The notes below the pieces were generated by a model, which saw nothing but the letters and a program-made list of their open reading frames with translations, was not told where the DNA came from and did no database searches. Shown piece by piece: positions 1 through 48,440 of a stretch of DNA of 48,440 bases. A program made the position numbers and the translations under genes. Within the stretch, counting starts at the first letter, position 1; every line of letters begins with the position of its first letter. Where the stretch lies: NCBI RefSeq assembly GCF_000336675.1, contig NZ_AOMB01000036.1:1-48440 (forward strand). The letters run 5' to 3'. The stretch comes from Halococcus hamelinensis 100A6 (GTDB lineage Archaea > Halobacteriota > Halobacteria > Halobacteriales > Halococcaceae).

Positions 1-576
1 GTCGGCGACCGTGCCGAGGTGGCCTTCGACTGTCACTGGTCGTACACCGCCGACGGGGCCAAACGTCTCGCGTACGCACTCGAAGACTATCCGATCTGGT
101 GGCTCGAGGACCCGATCCCCCCCGAGAACCACGACGTCCAGCGGACGGTCACGCAGTCGACGACCACACCGATCGCGACGGGCGAGAACGTCTATCGGAC
201 CCACGGAAGCCGTCGCCTGATCGAGGAGGAGGCGGTCGACATCCTCGCGCCCGACATCCCCCGCGTTGGCGGGATGCGCGAGGGAATGAAGATCGCGAAC
301 ATGGCCGACGATTACTACGTGCCGCTCGCGATGCACAACGTCTCCTCGCCGATCGGGACGATGGCGAGCGCCCAGCTCGGGGCGGCGATCCCGAACGTGC
401 TCGCCGTGGAGTACCACTCCTACCAGCTCGGCTGGTGGGAGGACCTGGTCGAGGAGTCGGTGCTCGGGACGGGCCGACTCCCGATCCCCGACGAGCCCGG
501 ACTGGGGCTCACGCTCGACTTCGACACCGTCGGCGAGCACCTCGTCGCCGGCGAGACCCTCTTCGACGAGACGTAA
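1..576 (+). CDS. Enolase-superfamily sugar-acid dehydratase (mandelate racemase/muconate lactonizing type), 3' part only
   Basis: The reading frame is open from base 1, so the N-terminal capping domain lies outside the window; 191 residues of the barrel are visible. The three acidic metal ligands of the superfamily can be seen in order: Asp in AFDCHW, Glu in WLEDPIPPEN and Glu in TGENVY. A later His in AMHNVSSP matches the general acid/base of sugar-acid dehydratases. Family members remove water from aldonic acids such as gluconate, xylonate or galactonate to give 2-keto-3-deoxy acids in the cytoplasm. An IclR-type regulator converges on it about 210 bases downstream; haloarchaeal pentose pathways use IclR regulators, which fits a sugar-acid role. 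The exact substrate cannot be read from this fragment. Confidence 0.85.
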   Translation, partial: VGDRAEVAFDCHWSYTADGAKRLAYALEDYPIWWLEDPIPPENHDVQRTVTQSTTTPIATGENVYRTHGSRRLIEEEAVDILAPDIPRVGGMREGMKIANMADDYYVPLAMHNVSSPIGTMASAQLGAAIPNVLAVEYHSYQLGWWEDLVEESVLGTGRLPIPDEPGLGLTLDFDTVGEHLVAGETLFDET

Positions 577-789
577 TCGAAACATCGAATATATCCTTAG
601 TTCTCGCGGGTCGAACATAGACGAAACTGAGACGTTCTCCGAATCGCCGGAGACCACGACTGATCTCCATTGCTGCAACCGACAGCACCCAGATCGAACG
701 ACCGACAACCGATACTAACAGCGGAATTTTGAGCGAGTGATAGTCCGCGGGGCGTCGTGGTGGTTGTCCGATAGCTCCAGGGTAGCAGA

Positions 790-1554
790 TCAGATACTGA
801 TGACATCCAACCGAACTTCGTTTGCGCTGTCGAGGACTTTTCTGGGGAAATCCCGAGTAAAACGTTCGTTCTGGATCCGATAGGACGGTCCCGAAACACC
901 TACCGCACCGAGGACTTGGTCGTCTCCGTCGAGAATTGGCGCTGCAACGCACCGCAGTCCTGCCCGTTCCTTTTCGTCATCGAAGGCAACCCCTCGTTCC
1001 CGTATTCCCGCTAATTCCCGAGTGAGGTCATCGTACTGGGTAGAGACTGAACCAGCCTCGGCAGCTGTCGTTGGTTTGTCGATGATGTCGACCACACTCT
1101 CCTCGGGAAGATGAGCTAAGATAGATCTGCCAAGGGCCGTGGTGACAAGCGGAAGCCGTGTGCCATCGACGAACCTGGGAGCGATCGCGTTCTCTCCCTC
1201 TACGCGGTATAGATACGTTCCGTGACCATCGTCTTCTATCATAAGACTTGCAAGCTCACCCGTAGAGTGTGCCAGGCCATCGATTTTTGGCTTTGCGACG
1301 TTGTAGAGTTCGATCTGTCGCTTCGCGTAGGTACCGTACTCGAGAAATCGAATACCGATCCCGTAAGAGGTCCCGTCTTTGACGACGTACCCTTCTTGGA
1401 CCAGCGTGCTGAGATAGTTGTGTAGCGTGCTTTCGGGAATATCCAAGTGATCAGCCAACTCGGAGGCCGTCCCACCATCCATCTCCTTGAGCGCCCGAAT
1501 GACGCTGAAGAGAGTCCCCACTGATCGTATCGCGTACTGCGTTCGGTCTCCCAC
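790..1554 (-). CDS. IclR-family transcriptional regulator
   Basis: A 254-residue protein of normal IclR length. An N-terminal winged helix-turn-helix spans residues 8-60 (TASELADHLDIPESTLHNYL), followed by the IclR effector-binding domain from about residue 75 with the family stretch GLRCVAAPI. I chose the GTG at 1552-1554 because an AT-rich element on the minus strand (about 1576-1588) sits about 27 bases upstream, as expected for a leaderless haloarchaeal transcript. An in-frame TTG at 1611 would add 19 residues without family similarity. IclR proteins bind small metabolites and repress or activate catabolic genes. The convergent sugar-acid dehydratase is the nearest candidate target, but its promoter is outside the window. 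Confidence 0.88.
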   Translation of the reverse strand: MGDRTQYAIRSVGTLFSVIRALKEMDGGTASELADHLDIPESTLHNYLSTLVQEGYVVKDGTSYGIGIRFLEYGTYAKRQIELYNVAKPKIDGLAHSTGELASLMIEDDGHGTYLYRVEGENAIAPRFVDGTRLPLVTTALGRSILAHLPEESVVDIIDKPTTAAEAGSVSTQYDDLTRELAGIRERGVAFDDEKERAGLRCVAAPILDGDDQVLGAVGVSGPSYRIQNERFTRDFPRKVLDSANEVRLDVISI

Positions 1555-2641
1555 GTTCGGTTGTCTCCCCGAACCATAATGAATAATTCGGCGTTTTCCG
1601 GCATCGCTCAAATACGATGAGATGGTTTCGTTCGAATCGCTTGCTACCCAGTGCTACTGATTAGGATATCGATATTTCAGTCGCGTTGGTCCTGCCGATG
1701 CTACCGGGCCTCGACTGCCTGAGCCGAATCTCGTGCTCTGCTCCTCGTAGGAGCAGTTGTGTCGCTACTCACGAATCGATTCTTATCGGGAGTCTTCTCG
1801 CCACCTATCGGTTATAAGTTATTACATACTCGACTGGAGATGATTGCATCGAGTTCGGGGTACGTTGCACCTCTGAGTTCGACGAAGTCATCGGACGAAC
1901 GACTCCCGAGCAATCACTCGAATCGCCGTCAACGTTCATCGGACGGATTAGACCACCAAAACGACTCGGAAGGTAGATCCGTTCCATTAGGGTGGCTGTT
2001 GTGAGTTCCGTCCGACAGTATCCCTTGATAGTCGCCTGAGCTGTTCGCCGAAGTATCTGTTGAGTTGATACGACTGGTATAGAGCTTCTTTTGGACGAGA
2101 ATGCGCATTTCGGCTACCCTCTGCTAAGCGAGCTAGCCTTGTTTGTGAGTACAATCATGGCTCGCTGCGTCGCCGACTTTCCTCTGACTCCCCTCAGTAC
2201 TTGGTCGACCTCTTTCGTAGTGACAGTCGCCAAATTGAGTGCAATGCTGTAAGCGAAAATCAGTAAAGATATTTTGCTGAATATGGTCGTTGAAGGGCTA
2301 TCGATCGACAGGCGCTTCTAGTTTCTATCCTGATAATGAGCTTGCTGTCGAAGTCAACAACCCCATCAACCGTTCCGGTGATCGTGAGACTAGATTCCAG
2401 TGTCGACCTGATCGTGAGAGGGCCGCTTTTGTCGAAGACCCGCACCGACTCCTTCCATGCGGGTTCGGTTCGGCACTTCTCGGGATGGTGGGCACTCATC
2501 GAGTTGGTCTCGCAGGTATCCGGACGTGACCGGAGGTCTCCAGAGGGATCTACAGTATAGAAGAAGACGATGATTAACTATTGCGCCTCGAAACATTCCA
2601 TACGCCGCCAAGATTCCCGTAGTAGTACGGCAGTGAGTTTC
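1555..2641. other. Gene-poor intergenic region
   Basis: About 1.1 kb between the IclR gene and the NhaC gene. It holds the IclR promoter at its left edge. Several open frames of 60-80 codons occur on both strands, but they overlap each other and show no family motif. The only protein-like stretch is a short minus-strand frame around 2114-2280, listed separately as a possible mobile-element remnant. Confidence 0.5.
2114..2281 (-). pseudogene. Possible remnant of a haloarchaeal HTH/IS630-type transposase N-terminus
   Basis: An uninterrupted minus-strand frame, ending at a stop at 2114-2116, encodes VTTKEVDQVLRGVRGK followed by SATQRAMIVL. From memory this resembles the first helices of haloarchaeal IS630-type proteins (ST.EL..AL.EVEGKT.TQRLM). 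There is no credible start codon and the frame stops where the helix-turn-helix should continue. The match is short and made by eye, so this is a weak call; chance similarity is possible. Confidence 0.25.
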
Positions 2642-4093
2642 TCAGTCGTCCGCTGTCGATACGGTGTCGAGCGATTCGCCGTCTTTGGTCGCTATCCCAC
2701 GCCCGGTTACCGCCATCACGAAGAGAATGAGCGGCGAGAGATAGCCGAAGAAGTAGTACGGTGCGTACTGGAGCGTTGCCACACCGAGTACGCTCGCCAT
2801 GTACACACCACCGGCGTGCCACGGTATCAGCGCGCCAGTCGGCGTGCCAGCGGATTCGATGGCCTGTGAGAGTGCCGAACTGTCGAGTCCGTACTCGTCG
2901 TAGAGATTTCGGAGACTCATGCCGGGTACGGCGATGCTCATGTACTGTTGCGCCGAGAAGAGATTCACGACGATAGCCGAGATACCGGTGGCGGCGACGA
3001 GACTGCTTGCGCCCCGGATCGACCGTTCGAGCGAGCGCGCGAGCACCGCGAGGATGCCGGTTCGCTCCAGAAGTCCGCCGAGCGAGAGTGCAGCGACCAC
3101 GACAGCGATCGTCCACGCGGAGCCGGTAAGTCCCCCGCTCGCAAGCAACGAGTTCACCGCTTCACTCCCCGTCTCGGGGTTCGTACCGTTCAGAAATACC
3201 TCCCATGCAGTAGTGAACGACGGGTCTTGAAGGAAGATTGTCGTTCCCACCCCCGCAAAGACACCGGCGATAAGCGACGAGAGAGCCGGATAGCCGTACA
3301 CCGCGAACCCGAACGTCACGAACAGCGGGAAGAACACGAGTACCGAGATATCGTACGTACTGGCGAGCGTACTCCGAATTTCACTGACCCGCCCAACTGG
3401 AATAGTTCCGATCGTCTGTAGTCCGAGGTAGGCGAAGACGACGACCGAGACCCCGAGGGCGAGGGCTGTCCCGAGACGCATCGCTCGGATATGGTCGTAG
3501 AGGTCGGTGTTCGTCACACCCGCTGCGAGGTTCGTCGTATCCGATAGCGGCGACTGCTTGTCCCCTGCGTACGCACCCGAGAGGATAGCCCCCGCAGTCA
3601 TCGGCGCTGGAATCCCGAGTCCGGAACCGATGCCGACGAACGCGATACCGAGCGTGCCTGCAGTCGTCCACGAGGACCCGATAGAGAACGCGACGATAGC
3701 CGAAAGGAGGACTGTCGTTGGGAGGAAGACGGTCGGCGTGAGGACTGAAAGCCCGTAGTACATCATCCCCGGAATCGTCCCTGCACTCACCCAGGTGGCG
3801 ATGAGCGCATAGATAACGAAGATGATCAGGATGGCCTGTAACCCCATCTTGAGACTGCTCTCGACACCATCGTAGAGACCTTCGAACGAGATATCCATCC
3901 AGTACCGACCGACCAACCCAGTCAGAACGATGCTCCAGAGCAGTGGTCCGTGTGGTGCGAGTCCCAGTACACCGGAGCCGATGCCGAGGAAGACGACGAC
4001 ACCGACCAGTGGAACGAGTGCCTGTAGGATCGACGGCTGCTGTCCGCCGAAACGGGACTCATCAGTCAGGAAGTCTGCGTCGAACGAACCCAT
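2642..4093 (-). CDS. nhaC: NhaC-family Na+/H+ antiporter
   Basis: A 483-residue polytopic membrane protein with about a dozen hydrophobic segments. The conserved family core is visible: a Ser/Gly-rich segment FSIGSSWTTAGTLGIAF followed by GAILSGAYAGDKQSPLSDTTN. This Asp-rich loop is the typical NhaC signature. NhaC antiporters exchange cytoplasmic Na+ for external protons and support pH and sodium homeostasis, which fits a haloarchaeon. Some relatives exchange organic ions such as malate/lactate, so the substrate is an inference. It is transcribed alone, away from FAU-1. A TATA-like AT stretch near 4120-4127 fits the start at 4093. Confidence 0.87.
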   Translation of the reverse strand: MGSFDADFLTDESRFGGQQPSILQALVPLVGVVVFLGIGSGVLGLAPHGPLLWSIVLTGLVGRYWMDISFEGLYDGVESSLKMGLQAILIIFVIYALIATWVSAGTIPGMMYYGLSVLTPTVFLPTTVLLSAIVAFSIGSSWTTAGTLGIAFVGIGSGLGIPAPMTAGAILSGAYAGDKQSPLSDTTNLAAGVTNTDLYDHIRAMRLGTALALGVSVVVFAYLGLQTIGTIPVGRVSEIRSTLASTYDISVLVFFPLFVTFGFAVYGYPALSSLIAGVFAGVGTTIFLQDPSFTTAWEVFLNGTNPETGSEAVNSLLASGGLTGSAWTIAVVVAALSLGGLLERTGILAVLARSLERSIRGASSLVAATGISAIVVNLFSAQQYMSIAVPGMSLRNLYDEYGLDSSALSQAIESAGTPTGALIPWHAGGVYMASVLGVATLQYAPYYFFGYLSPLILFVMAVTGRGIATKDGESLDTVSTADD

Positions 4094-4436
4094 CTACCTC
4101 AACACAATTACTGGCGGGTATTAAGCGGCACGATAATATTCCCATAGGGAATCATGCTCGATCACCACAGATCCGTTCGCTTCCCTAGCTCGACTGAGTG
4201 AGAGGCGAGCCAAACGACGTATCGACCTGCGTCGTTTCCGGTATCGAGTACGTGGCCCTAGTCTGGATACTTCGAATTCGACCTTCGATCGGGGCTACTC
4301 GTTCACTCCAATCGAAACGTTGCTGGGGACGAGGCAGTTCCATGCTGAATATGGGCGAAGACGAGACTCCCGCGGATCTCGAGAACCGGTTCCCGGACAG
4401 ATCCCCTCATCAGCATACTAACGTGTATGGCGCGCT
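4094..4436. promoter_or_regulatory. Divergent promoter region between nhaC and FAU-1 genes
   Basis: 343 bases between two divergently transcribed genes. It includes a TATA-like gcttaata on the minus strand at about 4120-4127, roughly 30 bases before the nhaC start. I see no convincing gene, repeat or structured RNA in it. Confidence 0.4.
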
Positions 4437-5834
4437 ATGAAGGCTCGAATTCGTGGCATCTACGCCACTGCACTGACTCGCCTCTTCCGCGAGGCCGACC
4501 ACGCGGTCGTACAGGCGTCCCCCACTATTCGGGAGCGCTTCGACGGTGCGTTCGCCGTCGAGGAACCCGACGTCGCGATCGAGACGACCGATGATCGACA
4601 GGGCATCGGCGTCCACGGCGACTCCACGGCGGTGAACACTGCAGCGACCTCTCTCGCCAGCCTCGAAACGGATACGTTCAGCTGGTCCGCGAATATGCCG
4701 CGTGAGGCAGTGTTCACGGGGAAGGTCACGGAGACGGTCAGGGGCGGTGCTGTTGTGGACTGTGGCAGTGGTTCGGGATTCCTTCCCGATTCGAATACGG
4801 AGCACCAAATCGAGGAAGGTGACCGACTCAGGGTACAGGTTGTCGACCCTGTGCCGCCGTGGAGCGACGACCGGCCAGTGCTCGATACGCACCTCGAAGT
4901 GGGTGGCAGCTTAGTCCAGCTTGTGCGCGATGGGTCCGTAGATACGTCCGCACAGCCGGGTATGGCTGCGAATCTAACTGGTCTCCTCCCGAACGACCCA
5001 CCGGATGGCTGGCAGGCACGCTGGATGGACGCGAGCGACGACGCGGAGTTCGCCGCGCTCTCGGACGCACTCGCGTCCGCGAGCGACCGGGCTACAGCTA
5101 TCGATGCGGCGCTCTCCGACGCACCCGAGAATCAGGACGAACCCGGTGTCGTCTGGGACGAGAGTGCGACGACGTGGATCTGGTTCGGCCGTGCATCGCG
5201 CTTCGCGCTCGACGACGCTCGCCGGGCAGTCTGCTCGACGATGGCTGGCCACCACCGTATCAAAGCCGGGAGTACGGATGCAAGCGCTGCTGTCGAGCTT
5301 GTGGAGGCGGTATGCGATTTGAATGACAGTGCGGAATCCGAGTTCCCGTTCGCAACGATCGCTCGGCAGTTCGGGCCACACGAGGACGATGAGATCCGGA
5401 TCGTCCACGGCAAGCCGGACGGCCGTCGAATCACGTTGGGTGACGGCATCGTAACCGACCGCGACGAATCGAGTGTTACTATTCGACGGGAGATGACGCC
5501 CGGGGGAACCTACGACGCGTTGGGAACCGAACGCCGTGCTGGCGATACTGCGACGACGAAGTTCACCGAGGGGAAGTGGTGGTATCCAACCGTCTATCGG
5601 GATGCGAACGGAGAGCGTCGGGGGACGTACGTCAACATCTGTACGCCGGTCGAGGTCTTCCCTACTGCTGCTCGCTATATCGACCTCCACGTCGACGTCG
5701 TGAAGCACGCCGACGGCCGGATCGAGCGAGTGGACGACGCCGAGCTCGACAGTGCTGCTTCGGAGGGTCACGTTTCCGAGCCGCTCGCTGAGACGGCTCG
5801 CGAGGTTGCGAGCACCATCGAGAACGCGCTCTGA
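4437..5834 (+). CDS. fau-1: Probable ribonuclease FAU-1 (S1-like + DUF402 RNA-binding protein)
   Basis: 465 residues, the usual length of the archaeal FAU-1 family. An S1-like beta-barrel lies at about residues 88-160 (AVFTGKVTETVRGGAVVDCG), and a DUF402 domain fills the last third, with the typical KWWYPTVYRD and YVNICTPVEV segments. Pyrococcus FAU-1 binds AU-rich RNA and is reported to act as an RNase E/G-like endonuclease involved in 5S rRNA maturation; the same role is inferred here. It is cytoplasmic. The gene stands alone and converges on the lipoprotein gene with only 28 bases between stop codons. The ATG at 4437 gives the family-typical N-terminus MKARIRGIYATALT. Confidence 0.9.
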   Translation: MKARIRGIYATALTRLFREADHAVVQASPTIRERFDGAFAVEEPDVAIETTDDRQGIGVHGDSTAVNTAATSLASLETDTFSWSANMPREAVFTGKVTETVRGGAVVDCGSGSGFLPDSNTEHQIEEGDRLRVQVVDPVPPWSDDRPVLDTHLEVGGSLVQLVRDGSVDTSAQPGMAANLTGLLPNDPPDGWQARWMDASDDAEFAALSDALASASDRATAIDAALSDAPENQDEPGVVWDESATTWIWFGRASRFALDDARRAVCSTMAGHHRIKAGSTDASAAVELVEAVCDLNDSAESEFPFATIARQFGPHEDDEIRIVHGKPDGRRITLGDGIVTDRDESSVTIRREMTPGGTYDALGTERRAGDTATTKFTEGKWWYPTVYRDANGERRGTYVNICTPVEVFPTAARYIDLHVDVVKHADGRIERVDDAELDSAASEGHVSEPLAETAREVASTIENAL

Positions 5835-5862
5835 CTCCCGATCGTAAGCTATCGAAGGGGCC

Positions 5863-7161
5863 CTACTCGTACGAGGGCTCTTTCGTCTCCCCCGGTTGGA
5901 CGGTCGCCCAGACCTCGCCGTTCTGATAGACTTTCAGCGTTGCCGACCCCTCGTTTTCGATGCTGTAGAGTGCACCATCCGTCGAGTACGTATCGACGCC
6001 ACCCGCGCCGACGAACCCGTACGCCCCTGACACCATGCCCGTGTAATCGGGGTTCTCGGCCGTGGTTCCCGGGTTCGCCTCGCTTTCGTAGTAGAACGGC
6101 ATCGTGCCGGCTTCCCCGGCCATGAGCGTGTAATTCGAGGCCCCATCACCGACTGCCTCGACCGTGATGAAGTTCTCACCGCTCGACGGGGCGTCGGGGT
6201 CGACTCGTTCGCCATCCGTTCCTTGACCCGGTTCGACCGTCTCGTACAGTTCGCCGTTCAGGTACACCTCGAGCGGAACGTCGCCATCGTTGACGAAGCC
6301 GAGGGAGGGCTCGCCCGCAATAGTCGGTTCGTACTGGTAGCTATCGACCCCGTTGTCCCCGACGAACCCTTCGGCGTAGTAGGGGTCATCGAGGATCACT
6401 CGGTCCTCGTAGCTGGCGGAATCCTCGGTGTCGGCTTCCGCCCCCAGTTCGATGTTCGGGCCCGTTCCCCCGTACATTCGATAGTACGAGCCACCCGAGC
6501 CGTCCGCGACGATGGTCACGTTGTACCAGCCTTCGCGGGACGAGTCCGCTTCCGCTGCTGTCTCCGTCCGTGTCGGGGTAGCAGTCGACGTCGGCGTCGA
6601 TGTCGACGTTTCAGTCGGTGTCGATGTCGGGGTCGCTGTTTCGGTTGCCGTCGGTGTCGGACTCGGCGTCGCTGTTTCTGTTGCTGTCGGTGTCGATGTT
6701 GCCGTTTCGGTCGGAGTCGGCGTTTCGGTTGGTGTTGGGGTTGGCGTTGCCGTCTCAGTCGGTGTCGCCGTTGGAGTCGGCGTCGCCGTAGGGGTTGCCG
6801 TGTCGGTCGGTGTTTCCGTGGATGTCGACGTTGGTGTAGCCGTATCCGTCGGTGTCGACGTCGCCGTTTCCGTTGTCGGGAGAGCCGTGTCCGTCTCGGT
6901 CGATGGGGGTGTGAGCGTCGACGTGCCGTTCGGCTCCGGAGTTGCCGTGCTGATCGATGTCGACGTGGAGGTGGACGTTGCTACTGGTGTTGAGGTTGAT
7001 GTCTCCGTAGCGGAAGCCATGGAGTCGTTCGATACCATACTCGTGTTGTTCGTTGCTGGGACCGCCGTCGAGGTGCCCTCGGGTGCCTGAGAGAGGAAGC
7101 TACAGCCGGTCAGTAGCATCGACACGACCACCAAGACGACGAGGAGAGAGCGGGAGTTCAC
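5863..7161 (-). CDS. Secreted lipoprotein with Thr/Pro/Ser-rich stalk and two tandem repeat domains
   Basis: 432 residues from a GTG at 7159-7161. This start gives a compact signal peptide [20 protein letters not shown] with a lipobox ending at Cys20, so the protein should be lipid-anchored outside the membrane. The open frame extends 40 codons further upstream, but that would bury the signal peptide. Residues 50-200 are an almost pure Thr/Pro/Ser/Glu stalk made of [10 protein letters not shown]-like units, probably extended and O-glycosylated. Residues 211-432 hold two homologous copies of a roughly 100-residue domain, each ending in a pair like [15 protein letters not shown] / [15 protein letters not shown] after a GFVGxxGVDxY motif. 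I do not recognise the domain. The function is unknown; a surface-adhesion or S-layer-associated role is only a guess. Confidence 0.8.
6558..7012 (-). repeat. Low-complexity coding repeat (Thr/Pro/Ser/Glu codons)
   Basis: About 450 bases of degenerate short repeats built on ACx-CCx-ACx codons, read on the plus strand as variations of gtcggtgtcg. They encode the stalk of the lipoprotein. Such tracts expand and contract easily, and they create long false open frames on the other strand. Confidence 0.85.
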
Positions 7162-7432
7162 ACTCAGCTCGTCCGTTGCTGTGGGTTGTGCTGGGTGTGC
7201 AACCCAGAACTTGCTTCTCCAGTGGTGGGATGCAGGGCGCAAATCATTTGCTTCTGCATTGAACCCACCTCGTATTAGCACTTGGGACTGGGATTTGAAC
7301 GGCCGATGAACTCCGGGGGCCGACTACCGGTTCGAGACGGCCTCGGTCGTCGAAGACTACTCCTTGGCGAACACGGTTATAGAACGGTTCTCGGGGCGAA
7401 CGGTTTCGATGCTGGAGATGGCGAGAAGTGGA

Positions 7433-7621
7433 TCAGACGGACTCCTCCTCGTTCTTCGTCGGTACAACCTCCTCCGACCCGCAGTTCGGGCACCGCTCTC
7501 TGTTCGTCGCGAACCGCGCCTTACACTCTTTGCACCCGTAGTCCGCGTTCTCCTCCGTATCGTCCATATTCTGTTTGAACCGCTCGGCCTCTCGTCCGAG
7601 TTTTCTGAATACATCCCTCAT
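7433..7621 (-). CDS. Small zinc-ribbon protein
   Basis: 62 residues. An N-terminal basic/amphipathic helix (MRDVFRKLGREAERFKQ) is followed by a zinc ribbon with two knuckles, C30-x2-C33 and C44-x2-C47 (CKEC...CPNC), and an acidic tail. Such mini zinc-ribbon proteins are abundant in haloarchaea and mostly of unknown function; nucleic-acid or protein binding is usual for the fold. The gene is isolated, between the lipoprotein and an SDR on the other strand. It is likely a real gene because both knuckles are intact and the start ATG gives a clean N-terminus. Confidence 0.75.
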   Translation of the reverse strand: MRDVFRKLGREAERFKQNMDDTEENADYGCKECKARFATNRERCPNCGSEEVVPTKNEEESV

Positions 7622-7769
7622 CGCTTCCGAAAGGCGACGGAGTGTGATAACCGTTCGCCGGTGACGAACGAAGAGATCACGCCTGATCGATCCGCTCTTC
7701 GTCCAAACCTATCCGCTGGAGGGAGATCGCGAACCGTTTAACCACTCGGTAGTACAATGGGGGTATCAG

Positions 7770-8501
7770 ATGGTCGTGCTCATCACCGGTGCAAGCCGTG
7801 GTATCGGGCGCTCGATAGCGTACTCACTCGCGCCGGACTACGATATCGCGGTCAACTATCGAACCGCTGAGGAAGCCGCCACTGGGGTCGTCGACGACAT
7901 CGAAAGCGGTGGGGGAAACGCGATCGCGGTGAGTGCCGACGTCAGCAACTCGGAGGACGTCGAATCCATGGTCGCGAACGTCGTCGATACCTTCGGCGAT
8001 CTCGACGCGGTTGTCAACAACGCTGGCATCGTCGACCCGGACCTCGCAACTGATATCGACGACGAGCAGTGGAATCGCGTCCTTGAAACGAATCTTTCGG
8101 GGGCATTCTACGTTGCACGGGCTGCGATCCCGCATCTCGAGCCCGACGGAGACGTCGTATTTCTCTCCAGCATTGGGGGAACCGGCGGGACAGTTGATGC
8201 GAGTTACGCGGCGAGTAAGGCCGGTCTTCATGGCCTTACACGATCGCTGGCCCGCGAATACGGTGGGGAAGGCCTCCAAGTCAACGCCGTCGCGCCCGGC
8301 CCCGTCGAAACCGGTCTCAATGATGCTATCCTCGAGCATCTGGAGGCGATCGAATTCCGCGGGCACGGGAACCTCGACACCCATCTCCCTCAGTACGCCT
8401 GCCAACCGGAAGACGTCGCCCACACTGTCGAGTACGTCTTGGAAAACGAGTACCTCCAAGGCGAGATAGTCAACGTCAACGGTGGAATGCAGTTCCAGTG
8501 A
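7770..8501 (+). CDS. Short-chain dehydrogenase/reductase (FabG-like)
   Basis: 243 residues, a classical SDR. It has the NAD(P)-binding TGASRGIG at residues 6-13, NNAG, a catalytic Ser in LSSIGG and the YxxxK pair in SYAASKAG. The C-terminus GEIVNVNGGMQFQ is of FabG type. It oxidises or reduces an alcohol/ketone with NAD(P)H; the substrate is unknown. A TATA-like gtttaac at about 7734-7740 lies some 30 bases before the ATG. The SDR ends 30 bases before the convergent deacetylase gene. No acyl-carrier or fatty-acid genes are nearby, so a lipid role should not be assumed. Confidence 0.88.
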   Translation: MVVLITGASRGIGRSIAYSLAPDYDIAVNYRTAEEAATGVVDDIESGGGNAIAVSADVSNSEDVESMVANVVDTFGDLDAVVNNAGIVDPDLATDIDDEQWNRVLETNLSGAFYVARAAIPHLEPDGDVVFLSSIGGTGGTVDASYAASKAGLHGLTRSLAREYGGEGLQVNAVAPGPVETGLNDAILEHLEAIEFRGHGNLDTHLPQYACQPEDVAHTVEYVLENEYLQGEIVNVNGGMQFQ

Positions 8502-8531
8502 CGCTCTCCCCCTGAGGGAGTCGGCCCTCGC

Positions 8532-9431
8532 TCAGATATATTCGCCGTGCGCTTCGTAGACGGACGGGTCGTCGTCGTACTTTCGAGCGACCTCCTCTAG
8601 CGTGACGAAGTCGGCGTTCTCGTGGCCTTTGATGTAGGTGATGAAATCCTCGAGATGGGAAATCATGTGCGGCAGGCCATGCAGATCGGGGTGGATAGTG
8701 AACGTGTAGACTCCAGCACCCCGACGGTTGTAGAGGTAGTCGAACTGCCGCTTGTAGTACTGCTCGTACATCATCTCGGGGTCCTTGTACCCAGCATGGT
8801 AGAGCGGCTGTTTGATGAAGAGCATCGCTGGAATGTCGTCGCGATACCAACTGATCGGGATCTCCACGACGTCCGTCTCCTCACCGTACTCGTATGGTGT
8901 CGTCCACGTATCGGGGTCCTGGTCGTATTTGATCGGCTCCCAGCTATCGCCTTTCCGCATATAGCCCGGCTCGAACTCCCGTTCCATGAGGCTGCTATCG
9001 TAGAGGAAGTCGTACTTCTCGACGAGGTCCGGCGTGTTCTCGCTGAACTCCCACCAGCTTGCTCGGTGACCGACCGGTTTCTCACCGGTCACCTCCTCGA
9101 CGAGGTCGATCGAGAGCTGGAGGATCTCGTCTTCCTGCTCGCGTGAGAGATCCGTCGGGTTCTCGTGGGAGTAGCCGTGAACGCCGATCTCGTGACCGGC
9201 ATCGGCAACCGCTTGGATCTCTTCGCGGAACGTCTCGATAGTGTGCCCGGGCACGTACCACGAGGTATCGATGTCCTCGTCTTCGAAAAGCTGGAGCATC
9301 CGTGGGATGCCTTCGTTCCCGGCCGAGAGCCCGCGCGAAAGGTCCGCGGGCGAATCCGCACCCCCGTACGATCCGAGCCAGCCAGCGACACAATCCGCGT
9401 CAACGCCGATCGCTACGTCGATATCACCCAT
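8532..9431 (-). CDS. Polysaccharide deacetylase-family protein (CE4 fold, HpPgdA/PuuE-like)
   Basis: 299 residues from the ATG at 9429-9431, which gives MGDIDVAIGVDADCV; a longer frame up to 9566 would run into the asparaginase gene. The NodB-type motifs are present: Asp13 in DADC, metal-binding His85 and His89 in VHGYSHENP, and an Arg motif in GHRASWWEFS. There is no signal peptide, so the enzyme is cytoplasmic. This sub-branch resembles HpPgdA and PuuE-like amidohydrolases that act on small amides (allantoin-type compounds) or unusual N-acyl substrates, not cell-wall chitin or peptidoglycan. An asparaginase lies just upstream on the same strand, so a small-amide hydrolysis role is plausible but unproven. 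Confidence 0.83.
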   Translation of the reverse strand: MGDIDVAIGVDADCVAGWLGSYGGADSPADLSRGLSAGNEGIPRMLQLFEDEDIDTSWYVPGHTIETFREEIQAVADAGHEIGVHGYSHENPTDLSREQEDEILQLSIDLVEEVTGEKPVGHRASWWEFSENTPDLVEKYDFLYDSSLMEREFEPGYMRKGDSWEPIKYDQDPDTWTTPYEYGEETDVVEIPISWYRDDIPAMLFIKQPLYHAGYKDPEMMYEQYYKRQFDYLYNRRGAGVYTFTIHPDLHGLPHMISHLEDFITYIKGHENADFVTLEEVARKYDDDPSVYEAHGEYI

Positions 9432-9531
9432 CGTGGATCGTTTTTCATCTCGTGGGCTGAGCCGATAGCCGTGGTCCTCCTCGCAAATGTTGCTGATATC
9501 TGCGCGCTCGACCGGTTGATGCGCCGCGCGT

Positions 9532-10518
9532 TCAAGCCCCCCTCTCGAAAGCCTCGCGGAGAGCATCGATATCGTCGGTCCCGAGCGCTTCGATGAGCAA
9601 CAGTAGCTTCAGGCGTGCTTTGTGTGCCGGGAGGTCACCACCCTCGATAGCTCCGTGTGATCGGAGCGTCTCGCCGCCGCCGGCCGTTCCGTACACCGGG
9701 GCGACGGCACCATCCTGACACCGAGAGGTGATTACAACGGGAACGTCCGCTTCGATGGCGTCAGCGATGGCATCGCCGAGTGCGCTCGTCGTATTGCCGA
9801 GACCAGTTCCTTCGACGACGATACCGTCAGCATCCATTCGAAGAGCGTCGGTTACCTGCTGTGCGTCGACACCGACCCCGGTCTTCACCATCGGAACGGT
9901 GGCTGTCGGCCTGCGCGCGTCGACCGAGATCGACCGACTGCCAGGCTCACGGAGAACTCGGATCCCCTCACGAGTCGAGCGCGCAACCGGGCATTTTTCG
10001 GGTGAAACGAACGCCGAGAGCTTGCTCGTGTGCCGTTTCGTCACGTCGCGGGCAGCGTGGAGTTCCTCATCGAAGGCGATATAGACACCACCCGTCCCCT
10101 GGAATCGCTCGTGACTCGCCATCCGCACTGCCGTGAGTAGGTTGCTCGGTCCATCGGGGCTCACCTCATCCGGCCGCCGCTGAGCCCCTGTGAGGACGAC
10201 TGGCGCGTCGAGATCGAGCACGAGGTCGAGGTAGTAGGCCGACTCCTCCATCGTGTCAGTCCCGTGAGTGACGATGACCCCTTCCGCTCCGTTCCCGACA
10301 GTCGTTCGAATTCGCTTTGCTATCGTCGCGAGGGACCCGCTATCCATATCGAAGCTGGGCGTCTGTACTACTTCCACGACCTCGATGTCCGCATACGAGG
10401 TGAGTTCCGGAACGGCCGCAACGAGGTCGTCACCGCTTTTGCTCGGCGTCGCGCCAGCTTCGCCGGACGTACTCGCGATCGTCCCTCCAGTACTGAGGAT
10501 GGTGAGTGGCACGGACAT
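9532..10518 (-). CDS. L-asparaginase (type I/II family)
   Basis: 328 residues. Both catalytic threonine regions of the asparaginase/glutaminase family are visible: the N-terminal LSTGGTIAST (nucleophile Thr) and VTHGTDTMEESAYYL. Further conserved parts are LTGAQRRPDEVSPDGPSNL and IVVEGTGLGN. The enzyme hydrolyses asparagine to aspartate and ammonia. There is no signal peptide, so it is cytoplasmic. The ATG at 10516-10518 was chosen because it starts the beta-strand before TGGTIA, and because a TATA-like attatatc at about 10545-10552 lies some 30 bases upstream; 13 extra codons upstream are unlikely to be translated. It precedes the deacetylase-like gene by 100 bases on the same strand. Confidence 0.9.
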   Translation of the reverse strand: MSVPLTILSTGGTIASTSGEAGATPSKSGDDLVAAVPELTSYADIEVVEVVQTPSFDMDSGSLATIAKRIRTTVGNGAEGVIVTHGTDTMEESAYYLDLVLDLDAPVVLTGAQRRPDEVSPDGPSNLLTAVRMASHERFQGTGGVYIAFDEELHAARDVTKRHTSKLSAFVSPEKCPVARSTREGIRVLREPGSRSISVDARRPTATVPMVKTGVGVDAQQVTDALRMDADGIVVEGTGLGNTTSALGDAIADAIEADVPVVITSRCQDGAVAPVYGTAGGGETLRSHGAIEGGDLPAHKARLKLLLLIEALGTDDIDALREAFERGA

Positions 10519-11498
10519 TGAACTTCGTTCTATCTGGCGGTGCTGATATAATAGCACTTCTGGAAAATCAGGGAACGGATCCTCCGTCTCGCTGGTGTTC
10601 GTCTTGTCTGATTCTAAGATAGCGCTTTGGAGATTCGTTCCCCTCTTCGATGAACCTCAGGAGGCTAGTATCGTATAACTCACTGGCACCGCAACTGGTC
10701 CATGAAACATGCTTATTCAACAACTAAATGACCTCTCGCAACAGCCTGTCACGTTCTTCAAATCCACTGAGCGAAACCGATCATATGACGAATTTGAACC
10801 ATACATCGGCCGCTTCAAGTATGATTTCGCCGTGAATAGTCGGAAAGCTTCACCCCATGACATAAGAGTTGGTAGCACGATATCATGTTCGCAATGGCTT
10901 GACTGGGAATCGATCAATAAAAAACACTCATCTCAATTGGTTCAAGCCATTCGACCATTCGCTCTCCTCTGTTTTACCCTTTTTCTTACTTATTTTATCT
11001 GTATAGAAATCTTATTTGCTTCATGAGTTGAAGTCCAAGTGAATTCCAATTGAATAGGATTCGAGGTCTATTTTCACATGTAACACAAAAGAGCGAGTTT
11101 AGCGAAGAATATCGTATCTTTCCTGCTACTGCAGGCAGCGTGGTCTGTTGGGAGGTGAATCGGAGAGCAATCGAAGATATGCGGTCAATCTCGAACGCAG
11201 ATACGAGTCAACAGCCAGCACCAGAGTTGGGAAAATTATATTGATTGTAAGAGTCTCCTGCAACCGAGATGGATATATCGCGGTTGATACGATACTGTTC
11301 GCTCGCAGAACGCCAATAGCCAATTACCGCCGCACGGATCATCGCGCTTAGATGCTCAAAGCTATCGTGTCCGTCGGCACAGATACTCAGGCGACGGTAG
11401 GCGTTCATCGGATGGTGCAACGCATCAGGTCAGGTATCATTGGGTTTTGATCTGATATTCAGTATACTCATATTACACCAGCCACAACATCAGATCGA
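10519..11498. other. AT-rich gene-poor region at left edge of the sulfatase island
   Basis: Nearly 1 kb, clearly richer in A/T than the flanking genes. The promoter of the asparaginase lies at its left edge. At the right edge, catattac at about 11469-11476 is placed as a TATA element for the leaderless start of the first sulfatase. A plus-strand frame of 105 codons (10709-11026) with a hydrophobic tail and a minus-strand protein-like piece (about 11260-11435, containing DGHDSFEHLSAMIRAAVIGYW) occur, but neither has a recognised family or a good start. I treat the region as non-coding with possible gene debris. Confidence 0.5.
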
Positions 11499-12950
11499 AT
11501 GCCTGAGCAACCAAATGTGCTGGTCGTACTGTGCGACCAGATGCGGCGTCAAGCGATGAGTTGTGCGGGAGATCCGAACGTTTCTACACCGAACCTTGAC
11601 CGCCTTGCAGGAAACGGTGTGAGGTTCACGAACGCTAACTCAACGACCCCGATATGCGTACCAGCACGGTTCTCACTGTTTACGGGCAAACATGCACATA
11701 CTCGCAACGCACATCACCACTGGCGAATGTCACCCGCGGAAGAGACGTTCGCCCATAGGTTCGCCGAGGATGGATACGAGACCGGCTACATCGGTAAGTG
11801 GCATCTCGCGGACGTCGGAAGGGATAGACCGGTACCCGAACACTCTCAGGGAGGATTCGAATACTGGCGGGGATTCGAACTCAAGAATGAGCCGTTTAAT
11901 ACGGCCTACTACGAAGATGGCGATACGAAACCACACTCCCTTGACGGTTATCAGACCGACGGGTTGTTCGACCTCGGTGTTGAATTTCTTGACTCCCATG
12001 GATCGGAAAACGAACCGTTCTGTCTCACGATCTCGGTAGAACCTCCACATCCCCCGTTCACTGCTCCTGAGGAATTTCTTGAAGAGTGGGAAGATAAGCC
12101 ACTGGAACTCAGACCTAACGTACCTTATGGGGACTCTGAACCTCCACTCAATATCATTGGCGAACCGTATTCACGATGGGGCGACTTGGAAGCATCTTCG
12201 GCCGAACTGTATGAACGATACGACTACCACGGAGAGACGTTTACCGAGGAGATGCGCAAATACTACGCTATGGTCGAAAATCTCGACGAGAACGTCGGTC
12301 GATTAATTGAAGAACTCGAACAACGCGGGATTCGCGACGAAACGGCGCTCGTGTTCACCTCCGACCATGGCGAGCTGCTCGGCTCGCACGGATTCATGGC
12401 AAAGCAGCATCCATATGAAGAGTCAGTCGGTGTTCCCCTGATCGTCTCGTACCCGAACGGCGACATAGACACGGGTCGAACGATCGATGCCCCCACATGT
12501 CTAGAGGACCTCCTACCGACACTTCTCGGTTTGGGAAGCGTCGACTGTGAGGAGGAGTACCCCGGTGTAGACCTAACACGTATCATGCAAGATGAGGAGG
12601 AAACACTCGACCGCGATGGTGTTCTGCTGGAATTCGTTCGCGAGGTCAGGCCGATGATGCCATATCACGACGAAACTTGGCGTGGGTTCCGGAGTGAGAG
12701 GTACAAGTACACAGTCAAAGGATACGACAACATGAATCCCGGAGCATTTACTGAGTGGGGGGAACCCTGGCAACTGTACGACCTAGAGGAAGATCCATAC
12801 GAACAAAACAATTTGATCGACGATCCGGACTCTCGGGACATCGCTCAGGAGATGCACGGCCGACTACGAAATGCATTCATCGAGTACGAGGACGACTATG
12901 CGCTTGATGCAGCATTTGGGTATGATGAGCTAAATACACCGGATATTTAG
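11499..12950 (+). CDS. Sulfatase 1 (alkaline phosphatase superfamily, Cys-type)
   Basis: 483 residues. The S1 sulfatase signature is CVPAR at residues 53-57; Cys53 is the residue that must be converted to formylglycine. Metal ligands are seen at Asp13 (LCDQM) and in the TSDHGE motif (Asp289, His290). A late KWHL pattern (GYIGKWHLADVG) is also typical. It hydrolyses sulfate esters with Ca2+ in the active site. There is no signal peptide, so it should be cytoplasmic. It opens a run of sulfatase genes and faces the APC permease gene tail to tail. The motif has Ala at the fourth position instead of the common Ser, still within CxPxR. Substrate unknown; carbohydrate sulfate is suggested by the GH3 and transporter neighbours. 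Confidence 0.9.
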   Translation: MPEQPNVLVVLCDQMRRQAMSCAGDPNVSTPNLDRLAGNGVRFTNANSTTPICVPARFSLFTGKHAHTRNAHHHWRMSPAEETFAHRFAEDGYETGYIGKWHLADVGRDRPVPEHSQGGFEYWRGFELKNEPFNTAYYEDGDTKPHSLDGYQTDGLFDLGVEFLDSHGSENEPFCLTISVEPPHPPFTAPEEFLEEWEDKPLELRPNVPYGDSEPPLNIIGEPYSRWGDLEASSAELYERYDYHGETFTEEMRKYYAMVENLDENVGRLIEELEQRGIRDETALVFTSDHGELLGSHGFMAKQHPYEESVGVPLIVSYPNGDIDTGRTIDAPTCLEDLLPTLLGLGSVDCEEEYPGVDLTRIMQDEEETLDRDGVLLEFVREVRPMMPYHDETWRGFRSERYKYTVKGYDNMNPGAFTEWGEPWQLYDLEEDPYEQNNLIDDPDSRDIAQEMHGRLRNAFIEYEDDYALDAAFGYDELNTPDI

Positions 12951-13107
12951 CCACAAGCAAGGCTAAACACAGCGGCACGACGCGACACCATCGCGAGATT
13001 TTTCCTGAATTGCTGCATAATATCCATCCGTAAACTCTCTTCAAGAATTTCAGGAAGGAAGAGGAGGGTGCGGCTCTAAGGCATCGACACTGGCAGGGCG
13101 ATCCCGC

Positions 13108-14469
13108 TCAATCACTACCTGAGACGGATCCTGCTTCCCCGACGCTCTCCGCATCGACATCCACACTCCCCCGCAGTTTCTGTACAGCGTAGATAACAAC
13201 TCCGGACGAGACGAAGAGCAGGTACCACTGCAACCCAGTCGGACTCTCTATTGCTATGGAGACGACTAATGACCCCAGTACTACTGCCGCTATTCGGGAA
13301 AACCACCGGACAGTGGTCCGCGACAAGTACTTCGACTCGGATAGCGGGCCTGTTTCGAAGACCTCGGGTCGAGTAGAAGGTAATCGCGACGCTGTCACGC
13401 ACGTAACTGTGACGAGAGTGAGGTTCCCCATAGCGGAACCCTGTATCATATCGTTCAAAGGGATGTTGAGGAAAACACCAACGATGGAGGCGGCTCCAAC
13501 AATGAGGAGGACATACTTCGGTTCGCCGTGTTTGTTCTCCTCACCCAGCCACTTTGGAAGGATACCGTCGTTGGCTGTGGCCTTCATGTATCTGGTGACC
13601 ATCGAAAGAATAGCGATGTTTGATGTTACTCCCGCAACCATCGCCGCAACTGCGGATACTACGATCAGCTCCGGGCTGAGGTATTCGGAGGTAACGACAC
13701 GGAGCGTTCGGTTAGCTAATTGGTCGGAAGGGACGATTCCGACGCTTACGAGTATGACGCCGATTCCGATCAACGCAACAGCACCTGTATTCAAGAACAG
13801 AATTTTGCCGAATGCCTTCCCAGGGTCTTCGATGTCACCACCGAAGTCAATGATATATAGACCCGAGATGAACGTCGTGAGCATGACGCCCATGACTGAG
13901 AGTGTTGGAACCGGGCCCGATGGGAAGACGGGAGTCAGTTGGTTGGGATCGATGTTCAGCACGCCCAATGCGAGGATCGTGCCGATCGCTATAAGGAGAA
14001 ATGCAGACAAAACTATTTCGAGCCTTCCGACAGCTTGGATCCCGAACCAGACAACACCGACTGTTATTAGCAGTAACAAAACGGTGAATATCTGCGTTGA
14101 AACTGCTGGGAAGAAGGTGTTCAGATACGAAGCACCTGCGATAACTAGCACCTGAAGAATCACAAACCCGGACATCAATATCGATGGCCAGAGCACACCC
14201 CACCCCGCAAAGTGACTCACCTCCTCATGTTCAGGTAATAGTAATCTCGAATTGTAGAAATAATGACCTGGAGACGCTGACCAGAATTTCGTGAGAGCGA
14301 GGTATCCAGGTGCGGCCAATGCGACAACCCCCAGACCCAACAGTGTTACAACGGCGGTCCCCGGTCCCCCAATCGACGCAGCGGCAACTGGTTTTGACCA
14401 GAGAGCGCCACCAATGTTCAAACCAAGCATTACAGCTAGACCGCCGATCCAACCCAGCTTATTATCCAT
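13108..14469 (-). CDS. APC-superfamily permease (amino acid/amine type)
   Basis: 453 residues with about 12 hydrophobic segments. The first helix contains GLNIGGALWSKP, the unwound glycine-rich substrate site typical of APC transporters, and the order of helices fits the amino-acid permease fold. I start at the ATG 14467-14469 (MDNKLGWIGG). A strong TATA-like attatttatag lies about 35 bases upstream, and the 21 extra codons of the open frame would include this promoter. The gene sits alone on the minus strand between sulfatases 1 and 2. Sulfatase loci sometimes carry their own importer, so it could take up an amine or amino-acid-like sulfate compound; that is inference. The family assignment is less certain than that of its neighbours. 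Confidence 0.72.
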   Translation of the reverse strand: MDNKLGWIGGLAVMLGLNIGGALWSKPVAAASIGGPGTAVVTLLGLGVVALAAPGYLALTKFWSASPGHYFYNSRLLLPEHEEVSHFAGWGVLWPSILMSGFVILQVLVIAGASYLNTFFPAVSTQIFTVLLLLITVGVVWFGIQAVGRLEIVLSAFLLIAIGTILALGVLNIDPNQLTPVFPSGPVPTLSVMGVMLTTFISGLYIIDFGGDIEDPGKAFGKILFLNTGAVALIGIGVILVSVGIVPSDQLANRTLRVVTSEYLSPELIVVSAVAAMVAGVTSNIAILSMVTRYMKATANDGILPKWLGEENKHGEPKYVLLIVGAASIVGVFLNIPLNDMIQGSAMGNLTLVTVTCVTASRLPSTRPEVFETGPLSESKYLSRTTVRWFSRIAAVVLGSLVVSIAIESPTGLQWYLLFVSSGVVIYAVQKLRGSVDVDAESVGEAGSVSGSD

Positions 14470-14760
14470 TATCGCAATGGAGAACGATGAGAGACCACTA
14501 TAAATAATTTTGGATGCCGAGGCGCAGGTCACTTCACCAAAGCGTCTAACTCGGGTTCTCGCCTGATTTCATGGTACCTCCCACCATAGTTCGTAATACG
14601 ATCCGCAAAAAACATCGACCTATCCTACAATCACAATGTTCCGCTAAGAACCAGACGAAGCTACGATGACTGGCTGTGAAGGGCGACTGACGGTATTCGG
14701 AGACCCAGAAAGCCTTGGCGGACGAAGGAATTAACCGATACCGAGATAGATCTCTTAATC

Positions 14761-16416
14761 ATGAAGTCGAATCAACCAACAAACATTCTCTGGATATCAC
14801 TCGAAGACACGAGTCCACGGTTTGGGTGCTACGGCGACGAGCTGGCGGAGACGCCAACCATTGACGAACTTGCGAGCGGCGGCCGGCGCTATACCAATGC
14901 ATGTAGCACAGCGGGTGTCTGCGCTCCGTCCCGTGCCGCGGTGATCACTGGCCGATATCAAACAACGATAGGCGCTCATCACATGCGGACGAAACATACG
15001 AACGAGGACACGCCAAGAATCCCGACGCCGTACTCCGCCGTTCCACCCCACTTCGTCACTGCGTTCCCCGAGTATCTCCGCGCGGCGGGTTACTACTGTA
15101 CGAACAACGAGAAGACCGACTACCAGTTCGATAATCAGGGCGACGATCCCCACGACTTCCAACCGCCGGCGTCGATTTGGGACGAATGCAACGAGGACGC
15201 TCACTGGCGGAATCGCCCGGATGACGACCAACCGTTCTTCGCCGTGTTTAATCCCACACGAACGCATGAGAGCGGGATGTGGGAGGACGCACTTCTGAGT
15301 GTTGGCGGCGAGCCGGAGACGGATCCTGACCGAGTAACAGTCCCACCATACCTCCCGGATTCCGACGGAGTTAGGGAGTCGATTGCCCGACAGTACGACA
15401 ACATCACGCGGTCGGATGAGGAGATCGGTTGCCTTCTTTCCCAACTGGAGGAGGACGGTCTCGCGGAGAATACAGCCGTGTTTGTTTGGAGCGACCATGG
15501 GGAAGGACTCCCGCGCGCGAAGCGAAGTCTTTACGAATCAGGGGTGAACGTCCCGCTGATCGTTCGCTGGCCAGGTGAGGTTGAGGGCGGGGAGCAGAGC
15601 GACCGCCTCGTTAGCCTCGTTGACTTGGGTCCGACCGTGCTGTCGATCGCTGGGATCGACATACCCCAGTGGATGCATGGTCGTCCGTTCTTGGGGCAGG
15701 CAGAGCGTGAGTCACGCAACTACGTGATGGCCGCGCGCGACCGTATCGACGAGAGCTACGACATGGTCCGCTCAATACGGAACCATCGCTACAAGTATAT
15801 CAGGAACTACGACCAGTCGAACCCACCGTTAGTATGGGTGCCGTTCCGCGCCCGAGGGGATGCGATGCGAGACCTGCTCCGTCTCCACGCGGAAGGCAAG
15901 CTGCCGGAGCGTCAGGCTCGTCTCCTCTCCGGCGGACGACCCGGAGAGGAGCTCTACGATCTCCACAACGACCCGCATGAAATCGAGAATTTGGCTGATG
16001 ACACCGACCACCTCGATGTGCTCGCGGGACTCCGTACCGCGATGGACGAGTGGCGCAAGCGATGCGGCGACGAGGGTATGGTCGACGAATCACGGATGGT
16101 CGAACGGATGTGGCCGGATGGCGAGCAGCCGACAACGGCTACTCCAACGTTCGTGCCGAACGCACCGGAGAACCCCATGACGGAAGCGACGCCGGACGGA
16201 GATACGTTCACCGCGCCGGCAACGCTGACGCTTCACTGCGACACGCAGGGAGCTTCGATAGTCCATACTACTGACGGCGGATCGGAATCGCGATGGAAAC
16301 TCTACAACGACGTTATCTCACTTCCAACCGGTGAGACGACAGTGCAGGCGAAAGCGATTCGATACGGCTACCGTGAGAGCAGTGTTCGCAGTGCGACATT
16401 CACTGTCACCGACTGA
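14761..16416 (+). CDS. Sulfatase 2, N-sulfoglucosamine sulfohydrolase-like, with C-terminal beta-sandwich domain
   Basis: 551 residues. The signature is CAPSR at 54-58 (Cys54 to formylglycine), with an early metal Asp in SLEDTSP and a WSDHGEG metal motif. The beginning (NILWISLED, GCYGDELAETPT) and TGRYQTTIGAHHMRT recall the heparan N-sulfatase (SGSH-like) branch of S1 sulfatases. The last roughly 75 residues (from about 470; TLTLHCDTQGASIVHTTDGG...AKAIRYGYRESSV) look like the small chitobiase/hexosaminidase C-terminal-type beta domain, an extra sugar-binding or structural module. There is no signal peptide. It is first in a tandem of three sulfatases on the same strand, with 84 bases to the next. 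SGSH-like specificity is a suggestion from overall look, not proof. Confidence 0.88.
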   Translation: MKSNQPTNILWISLEDTSPRFGCYGDELAETPTIDELASGGRRYTNACSTAGVCAPSRAAVITGRYQTTIGAHHMRTKHTNEDTPRIPTPYSAVPPHFVTAFPEYLRAAGYYCTNNEKTDYQFDNQGDDPHDFQPPASIWDECNEDAHWRNRPDDDQPFFAVFNPTRTHESGMWEDALLSVGGEPETDPDRVTVPPYLPDSDGVRESIARQYDNITRSDEEIGCLLSQLEEDGLAENTAVFVWSDHGEGLPRAKRSLYESGVNVPLIVRWPGEVEGGEQSDRLVSLVDLGPTVLSIAGIDIPQWMHGRPFLGQAERESRNYVMAARDRIDESYDMVRSIRNHRYKYIRNYDQSNPPLVWVPFRARGDAMRDLLRLHAEGKLPERQARLLSGGRPGEELYDLHNDPHEIENLADDTDHLDVLAGLRTAMDEWRKRCGDEGMVDESRMVERMWPDGEQPTTATPTFVPNAPENPMTEATPDGDTFTAPATLTLHCDTQGASIVHTTDGGSESRWKLYNDVISLPTGETTVQAKAIRYGYRESSVRSATFTVTD

Positions 16417-16500
16417 CAACTCATCGACCGGTGCCGTTCTCTTTTCTCGCGCCGAGTATCAGATACATTTATGTCCTTTCGGAAACGCCTTCGGTCTTGT

Positions 16501-18021
16501 ATGCGAATTCTGTACATAGACATCGATTCGCTTCGTCCGGATCACTTGGGTTGTTACGGATACGAGCGTGACACCTCGCCCAACATCGACCGGATCGCAG
16601 CGAATGCCCGACGATTCACGAACTACTACGTCTCCGATGCACCATGCCTTCCCTCTCGTACAGCCTACTTTACAGGTCGATTCGGGATCCACACGGGTGT
16701 TGTCGGTCACGCCAATATCAACGCAGATATTCGCCATCGCGGTGCCGCACGAGGACACTCGAACCGTGGTACGTATCGAACGCTTCCAACTGCATTACGC
16801 CAAGAAGGACACCGGACGGCGTTCATCAGTCCGTTTCCACAGCGCCACGGGGCTTGGCACGTTATCGATGGCTTCGAAGAATGGGTCGATACAGGTGAGT
16901 TCGGTGTCGAACGCGCTGACGTCGTCTACCCCCACGTGGAGAAATGGCTGGAAGCGCACGCTTCGGAAGAGGACTGGTACCTCCATGTCAACTTCTGGGA
17001 CCCGCACACCCCCTACGACACGCCGGAAGAATACGGGAACCCGTTCGTCGACGAGCCTGCCCCGAGATGGCTTACTGAGGATTTGATCGAAGAGCAGTAT
17101 GAGAGCTACGGCCCTCACAGTGCTCACGACCTGCACCATGGTTACTTGACCGGCGACGGTCCCGACGACCTCGAACGGACACCGAACGAGATCGCGAATC
17201 GGGAGGATTTTCGTCGCTGGGTCGATGGATACGATGTCGGTATCCGCTATCTCGACGGCTACATTGGCAAGATGGTTGATCTCCTCCGGGCACAGGGTGT
17301 CTACGAGAACACCGTAATCGTGATATCAGCAGACCATGGGGAGAACCAAGGCGAGCTCAACGTGTACGGCGACCATCAGACTGCCGACGATATCACATGT
17401 CGGGTTCCCCTGCTCGTCAGGGGACCTGGGATCGAGTCCGGCGTCGACAACAATCTCTACTACCATCTCGACTTCTCGGCGACACTTGTGGACTTGATTG
17501 GGGGTGATGTTCCGAGCAGTTGGGATGGCCGTTCGTTCCTTCCATCGCTCACCGACGGCGAGACGGTGGGTCGGAGCTTCCTCGTCACTAGTCAAGGTGC
17601 ATGGGCGTGCCAGCGCGGCGTCCGGTGGAATGACTGGCTCCTGCTCCGAACATATCATGACGGCTGGCGAGACTTCGAATCCGTCGAACTCTACAACCTC
17701 ACCACGGACCCACACGAAGTAGAGAACGTTGCTACAGACAATCCGGAAGTGGTTGACCATGGAATGGCGCTGTTAAACCGGTGGCATGGACAACGGAGGA
17801 TCGACGCAGCAATCGGATCCGACGGTGGGAACCCGGACGCTCCGCGTGGACTTATTGACCCGCTTTTCGAGGTGATTCGTAGTGGCGGGTCGTTCTATCT
17901 TCAGGGAAACATGGAGGCGTACACGGATCGTCTACGCGAAACCGGTCGCGAGGCACATGCCGAGAAAATCGAGACCTACGACGGAATCACCCACCAAGTC
18001 CGAAGCGAACAGCCCCGCTAG
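16501..18021 (+). CDS. Sulfatase 3 (Cys-type)
   Basis: 506 residues from the ATG at 16501. The start fits because the AT-rich catttatg near 16464-16471 then acts as a TATA element about 32 bases upstream; an ATG inside that element (16471) would add only ten basic residues. The signature is CLPSR at 49-53. The metal motifs are Asp7/Asp9 in IDIDSLRPDHLGC and SADHGEN. Histidine-rich stretches (YHLDFSATLVDL) match the S1 fold. There is no signal peptide, so it is cytoplasmic. It lies between sulfatases 2 and 4 in the same direction with short spacers, suggesting joint expression although each seems to have its own promoter. Substrate unknown. Confidence 0.9.
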   Translation: MRILYIDIDSLRPDHLGCYGYERDTSPNIDRIAANARRFTNYYVSDAPCLPSRTAYFTGRFGIHTGVVGHANINADIRHRGAARGHSNRGTYRTLPTALRQEGHRTAFISPFPQRHGAWHVIDGFEEWVDTGEFGVERADVVYPHVEKWLEAHASEEDWYLHVNFWDPHTPYDTPEEYGNPFVDEPAPRWLTEDLIEEQYESYGPHSAHDLHHGYLTGDGPDDLERTPNEIANREDFRRWVDGYDVGIRYLDGYIGKMVDLLRAQGVYENTVIVISADHGENQGELNVYGDHQTADDITCRVPLLVRGPGIESGVDNNLYYHLDFSATLVDLIGGDVPSSWDGRSFLPSLTDGETVGRSFLVTSQGAWACQRGVRWNDWLLLRTYHDGWRDFESVELYNLTTDPHEVENVATDNPEVVDHGMALLNRWHGQRRIDAAIGSDGGNPDAPRGLIDPLFEVIRSGGSFYLQGNMEAYTDRLRETGREAHAEKIETYDGITHQVRSEQPR

Positions 18022-18107
18022 CTATATCCATCACGACCGACACTTAACGAACATCTGATGGGTAGATCACCATCGTTATTACGTGACCTACATATACGAC
18101 ACTATCG

Positions 18108-19412
18108 ATGGCAGGAAATAGACCAAACGTTTTCCTCATCCTTACTGACCAGCATCAGGCCCAAGCTCTCGGCGCGGTGGACGGTTCGTTCCACACACCC
18201 GCACTCGACGGCCTTGCAGCCGACGGTGCCCGTTTTGAGAACGCCTACTGTACCCAGCCACAATGCTCACCGTCGCGTTCCTCGATCGTCACTGGCCAGT
18301 TTCCACATCAAACGGGTGTCCAAGCTCTCTCTAACTGGGGGCCGCATGAACTTGATACAGCATCGAACAGCGTCGGCCGTACACTCCAAGACGCAGGCTA
18401 CGAAACACTCTGGTCCGGTCGCTGGGATCTCGGTGTTGAGAATGCCACTGAGCTCGGGTGGAAGTACACCCGGAACCTTGACATTACCGGCACTGATGGG
18501 ACATCGAGCCTCGAATGCGACCGTACAACAGCGACCGAAGTGTCGCGGTATCTACGAGAGTACGACGGTGACACGCCCTTTTTCGCAACGGCGTCCTTCA
18601 ACCTCCCCCACCCTCCATACTTCGAGGATGAGTGTTTCCAGCAGTACTACGACCGGGAGGAGGTTTCACTCCCGACGAACTTCAACGACGATCTCTCCAC
18701 GAAACCTGCGTTCCACCGAGAACGCGCGAAAGCCGAAGAATGTGATCTCTCAGAGGATGAGTACCGCGAAGTCGCCTATCGGTACCGAACAATGGTCTCG
18801 CGTGTCGACGCTTACATCGGGGTGGTATTGGACACACTTCGCAGCGAAGGACTCTACGACGACACGGTAATCGTGTTCACTGCCGACCATGGCGACATGC
18901 AGGCCGCGCATGGTCTCAACAAAAAGGGTGTCCTCGCGTACGAGGAAATCCTCCGTGTACCACTCGTTGTTCATCACCCTCAACTCGACATCGAACGGAA
19001 CGTGATCCCGGACTTCGTCTCTACCGCCGCCGTCCCAGGAACGATCGTTGAGGCAGCGGGCGAATCAGTTTCACAAGCGTTTACCGGTGGAAGTCTGCTG
19101 CCAACGATGGAGCGCTCTTCGCCGCCCGACGATGATCGGGTTTTCTTCGAGCACAACGTCGCCTACTGGGGGCATCACCCCTACCGGGGGGTCCGTACCC
19201 CAGATTGGAAGCTCGTAGAGTATCCGAAAGATGGCGAGGGTGAGCTCTATGATATGCAAACGGATGCTGACGAACTAACGAATCGATACAACGACCCCGA
19301 CTACATAACGGTCAGGGAGGCGCTCGAAAATACCATCGAGAGGTGGTGGAATGCGACTGACGGCGACATGGATGATTGGATTACTGAGCCGGACCTATCG
19401 TTCAGTCCCTGA
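18108..19412 (+). CDS. Sulfatase 4 (Cys-type)
   Basis: 434 residues, the shortest of the five. Signature CSPSR at 53-57; metal ligands Asp14 in LILTDQHQ and the TADHGDM motif. The overall pattern (PNVFLILTDQHQAQALG, AYCTQPQCSPSRSSIVTGQ) is that of arylsulfatase/choline-sulfatase-like S1 enzymes. There is no signal peptide. It ends the tandem of three sulfatases and faces the first GH3 gene tail to tail with a 140-base gap. A TATA-like catatac about 25 bases upstream supports the ATG at 18108. The substrate is likely a sulfated sugar given the neighbours, but this is inferred from context only. Confidence 0.9.
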   Translation: MAGNRPNVFLILTDQHQAQALGAVDGSFHTPALDGLAADGARFENAYCTQPQCSPSRSSIVTGQFPHQTGVQALSNWGPHELDTASNSVGRTLQDAGYETLWSGRWDLGVENATELGWKYTRNLDITGTDGTSSLECDRTTATEVSRYLREYDGDTPFFATASFNLPHPPYFEDECFQQYYDREEVSLPTNFNDDLSTKPAFHRERAKAEECDLSEDEYREVAYRYRTMVSRVDAYIGVVLDTLRSEGLYDDTVIVFTADHGDMQAAHGLNKKGVLAYEEILRVPLVVHHPQLDIERNVIPDFVSTAAVPGTIVEAAGESVSQAFTGGSLLPTMERSSPPDDDRVFFEHNVAYWGHHPYRGVRTPDWKLVEYPKDGEGELYDMQTDADELTNRYNDPDYITVREALENTIERWWNATDGDMDDWITEPDLSFSP

Positions 19413-19552
19413 CTCGGGCGTACGGCCTGCGATGTTCCGTGACACAACGCGTCCATTCATGGCCATCGGGACTCGTCTTATCGTCTCCCCATAGCTTAGC
19501 CCTCTCCACCCCCGACGACCGATACCGAGCAAAGAAGTGGAAGCAAAAACGC

Positions 19553-21670
19553 CTATTCGGAATACAACTCAGTTACGAGGCGTATATCTCGCGCCGAACG
19601 ACCGACGACGAGTTCGAATTGGCCTTCGAGAGGCATCCATCCATTGGTCTCATCATAACGTTCGAACGGGAGAAGATCAAGATCGATATCAACTGTCATC
19701 GTTTCATTGGCAGGAATAGCAACCGAAGAAAAGCCCGCCAATTCCTGAACCGGTCGATTTACTCCATCGGATTTCTCTGAACGGGCGTAGATCTGTACTA
19801 CTTCGTTCCCGTCTCGATTGCTTGTGTTCTCGAGAGTGATACGTATCTGCCGTTCCTCAACAACCTCAATTGAATGATACGAAAAAGTTGCATACGAGAG
19901 ACCATGACCGAAGGGATAAATCGGCTCAATATCGTTTGCATCGAAGTGTCGATATCCAATAAACAGATCCTCCGCGTATTGGACTGTTCCATCCGTTCCG
20001 GGAAACGTAGAGGGATCCGCTGTTGGGTAGTCCGACTCGTTTGCGAACGTCACCGGAAGACGCCCGGATGGGTCGACATCGCCAAAGAGAACCGCTGCGA
20101 GGGCATCGCCATCGGATTGACCAGGATACCAATTCTCGACTACCGCACTCACATCGTCCTGCCAAGGGAGCTCGACCGGTCCGCTTGATTGAACGACGAC
20201 GACAGTCCGGTCGTTGACTCCAGCGACTGCTTCGATGAGCTCGTCCTGTTTCCCTGGAAGCCGGAGACTATCCCGATCGAGCGCTTCTGCTGCTGCATCC
20301 TGGACGACGACGACAGCGACATCAGCTGTAGATGCGACGTCAATCGCATCTTCGAGACGAGGTTCGGACGATCCGCCGTTTTCGTTTTCATCTCCACCAC
20401 CGAAGAACGAGACTTGTTCGACTTCCGGTACGCCACGTGCGACGCTAACGTCACCTGTCGCACGCTCGCGAATCCCGTCTGCTGTTGGAACCTCATCAAG
20501 TGGTTCGATTTCAGATGAGCCCCCACCACCGGATTTCGCCTCGTGAACACTGGGACCAACCACCGCAATACTCGTATCGTCCGCTAGCGGTAAGATCCCG
20601 TCGTTCTGTAGGAGAACTGTTCCACGTGTCGCGATCGTCTCAGAAAGTCCACCATGTTCGGTATCCTCTCGGATGTCTTCACTGCGGTCATCCTCGAAGA
20701 GCCCGACTCGTTTCATCTGACGAAGGATTCGGCTCACCATGTCATCGATTCGGGATTCCGGAACATCGCCCTCTTTCACTGCATCGAAGAGAGGCTCCGC
20801 GAAAAGTCCCGTGTTCGATGGGTCCGGCATTCCATCCGAAACATCTGTGTTCTCTCCGAAGACGGCATCACTACCGCCATCACTCTCGATCCCGAACGCT
20901 TCCCACATCTCATCGCGGTCGATGCCTGGCATCTCCAGATCAAGTCCGGCGTTCGTTGAACCGACAGTACTCTTCGTACCGAACCAGTCAGAGACGACGT
21001 ATCCCTCGAATCCCCACTCTTCCTTCAGCACGTCCATCAGGAGCCTACGTTTCTCACTCATAGGTTCTCCATTCACACCGTTGTACCCGGACATTACCGA
21101 ACCTGCGCCGGCATCGACTGCAGCTTTGAATCCTGGCAGATAGCACTCACGTAAGGCAGTCTCACTAACGTCGACGTTCACAGACGCGCGCTTCGTCTCC
21201 TGGTTGTTTGCAACGTAATGCTTTGGCGTCGCAACGATGTCCTCCGATTGAATGCCATCGACCATGGCGGCAGCGAAAGCGGCGGTGAGAACCGGATCTT
21301 CCGCATAGTATTCGAAATTCCGACCACAGTGTGGAACTCGAATCAAATTGACACCGGGTCCAAGTAGAGCATCCTGACCACGCGATTTTGTCTCTTGGCC
21401 CATAGCCGCCCCCTGTCTGCGGGCTAGCTCCGGATCAAATGTCGCGGCCAACGCAATCGATGAAGGAAACGCAGTCGCAGGCTTCCCGTGTGCCCGGACA
21501 CCCATTGGTCCGTCAGTAAGTCTAAACTCCGGGATTCCAAGCCGCTCAACACCTGGGAGATAACCCGTCGCCAGCCCTTCTGGGTCGGCTGCTCCATGGA
21601 CAAGTCGAATTTTTTCTTCGAGAGTGAGCTCTTGTAGTTGCTCTCGCACCTCTGTACGGTCGTTTACCAT
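19553..21670 (-). CDS. Glycoside hydrolase family 3 beta-glycosidase A
   Basis: 705 residues, full GH3 architecture. It has an N-terminal (beta/alpha)8 barrel with RLTDGPMGVR, the KH pair at 150-151 (ATPKHYVANNQETKR) and the nucleophile Asp228 in VVSDWFG; a second alpha/beta domain; and a C-terminal fibronectin-III-like domain. The FnIII domain starts after FGHGLSYATFSY, with ELAGF near its middle. The enzyme releases terminal sugars (glucose, xylose or similar) from beta-linked oligosaccharides with retention. There is no signal peptide, so it acts inside the cell on imported oligosaccharides. A TATA-like tatattta on the minus strand (21698-21705) lies about 31 bases before the ATG. It is followed on the same strand by nothing of its own operon. 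Confidence 0.92.
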   Translation of the reverse strand: MVNDRTEVREQLQELTLEEKIRLVHGAADPEGLATGYLPGVERLGIPEFRLTDGPMGVRAHGKPATAFPSSIALAATFDPELARRQGAAMGQETKSRGQDALLGPGVNLIRVPHCGRNFEYYAEDPVLTAAFAAAMVDGIQSEDIVATPKHYVANNQETKRASVNVDVSETALRECYLPGFKAAVDAGAGSVMSGYNGVNGEPMSEKRRLLMDVLKEEWGFEGYVVSDWFGTKSTVGSTNAGLDLEMPGIDRDEMWEAFGIESDGGSDAVFGENTDVSDGMPDPSNTGLFAEPLFDAVKEGDVPESRIDDMVSRILRQMKRVGLFEDDRSEDIREDTEHGGLSETIATRGTVLLQNDGILPLADDTSIAVVGPSVHEAKSGGGGSSEIEPLDEVPTADGIRERATGDVSVARGVPEVEQVSFFGGGDENENGGSSEPRLEDAIDVASTADVAVVVVQDAAAEALDRDSLRLPGKQDELIEAVAGVNDRTVVVVQSSGPVELPWQDDVSAVVENWYPGQSDGDALAAVLFGDVDPSGRLPVTFANESDYPTADPSTFPGTDGTVQYAEDLFIGYRHFDANDIEPIYPFGHGLSYATFSYHSIEVVEERQIRITLENTSNRDGNEVVQIYARSEKSDGVNRPVQELAGFSSVAIPANETMTVDIDLDLLPFERYDETNGWMPLEGQFELVVGRSARDIRLVTELYSE

Positions 21671-21697
21671 CTCTGAGTACTACTTCGTGCGGTCTCA

Positions 21698-21705
21698 TAA
21701 ATATA
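21698..21705 (-). promoter_or_regulatory. TATA element of GH3 gene A
   Basis: The minus-strand sequence tatattta is centred about 31 bases upstream of the ATG at 21670. This predicts a leader of only a few bases, the usual haloarchaeal arrangement. Assigned by position and sequence only. Confidence 0.5.
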
Positions 21706-21942
21706 GCTAGGATCATGTCCATATCACTTTTACTGTAACGAGTGGAAATACAGTGATCATCCGGTTGTATATGTATCCAAACGGAACTCACTCGTGTATA
21801 ACTGTATTGAGCGGCCTGTTCGTATCGACTCTCATCGAATCGACCACGTGTCTGGGACAGACAACAGCCAAACAGGTGACGTAGTGGACCATCGGAACGG
21901 AGAGTAGTGCTTTAAAACCGCCGACCGAACATATAAACGTAC

Positions 21943-24180
21943 TCACCTAATTGTGATCTCTCTGGATAGCTCGTTTACGTACAGTTCGAATGGAACTGAT
22001 TCAACGACCCGTGACCCATCAGGACGCACTACCGCAAGGTCCTCAGAGTCCAGCTCGAACAGTGCGGTCTCGGTTTCGCCAGGCGCTATATCTATCTTCG
22101 TGAACGCCAGTAATTCACGAACAGGCGTCACGACCGAACTTTGAAGATGTTGCCCGAAAAGCTGAACCGTCTCGGTTCCGCTCCGATTTCCCGTGTTCGT
22201 GACAGTCACTTCAACGGATAGCCCATCGTCGGCCAAAACTCTCCGATCAGACACTTCGAGGGACTTGTACGTGAACTCCGTGTAGCTTAGACCGTATCCA
22301 AATTCGAACAGTGGGTTGTAGGATGGGAGATGCTCTTGGCTTCCGATCGGACTTGGGTGGGGGAGCCAGTCATGCCGAACGGGTAGGTCACCGATCGTAC
22401 GCGGAAAAGAGATTGGAAGGCGTCCAGATGGATTCGTCCGTCCCAAGAGAATGTCCGCGATCGCCCCTCCACCCTCAATACCTGGGAAGAAACCGACCAG
22501 CAGACCACTGACCTGATCGACGACGTCTGTTAGGACAAGTGGACGACCCGTGATAACGAGGAGAACGACCGGTGTTCCAGTCTCGCAAACTGTTTCTAGG
22601 AGCTCTTTCTGTACGTCTGGGAGTTTGAGCTGATTGCGTGTTGGAAACCCACTTGACGAATCAGTTATCGATTTGGGGCCAAATTCGTGGAGGTACCAAG
22701 GCTCACCCAGAACCACGATGGCTGTGTCTGCTGCAGCGGCGCGTTCCGCGATCTCGTCTGGCTGCAGTGTGACATCGCTGACGATCCCGGTTTCGTAGTC
22801 GACAGTCATTTCCGGACCCGAGGCACTCACCAATCCTCCATAGATCGTTTGTCCCTGTGAATCGTCCACCCCGTACACAGTCCATCCACCGAGCAAATTA
22901 TCGATTGAGTCCGCGTTCGGTCCCGTGACGAAGACGTCATCCTCACCGTTCAGCGGGAGTACGTCGTTTCGGTTTTGAAGCAACGTCACAGATTCGCTCG
23001 CGGCATCTCGCGCAACCGCTCGGTGCTCGCTTGATCCAACGGTCTCCGAGGCAAGCTTCGGTGGAACGTAGGGGTCGTCAAACAACCCTAGCTCGAATTT
23101 GAGCTCAAGAACGCGATAGGTGCTCTCATCGAGACGCTCTTCACTAACAGTTCCTTTCTCAACCAGATCATAGAGCAGTTGTGCATGCTCCGGTCCACCA
23201 ACAGACGCGATGTCCAAACTAGCGTCCGTGGCTAAATCGACAGCGTCCCGGAGCGATGCGGCAACTTGGTGCCGGTCGGCCAGCATTCGTATACCCAGCC
23301 AATCCGAGCACACCACACCACCGAATTTTAGTTGCTTCCGCAGTACTTCATCGAGATAATATTTGGAGCTGTGTGCGGGTTGGTTTCCAATAGCATTGTA
23401 CGCCGGCATTACTCCGGCTACCCCCTCGCTGACCGCACGCTCGAAGGGCGGGAGATACACTCGCCAAAGCGTTTCTGGAGAGACATCGATCGGGGCCGTA
23501 TCCTCCCCACGTGTCGGACCGCTACTCGCGGGATAGTGTTTTACCGTCGCCGCAACTGCTGTTGGATCGTCCAGATCGTCACCTTGAAGCCCCCTAATCT
23601 CTGCGCTGACAAACTCCTCCACCAGCGTTGTCGATTCGCCGTACGTCTCGTATGTTCGTCCCCAGCGTGGGTCGCGAGCGATATCAGCGGTCGGTGAGTA
23701 GTTTTGGTTCGCACCCGTTGCGGACATTTCTGCCGCTGTAACTCGAGCCGCGCGTTTGACGATGTCTGGGTTCCACGTTGCCGCCATACCCAAATTCTGA
23801 GGGAAAACCGTGCTGCGCTCAATATTCGCGTGCCCGTGTATCGCATCAACAGCAACCAGTAGCGGAATACCAAGCCGGGTTTCGTTCATAGCAACCCGCT
23901 GTAATCGGTTTGCGATCCGCCCTGCCACAGAGACCTGGTTGTACTTCGAAATCCCCGTCCCAAAGGGGCTTACTGAGCCAATGTAGTAGTCACGAATGGC
24001 GACTTCGACGTCCGTTATCGCTGTTGTTTCTGTAGCTCGCTTCCTTGTATCCGTGAACGAACCAACATGCATTCCGACGAGTTGACCGACTTTTTCCCGA
24101 CGGGTCATTCGTTCTAGAAGGTCTACTGTGCGAACTCTTGTAGACTCGTTTGGATCTTTGTATGGAGGTTTGCTGGGCAT
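21943..24180 (-). CDS. Glycoside hydrolase family 3 beta-glycosidase B
   Basis: 745 residues from the ATG at 24178-24180. Typical BglX-like GH3 features are present: GIPLLVAVDAIHGH, the RDPRWGRTYETYGE block, KHYPASSG, the nucleophile Asp293 in VVCSDWLG and a C-terminal FnIII-like domain after FGYGLSYTEFTY. The enzyme hydrolyses beta-linked gluco/xylo-oligosaccharides. It lacks a signal peptide and is therefore probably cytoplasmic. The open frame runs 61 codons further upstream, but a TATA-like tttaatat (24203-24210) about 27 bases before 24180 suggests a leaderless start there; 24204 is an alternative ATG that overlaps that element. It is clearly a different subfamily from GH3 A, 270 bases away on the same strand, so the two likely cleave different linkages. 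Confidence 0.9.
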   Translation of the reverse strand: MPSKPPYKDPNESTRVRTVDLLERMTRREKVGQLVGMHVGSFTDTRKRATETTAITDVEVAIRDYYIGSVSPFGTGISKYNQVSVAGRIANRLQRVAMNETRLGIPLLVAVDAIHGHANIERSTVFPQNLGMAATWNPDIVKRAARVTAAEMSATGANQNYSPTADIARDPRWGRTYETYGESTTLVEEFVSAEIRGLQGDDLDDPTAVAATVKHYPASSGPTRGEDTAPIDVSPETLWRVYLPPFERAVSEGVAGVMPAYNAIGNQPAHSSKYYLDEVLRKQLKFGGVVCSDWLGIRMLADRHQVAASLRDAVDLATDASLDIASVGGPEHAQLLYDLVEKGTVSEERLDESTYRVLELKFELGLFDDPYVPPKLASETVGSSEHRAVARDAASESVTLLQNRNDVLPLNGEDDVFVTGPNADSIDNLLGGWTVYGVDDSQGQTIYGGLVSASGPEMTVDYETGIVSDVTLQPDEIAERAAAADTAIVVLGEPWYLHEFGPKSITDSSSGFPTRNQLKLPDVQKELLETVCETGTPVVLLVITGRPLVLTDVVDQVSGLLVGFFPGIEGGGAIADILLGRTNPSGRLPISFPRTIGDLPVRHDWLPHPSPIGSQEHLPSYNPLFEFGYGLSYTEFTYKSLEVSDRRVLADDGLSVEVTVTNTGNRSGTETVQLFGQHLQSSVVTPVRELLAFTKIDIAPGETETALFELDSEDLAVVRPDGSRVVESVPFELYVNELSREITIR

Positions 24181-24202
24181 GTCGAGACATGGGGCAATGT
24201 CC

Positions 24203-24210
24203 ATATTAAA
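24203..24210 (-). promoter_or_regulatory. TATA element of GH3 gene B
   Basis: The minus-strand sequence tttaatat is centred about 27 bases before the ATG at 24180. This is the spacing expected between a haloarchaeal TATA box and a leaderless start, and it decides the start codon of GH3 gene B. Confidence 0.5.
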
Positions 24211-24337
24211 CTGGGGGGCATCGTGCGAAGCATTTTTGTTCTCTCGTAGATGAGCATTATTGGTAATACCGAAATGAAAAACAAACAGATGGCTGTCCGA
24301 AGTCGTTCTTGGAACCATTCGTCGGGGGAAAAAGCGG

Positions 24338-24700
24338 ATGAGTGACGAGACGACAGAACACACGGAAAGCGGAGCACTGGACCACGGCGATTCAAGTGGA
24401 GACTACGCGAAACACTGGACCAACAAAGCAGATAACAGGGAGGATCTCCCGGCTGAGAATGTCGATGTGAAATCGGATTGGGTTGGGTTGACGGTCTACC
24501 TTCCGGAACCACTCCGGGACGAATTGGAGTTGGTCTTCCGCGAGCATAGCTTAGAATGCAAGCGCTCAACGGACATAGACCTCAAGAAACTTCGTCATTT
24601 CTATCCGAGCGTAGTTGCTCTCGGAATAGAACGCCTCGAGAGTATGAATACAGAGGAGCTCACCCCTCTCCTCACGTACCTTTCAGAGGAGTACGAATGA
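24338..24700 (+). CDS. Small conserved-looking haloarchaeal protein, resembles partition-associated plasmid proteins
   Basis: 120 residues. The first 45 residues are acidic, polar and probably disordered. The rest is a compact alpha-helical domain containing VGLTVYLPEPLRDELELVF and later HFYPSVVALGIERL. From memory this layout (charged N-terminus, a YLPE strand, charged helices, an HFYPxVV helix) resembles small haloarchaeal proteins encoded next to ParA ATPases on megaplasmids. No ParA gene is present here, so it would be an orphan. It lies divergent to GH3 gene B. Function unknown; DNA binding is a guess supported only by the nearby palindromes at 24731 and 24900. Confidence 0.65.
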   Translation: MSDETTEHTESGALDHGDSSGDYAKHWTNKADNREDLPAENVDVKSDWVGLTVYLPEPLRDELELVFREHSLECKRSTDIDLKKLRHFYPSVVALGIERLESMNTEELTPLLTYLSEEYE

Positions 24701-24730
24701 TCACACATGGTGACGGGCTGCTCCGGTAGT

Positions 24731-24742
24731 ATTACTAGTAAT
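24731..24742. repeat. Perfect 12-base palindrome ATTACTAGTAAT
   Basis: Directly visible: attactagtaat reads the same on both strands. It lies 30 bases after the stop of the small gene at 24338-24700. Its core ACTAGTA recurs in the inverted repeat at 24900. It could be a protein-binding site. Confidence 0.6.
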
Positions 24743-24899
24743 TTTCTCACTATGCGGAAGAGTTCTGAGCGCAGCCGGTCGTTATCAGAAAAGATTTGTA
24801 ACACCAATACGCACATTACTACCAACAGAGTATGCACTTATACAGTTGTATAGAACCTTCATGATGTCTCGAAATTGTTAGAAAGAGAGTCATCAGAAA

Positions 24900-24920
24900 A
24901 ATACTAGTAAATCTAGTATT
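24900..24920. repeat. Inverted repeat AATACTAG-N5-CTAGTATT
   Basis: Two perfect 8-base arms separated by taaat. It shares the ACTAGTA core with the palindrome at 24731-24742, 160 bases away. Candidate operator or partition-type site; the loop is too short and AT-rich to be a convincing terminator. Confidence 0.55.
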
Positions 24921-25261
24921 ACTGGTATCGACCACTACCGGACAGCCACCCTTAGATTGAGGCTGGAGCGAGAGAGTTTCCATAGGGCGGGGTGAAGATC
25001 ACAGTACAATACATATGTGAATCTCTGATAGCGCTGTTTAGTTGGGATCGAGAAGGCAGAAGAGTTGGTTCCTCATACCACTCAACAGTCTTCCCGGTGA
25101 GGTATTTGAAACGGGGGATACTGGCTGTTGGGACCGTGAACGGACTCCTAATCTCGGCCCTCAGATCGTAGCACCGCTGTTCCACCGGATTGGGACTCGC
25201 CGCCCCATTGTATGTGATGTCGTGATGCGCTATCCCTGGGGTTTGGTATTGTGAAGGAAAG

Positions 25262-25270
25262 TTTTAAATA
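25262..25270 (+). promoter_or_regulatory. TATA element of the ABC importer operon
   Basis: ttttaaata, a strong archaeal TATA sequence, is centred 35 bases before the ATG of the binding-protein gene. This predicts a transcript start near 25293 with a leader of about 8 bases. Confidence 0.55.
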
Positions 25271-25300
25271 TACCATCGACTACTGTGATGGTGGACCTCA

Positions 25301-27088
25301 ATGGTAGATAATAGCAATGGCCGGGCATCCCGGAGGAAGTGGCTGAGAGCCCTGGGAGCAGGGTCAGCAGCACTGCTAGCCGGTTGCTCAGGTGATACAC
25401 CCGAACCCGGTGGACAGGGGGGCGGTTCCACAGGGAACGGACAGGGAGAAGGCTCCACAGAAAACTCGGTTGACCAAACGTTTTACAATGCGACATGGGC
25501 CATCCCGACACAAGCACAGTACAATCAGCAGAACCCGACTAACCAGACGGAGTTCCCTAACTACGTGTTGTTTGGGCGACTCGCTCAGTACAATCAGACG
25601 AGCGCGGAATGGGTCCCCCATCTAGCAGAAGAGTGGAACATATCCGGGACATCGGTCACGCTCAACCTCAACGATTCGTTCGTCTGGCACGACGGCGACC
25701 CGGTTACGGCCAAAGACGTTGCAACGAAACTGCGTGTAGAATACGCAATGGAAACAACGTTAGCCAACTTTCTCAGCGGGGTTGAAGTGCCAGACGAGAC
25801 GACGATTGAGATCGAACTACAAGGCGAAACGAACCGGAATCTCCTCTATCAGAACCTGCTATCGCTCATGATTGACACCCCGACAAGCGTTTGGGGGGAG
25901 TACGTCTCTGACGTCCAGTTCGACGATTCGGACTATTCGAGCGTACAAGAGGAGATAGTACAGTTCAGTTGGCAAGATCCCATCGGGTGGGGGCCGTTCC
26001 AGCTCGACGACCAGACCGGCCAGCAGATCCAACTGACGAAATTTGACGACCATCCACAGGCAGACCAAATCAATTTCTCGACGATGGCCTTCCGGTACGT
26101 TGAGAACAAACAGCAGAAAATGCAGGGCTACCTCTCCGAACGCATCAGCGGTGGAGGGATGATCCCAACGAAGTCAGTCTATGACCAAATGCCGAGTGCG
26201 TTCCAGAACTGGAACTTCAATCGCGGCGTCGGGTTCGCTCTACACTTCAACCAGAATCGCAAGGTATTCCAGGACGTGCGAGTTCGGAAGGCACTCTCGC
26301 ACGTACTTGACCGAGGACCAATGGTCGAGAACACGAGCATTGTCGGTCCCAAAACGCTCGAGTTCGACACGGGGTTTCACGGCAACAAGAAGTTTCAGCG
26401 TCGGTATATCGGCGACACCCTGAACGAATTTACGCTCTACAACGACACGAAGCGGGCCACAGCGCTGCTAAAGGAGGCCGGATTCACCAAGAACGGCGAG
26501 AAATGGACGAAACCCAACGGTGACCCGTTCCAGCTGACACTCAAATCCGCATCCGGCTTCAGTGCATGGCGCGTCGGCACGAACGAGGCGACACGACAGT
26601 TGAACGAATTTGGGATCGATGCTGAGTTCACACCGGTCCAAAACAGTACGTACCTCTCGAACACGTTATCGAACGGCGACTTTGACATCGGTGCCTCTTT
26701 CGTTGGCCAACAGATCCTACACCCGCTCACGGACCTAGAAACCTCGTTCTATGGATACCCTAGCTTCGCTCCCGATATAGGAACTCCAGACGAGTTCTCG
26801 GTCCCGATGCCGGTCGCCAACCCGTCCGGGTCCACGAAGACAGTGAATGTGCGGGATCTGATCTCCCGGATCACGTCCACCTCTGGCCAGAAGAGCCAGG
26901 ACCTGATAAAGCGACTCTCGTGGGTCTACAATCAGACCATGCCGACCTACGTCGTGTTTACGAGCTACGGGTACAGCTTCCTCAATACGGACAACTGGAC
27001 TGTTCCCCCGGAGGACGCGGCAACAAACGGTGTGAGTTATCCAGTCGCGCTCATGATGCATAAAGGACAGGTTCGGGCAAAGCAATGA
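25301..27088 (+). CDS. ABC transporter solute-binding lipoprotein, family 5 (peptide/oligosaccharide type)
   Basis: 595 residues. A Tat signal with twin Arg (RR at 11-12, ASRRKWLRALGAG) ends in a lipobox LLAGC with Cys29, so the folded protein is exported by Tat and anchored by lipid. A Gly/Pro/Ser-rich linker (30-55) follows. The family-5 binding-protein fold is indicated by LAEEWNISG, NDSFVWHDGDPVTAKDV and the KALSHVLDRG region. In archaea and Thermotogales, this family binds peptides or beta-linked oligosaccharides. The surrounding sulfatases and GH3 enzymes make a sulfated oligosaccharide the preferred inference. It is first of an importer operon; the permease starts 79 bases downstream. 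Confidence 0.9.
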   Translation: MVDNSNGRASRRKWLRALGAGSAALLAGCSGDTPEPGGQGGGSTGNGQGEGSTENSVDQTFYNATWAIPTQAQYNQQNPTNQTEFPNYVLFGRLAQYNQTSAEWVPHLAEEWNISGTSVTLNLNDSFVWHDGDPVTAKDVATKLRVEYAMETTLANFLSGVEVPDETTIEIELQGETNRNLLYQNLLSLMIDTPTSVWGEYVSDVQFDDSDYSSVQEEIVQFSWQDPIGWGPFQLDDQTGQQIQLTKFDDHPQADQINFSTMAFRYVENKQQKMQGYLSERISGGGMIPTKSVYDQMPSAFQNWNFNRGVGFALHFNQNRKVFQDVRVRKALSHVLDRGPMVENTSIVGPKTLEFDTGFHGNKKFQRRYIGDTLNEFTLYNDTKRATALLKEAGFTKNGEKWTKPNGDPFQLTLKSASGFSAWRVGTNEATRQLNEFGIDAEFTPVQNSTYLSNTLSNGDFDIGASFVGQQILHPLTDLETSFYGYPSFAPDIGTPDEFSVPMPVANPSGSTKTVNVRDLISRITSTSGQKSQDLIKRLSWVYNQTMPTYVVFTSYGYSFLNTDNWTVPPEDAATNGVSYPVALMMHKGQVRAKQ

Positions 27089-27167
27089 CTCCGTTCCTAG
27101 ATACACCAGACATGCTGGTGATTCGGACACAGATAAGCATATGGAGAAGACATAGCGAACGAAAATC

Positions 27168-29282
27168 ATGGTTTCACGTTCAGTAAAGAAACACGCGGGG
27201 CGACTTGCCCAAGCGTTGTTCAGTATTTGGTTCGTACTTACGTTCACGTTTGGTCTCGTTCGGCTGCTACCTGGGGGGCCGATGGCGTACCTCCAAGCGC
27301 AACTTGTAGAACAGAACATAGATACTTCGGCCTTACAAGCCCAAGTCAAGGCATATACGAACATCGCTCCCGATGAGCCGCTCACGATACAGTACATCCA
27401 GTATGTATCATCAGCCCTCCAAGGGGATTTCGGTCGTTCTATCTGGTACGACCAGTCGGTAGGTTCGATCGTTGCAGGCGCACTACCCTGGAGTCTGCTG
27501 CTGGTTGGCGTCTCGATAGCCCTGATATATTTCATCGGCATCGGCGGCGGCGCACTCATGGCCTACAGTGAAGGAAGTCGATTCGATCAGGTTACATCGA
27601 CGGCTGCGATCGTCTTGAATTCGATCCCCTCATACGTGGCTGGAGTTGTCTTTCTATACTTTCTCGGATATCGCTGGCGTCTCTTCCCAATTGGCGGTCG
27701 GATGAACGACGCCACTCAAGTCGGACTGAACTGGCCGTTCGTCGCCGGCGTGATCGAACACCTTGCGCTACCCGTGGCCGCGTTCGTCCTCACCGCATTC
27801 GGGTTCCGGGCGCTCACGATGCGCAGCAACAGCATCAGCGTTTTGGGCGAGGAATTCGTTCGCGTCGCACAGCTTCGGGGCCTTCCCGGACGACATATCG
27901 CGCTCCAGTACGTCGGACGGAACGCAGTCCTACCGCTTTACACCGGTCTCCTGATCTCGATCGGGCGGCTACTCGGAGCGACCGTGATTATCGAGCAGAT
28001 CTTCCGCTATCGTGGGATCGGCTACTATATGTTGGAGGCGATCAATGCCCGAGACTACCCGCTCATGATGGGGTGTTTCATCGTGATCACCGTCACGGTC
28101 GTTCTCGGGGTGTACATCGCCGACCTCACTTACCGGCTGATCGATCCACGAGCTGACACCCGAAGCGAGACCGCAAACATCACCATGGGTAGCCTCTGGG
28201 ATCGGCTCACCATTTGGATCAACCAGCGGCTCTCGGGCCAGTCAGGCGGCGCTGACACTACACATTCGGACAGACAAGCGAAGTTGGCGAAGACGGAGTT
28301 CGGCACGGTCGCCGACTCCACCGACCCGACCACCACGTCCAGAGGCGGTAGCTTCTATCAGTTCGTGGTCGTGCCGCTCAAGATCATCTGGGACGACTGG
28401 CGCACTCGGGTCGGGCTCGCTATTGTCCTCCTATACGTGGCCATTGGACTGTTCGGTCCGTTCGTTATCGCCCCGCCAAATTCCGGACAGGCCCCGCGCG
28501 CGCTGCAGGCGTTCCAAAACTTCTCTCACCCCCTCGGTACCGACCAAGCCGGGCGGGACCTCCTCTCGTTGCTCGTTCACGCCACGAGACCGATGCTCGA
28601 GATGATCCTCGTCGGTGCCGTCTTCGCGACGACCGTCGCGTCGCTCATCGGGATCGTCGCCGGTTACGCGGGCGGGCTGATCGACCAGTTACTAATGACA
28701 CTCTCGGACGTTACCATCGCGATCCCAGGCATCCCGCTCGCGATCGTGCTCGCCTTCATCTTCCAGCCGACCGATCCCGCCGTCATCGGGCTTCTCCTCA
28801 CCGTCAACGCTTGGGGGGGCATCGCTCGCCAGATCCGCTCGGAGACGATTACGATCCGCAAGAACCACTACGTGGAAGCCTCCCAAGTGCTGGGGATTTC
28901 ATCACCGCGGATCCTATACAAGGAGGTCTTACCGAACGTTCTCTCGTTCATCATGATCAAGTTCGTCGCCAGCGCCCGGCGCGTCATCTTCGCGTCCGTG
29001 GGGCTATACTTCATCGGCGCACTTCCCTACACGCTCAACCACTGGGGGGTGATCATGCAGATCGCCTACGAGGGTGGGGCTCTCCTCACGGCTGATCTGG
29101 CCTACTGGCTGTTCATCCCCATGGCAACGATCGTCGTTCTGAACTACGGGTTCATCCTGTTTGCACAGGGGACCGACCGACTGCTGAACCCACGGATCAG
29201 AGCGAAACACAAACGGAAAAACCGCCAGCCTGAGAGCCAATCCCGGAGCGAAAGCGCTTCTCAGACAGCTACTCGTAACTAA
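27168..29282 (+). CDS. Fused DppB-DppC ABC permease (peptide/oligosaccharide importer)
   Basis: 704 residues, about twice a normal permease. Residues 1-330 are a complete DppB-type subunit (FGLVRLLPGGP near the start; coupling loop EEFVRVAQLRGLPGRH). Residues 330-400 are a polar linker. Residues 400-690 are a complete DppC-type subunit (SHPLGTDQAGRDLLSLLVHA; coupling loop NHYVEASQVLGISSPRILYK). No stop or start signal separates the halves, so one polypeptide should form the whole transmembrane pore. The downstream ATPases follow after 6 bases. In most organisms DppB and DppC are separate genes. The coding frame is clean through the linker, so this is not a sequencing-scale artefact that can be seen here, although a lost stop codon cannot be excluded. 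Confidence 0.9.
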   Translation: MVSRSVKKHAGRLAQALFSIWFVLTFTFGLVRLLPGGPMAYLQAQLVEQNIDTSALQAQVKAYTNIAPDEPLTIQYIQYVSSALQGDFGRSIWYDQSVGSIVAGALPWSLLLVGVSIALIYFIGIGGGALMAYSEGSRFDQVTSTAAIVLNSIPSYVAGVVFLYFLGYRWRLFPIGGRMNDATQVGLNWPFVAGVIEHLALPVAAFVLTAFGFRALTMRSNSISVLGEEFVRVAQLRGLPGRHIALQYVGRNAVLPLYTGLLISIGRLLGATVIIEQIFRYRGIGYYMLEAINARDYPLMMGCFIVITVTVVLGVYIADLTYRLIDPRADTRSETANITMGSLWDRLTIWINQRLSGQSGGADTTHSDRQAKLAKTEFGTVADSTDPTTTSRGGSFYQFVVVPLKIIWDDWRTRVGLAIVLLYVAIGLFGPFVIAPPNSGQAPRALQAFQNFSHPLGTDQAGRDLLSLLVHATRPMLEMILVGAVFATTVASLIGIVAGYAGGLIDQLLMTLSDVTIAIPGIPLAIVLAFIFQPTDPAVIGLLLTVNAWGGIARQIRSETITIRKNHYVEASQVLGISSPRILYKEVLPNVLSFIMIKFVASARRVIFASVGLYFIGALPYTLNHWGVIMQIAYEGGALLTADLAYWLFIPMATIVVLNYGFILFAQGTDRLLNPRIRAKHKRKNRQPESQSRSESASQTATRN

Positions 29283-29288
29283 CGACCA

Positions 29289-30350
29289 ATGAACCTCGAA
29301 AAGACTAACCGACAATCGAATCGGAACGACCGGCGGAAGATCATCAGCGCGCGTGACGTCGCGGTCACGTTCGAAATGGATCGCGGTACTTCACGCGTGC
29401 TGAACGACGTCAATATGGACATCTACGACGGCGAGATCGTCGGGATCGTCGGCGAAAGCGGGAGCGGGAAGTCGATGTTCGCCGACGCGCTGTTGAACGC
29501 GGTCGTCGACCCTGGCGTGGCTTCCGGCGAAATTCGCTATACCCCTGAGGAGGGTGAATCCCTCGATGTGCTCGGTCTCGAAGGGAAGGCACTTCGAGAG
29601 TTTCGCTGGAACGACGTCTCGATGGTATTTCAGGGCGCTCTGAGCGCGTTCAACCCGACGATACGAGTTGGCGCTCACTTCAAAGAGACGCTGAGCGCCC
29701 ACGGTGTCGAGAAGCGCGAGGGGATGGAGTGGGCGCGCCAGCTACTCGCCGACCTCTACCTCGACCCGAACCGGGTGCTTGAGTCCTATCCTCACGAACT
29801 GAGTGGCGGGATGAAGCAACGGGCGCTGATCGCGTTGAGTCTCCTGCTCGAACCAGATATGCTGGTGATGGACGAGCCAACTGCTGCGCTCGACCTGCTG
29901 ATGCAGCGATCGATCATCAGACTACTGCGGGAGGTCAGGGACAAGTACAACCTGACGATGGTGTTCATTACGCACGATCTACCTCTCGTTGCCCGGCTTG
30001 CGGACCGTCTCGCGGTCATGTACGCCTTTGAGTTCGTCGAGACCGGGCCGACCGAGAAGATCCTTACCGAACCGTCACATCCGTACACGCGGGAGCTATT
30101 GAATGCGACGCCGGACATCAGCGCGCCGATCGATCAGATGAAACCAGTAGAAGGGGCAGCCCCCGACCCGGTTACCCCCCCTGCAGGCTGCTCGTACCAC
30201 CCGCGCTGTCCGCTCGCCGACGAACGATGCGAAGCCGAAGCGCCCCCGTTCCAGTCGGTATCCCAGAACCACGAAGCAGCCTGTTTCCACTGGGAGCAGG
30301 CGGTCGAAGAGATTCCGATGGCCAGCCAAGGAGGGAACAGCGATGAGTGA
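29289..30350 (+). CDS. ABC transporter ATPase, DppD type
   Basis: 353 residues. Walker A GESGSGKS, Q-loop in VFQGALSAFNP, signature LSGGMKQR, Walker B LVMDEPTAALD and H-loop ITHDLPL are all intact. The C-terminal oligopeptide-transporter extension has the Cys-rich pattern CSYHPRCPLADERC. It powers import through the fused DppBC permease by ATP hydrolysis on the cytoplasmic side. It starts 6 bases after the permease stop and overlaps the next ATPase gene by 8 bases, so the three genes are certainly co-transcribed and translationally coupled. Confidence 0.93.
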   Translation: MNLEKTNRQSNRNDRRKIISARDVAVTFEMDRGTSRVLNDVNMDIYDGEIVGIVGESGSGKSMFADALLNAVVDPGVASGEIRYTPEEGESLDVLGLEGKALREFRWNDVSMVFQGALSAFNPTIRVGAHFKETLSAHGVEKREGMEWARQLLADLYLDPNRVLESYPHELSGGMKQRALIALSLLLEPDMLVMDEPTAALDLLMQRSIIRLLREVRDKYNLTMVFITHDLPLVARLADRLAVMYAFEFVETGPTEKILTEPSHPYTRELLNATPDISAPIDQMKPVEGAAPDPVTPPAGCSYHPRCPLADERCEAEAPPFQSVSQNHEAACFHWEQAVEEIPMASQGGNSDE

Positions 30351-31440
30351 CACTGCCGATCGGCCAGTTGTGACACTCAACGACGTAAGCGTCGAGTTCG
30401 CGAAGAACTCGGGACTGTTCGACCTATTCTCCGAACGGGAAGTCGTAAAGGCCGTCGACGGGGTCTCGATTGAGATCCCAGAAAACCAGGTCGTAGTACT
30501 GGTTGGCGAAAGCGGCTGTGGGAAGACCACCCTCGGGAAGACGACGATCGGTTTACAGGAACCGACTGCTGGGAGCGTCGAGTATCGGGGCCACGATATC
30601 TGGGCCGCAAAGAAGGGCAAGGGTGAGATGCCGTACCGGGAGATCCGGCGTTCCCTGCAGATAATCCACCAGGACCCGGGAAGCTCCCTTAACCCGAACC
30701 GGACGGTCATGGCGAGCCTCATGGAGCCGCTTCGTCGGTGGTACCCCGAACTCGACACCCAAGACAAACGTGCCCGGATCCTCTCGATGATCGAACGCGT
30801 TGGTATGTCCCCTGCACAGGATTACGCCGACCGATATCCCCACCAGCTGAGCGGTGGGGAAAAACAACGGGTCGCACTCGTTCGTGCGCTGATCATGAAT
30901 CCGGAGCTGATCTTGGCTGACGAGGCAATCAGCGCCCTCGACGTTTCGCTTCGGGTCGAGATGATGAACCTGATGATCGAGCTTCAGGACCTCATCGGAA
31001 CGTCGTATCTCATGATCTCTCATGACCTCTCCAACGCCCGCTATATGGCGAAGAAGACCGGCGGCTACATCGGGATCATGTATTTAGGAGAGATAGTTGA
31101 GTTCGGCCCGGCGTCGGAGGTCATCGAAGATCCGAGTCATCCCTACACGAAGGCACTCAAGTGGGCGACACCCGAACTCAGTACGTTCAGCGAGAGCGGT
31201 GAGCGAATGCCGATTCGGAGTATCGACATCCCTGATGCGGTCAATCCCCCATCCGGCTGTCGGTTCCACACGCGGTGTCCGAAGGCTCGTGAGGTGTGTA
31301 CCCAGGAGCACCCCGAACTCGCCGTCGATCCGGCGGATGACCTGTATCAAGCGGCTTGTTTCCGTGATTACGAGGACCACCCTTACTGGGAGAGTAGCGA
31401 TATCACCGATGGAGGCGAGGAGCCTATGTCCAAGATATGA
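30343..31440 (+). CDS. ABC transporter ATPase, DppF type
   Basis: 365 residues. Walker A GESGCGKTT, signature QLSGGEKQR, Walker B LILADEAISALD and H-loop ISHDLSN. It carries the DppF-style N-terminus, with an aligned aromatic insert (NSGLFDLFSERE), and a Cys-containing C-terminal tail (CRFHTRCPKAREVC). It pairs with the DppD-type ATPase to drive the fused permease. The start ATG lies inside the end of the previous gene (overlap of 8 bases) with a good ribosome-binding site, aaggaggg at 30328-30335. It is the last gene of the importer operon; sulfatase 5 follows after 159 bases on the same strand. Confidence 0.93.
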   Translation: MSDTADRPVVTLNDVSVEFAKNSGLFDLFSEREVVKAVDGVSIEIPENQVVVLVGESGCGKTTLGKTTIGLQEPTAGSVEYRGHDIWAAKKGKGEMPYREIRRSLQIIHQDPGSSLNPNRTVMASLMEPLRRWYPELDTQDKRARILSMIERVGMSPAQDYADRYPHQLSGGEKQRVALVRALIMNPELILADEAISALDVSLRVEMMNLMIELQDLIGTSYLMISHDLSNARYMAKKTGGYIGIMYLGEIVEFGPASEVIEDPSHPYTKALKWATPELSTFSESGERMPIRSIDIPDAVNPPSGCRFHTRCPKAREVCTQEHPELAVDPADDLYQAACFRDYEDHPYWESSDITDGGEEPMSKI

Positions 31441-31599
31441 GACTCTGAGGGGTATCCGATCCGTCGTCGCCGATTCGAATGTGGCTCGGCCGCATACGGG
31501 TTTCGAACGCCATCGACTGCCCAAAAACACGACACAACGACCGATTCCGACGCATCAACCTATGACCCAAGTACACAAAACGGCAACGACCATACGACG

Positions 31600-33255
31600 A
31601 TGACTGATACACCGAACGTCCTATTCCTGATGACCGATGAGCATAGCTATCGCGGGCTCGGACATCTCAACGACGACGACGACGGCCGCGGCGAGCCGGT
31701 GACTACGCCGACTTTGGATGAGATGGCCGCCTCAAGTGCGGTATTTGACCAAGCATACTGTCAAATGCCGCTTTGTACTCCGTCACGACTATCGATGCTT
31801 ACTGGGCGTGAGGTACCAGGTGCGGGTGCTTGGGATAATTGGAGTACGTTGCTGCCCGACAGACGAACGATGCCCGAGGCATTCAGCGAGGCCGGTTACG
31901 CAACATCGCTCGTCGGCAAGATGCACTTCGGTGGGAACCGTCAGTTCTGTGGCTTTGAGGACCGTCCCTACGGGGATCTGACGGGAGAGGTGGGCCACCA
32001 ACCGGATCCGATCAGACCGATCGAAGAGAATCGTGGGCTTGGCAGGCCACCATTTAGAACGCGCACTGCCGATGCCGGTGTTACTGAGATTCCCGAGAGC
32101 CAGCTTCAGGAACGTACTGTTCTCACCGAGAGCCTCTCTTGGGTTCGGGAACAGGCGCACGCAAATTCAGACCAACCGTGGTTCCTCTGTGCATCGTTTT
32201 CGCGGCCTCATTTCCCACTGACGGTTCCGAAGCGGTTCCTAGATCGATACTGGCCCGAAGGCGTTACGGAACCAAAGGTAGGACGCGAGGGCGACACGAT
32301 GAACCACCCAGTCGTCGAACATCTCGTAGAGTACTTACGAATAGACGACATCCCTGAGGAGGAGTCGCAAAAAGCTCGTGCGGCGTATCTCGCCTGCATC
32401 GACTTTGTCGACGAGGTGATCGGGGACTTCCTCTCACTCATGGACCAAGGTGGTTTCCTCGAAGATACGATCGTCGTATATGCGTCCGACCATGGTGAAC
32501 TGGCCGGGGAGCACGGGCTTTGGTGGAAAAGTACTTGGCACGAAGCTTCGGCGCGAGTTCCTCTCATGATACAGACACCCGACCACCGATCCGGAGAACG
32601 GGAGGCTGCTCGGTTGGAGACGCCAGTCGGACTGGTGGATCTCTTCCCGACACTGTGTGGACTCTGCGACATCGACACATTGGGAGAGATAGATGGTGTC
32701 GATTTATCCGAAGCCGTTCGCGAGGGAACTGAACCGGACCACGGACCCGTCGTTTGCGATATGCTCAACGAGCGGTGGGGTAAGGGCACCCAGTATCGAA
32801 TGGTCCGGGATGGGCACTACAAGTATATCAGGTTCAGGGGGGACTTTCAGGACCTCTTGTTCGATCTCAAGACGGATCCACTGGAGCAGGTAAACGTAGC
32901 GCTCAAGCCAAGCGGCGACGACGCGGTGGCACTCGGCCAACTCCGAACCTACGTTGAGGAGACGCTTGACTTCGAGAAAGTCGACAAGAAACGCCACACG
33001 GACCAGCGACGGGCCGCAGAGAACCACGTCCTCACTGCCGACGGCCACACTGATATCGACACCTCCGAGTTCCGATCCGATCTCATGAAATTAAATATTC
33101 CGGACACGACCGATGGCAACCTGTATCACCTCCCGGATGGTCGGATCGTAGATGGGGGACTGACGATCTACAAACCCAAGGAGATAATCGAGAACCCAGC
33201 GGATGCCTACGACGATTGGCCCGGTAACGACATCCAGCCGGATGATGATATCTGA
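31600..33255 (+). CDS. Sulfatase 5 (choline-sulfatase-like, Cys-type)
   Basis: 551 residues. Signature CTPSR at 59-63; early metal Asp13 in FLMTDEHS; second metal motif ASDHGELAGEHGLWWK, which recalls choline/aryl sulfatases of the BetC type. The C-terminal 80 residues are an extra polar tail. There is no signal peptide, so it is cytoplasmic. It lies directly downstream of the importer operon, same strand, and may be read through from it. The gene start ATG gives the usual TPNVLFLMTDEH beginning. The substrate might be choline-O-sulfate or an imported sulfated sugar; the importer context favours the latter, but the family look does not decide. Confidence 0.9.
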   Translation: MTDTPNVLFLMTDEHSYRGLGHLNDDDDGRGEPVTTPTLDEMAASSAVFDQAYCQMPLCTPSRLSMLTGREVPGAGAWDNWSTLLPDRRTMPEAFSEAGYATSLVGKMHFGGNRQFCGFEDRPYGDLTGEVGHQPDPIRPIEENRGLGRPPFRTRTADAGVTEIPESQLQERTVLTESLSWVREQAHANSDQPWFLCASFSRPHFPLTVPKRFLDRYWPEGVTEPKVGREGDTMNHPVVEHLVEYLRIDDIPEEESQKARAAYLACIDFVDEVIGDFLSLMDQGGFLEDTIVVYASDHGELAGEHGLWWKSTWHEASARVPLMIQTPDHRSGEREAARLETPVGLVDLFPTLCGLCDIDTLGEIDGVDLSEAVREGTEPDHGPVVCDMLNERWGKGTQYRMVRDGHYKYIRFRGDFQDLLFDLKTDPLEQVNVALKPSGDDAVALGQLRTYVEETLDFEKVDKKRHTDQRRAAENHVLTADGHTDIDTSEFRSDLMKLNIPDTTDGNLYHLPDGRIVDGGLTIYKPKEIIENPADAYDDWPGNDIQPDDDI

Positions 33256-33857
33256 TCATTGAGGGAATATAGATTCGTTCACCAGATGGAGAGCACACCC
33301 AAATCACCCATCGAGGAGGTGCTCGTGCGCAAAATAATTTTGTGAATATTTTCTTATAATACCACAGTTTCCCATACAAATTGGTATCTGACCTTCTAGA
33401 TTTTTGATTTGGCTCAATTGGCTTGAAGAAGTAGAATCGCACGAGCTCGGCTTGTCCGCGGGCAAGCGTAGAACAGTGTTCAGTACTACTTTTCGAGCAA
33501 ATACTTTTGATTTTCGAAGAAATGAGAGTGGAGGCTATCAGCGATAGCAGAGATAGAGGGGTTGGTATATTTGAGAACCATAGACATCTATTTATAGGGG
33601 CCGCATGGTATTTAGTACTGGCAAAGAGCCTGAAACCAAATCATCCGAGAACGACGCGCAGAACGGGTCAGATGTTCTGAAATTTGGTAATGGTACTGTG
33701 GCTGGTATCATAGGTAGAGAACTCAATTTTTGTTACAAACACACCAATAGGATTGGACTCCCCTTTTCTAGCTAACCAAGTGTCATAGTATTGCGAGTGG
33801 TATATTGACAAGCAGCAAAAAAGTTTGAAAGACTATAATTCAGAAGTAATAGCTCAC
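33256..33857. other. AT-rich intergenic region, no gene seen
   Basis: About 600 bases with markedly lower G+C than the flanking genes. Only short, overlapping open frames without family motifs. Together with the decayed transposase next to it, it marks the right edge of the sulfatase/importer block. Confidence 0.5.
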
Positions 33858-34250
33858 AACAAGGAGTACACTATAATCAGATTCCGGGAGGCGTTACTAT
33901 TGAATTTGCGATCGAACAGAGCTCTATCGACGTGAGCGGGACCTCTCGCCTTACTAAACGGACCCTCAATTCTCTCGAGGCGGATATCTCCCCTTTTTTG
34001 ATGTGCAAGGCGTCTATCAAGAGAAGGACTGTGTTCTCCACCAGTTGTACTGTCGCCCACTGAGAGACGTACTCGCCGATCTTCTCCTTCGTATCAATGA
34101 CCTCGTCCTCGTAGCCCTCTCGGTCACCAGCGATAGGTTCTCTTCAGTGATATCGATAGCGACCATCCCAGCGTGATGAAATGCGTTCTTCGCCAACACT
34201 TCGATTTGTTCGGTCTCAAGTGGAAACACCGGTGTCATGCCCTCCACGGT
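33858..34250 (-). pseudogene. Decayed DDE transposase of a haloarchaeal insertion sequence
   Basis: Three minus-strand frames together give a recognisable haloarchaeal transposase. The first (from about 34247) ends HHAGMVAIDITEEN. The second continues PIAGDREGYEDEVIDTKEK and SQWATVQLVENTV. The third gives HVDRALFDRKFNSN, corresponding to the usual DRxFDS block. From memory the intact family reads VAIDIT..PFTGDREGHEDE.IGTKEK..YAYQWATVQLV and later VLMDREFDSQ. At least two frameshifts are present, and both the N-terminus and the C-terminal catalytic part are missing, so it is inactive. I see no clear terminal inverted repeats. The exact IS family was not determined. Confidence 0.75.
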
Positions 34251-34385
34251 ACCGGCTGGTTAGGTATGCTCTCGAAACCAAAACGACCTCCGACTGGCGA
34301 GATCCCTTGGAGTAGAATCGGTCGCTCCTAGAATCACACTTTTGACTAAGAACGGTATCAGAGAAGCGATTGAGCAGAAGGCCTA

Positions 34386-34405
34386 TTAATTGACCGTTCA
34401 ATAAA
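34386..34405. promoter_or_regulatory. Operator-like palindrome TTAATTGA-CCGT-TCAATAAA upstream of P450 A
   Basis: Inverted repeat with arms TTAATTGA / TCAATAAA (7 of 8 matching) around a 4-base spacer. It lies between a TATA-like ctattaat (34383-34390) and the GTG start at 34412, so a bound repressor would block initiation. The same design recurs at 36453-36466 and 38627-38646. Confidence 0.65.
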
Positions 34406-34411
34406 CTGCGT

Positions 34412-35617
34412 GTGGCAACGCAAAACCCCGAGCTCGATATGAAGCTCCCGAGCGGTCTCGAACCATCACAGCGGCGGGTGGACCCGTTCACCTGGTACGA
34501 GACGATGCGCAGCACTGAGCCCGTCCGATACGACGAGGAACGCGAGCGGTGGGACGTCTTCCGCTACGACGACGTCAGACGGGTGCTCTCGGACTACGAA
34601 ACCTTCTCCTCGGCGGGGTTGTCGGATTTCGATTCGTTCGACGTTCTCGGAACGGTTCTCGTGGATGAGAACCCGCCGGAACACGACCGGCTTCGCGGCG
34701 TCGTCGACGAGTTCTTCCAGCCAGGAAACCTCGAATCGCTGCGTTCGTCGGTTCGCTCCATCGTCGATGAGCAACTCGACCGGACGCTCGAGGACGGCCC
34801 CGCTATCGATGCTATCGGACAACTTACGGCTCCGGTCACCGTTCTCACGATCTCCCGATTACTTGGCATACCACGTGAGGACTGGGATACGGTCAAGCAG
34901 TGGAGTGACGTCATGGGCGGTGGTGGTGCGTCGGAATCAGAGGACTGGAAGGATGCTCAACGAACATTCAAAGAGATACGCGAGTACATCGGCACGCTCC
35001 TCGAAGAGCGTCGAGGCGAAGACCGTGACGACGTGATTTCGGCGATCACGAGCACCGAAGCGTCCGAGAACGCCCTTTCGAAGGAGGAGCAGATCTCGTT
35101 TTGCATCTTCCTCTTCCTCGCCGGCCACTCGACCACGACTCATGCGGCCGGAAGCGTGCTCTGGACGCTCGCGGAGGAGAATCAGTACGAGAACTTGCGT
35201 GATGGCAAGCTCGACAGGGAATTGACGTTCGAGGAGTCGCTTCGCTACCGAGGACCCGTTCAGTCGCTCTCCGGTCGTCACACGACCGAAGAAGTGGAGC
35301 TGAGTGGTGTGACGATCCCAGCCGGCGAGCAGGTCACCTCGTGGATCGGGTCAGCCAATCGGGACCCGGAGGTGTTCGACGACCCGGAACAGTTCCAACC
35401 GGACCGACGGGCGAATCGCCACATTGCCTTCGGGTTCGGCCCGCACGTCTGTCTGGGGGCACCGCTCGCGAGACTGGAAGGTGACACCATCCTCGATGCC
35501 GTCACTGACCGGATTCAGGACATCGAACTCGCGGAGGAATCCTTCGATCCGGAACCCATGTCCTGGCCGCTCACCTACGGGCTCGATAGCCTTCCGATGC
35601 GGTTCTACGGGATGTAA
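34412..35617 (+). CDS. Cytochrome P450 A
   Basis: 401 residues from the GTG at 34412. A TATA-like ctattaat centred about 26 bases upstream supports a leaderless start; an ATG nine codons later is the alternative. P450 landmarks: I-helix FLAGHSTTTH (oxygen-activating AGxxT), K-helix EESLR (ExxR), and the heme loop FGFGPHVCLGAP with the proximal ligand Cys347. It is a soluble, bacterial-type class without a membrane anchor. It hydroxylates an unknown organic substrate using O2 and electrons from a ferredoxin or flavodoxin that is not encoded nearby. A TetR-type regulator follows on the same strand after 103 bases, and an operator-like palindrome lies in its promoter. Confidence 0.93.
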   Translation: MATQNPELDMKLPSGLEPSQRRVDPFTWYETMRSTEPVRYDEERERWDVFRYDDVRRVLSDYETFSSAGLSDFDSFDVLGTVLVDENPPEHDRLRGVVDEFFQPGNLESLRSSVRSIVDEQLDRTLEDGPAIDAIGQLTAPVTVLTISRLLGIPREDWDTVKQWSDVMGGGGASESEDWKDAQRTFKEIREYIGTLLEERRGEDRDDVISAITSTEASENALSKEEQISFCIFLFLAGHSTTTHAAGSVLWTLAEENQYENLRDGKLDRELTFEESLRYRGPVQSLSGRHTTEEVELSGVTIPAGEQVTSWIGSANRDPEVFDDPEQFQPDRRANRHIAFGFGPHVCLGAPLARLEGDTILDAVTDRIQDIELAEESFDPEPMSWPLTYGLDSLPMRFYGM

Positions 35618-35720
35618 CGAGCGGCCACTCACCGCTTCTCGAAGGAGAAACGTATAGAAGAGCGGTCCCAAAACAGTATACAATGCCGCTCAGACAGCCG
35701 ACATACGTTGTGATCGGTAT

Positions 35721-36356
35721 ATGAGTCACAGGGAAGGGACCGAATGGCGAATCAGGGTCGCTGCGATCCGTGCGCTGGCCAAGCACGGGTATGCCGACCT
35801 GTCCATCAAACGGATCGGGGAGGAGCTGGGCCAGAGCTCGTCGCTCCTGTATCACTATTTCGACGACAAGGACGACCTGTTGCTCTCGACGCTCGATCTG
35901 GTCGAGGAGGAGTTCGTCGACCAACGAGGCCGTGATGAACCGTCCAATCCGAAAGAAGACCTGGCCGACCTGATCGATGCGTTCTTCGACCCGTTCTCGG
36001 TCACGACGGACGACGTTACCACGGCGGACGAGATCGAGTTCGACGTCGTTCTCGTCTACGTCTACGCGGAACTCTGGGCACAGGCGACCCGAGACGAGCG
36101 GTATCGAGCGAAGATCACCGAACTGGAAACCCGGTTCGTCGACGAGATCACACGGACGCTCGAAAGGGGAATCGAGGAGGGACAGTTCCGCGAGACGCCA
36201 CCGACGAAGACCGCTGAACACATCTTCGCACTCTTTCTGCACGAACTCCACACGAAGACGGCCGTCGACCGCGACGAAGCAACCGAGATGACACGTACCA
36301 ACCTGTATGATCTCACGGAGCGAGAGCTCTCGGTCGACCTGCGTAACCCCGAATAG
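35721..36356 (+). CDS. TetR-family regulator A
   Basis: 211 residues. The N-terminal TetR helix-turn-helix is clear (ALAKHGYADLSIKRIGEELG, then SSSLLYHYFDDKDDLLL). The C-terminal half is a helical ligand-binding domain rich in acidic residues. It lies between P450 A and the SDR. Palindromes of the ATTGA-N4-TCAAT type occur in front of both flanking enzyme genes and P450 B, so this protein or its paralogue TetR B is the likely binder. It probably senses the P450 substrate or product. Its own promoter does not contain the palindrome. Confidence 0.9.
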   Translation: MSHREGTEWRIRVAAIRALAKHGYADLSIKRIGEELGQSSSLLYHYFDDKDDLLLSTLDLVEEEFVDQRGRDEPSNPKEDLADLIDAFFDPFSVTTDDVTTADEIEFDVVLVYVYAELWAQATRDERYRAKITELETRFVDEITRTLERGIEEGQFRETPPTKTAEHIFALFLHELHTKTAVDRDEATEMTRTNLYDLTERELSVDLRNPE

Positions 36357-36452
36357 CGCGAGCGCAGGGTTTTCGTTGGGGGCCGAAGCGCTGTACGGTC
36401 CAGACTGAGACCGGGTTCGCATCCGAGGTCGGCCGATAGCAACGCTTATTTG

Positions 36453-36466
36453 ATTGATCGATCAAT
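36453..36466. promoter_or_regulatory. Operator-like perfect palindrome ATTGATCGATCAAT upstream of SDR B
   Basis: Perfect 14-base palindrome, extended to 16 bases by a flanking G/C pair. It is located immediately after the TATA-like gcttattt (36444-36451) and 12 bases before the ATG of the SDR gene. Same arm sequence and same placement as the sites at 34386-34405 and 38627-38646. Confidence 0.75.
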
Positions 36467-36478
36467 CTACTAGTTGCT

Positions 36479-37252
36479 ATGCAAGGGATCAGCGACAAAA
36501 CCGCGGTCGTCACGGGAGCCGGATCCGGTATCGGGCGGGCATCGGCCGAGCGTTTCGCTGCAGAGGGAGCAAACGTCGTGATCGCGGACGTCGTAGCGGA
36601 TACCGGGCGGGAAACGGTCGACATCATCGAGGACGCTGGAGGGGATGCGGTCTTCGTCGAAGTGGACGTCAGTGACCCGGACTCCGTCGAGGAGATGGTC
36701 GACACCGCTGTCGAAACCTACGGCGGGCTCGATTTCGCCCACAACAACGCCGGGATACTGACCGGATTCGCGCGAGTGACCGATATCGAGGACGGCCAGT
36801 GGGACCGGTTGCTCGACATCAATCTCAAGGGGATCTGGAACTGCATGAAGGCCGAACTCCCGGTGATGGCAGACGAAGGCGGTGCAGCCATCGTCAACAC
36901 CGCCTCCGAGGCGGGTCTCGTCGGGATGGGCGGTCTCGCGAGTTATTCGGCGAGCAAGCACGGCGTCGTCGGACTCACGAAGACGGTGGCCCTCGAGTAC
37001 GCCAGTCGCGGAGTGCGTGTCAACGCGATCGCACCCGGTCCGACGGAGACAAACATTCAAGCCAACTCCGGAGGTGGGAACACCGATCCGACGGAGTTCG
37101 AGTTCGACACGTCGGCGATGGTCGACGTTCCGATGGGCCGTGGCGCGACTGCCGACGAGATGGCCGGTGTCGTGGCGTTCCTCTGCTCTGACGATGCGTC
37201 GTACATCACCGGCCACACGCTCCCCGTCGACGGCGGTCAGGCCGCTGATTGA
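36479..37252 (+). CDS. Short-chain dehydrogenase/reductase in the P450 module
   Basis: 257 residues. Classical SDR: cofactor motif TGAGSGIG near residue 12, NNAG, Ser in NTASEAG and YxxxK in SYSASKHG. The C-terminus [16 protein letters not shown] is typical. It probably oxidises the alcohol formed by a P450, or reduces a ketone, with NAD(P). The leaderless ATG is supported by gcttattt 27-30 bases upstream, and the promoter carries the best copy of the module palindrome. It converges on P450 B with 162 bases between stops. A truncated relative lies at 39697-39840, indicating that a second copy once existed. Confidence 0.92.
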   Translation: MQGISDKTAVVTGAGSGIGRASAERFAAEGANVVIADVVADTGRETVDIIEDAGGDAVFVEVDVSDPDSVEEMVDTAVETYGGLDFAHNNAGILTGFARVTDIEDGQWDRLLDINLKGIWNCMKAELPVMADEGGAAIVNTASEAGLVGMGGLASYSASKHGVVGLTKTVALEYASRGVRVNAIAPGPTETNIQANSGGGNTDPTEFEFDTSAMVDVPMGRGATADEMAGVVAFLCSDDASYITGHTLPVDGGQAAD

Positions 37253-37414
37253 AGAGAAAAGAATCGGATAGCGATCGTAATCGATACTCGATTCAAACCA
37301 AGTGAAGCTGGTTCTCCCCGCTTCTGCCGGAACGAGGTGACTGAGAGGATTATCTCTGGATCATCGGCGATAGATCGCTCGGCAGGATATTCCTTCCACG
37401 AGATCAGTACCGGT

Positions 37415-38623
37415 CTACGCTATCCGACAGGGAAGAGAGCGAAGACCGTAGTGACTGGATATCGGTCGTAGTTCCGATAGGTCCCCATCGAGTCGGTCGA
37501 AACGCGTGAGGAGACGGTCGAGCGCGATATCCGCTTCGAGACGTGCGAGCGGCGCGCCCAGACAGTAGTGAATGCCCTTTCCGAACGCGAGGTGTTGGTT
37601 GGGACTCCGCTCCGGACGGAACGCCTCCGGTTCGTCGAAGACGTCCGGGTCACGGTTCGCAGCGCCAACCCAGACGTTCACGATCTCCCCGGCCTCGATC
37701 TCGTGCCCACTGAGTTCGACGTTCTCGGTCGTCACCCGCTGTATCTCCTGGATCGGGGAGCGATAGCGAAGCACCTCCTCGATGGCTCGCTTGCGGTCGA
37801 TATCACCCGACTGGACGGCATCCATGACGCCCTGTTCCTCGAAAGACCAGATGGCGTTCGTCAGGAGGTTCGTGGTCGTGATGTTGCCCGCGAGGAGGAG
37901 GATCATACAGAAGCCGATCTTCTCCTGTTGGTTCAGTTCGTCCGCCGTCGCCGCCAGTGTGACGAGGTCGTCCCCCTCTCCCGCTCGTCGTTCCTCGAGA
38001 AGCTTCGCGAAGTACTGACCCATCTCCCTTTGCGCCGTCTCGCGCTGTCGTCTCATGCGCTGAACGGCTTCCTCGCTCGGGTCGTCTGGACGGGCGATGA
38101 GCGCGTTCGACCACTCCCTGAACTGGTCACGACGCTCGGCGGGGATACCCAGCAGTTCCGCGATGACCGTCACCGGGAACGGAACGGCGAACTCCTCGAC
38201 GAAATCGAATCGATCGGTGTCCTCGAATCCATCGATCAGCTCGTCGGTGAGTTCTTCGAGCCGGGGTCGATAGTCGCGAAGTATCCCGGGTTGGAAACGC
38301 TCGTTGACGAACCCTCGCAGACGCTCGTGCTCCGGGGGGTCCGTACTGATCATCGTCTTGAGAACGGTCATATCACTCCCAGCATCGTCCGAGGGGTCGT
38401 CGCCCCTATCGGAGCGGTCCGCCGAGAACTGCTCGTAGTTGCGAAGAACGTGATCGACGTCCTCGTAGCGGAAGACGTCCCACGTCTTGCGGTGTTCGTC
38501 GTAATGGACGGGGGCCTCACTCCGCATCTCGGCGTACCACTCGAAGGGTGCGAGATGGGCGTCGCGGCTCTGGAGGGCGGCCGGATGCTGCCGGGCACTG
38601 TCGACCGAATCTGTGGACTGCAC
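37415..38623 (-). CDS. Cytochrome P450 B
   Basis: 402 residues from the GTG at 38621-38623. A TATA-like cttacaatt on the minus strand at about 38644-38652 supports a leaderless start. Landmarks: I-helix LLLAGNITTTN, ExxR in IEEVLRYRSP, heme loop FGKGIHYCLGAP with Cys354. It is related to P450 A (same class and length, similar N-terminal PFEWYAEMRSEAPVHYDE versus PFTWYETMRSTEPVRYDE), so the pair likely arose by duplication. It is a soluble monooxygenase with unknown substrate. It lies 85 bases downstream of TetR B on the same strand. A palindrome of the shared type lies between its TATA element and start. Confidence 0.93.
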   Translation of the reverse strand: MQSTDSVDSARQHPAALQSRDAHLAPFEWYAEMRSEAPVHYDEHRKTWDVFRYEDVDHVLRNYEQFSADRSDRGDDPSDDAGSDMTVLKTMISTDPPEHERLRGFVNERFQPGILRDYRPRLEELTDELIDGFEDTDRFDFVEEFAVPFPVTVIAELLGIPAERRDQFREWSNALIARPDDPSEEAVQRMRRQRETAQREMGQYFAKLLEERRAGEGDDLVTLAATADELNQQEKIGFCMILLLAGNITTTNLLTNAIWSFEEQGVMDAVQSGDIDRKRAIEEVLRYRSPIQEIQRVTTENVELSGHEIEAGEIVNVWVGAANRDPDVFDEPEAFRPERSPNQHLAFGKGIHYCLGAPLARLEADIALDRLLTRFDRLDGDLSELRPISSHYGLRSLPCRIA

Positions 38624-38626
38624 GAA

Positions 38627-38646
38627 TTAATTGACCGATTAGTTAA
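38627..38646. promoter_or_regulatory. Operator-like palindrome upstream of P450 B (third copy)
   Basis: On the plus strand TTAATTGA-CCGA-TTAGTTAA; 6 of 8 arm positions are symmetric. It directly precedes the GTG at 38623, between it and the TATA-like cttacaatt. The left arm and spacer are nearly identical to the site in front of P450 A (TTAATTGACCG). Confidence 0.6.
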
Positions 38647-38708
38647 TTGTAAGCCTTTCGGGCACCATTCTCGGTTGGGGTCGTCCCTCTGATGGGGCGG
38701 GATCCTCG

Positions 38709-39329
38709 TCAGTCGCGTCTGGAGATGTCGTCGATGATGTCGTCGGTGATCCGTTCGACGCGGTCGGTTGCGGTCCCCGAATCCGTTGTCGCACGGGTGT
38801 GGAGGCCCTGCTTGAGGAGGAAGAAGACGTGGTCGGCCGTCAGCTCGGGGTCTACCGAGACGAAACACCCACGCTCGATGCCGACACGAAGGATTCGGGC
38901 GATCGTCTCGTGGACGCGTGCTTCGATGGCCGTGGTCTCCGCACGGAACTCGTCGTCCCACGTCGCGTGTGCCCAGAGTTCGACGAACACCCGTGAGAGA
39001 GCCGTCTCGATGTCGGCCGGCGGCGATTCCATTACTTCCTCCACTCGTGTCGGGTCCGGATGGAGGAGCTGCGATACGAATCCCCGGAGGTCCGCTTCCG
39101 GATCGTCGATCGGCTCCTCCGCCCGCCGTCCGACGAAGAGTTCGACGAAGACGTCGAGCATCGAAAGCAACAGCTCGTCTTTGCTACTGAAATAGTGGTA
39201 GATCAGCGACGGGTTCTGACCGAGTTCGTCCCCGATGTCCACGAGCGTGAGGTCCGTGTAGCCGTGTTCGGCGAGCGCACGGAACGCGGCTTCCCGAATC
39301 CGTTGTTCGGTTTTCGGTGCGTTGCTCAT
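38709..39329 (-). CDS. TetR-family regulator B
   Basis: 206 residues. TetR helix-turn-helix ALAEHGYTDLTLVDIGDELG followed by NPSLIYHYFSSKDELLLSML, closely similar to TetR A in this region. The C-terminal ligand-binding half is divergent. It is the first gene of a minus-strand pair with P450 B (85-base gap containing an operator-like palindrome). The two TetR proteins share nearly the same recognition helix context, so they may bind the same palindromes. The AT-rich ctatatc and cagtac upstream are compatible with a promoter near 39340-39350. Confidence 0.9.
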   Translation of the reverse strand: MSNAPKTEQRIREAAFRALAEHGYTDLTLVDIGDELGQNPSLIYHYFSSKDELLLSMLDVFVELFVGRRAEEPIDDPEADLRGFVSQLLHPDPTRVEEVMESPPADIETALSRVFVELWAHATWDDEFRAETTAIEARVHETIARILRVGIERGCFVSVDPELTADHVFFLLKQGLHTRATTDSGTATDRVERITDDIIDDISRRD

Positions 39330-39869
39330 TGTACTGTGCTATATCGCATATGAGGATGGTCCTTTTGTTTCATCCCTTCCGAGCGATCACCTCAGCACGT
39401 ACTCCAGCCAGAAAGTTGCTAGCTTCGGTTCACGAGTTACTCCGAACCCGATGCTTAGTCAGTTAGTCGACGATGTCTCCATTTCGTTCGGCGAGTAGTG
39501 CGGTTCGTCATCTCGCCTAAGCCGTTCGTAGCTTCGCCGATAACCGACCGTTCCGCATCCCCAAGTGACCAACTCGACCGGGCTATTTTTGCGTAGGTCC
39601 ATGAACTGATTACTGAGCCCTTCGTACTCCGCCTCTATGCACCTCAGTGGGTGGGAAACGCTACCCCATACACCAGTACTGAGGATCGACCACCAGTTAG
39701 TCGGCAGATTGCCCTCCATCAACGGGAAGCGTATGACCGGTGATGTACGAGCCGTCGGATGAGCAGAGGAACGCCACCGCACTGGCTATCTCCTCGGGTT
39801 CGGCCATCCGATCCAGTGGGACGTTTACTATCGACACCTGTTATGAACTTGTAGCGGCTATCTCGGCCC
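39330..39869. other. Intergenic region with truncated SDR scrap
   Basis: 540 bases between TetR B and the HTH regulator. The left 350 bases hold no gene I can support. The right part carries the SDR remnant at 39697-39840 and the promoter region of the HTH gene at 39870. Confidence 0.5.
39697..39840 (-). pseudogene. C-terminal remnant of a short-chain dehydrogenase
   Basis: A minus-strand frame ending in TAA at 39697-39699 encodes about 47 residues that match only the end of an [23 protein letters not shown] and then [16 protein letters not shown]. It aligns well with the C-terminus of the intact SDR at 36479-37252, whose last 16 residues differ at a single position. The frame is closed upstream by a stop at 39841-39843, and the cofactor-binding and catalytic parts are absent. 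It is therefore a deletion remnant, not a small gene. Confidence 0.85.
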
Positions 39870-40619
39870 ATGCGCGAACTCGTCTTCGCCCTCGAATACG
39901 AACCCGGCTGCAATCGGGTAGCCGATACGCTGGCTGGCCACCCGGGGGCCTCGATCCGCTCGCTCTCGCTGCACGTCACTCAGGACCGACTCTGGCGCGT
40001 CGACCATGCGACGGGAACGCCCGATGCCCTCGCTGACATCGAAGACGCGTTTCTCAACGGCGACTACTACGCCGACTGTCTCGCCACCGAGGACTGCAAC
40101 GCGACGCAGACCACACAGGTTCTCGACCGGACCGCTGAAACGCTCGTCCTCTATTCGTACTGGGAACGGACCCCGCTTTGTGCCTCGATTCCCCACATCG
40201 CTCGTGACCATCTCGGTGACGGGTTGCTGTTCGATACGCGCCACGAGAGCCGCCACTACACCTGGCGGATCATCCACTCCGGCGAAGGTGCCGTGAGCGA
40301 CTTCTTCGACGAACTCGAAACAGCGGTCGGTGATTGCGCCCGGATGGAGATGCTTCGAACCGCGGTCGCCTCCCCATCGATGGGTGATACCGCCACCGGC
40401 CTCGACGAACTCCCATCCGAACAGCAGGCGGCGATTCAAGCCGCCGTCGAACACGGCTACTACGAGTCCCCTCGGGAAATCGACGTCGGTGAGCTGGCCG
40501 AGCATCTCCACGTACCCCGCTCGACGCTCACCTACCGACTCAGACGGGCCGAAGAACACCTCGCAAAGCGACACATCGCCCGCGAGCAGCTCCCGGACGA
40601 GCCATCGCCAACGCCCTGA
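39870..40619 (+). CDS. Bacterioopsin-activator-type HTH (HTH-10) regulator
   Basis: 249 residues. The C-terminal roughly 55 residues form the HTH-10 domain characteristic of haloarchaeal Bat-like regulators (QAAIQAAVEHGYYESPREID, GELAEHLHVPRSTLTYRLRR). The N-terminal domain is a typical haloarchaeal input domain containing Cys90 and Cys96 (DCLATEDCNA) and several His (THE region HESRHYTWRIIHSGE), which may bind a metal. It lies directly upstream of the heavy-metal ATPase, same strand, with a palindrome between them, so it most likely controls that pump. The metal-sensing idea is inferred from context. Confidence 0.85.
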   Translation: MRELVFALEYEPGCNRVADTLAGHPGASIRSLSLHVTQDRLWRVDHATGTPDALADIEDAFLNGDYYADCLATEDCNATQTTQVLDRTAETLVLYSYWERTPLCASIPHIARDHLGDGLLFDTRHESRHYTWRIIHSGEGAVSDFFDELETAVGDCARMEMLRTAVASPSMGDTATGLDELPSEQQAAIQAAVEHGYYESPREIDVGELAEHLHVPRSTLTYRLRRAEEHLAKRHIAREQLPDEPSPTP

Positions 40620-40633
40620 CCACGAACTCTAGT

Positions 40634-40647
40634 TTGGAATATTCCAA
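40634..40647. promoter_or_regulatory. Perfect palindrome TTGGAATATTCCAA in front of the metal ATPase
   Basis: A perfect 14-base palindrome 37 bases before the ATG at 40685 and about 14 bases upstream of a TATA-like cttatc (40653-40658). That position suits an activator site. It is a likely target of the adjacent HTH-10 regulator. Confidence 0.65.
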
Positions 40648-40684
40648 CGAAGTCTTATCGAACTATCCGACCTACTTTGAGAGG

Positions 40685-43000
40685 ATGACCGAACGTATGG
40701 ACACCGGGGATCAAGCAAGCAGTTCCGAGCAGGGGCGACAGCTATCTGTTCGTCTCGCCGTTCCGGAGATGGACTGTCCATCCTGTGCACGAAAAGTCGA
40801 CAAGAGCCTCCACCGTGTCGACGGGGTTGTTGAAACGACGCTCCAGCCGACGACCGGGACAGCTACCGTCACCTACGACCCAAACCGTACCACCGAGGTT
40901 GACGTGATTGCAGCTATCGAAGGAGCGGGCTACGAGGTAGTCGGCGACGAAAACGACCCCAACGAGAGCTCAGGAGGTGAGACGAATATCGCACCGCCGT
41001 CGGAGATCTGGACGAGTTCCCGCGCGATCAAGACGTGGATCGGTGCGGGATTCCTCGTGTTCGGTCTTCTCTTCGAATTCGTTCTCGCCGGGCAGAACCT
41101 AGAGATGGCGACCCTTCTCAGTTCATCGTTCAGCCTTTCGGATGGACTCTTTCTCGTCGCGGTCGCTGTCAGCGGCTATCCGGTCGTTCGTGATGGATAC
41201 TACTCGGCGCGAAACCTGAGTCTCGATATCGACTTGCTGATGGGGACGGCGATCATCGCGGCTACCGGTATCGGCTACTTCGTCGAGGCGGCGACGCTTG
41301 CGGTTCTCTTCAGTATCGCGGAACTCCTCGAGGATTACGCGATGGACCGGGCACGGAACTCGCTTCGTGAACTGATGGAGCTTTCCCCGGACGAGGCCAC
41401 GGTTCGCCGGGACGGCGACGAGGTGACCGTACCGACCGACGACGTGGCGGTGGGAGAAACGGTCATCGTCCGCCCCGGCGAGAAGGTCCCGCTCGATGGA
41501 ACGGTCCTCGAGGGCGAGAGCGCGGTCGATGAGTCACCGATCACCGGGGAGAGCGTCCCCGTCGATAAGTCCGAAGGTGCGGATGTATATGCTGGGAGTA
41601 TCACCGCGGAGGGGTATCTCGAAGTGGAAGTCACCTCGACGGCGGGCGATTCGACGCTCTCACGCATCATCGAGATGGTACAGGTGGCCCAGGAGAACAG
41701 AACCGACCAAGAGCAGTTCGTCGACCGGTTTTCGGGATACTATACGCCCTTGGTCGTCGTCCTGGCGCTCCTCACAGCAACAGTACCACCACTCGCACTC
41801 GGATGGCCCTGGGAGACGTGGTTCGTCCGTGGGTTGACCCTGCTCGTCATCGCATGTCCGTGTGCGTTCGTCATCTCGACACCTGTTTCGGTCGTCTCCG
41901 GGATCACGAGCGCTGCGAAGAACGGCGTACTGATCAAGGGCGGCAATCACCTCGAAACGATGGGTGCAGTCGACGCCGTCGCGCTGGACAAGACGGGAAC
42001 GCTCACCAAGGGTGAACTCACGGTCACCGACATCGTTCCACTGGGAGACCACACCGAGATGGACGTTCTCCGATACGGTGCAGGCTTGGAACGGCGAAGC
42101 GAACACCCCATCGCCGAGGCGATCCTCGCTCGGACGGACGAAGCTGAACTCACCGGCCTCCCTACGCCATCTGAGTTCGAGAGTTTGACTGGAAAAGGGA
42201 TTCGAGCCGAAATCGATGGCGAAACGTACTACGCAGGCAAGCCGGCGCTGTTCGAGGAACTCGGTTTCGACCTCTCCCGAACTCGCGGCGTGACCGACGG
42301 GGGAACCATCTCGGATGGTGTTTCTCGAAGGGGTCCGTCGGAGCGGGAAGTGTTCGATGCGGACGTGTTCGCCGAACTCCAAGACGAGGGACGAACAGTG
42401 GTTCTCGTTGGCACGGGAGCCGAGTTGGTCGGGGCGATCGCGATCGCTGACGAAGTCCGTCCGACCTCGCAGCGTGCGGTCGAGCGCCTGCACGAACGTG
42501 GCGTCGACCACGTCGTGATGCTCACCGGCGACAACGAAGAGACAGCGCGGGCTATCGCCGAGCAGGTCGGTGTCGACGAGTACCGTGCGGGACTGCTCCC
42601 GGACGAGAAGGTGGACGCTATCGAGGAGCTGCAGGCGGCACATGGCGACGTCGCGATGGTCGGCGACGGCATCAACGACGCACCCGCACTCGCCACCGCC
42701 GACGTCGGGATCGCGATGGGCGCAGCAGGGACGGACACGGCACTCGAAACCGCCGATATCGCTCTGATGGGGGATGACATCGGGAAACTCCCGTATCTCT
42801 ACAGGCTCTCACGGACGGCGAACGAAGTGATCCGCCAGAACATCTGGATGAGTCTCGGTGTGAAGGCACTGCTGGCCGTCGGCGTCCCGCTGGGATACGT
42901 GAGTGTTGCACTCGCAGTCGTGGTCGGCGATATGGGGATGAGCCTCGGGGTAACGGGCAACGCGATGCGACTCTCACGCCTGAAACCAAACGACGACTGA
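40685..43000 (+). CDS. Heavy-metal P-type ATPase, Zn/Cd/Pb type (P1B-2)
   Basis: 771 residues from the ATG at 40685; a TTG at 40634 lies inside a palindrome and is unlikely as a start. The N-terminal heavy-metal domain has MDCPSC (Cys31, Cys34). Then come TGES in ITGESVPVDKS, the membrane CPC at 391-393 (IACPCAFVIS), the phosphorylated Asp435 in DKTGTLTKG, and GDGINDAPALA. The last helix region (VVGDMGMSLGVTGNAMRL) has the Asp typical of ZntA-like pumps and lacks the Asn/Met/Ser motifs of copper pumps. It expels Zn2+, Cd2+ or Pb2+ using ATP at the cytoplasmic membrane. It is preceded by its likely regulator; both probably form a metal-resistance unit. Confidence 0.92.
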   Translation: MTERMDTGDQASSSEQGRQLSVRLAVPEMDCPSCARKVDKSLHRVDGVVETTLQPTTGTATVTYDPNRTTEVDVIAAIEGAGYEVVGDENDPNESSGGETNIAPPSEIWTSSRAIKTWIGAGFLVFGLLFEFVLAGQNLEMATLLSSSFSLSDGLFLVAVAVSGYPVVRDGYYSARNLSLDIDLLMGTAIIAATGIGYFVEAATLAVLFSIAELLEDYAMDRARNSLRELMELSPDEATVRRDGDEVTVPTDDVAVGETVIVRPGEKVPLDGTVLEGESAVDESPITGESVPVDKSEGADVYAGSITAEGYLEVEVTSTAGDSTLSRIIEMVQVAQENRTDQEQFVDRFSGYYTPLVVVLALLTATVPPLALGWPWETWFVRGLTLLVIACPCAFVISTPVSVVSGITSAAKNGVLIKGGNHLETMGAVDAVALDKTGTLTKGELTVTDIVPLGDHTEMDVLRYGAGLERRSEHPIAEAILARTDEAELTGLPTPSEFESLTGKGIRAEIDGETYYAGKPALFEELGFDLSRTRGVTDGGTISDGVSRRGPSEREVFDADVFAELQDEGRTVVLVGTGAELVGAIAIADEVRPTSQRAVERLHERGVDHVVMLTGDNEETARAIAEQVGVDEYRAGLLPDEKVDAIEELQAAHGDVAMVGDGINDAPALATADVGIAMGAAGTDTALETADIALMGDDIGKLPYLYRLSRTANEVIRQNIWMSLGVKALLAVGVPLGYVSVALAVVVGDMGMSLGVTGNAMRLSRLKPNDD

Positions 43001-43351
43001 GCGTATGGCTTCGCTCGGGTCGACGTTTCGTGTTTAGCACTGAGGTGGTGCGGCGATCGAGATGACGGAGAGCACCTCGAATACATGCCATACATCGGAT
43101 ACGCGTTGAGGAAGACTGAACCCTTTTATGTGTCGAATGTGGATCCGCGGTATCGTATCGGTGAATCCCGACACATGGCGAAGGAATCGGAAGACTGTGA
43201 ACGTGAGATGGGAATCCGTATATCAGATACTAGTGAGTGCTGATGGAGACGAGGGGTCGGTCGGGCGTATCCGAAAGCCGAAGAGGGGGAGTTCCGCCTC
43301 TTCTCGCGACGCTCGCTTCGCTGTCCGGCTCAACAGGCGAATCCTCTACGC
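43001..43351. other. Intergenic region between metal ATPase and TrkH genes
   Basis: 351 bases. A TATA-like cttttatg near 43123-43130 is too far from the TrkH start to fit a leaderless transcript, which would leave a leader of about 200 bases. No gene or clear RNA structure seen. Confidence 0.4.
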
Positions 43352-44923
43352 ATGAATACGGGCCGAACGCGTTCGGTACGGGACCGAGTACCAAGAACCT
43401 ACGTCGATTACCGTAGTAGTCTCAGTTTCACCGGTTCGGTGATAAAGTACCTCGCTCTGACACCGCTGTTCCCCGCTGTTTGCGCCCTCTATTACAGTGA
43501 GGACATCCTCCCGTTTCTGGTGACGACCGTCGTGATGGGCGGCGTCGGGATCGGTCTCGAACGACTGAAGCGAGACCCCGAACTCGGTCACCGAGAAGGG
43601 TTCCTCCTGGTGAGTCTCACGTGGCTGGTGGTCCCGGTCCTCGGAACGCTCCCGTATCTGGTGGCGGGTGAAGGGACGGTCGCCTATCCAGTGAACGCGC
43701 TCTTCGAGAGCATGAGTGGGTTCACTACGACGGGGTCCACCCTACTGGGGGAGATATCCTTCGCGGAGCACTCGCATTCGATACTACTCTGGCGACAGCT
43801 CACGCAGTGGCTCGGCGGGATGGGTATCCTGGTTCTCATGGTTGCACTCTTGCCACAGTTATCGGTTGGTGGTGCGCAGATCATGAGCCACGAATCGCCC
43901 GGCCCCACCATCCAAAAGCTCAGACCACATATACAGGACACCGCCCGAGCCCTCTGGAAGATCTACTTCGCCTTTACACTCGCCGCGATCGGTGTCTACT
44001 ACGGCCTCCATCTGATCGGAGTCGCACCGAACATGGGCCTCTACAACGCCATTTCGCACGCACTGACCACGTTGCCAACCGGCGGGTTCTCACCGGAAGC
44101 GAGAAGTATCGAAGCGTTCAGTCCCGCGATTCAGTGGGCGGTTATCGTGTTCATGGTCGTAGCGGGAACGAACTTCACGCTCTTCTGGTACGTGCTCCAG
44201 AACAAACCCCGAAAGCTGACCCACAACTCCGAATTTCGCTCGTATTTGTTCGCCATGGGGATCGTTGGTGCACTCCTCACAGTCCTCTTGTTCGCTGGCG
44301 TAGGGCTCTCGCGGATTCCAACCCATATCCCCCCGTTAGTGGGCGACGTCGAACACGCAACTCGGCAAGCGCTCTTCCAAACGGTTGCGGTCGTGACCAC
44401 GACCGGCTACGCCAGCATGGACTTCAATACGTGGCACGAATCCTCGCAGGTAGTCCTTCTTTTCGCGATGTTTCTCGGGGGGTCGGCGGGTTCGGCAGCA
44501 GGCTCGATCAAGATCGTTCGGTGGAACCTGGTTTGGAACGCAGCTACCAGCGAACTATACACGACAGTGCATCCCGACACCGTCCACCCGATCCGGAATT
44601 CGGGTGGACCAGTCGACGAGGATACCCTCCGGAGCGTCTTCGTCTTCATCTTCATCTTTATCGGGATATTCGGCGTTTCGACGGTCCTCCTCTACTTCGA
44701 TAGCCTTCGGATCGGCCTCGACCTCACCGGGCTCGAAGCGATCAGCGCGACGATCGCCACGCTTGGGAACGTCGGCCCAGGGGTCGGCATCGTGGGCCCG
44801 ATGAACGGCTTTCTGCCCTTCTCACCGATGTCGAAGCTCTATATGGTCTTCTTGATGTGGATCGGACGCCTCGAAATCCTCTCGGTGCTGGTGATCTTCA
44901 CGCCTTCGTTCTGGGAGCGGTAG
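43352..44923 (+). CDS. trkH: TrkH-family potassium transporter subunit
   Basis: 523 residues. The four pore-loop (P-loop) filters of the TrkH/KtrB family are visible in order: SGFTTTGST, LTTLPTGGFSP, VVTTTGYAS and LGNVGPGVG, each with the filter Gly. GGSAGSAAGSIK between the third and fourth loops is typical. It imports K+ across the membrane, the main compatible cation of haloarchaea. The HTH-RCK_C regulator gene converges on it with 81 bases between stops. No TrkA-type gating subunit with two RCK domains is in the window, so the pore may use one encoded elsewhere. The start gives the family-typical cytoplasmic N-terminus before the first helix. Confidence 0.92.
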   Translation: MNTGRTRSVRDRVPRTYVDYRSSLSFTGSVIKYLALTPLFPAVCALYYSEDILPFLVTTVVMGGVGIGLERLKRDPELGHREGFLLVSLTWLVVPVLGTLPYLVAGEGTVAYPVNALFESMSGFTTTGSTLLGEISFAEHSHSILLWRQLTQWLGGMGILVLMVALLPQLSVGGAQIMSHESPGPTIQKLRPHIQDTARALWKIYFAFTLAAIGVYYGLHLIGVAPNMGLYNAISHALTTLPTGGFSPEARSIEAFSPAIQWAVIVFMVVAGTNFTLFWYVLQNKPRKLTHNSEFRSYLFAMGIVGALLTVLLFAGVGLSRIPTHIPPLVGDVEHATRQALFQTVAVVTTTGYASMDFNTWHESSQVVLLFAMFLGGSAGSAAGSIKIVRWNLVWNAATSELYTTVHPDTVHPIRNSGGPVDEDTLRSVFVFIFIFIGIFGVSTVLLYFDSLRIGLDLTGLEAISATIATLGNVGPGVGIVGPMNGFLPFSPMSKLYMVFLMWIGRLEILSVLVIFTPSFWER

Positions 44924-45004
44924 CCGTAGCGGGCCCGGTCTCGGCTCACGAAGACCGCGTTTCGAGCGAAAGAGAGCGAGTATCCGATCTCGGGATATCC
45001 TTCC

Positions 45005-45754
45005 TCAATTCCCTGCAGAGCCGGTGAACTGACCGAGAAAATCGTCGGTGATACCGGTTCGGCCGAAGACGGTGACGAGGTCACCTGCCTGGATAGTCGT
45101 ATGCCCTTTCGGGGTGATGATGGACTCGCCGCGCTCTATCGCTACGACGAGTATTTCATCACCGAGGAGCCCGTCTTCGTTCGCTTCCCGAAGCGTCAAC
45201 CCAGCAATGGCTGCGTTCTCCGCGATAGTGAGGTCGACGACTTCTGCCTCGCCGCTGAGGTTCAGGAAGTCGGTCATCGACGGCTCCATGGGGTCCTCTT
45301 CGGGCCCGTAGGGCTGGTACGACCGTGTCCGCTCGCTCTGAACGAGGTCCTCTCCCTGGATGTCCACCCCGAGTGAGGAGAGCTCGTGTGAAATTCGGGA
45401 GAGGTCCTCGGTATCCGCACCGACTGCCGTGACGTGGAGATTGCCGCGACCACTCATGAGCTCACGCACGTTTACTACTCCGGGGATCGCGAGCGCTTGT
45501 GTCGCGAGATGGGCCCGCTCGGTGACCGAAACATCGCAGACGAATAGGTTTCTGAGGCTATCGTCAGCACGCTCGTAGTCGATGGCCGCGTGATAGCCCG
45601 TCAGTATTCCGTCTTCTTCCAGCTGGTCGATGCGATTTCGGATCGTGCCGGCGGAGACGTTGACCTCTTCGGCGATCGTCGGTGCGGATGTACCGCGTGC
45701 GTCTTCAGCGAGCCGATAGAGGATTCGGCGGTCGATTTCGTCGAGTCTCGCCAT
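45005..45754 (-). CDS. Lrp/AsnC-type transcriptional regulator fused to RCK_C (TrkA_C) domain
   Basis: 249 residues from the ATG at 45752-45754. Residues 1-60 are an AsnC helix-turn-helix (LDEIDRRILYRLAEDARGTS, SAGTIRNRIDQLEEDGILTG). Residues about 65-150 are a helical/beta linker with RAM-like character. Residues about 165-245 are a TrkA_C/RCK_C ligand domain (GLTLREANEDGLLGDEILVV, AGDLVTVFGR). Such proteins link a K+-transport ligand domain (c-di-AMP or nucleotide-type) to DNA binding, and in haloarchaea they sit next to TrkH as here. It probably regulates K+ uptake genes. The open frame extends 56 codons upstream, without family similarity, so the internal ATG is preferred. Confidence 0.88.
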   Translation of the reverse strand: MARLDEIDRRILYRLAEDARGTSAPTIAEEVNVSAGTIRNRIDQLEEDGILTGYHAAIDYERADDSLRNLFVCDVSVTERAHLATQALAIPGVVNVRELMSGRGNLHVTAVGADTEDLSRISHELSSLGVDIQGEDLVQSERTRSYQPYGPEEDPMEPSMTDFLNLSGEAEVVDLTIAENAAIAGLTLREANEDGLLGDEILVVAIERGESIITPKGHTTIQAGDLVTVFGRTGITDDFLGQFTGSAGN

Positions 45755-46011
45755 CTGTCTATGAGTGTGGGACTTCGACCAGTCCCTTTTCACTGTCGCT
45801 TCTCCAGCTCCTCCCCACACCCTTGCTACTCTCGAGAGGTATCTGAAGGGATAACGCGTTTCGAAACAAGAGAGCCCGTGTTCTGCTACGACGAAAATGC
45901 GGTCGGTCGATTCGTGTCTCATGGACGATGACGTCCGGGAGAGTGAGAGATATCGTCGTTGAAGATAGTGAACCGATTACTTATACAATTCCCGAGCGTA
46001 TCGGTAGCTGT

Positions 46012-46284
46012 ATGCCAGAAGAAGTGCTGTTCGAATCCGAGAGTGCACAGAGCAGGAACGATATCGCTGCGATGCTGCGAAGGGTCGCGGACAATCTCGA
46101 AGCCGGGGACGCGATCACGCTCAGAGCCGGGGACGAATCCGTGACGATGGATCCACCCGACCGTCCGACGTTCGAAGTCAAAGCCGAGCGTGAAGGACCG
46201 GCGGACGGGCCCGGTGAGTTGAGTGTCGAATTCGAGATCGAGTGGGACGAAAACGGCGAGAGTGGTTCCTTAGAGATCGAGTAG
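46012..46284 (+). CDS. Amphi-Trp domain-containing protein
   Basis: 90 residues from the ATG at 46012. It covers the complete amphi-Trp domain: MPEEVLFESESAQSRNDIAA, ITLRAGDESVTMDPPDRPTF and SVEFEIEWDE. A TATA-like cttataca (about 45978-45985) some 30 bases upstream supports this start over the frame start at 45928. Members are small haloarchaeal and bacterial proteins of unknown function; the alternating pattern suggests a compact beta-sheet surface. It is divergent to the Lrp-RCK_C gene. Confidence 0.85.
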   Translation: MPEEVLFESESAQSRNDIAAMLRRVADNLEAGDAITLRAGDESVTMDPPDRPTFEVKAEREGPADGPGELSVEFEIEWDENGESGSLEIE

Positions 46285-46441
46285 CGGAGAGGGATCGGTT
46301 GTCGAATGCGAACGGGACAACGGACACCCTCGACACATCCGCGAAAGCATCGTCCTGGGCCGTCGCGCGTGAAAACAGCTCTCGTCCCTCGTTTACCGAC
46401 CGAGAGCGAGGGACTATCTTCCTCGCCGACGAAAGGAAGGT

Positions 46442-46837
46442 ATGTGGTCACGAAAGATCCCCGCGCGTGGCAGGCTTCTCATCGTCGGTCTTACGTTACT
46501 CATCGCTCCAGCAGTGCTGCTCGGAGTGACGCTGCTCATTCTAATGCTCGGACGGAACATCCTGGTCAGTAACCTCTCGCCCGTGCGTATCATCGAACTC
46601 TACGTTACCAAACTCGTGCTGTTCGCCATCCTTGGCGTGTTACTGTATCGATACGTCGAGCGAGCGATCGAACGACAGCTCCCGGCAGCAGTCGACGACG
46701 TAAATCGCGAACGACGCGAACGCGAACGGACTGAGCCTGAGCGAAAGGAAGCAGAGACACCGACGGAAAGCGGAAGCAATCAGAAAAACAGGCGCGGGTC
46801 GGGGCGACGGAGGGATCGCCGCCACGACGATAGGTGA
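46442..46837 (+). CDS. Small two-helix membrane protein with charged tail
   Basis: 131 residues. Two hydrophobic helices (about 13-37 and 52-68) are followed by a long, highly charged, Arg/Glu-rich tail that should be cytoplasmic. A plausible ribosome-binding site aaggaagg lies directly before the ATG at 46442. I do not recognise a family. The gene is isolated downstream of the amphi-Trp gene, 157 bases away on the same strand. It is likely real because of the clean membrane topology and the RBS, but the low-complexity tail makes this less than certain. Confidence 0.6.
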   Translation: MWSRKIPARGRLLIVGLTLLIAPAVLLGVTLLILMLGRNILVSNLSPVRIIELYVTKLVLFAILGVLLYRYVERAIERQLPAAVDDVNRERRERERTEPERKEAETPTESGSNQKNRRGSGRRRDRRHDDR

Positions 46838-47009
46838 CATCCTCTCCGCCGCTTGGTCGGGTCAATAACGCTTGGAGTGCCAGCGTAACGATCCCTCGTT
46901 GAGTCGAGGAGGACGATGAATCCGGCCACGTGACCTGCTACTTACGACCGATACGGCTCAGGGTGGGTCGCGATACGTTCGGTGCGTTCTCCTGCGATCA
47001 GGGTGGCGA

Positions 47010-48371
47010 TCAGCCGAGTATGCCGACGATGTTCTGAAGAACGACGATCCAAATGATGCTCGAGAGACCGAGGACGAGCGTCCCGAGCGTCCAAGCCTGG
47101 TAAGCGGTCGCGGTTTCCATGTCGGAGAACTCAGTGATGATCCAAAAGTACGAATCGTTGGCATGGCTGACCGTCATGCTCCCGGCACCGATGGCGAGGA
47201 CGGCGAAGACACGTCCCCACTGAGACGCGAGCCCGAGCGAACCGAGAAGCGGCGCAACGAGCCCCGCAGTGGTGAGGATCGCGACCGTCGAGGATCCGAG
47301 CGCGGTCTTCAGGGCCGCAGCGGTGACGAACGCAGCGATGAGACCGATACCGAGTCCACCGAACGTGTTGCCGATGAACCCCTGGAGCGGGAGTTCCGAG
47401 AGGACGTTGCCGAAAGCGCCGCCAGCCCCGGTGACCCCAATGATGACGGCAGCGTCGGTGAGACCGTCACTTACCCACTCATCAGTGACCGTGTCGGTAA
47501 TCTCGGGGACGACTGTGAAGCTCGTGAAAGCACCGATGATAAGCGCGACGGACGGGTCACCGAAGAACAGCAGCCAATCCTGAAGCGCACCGGCGACAAA
47601 GGCCGGGTCGTCCGCGTTGGGATACGAAGCGATGCTTCCGATCGCAATGAGGAGGATAGGGAGGAGGATGGGAGCGAACGACCTCGTCGTCGATGGGAGG
47701 GTACCGTACTCCGCTTTGACGTCGTCCATCGTTGTCTCCGGATTCGGGTCGATGTGGTAGCGAGAGGCGACGGTCGTCGCCCACTTCGCCCCGACGAACG
47801 TGATGGGGAGACTCACGACGATCCCGGCGAGGATGACGAGGCCGATATCGGCACCGAGAATACCGGCGGCAGCGATGGGGCCGGGTGTCGGTGGGACGAA
47901 AACGTGAGTTACGTACAAACCGCTGGCCAGAGCGACGCTGAGCGTCGCGAGCGAGAGGTTCGAGCGCTCGGCGAGTGACCGTGCCAGGCCGGAGAGAATG
48001 ACGTACCCCGAGTCACAGAAGACGGGGATGCTGACGAGGCTGCCGGTGATGGCCATGACCTCCGCAGTTCGCTCCTCGCCAATGAGGTTTAGAATGCTGT
48101 CCGCAATGACGATAGCGGCACCGGAGCGTTCGAGTGCCTTTCCGATGATGGTACCGGCGAAGATGACGATGCCGATGGAGCCGAGAACGCTCCCGAAGCC
48201 ATCCGTGACGAGTGTGGCTGCGTTCGTTGGATCGAGACCAGCGATGAGACCGGTCGCGTACGCAGCGATGAGGAGCGTGAGGAAGGCATGGAGGTCGAGT
48301 TTCGCCGTTGCGAAAACGATGAACGCGACTGCAGCGAGCAACAACAGTATCAGTGGTATTCCCGTGAGCAT
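47010..48371 (-). CDS. GntP-family gluconate/organic acid:H+ symporter
   Basis: 453 residues from the ATG at 48369-48371. About 12 hydrophobic segments; conserved GntP pieces include AGTIIGKALERSGAA, SIPVFCDSGYVIL, HVFVPPTPGPIAAAG and ALGSSTVAILTTAG, and the C-terminal HANDSYFWIITEFS. It imports gluconate or a related hydroxy acid with protons. A TATA-like catatac on the minus strand (48397-48403) is centred 29 bases before this ATG, favouring it over the GTG five codons earlier (48386). The enolase-superfamily dehydratase at the other end of the window uses similar acids, but 47 kb separates them, so no link should be drawn. Confidence 0.9.
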   Translation of the reverse strand: MLTGIPLILLLLAAVAFIVFATAKLDLHAFLTLLIAAYATGLIAGLDPTNAATLVTDGFGSVLGSIGIVIFAGTIIGKALERSGAAIVIADSILNLIGEERTAEVMAITGSLVSIPVFCDSGYVILSGLARSLAERSNLSLATLSVALASGLYVTHVFVPPTPGPIAAAGILGADIGLVILAGIVVSLPITFVGAKWATTVASRYHIDPNPETTMDDVKAEYGTLPSTTRSFAPILLPILLIAIGSIASYPNADDPAFVAGALQDWLLFFGDPSVALIIGAFTSFTVVPEITDTVTDEWVSDGLTDAAVIIGVTGAGGAFGNVLSELPLQGFIGNTFGGLGIGLIAAFVTAAALKTALGSSTVAILTTAGLVAPLLGSLGLASQWGRVFAVLAIGAGSMTVSHANDSYFWIITEFSDMETATAYQAWTLGTLVLGLSSIIWIVVLQNIVGILG

Positions 48372-48396
48372 TACCCAATCCAGCACCGATTGGGAT

Positions 48397-48403
48397 GTAT
48401 ATG
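48397..48403 (-). promoter_or_regulatory. TATA element of GntP gene
   Basis: The minus-strand catatac is centred about 29 bases before the ATG at 48371. This spacing makes a leaderless or near-leaderless transcript likely and decides the start. Confidence 0.45.
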
Positions 48404-48440
48404 AGTATTATGGGTCTCCCGTTCCATCCACATCGTCGGG

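Follow-up and report, generated by a model that had tools for sequence, protein, structure and literature searches.

A gene cluster of Halococcus hamelinensis with a predicted role in the import and cytoplasmic desulfation of sulfated oligosaccharides

Sulfated polysaccharides make up a large pool of carbon. Most of what is known about their degradation comes from marine bacteria with periplasmic systems. A locus in the haloarchaeon Halococcus hamelinensis 100A6 (assembly GCF_000336675.1, contig NZ_AOMB01000036.1, positions 11499–33255) contains five PF00884 sulfatases, two GH3 glycosidases and a complete family-5 ABC importer. It probably serves the catabolism of a multiply sulfated oligosaccharide, which would be imported, desulfated in the cytoplasm and cleaved by the GH3 enzymes. 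The window analysed is the whole stretch of 48,440 nucleotides from position 1 of the contig.

Organization of the locus

The clustering of sulfatases, glycosidases and importer, which the first-pass annotation had described, is borne out by the Pfam matches. Random placement of the genome's 15 PF00884 genes over its 3.42 Mb would put five of them in so short a stretch with p ~2.5e-5. The locus and its flanks comprise the following features:

10558–11498, left flank, AT-rich (45% GC, 941 bp), holding one small ORF
10709–11026, plus strand, 105-aa ORF in the left flank, no Pfam match and no known family
11499–12950, plus strand, sulfatase S1, core CVPAR, no signal peptide
13108–14469, minus strand, APC-superfamily permease with 12 hydrophobic segments (ORF open up to 14532)
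14761–16416, plus strand, sulfatase S2, core CAPSR, SulfAtlas S1_8 type, with a CHB_HEX_C_1 domain at the C-terminus, in a clade of proteins without signal peptides
16501–18021, plus strand, sulfatase S3, core CLPSR (ORF open from 16471)
18108–19412, plus strand, sulfatase S4, core CSPSR
19553–21670, minus strand, GH3a, beta-glucosidase-like GH3 beta-glycosidase, SDW nucleophile motif, no signal peptide
21943–24204, minus strand, GH3b, GH3 beta-glycosidase, SDW nucleophile motif, no signal peptide
24338–24700, plus strand, conserved acidic protein of 120 aa, divergent from GH3b
25301–27088, plus strand, solute-binding protein (SBP_bac_5), Tat lipoprotein
27168–29282, plus strand, permease, two BPD_transp_1 domains fused in one 704-aa chain
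29289–30350, plus strand, ATPase 1 (ABC_tran and oligo_HPY)
30343–31440, plus strand, ATPase 2 (ABC_tran and oligo_HPY)
31600–33255, plus strand, sulfatase S5, core CTPSR, downstream of the importer
33256–34411, right flank, AT-rich (46% GC, 1156 bp), without genes

The AT-rich, gene-poor flanks thus stand as first described. The APC permease, the acidic protein and the fusion of the permease domains had been left out of that description. Two starts were judged from relatives: S3 probably begins at 16501 rather than 16471, and GH3b near 24204 or 24180, its called GTG start at 24363 being an over-call, since it would overlap the conserved gene at 24338–24700.

The GC content of the locus is 55.5%, against 59.7 and 60.1% to its two sides. 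At third codon positions, the importer genes (0.68–0.74) resemble most of the flanks, while S1, the APC permease and the GH3 genes lie at 0.51–0.57. The locus contains no regulator gene, the upstream regions of its units have no 10-mer common to three or more of them, and a search of its edges for repeats delimiting an island gave only short or coding similarities.

Cellular location of the enzymes

Signal peptides were called by a heuristic of our own, not by SignalP, which recognized all eight binding proteins used as positive controls: the one encoded here, with the Tat lipobox signal RRKWLRALGAGSAALLAGC that had been claimed for it, and seven from related haloarchaeal loci, each with a Tat leader. 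By the same heuristic, none of the seven hydrolases (five sulfatases and two GH3) carries a signal peptide, in agreement with the first-pass annotation. This is not a calling artefact, because two other sulfatases, one from the same genome and one from a related genome (G380), do show Tat-type leaders. In seven haloarchaeal plasmid loci, a Tat leader was found in none of 24 intact sulfatases, and several depolymerases of such loci possess one (BNR-4, xylanase, cellulase and one heparinase).

In the phylogeny of S2, signal-less proteins of haloarchaea, Poribacteria, Latescibacteria and Bacillota are placed apart (96/97) from those that carry a signal, which belong to Bacteroidota, Planctomycetota and Pseudomonadota; Gracilibacillus (L155) was omitted from this tree, as its fetched match had merged a neighbouring sulfatase. 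The signal-less hydrolases and their signal-less relatives support a scheme in which import precedes desulfation.

Conservation of the enzyme block and the question of the transporter

The genome G380 has S1, the APC permease, S2, GH3a, GH3b and the 120-aa protein in common with the locus (65–81% identity; 81% for S1), S3 and S4 being present as decayed remnants, and its block lacks the family-5 importer and S5. A BNR_4 protein beside this block, a candidate ulvan lyase, matches no protein of known structure with E up to 1. S2 and S3 occur together in Cohnella, Gracilibacillus, Paenibacillus, Bacillus and an Acidimicrobiia MAG, joined in Cohnella and Gracilibacillus by S4 and an adjoining SBP_bac_1 importer. 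S3 is 45–48% identical to Bacillota proteins encoded near S2 orthologs, and S4 has orthologs in a Halomontanus plasmid (54%) and in Cohnella (41%). Orthologs of S5 (49–54%) are found in six other genomes and a Halomontanus plasmid, and a Halomontanus island with 13 sulfatases includes orthologs of both S4 and S5. GH3a homologs are present in 117 of 392 genomes of the order. The acidic protein has a clear ortholog next to GH3b in G380 and related hypothetical proteins on 67 plasmid records. The best solved match of GH3b is a beta-xylosidase (438 bits).

The enzymes therefore co-occur in related genomes, as had been anticipated, but the importer does not co-occur with them, and its tie to the enzymes had been overstated, given the G380 block and the different importer beside the sulfatases in at least two Bacillota. 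The transporter that travels with the enzyme block is the previously unmentioned APC permease.

The importer itself is of the Opp/Dpp type, with an SBP_bac_5 binding protein, two permease domains and two ATPases with oligo_HPY. The best solved relatives of the binding protein include mannoside- and chitin-oligosaccharide-binding proteins of Thermotoga, at weak scores of 44–37 bits, and among the matches listed its plasmid-borne homologs are at most 31% identical. The fused permease has 22 uninterrupted full-length homologs (40–46%) in a sample of the order, and a scan of genome contigs with it as the query gave no relative. The importer could serve another substrate, as it is not conserved with the enzymes and differs from them in third-position GC; this tie is the weakest part of the reading.

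An alternative, unlikely though the strongest of those considered, accordingly keeps the cytoplasmic sulfoglycan enzymes and takes the family-5 importer to be an unrelated neighbour, transporting peptides or other oligosaccharides, with uptake of small sulfated sugars by the APC permease or by an importer encoded elsewhere. It draws on the different composition of importer and enzyme block, on the 78% identical APC homolog that adjoins S1 in G380, where it is kept with S2 and the GH3 genes, and on a 40% homolog encoded alongside sulfatases, GH78 and BNR-4 on a plasmid of Halocatena. However, 160 bp separate the importer from S5, which follows it on the same strand, and haloarchaeal family-5 importers repeatedly adjoin sulfatases or glycosidases. 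In Haladaptatus, for example, a relative of the fused permease adjoins heparinase II/III proteins and sulfatases. Uptake by the APC permease is further disfavoured in that such carriers usually transport small solutes, whereas glycosides are required by GH3 enzymes.

Specificity of the sulfatases and the likely substrate

S1 has the S1_11 and S1_30 carbohydrate sulfatases as its nearest solved relatives (159–166 bits), and S4 is closest to PsS1_NC (S1_81, of the exo-2S iota-carrageenan type). S2 scores 177–259 bits with S1_8A-C, the next best match being at 101 bits, and its structure model superposes on S1_8A-C with Z of 34.6–45.4 and on SGSH, likewise an S1_8 member (PMC5066984), with Z of 38. 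The characterised S1_8 enzymes remove 2-sulfates exolytically (PMC12549532), and a 2-sulfohydrolase activity is expected of S2 (PMC12549532, PMC9096561), which is probably an exo-2-sulfohydrolase.

For S5, the nearest solved structures are choline sulfatases (181 bits), which would suit a function in scavenging sulfate from choline sulfate or aryl sulfates, both small esters; the glycosidases would then be coincidental neighbours. Such a function is improbable for the locus. S5 reaches 280.5 bits against the 433.45-bit cut-off of the choline-sulfatase equivalog TIGR03417 (NCBIfam), so that its assignment as a choline sulfatase (S1_12) was rejected, and S1–S4 score only 109–194 bits. S1, S2 and S4 have carbohydrate sulfatases as their closest relatives of known structure, and both GH3 genes are kept with sulfatases in G380.

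The locus encodes no extracellular depolymerase, as had been claimed; genome-wide, four families were checked, with no BNR_4 or heparinase II/III protein, one signal-less GH10 and one weak GH88-like match. The lack of these two lyase families would also fit the same layout acting on a glycan from archaea or cyanobacteria in the brine (a sulfated S-layer N-glycan or an exopolysaccharide) instead of an algal or animal polysaccharide, and sulfated hexuronic acids do occur on the S-layer N-glycans of Halobacterium (PMC11980604). Such a source has little probability, being without positive evidence and with no hexuronate-specific enzyme in the locus. Moreover, the genes adjoining the S2 ortholog of Halocatena (GH78, xylanase and rhamnose genes) point to a glycan resembling ulvan or xylan.

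Catalytic core and maturation

All five proteins match PF00884 with 135–180 bits (gathering cut-off 25) and contain the formylglycine core C-x-P-S/A-R, within the pattern C/S-x-P/A-S/A-R required for conversion to formylglycine. This core is present in only seven of the 15 PF00884 genes of the genome, five of the seven being in this locus; the remaining eight have another residue at the core position, mostly Thr. The genome encodes a single formylglycine-generating enzyme (FGE; PF03781, 275.6 bits, contig C32, 5829–6683), in which the paired active-site cysteines were located by eye. These features support the prediction that S1–S5 are active as true formylglycine sulfatases. Haloarchaeal PF00884-type proteins include experimentally supported sulfotransferases (PMC11980604), but that the five are sulfotransferases for archaeal glycans, like VNG1056C/VNG1057C of Halobacterium salinarum, is very improbable, as the core sets them apart from eight of the other ten PF00884 genes of this genome, their neighbours are GH3 enzymes and an importer, and several of the eight genes without the core lie, by eye, among glycosyltransferase-like genes. 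This suggests, for the annotation of this genome, that PF00884 genes should be named sulfatases only if the core is present.

Comparison with known systems

The import-first scheme is less novel than first proposed, since similar ones have been published (PMC13260240, PMC5430744), and the locus is best regarded as a variant. In a genome-based model of haloarchaeal glycosaminoglycan (GAG) use, disaccharides enter through an ABC importer and are cleaved in the cytoplasm, and a sulfatase takes part (PMC13260240). Those loci, in Natronoarchaeum and Haloarcula H-hyl, likewise combine an ABC oligosaccharide importer, a sulfatase and exo-acting enzymes, and they are plasmid-borne genomic islands, which was counted as a likeness. 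They differ in encoding a secreted PL8 lyase, GH88, GH154 and one sulfatase, while the Pfam matches of the Halococcus locus include no lyase, GH88 or GH154, and it has two GH3 and five sulfatases. In Streptobacillus moniliformis, ABC import of sulfated GAG disaccharides was shown experimentally (PMC5430744), whereas here import is predicted; importer and enzymes also differ.

The Bacillota cassettes (Cohnella fermenti L161, Gracilibacillus L155, Paenibacillus puerhi L165 and Bacillus FJAT-28004 L164) contain homologous signal-less sulfatases (36–53%), often adjacent. Unlike the Halococcus locus with its family-5 importer and APC permease, L161 and L155 have sugar-type SBP_bac_1 importer genes nearby, and no APC permease was found in the cassettes by homology. 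The literature searched held no description of these S2-S3(-S4) cassettes, and no paper treating haloarchaea, sulfatases and sulfated polysaccharides jointly.

In the lambda-carrageenan cascade of Pseudoalteromonas distincta U2A (PMC12549532), exo-glycosidases act on terminal sugars that S1_8 exo-2-sulfatases have unmasked, a likeness in principle; that cascade is periplasmic, employs GH150, GH110 and GH2 in place of GH3, and the whole loci are unrelated. Bacteroidetes-type PULs are defined by SusC/SusD and exported sulfatases, and the Halococcus locus has neither such Pfam matches nor signal peptides. Within the same genome, a locus on contig C35 combines a family-5 importer paralogous to the present one (50 and 41% identity in the permeases) with signal-less GH67, GH10, GH4, GH3 (34% identical to GH3b) and UxaC. 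It is a glucuronoxylan-type set, in which a homology search found no sulfatase, and so differs from the five-sulfatase locus.

Proposed pathway and implications

In the preferred reading, import followed by cytoplasmic desulfation, the family-5 importer (Tat-lipoprotein binding protein, one-chain permease and two ATPases) would take up short sulfated oligosaccharides. The five sulfatases, matured by the sole FGE, would strip the sulfates position by position in the cytoplasm, mostly from the non-reducing end, and GH3a and GH3b, acting as exo-beta-glycosidases, would cut off each terminal sugar once unmasked. The APC permease may handle a co-substrate or else a product, either a sugar derivative or the sulfate set free. 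The enzyme block appears to be at least partly acquired and set beside a resident-looking importer, S2-S3-S4 resembling a cassette of cytoplasmic sulfatases that occurs in Bacillota and other bacteria.

It is possible, and is offered tentatively, that a portable set of signal-less exo-sulfatases, common to haloarchaea, Bacillota, Poribacteria and other bacteria, joins whichever importer the host has (SBP_bac_1 in Bacillota, family 5 in haloarchaea). Cytoplasmic desulfation would then be a general strategy and this locus one cross-domain assembly. The locus and its relatives suggest a second layout for the use of sulfated glycans, in which oligosaccharides pass the membrane with all their sulfates and are desulfated afterwards. 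This raises the questions of whether a family-5 importer is able to transport multiply sulfated sugars at high salt, how sulfate released inside the cell is disposed of, and whether archaea gained the trait from bacteria through the sulfatase cassette.

Locus content and borders

The locus at 11499–33255 contains, as the first-pass annotation claimed, five sulfatases (S1–S5), two GH3 glycosidases and a complete family-5 ABC importer, all recognized by Pfam. It lies between AT-rich gaps of 941 bp and 1156 bp, also as described, and its GC content is ~4 points below that of the flanks. The importer comprises a binding protein, which does carry the claimed Tat lipoprotein signal, a 704-amino-acid permease chain with two BPD_transp_1 domains, and two ATPases. 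Two genes had been missed: one for an APC permease separates S1 from S2, and one for a small acidic protein separates GH3b from the binding-protein gene.

11499–12950, +, sulfatase S1
13108–14469, −, APC permease
14761–16416, +, sulfatase S2
16501–18021, +, sulfatase S3 (16501 is the most likely start)
18108–19412, +, sulfatase S4
19553–21670, −, GH3a
21943–24204, −, GH3b
24338–24700, +, conserved acidic protein of 120 residues, family unknown; adjoins GH3b in genome G380 too; distant relatives on 67 haloarchaeal plasmid records
25301–27088, +, binding protein
27168–29282, +, fused permease
29289–30350 and 30343–31440, +, ATPases
31600–33255, +, sulfatase S5
34412–36356, +, P450 and TetR-like genes, right of the locus
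37415–39329, −, P450 and TetR-like genes, right of the locus

Because the acidic-protein gene is conserved, GH3b is taken to start near 24204 and not at 24363. The two P450 and two TetR-like genes of 34412–39329 lie in opposite orientation around one SDR gene and look like a duplicated pair. The assembly is a draft, 96.4% complete.

Sulfatase identity

Two PF00884-type proteins of Halobacterium salinarum are sulfotransferases (PMC11980604), and the identity of S1–S5 was therefore put to the test. All five contain the formylglycine core C-x-P-S/A-R. The genome has 15 PF00884 genes (16 matches, two in one open frame) and one gene for the formylglycine-generating enzyme (FGE). The core is present in seven of the 15, namely S1–S5 and two encoded elsewhere, a Tat lipoprotein from contig C32 and a protein from C37; in the remaining eight this position is taken by another residue, mostly Thr. 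These eight (L068, L069, L072–L077) are perhaps sulfotransferases or phosphatases instead of sulfatases; several seemingly lie among glycosyltransferase-like genes. Five of 15 randomly placed genes would fall within the locus distance with p about 2.5e-5.

Cellular location

Signal peptides were called by a heuristic throughout, and by this test none of the seven hydrolases has one, in agreement with the earlier claim. The same heuristic scores as Tat lipoproteins the binding protein of the window and seven from related loci, and as Tat several secreted-type control enzymes, for instance a BNR-4 protein, a xylanase, a cellulase and one heparinase. A Tat leader was called in 0/24 intact sulfatases of seven other haloarchaeal plasmid loci. 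Two sulfatases do bear Tat-type leaders, so sulfatase export is possible in these organisms: the one on C32, and another in G380 that scores slightly below the cut-off and was judged by eye.

The nearest relatives of S2, in Poribacteria, Latescibacteria and Bacillota, are signal-less, while those in Bacteroidota, Planctomycetota and Pseudomonadota bear a signal; L143 alone seems to break this pattern, and its reading frame has probably been called too long. In the S2 tree, the root position of which is arbitrary, the signal-less sequences form one cluster (96/97), within which the haloarchaea make up a single group (88/90).

Conservation of the enzymes

In a sample of 392 genomes of the order, G380 alone has a close S1 ortholog (81%); S2 is matched in 11 other genomes (best 50–76%) and S5 in six (49–54%), and GH3a is common (117 genomes). 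G380 holds a rearranged block of S1, the APC permease, S2 (adjoined by FGE), GH3a, GH3b and the acidic protein, from which the importer and S5 are missing. Within it (L089, 16300–17900), S4 is missing its first ~115 residues, the formylglycine core among them, and only the C-terminal part of S3 is left; two sulfatases have thus decayed in an otherwise retained block.

Among bacteria, S2 and S3 are near neighbours in Cohnella, Gracilibacillus, Paenibacillus, Bacillus and one Acidimicrobiia MAG, joined by S4 in Cohnella and Gracilibacillus, where SBP_bac_1 ABC importer genes adjoin in both. A plasmid island of Halomontanus rarus (L121, NZ_CP119798.1 17828–49378) packs 13 sulfatases and FGE into 31 kb, among them orthologs of S4 (54%) and S5 (53%), all 13 being signal-less by the heuristic. 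Third-position GC falls into three ranges (0.51–0.57 in S1, the APC permease and the GH3 genes; 0.63–0.68 in S2–S5; 0.68–0.74 in the importer), which fits a locus assembled in pieces.

Importer and transport

Co-occurrence of the gene set in other genomes was borne out in part: the APC permease recurs with these enzymes, but the locus importer was found nowhere else beside them, and this is the weak point of the importer assignment. The importer class is indirectly supported by other family-5 importers adjoining glycosidases or sulfatases. A paralogous importer on contig C35 of the same genome, with permeases 50 and 41% identical, stands next to GH67, GH10, GH4, GH3 and glucuronate isomerase (UxaC) genes (L207 and L208, about 71–93 kb), whose products lack signal peptides by inspection; the set is of the glucuronoxylan-oligosaccharide type with cytoplasmic enzymes. 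In Haladaptatus sp. QDMS2 a relative of the fused permease has a pair of sulfatases and two heparinase II/III proteins beside it, and a Halosolutus family-5 importer adjoins sulfatases, FGE and an arabinofuranosidase-like protein.

Sulfate freed inside the cell must exit or be used, and the APC permease is proposed as one candidate for handling it. A part in sulfate handling is also possible for a PiT-type inorganic phosphate transporter of a sulfatase locus (L108, 19982–21166) and for a permease of SLC13 type that lies close to a family-5 importer (L125, 23821–25722).

Substrate

S2 is assigned to the SulfAtlas subfamily S1_8: lambda-carrageenan sulfatases of S1_8, together with human sulfamidase, head the structural matches of its predicted model, and sequence concurs. 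Characterized S1_8 enzymes are 2-sulfate removers, acting on galactose-2-sulfate (PMC12549532) and xylose-2-sulfate in ulvan (PMC9096561), with N-sulfoglucosamine as a further target (PMC5066984). The nearest solved relative of S4 is a proposed exo-2S enzyme of S1_81, the activity of which could not be proven (PMC10958521). GH3b is nearest to solved beta-xylosidases and GH3a to beta-glucosidases, and in Halocatena marina the S2 ortholog occurs with GH78, a xylanase, BNR proteins and rhamnose mutarotase. A low-confidence guess would be a 2-sulfated beta-linked glycan with xylose or glucose, ulvan-like or a sulfated xylan.

The Halocatena marina plasmid NZ_CP109982.1 (L122, L106), with GH78, a Tat BNR-4 protein, a Tat xylanase, sulfatases, an APC permease, family-5 type importer genes and rhamnose mutarotase, likely carries an ulvan- or rhamnan-type locus. 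Contig C32 has another glycan region at about 95–130 kb (L118, L119, L070), with GH127, GH2, GH88-like, DUF2264 and GH51-like proteins, an SBP_bac_1 importer and the Tat lipoprotein sulfatase. The genome-wide search for depolymerases covered a few families.

Proposed mechanism

The family-5 transporter would import a sulfated oligosaccharide, S1–S5 would desulfate it stepwise in exo mode in the cytoplasm, and GH3 would cut each unmasked end. For lambda-carrageenan breakdown, repeated rounds of desulfation followed by exo-cleavage have been established in the periplasm (PMC12549532); in the haloarchaeal locus we infer it, as a cytoplasmic process, from gene content and location. Import before desulfation is not a new idea, since ABC import of sulfated GAG disaccharides was described in Streptobacillus in 2017 (PMC5430744) and growth of haloarchaea on hyaluronate and chondroitin sulfate in 2026, with loci of lyase, GH88, GH154, sulfatase and ABC importer (PMC13260240). 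What is new is the combination of genes, how many sulfatases it includes, its lack of the lyase present in the haloarchaeal GAG loci, and the evidence for a signal-less sulfatase cassette that the locus has in common with Bacillota and other bacteria.
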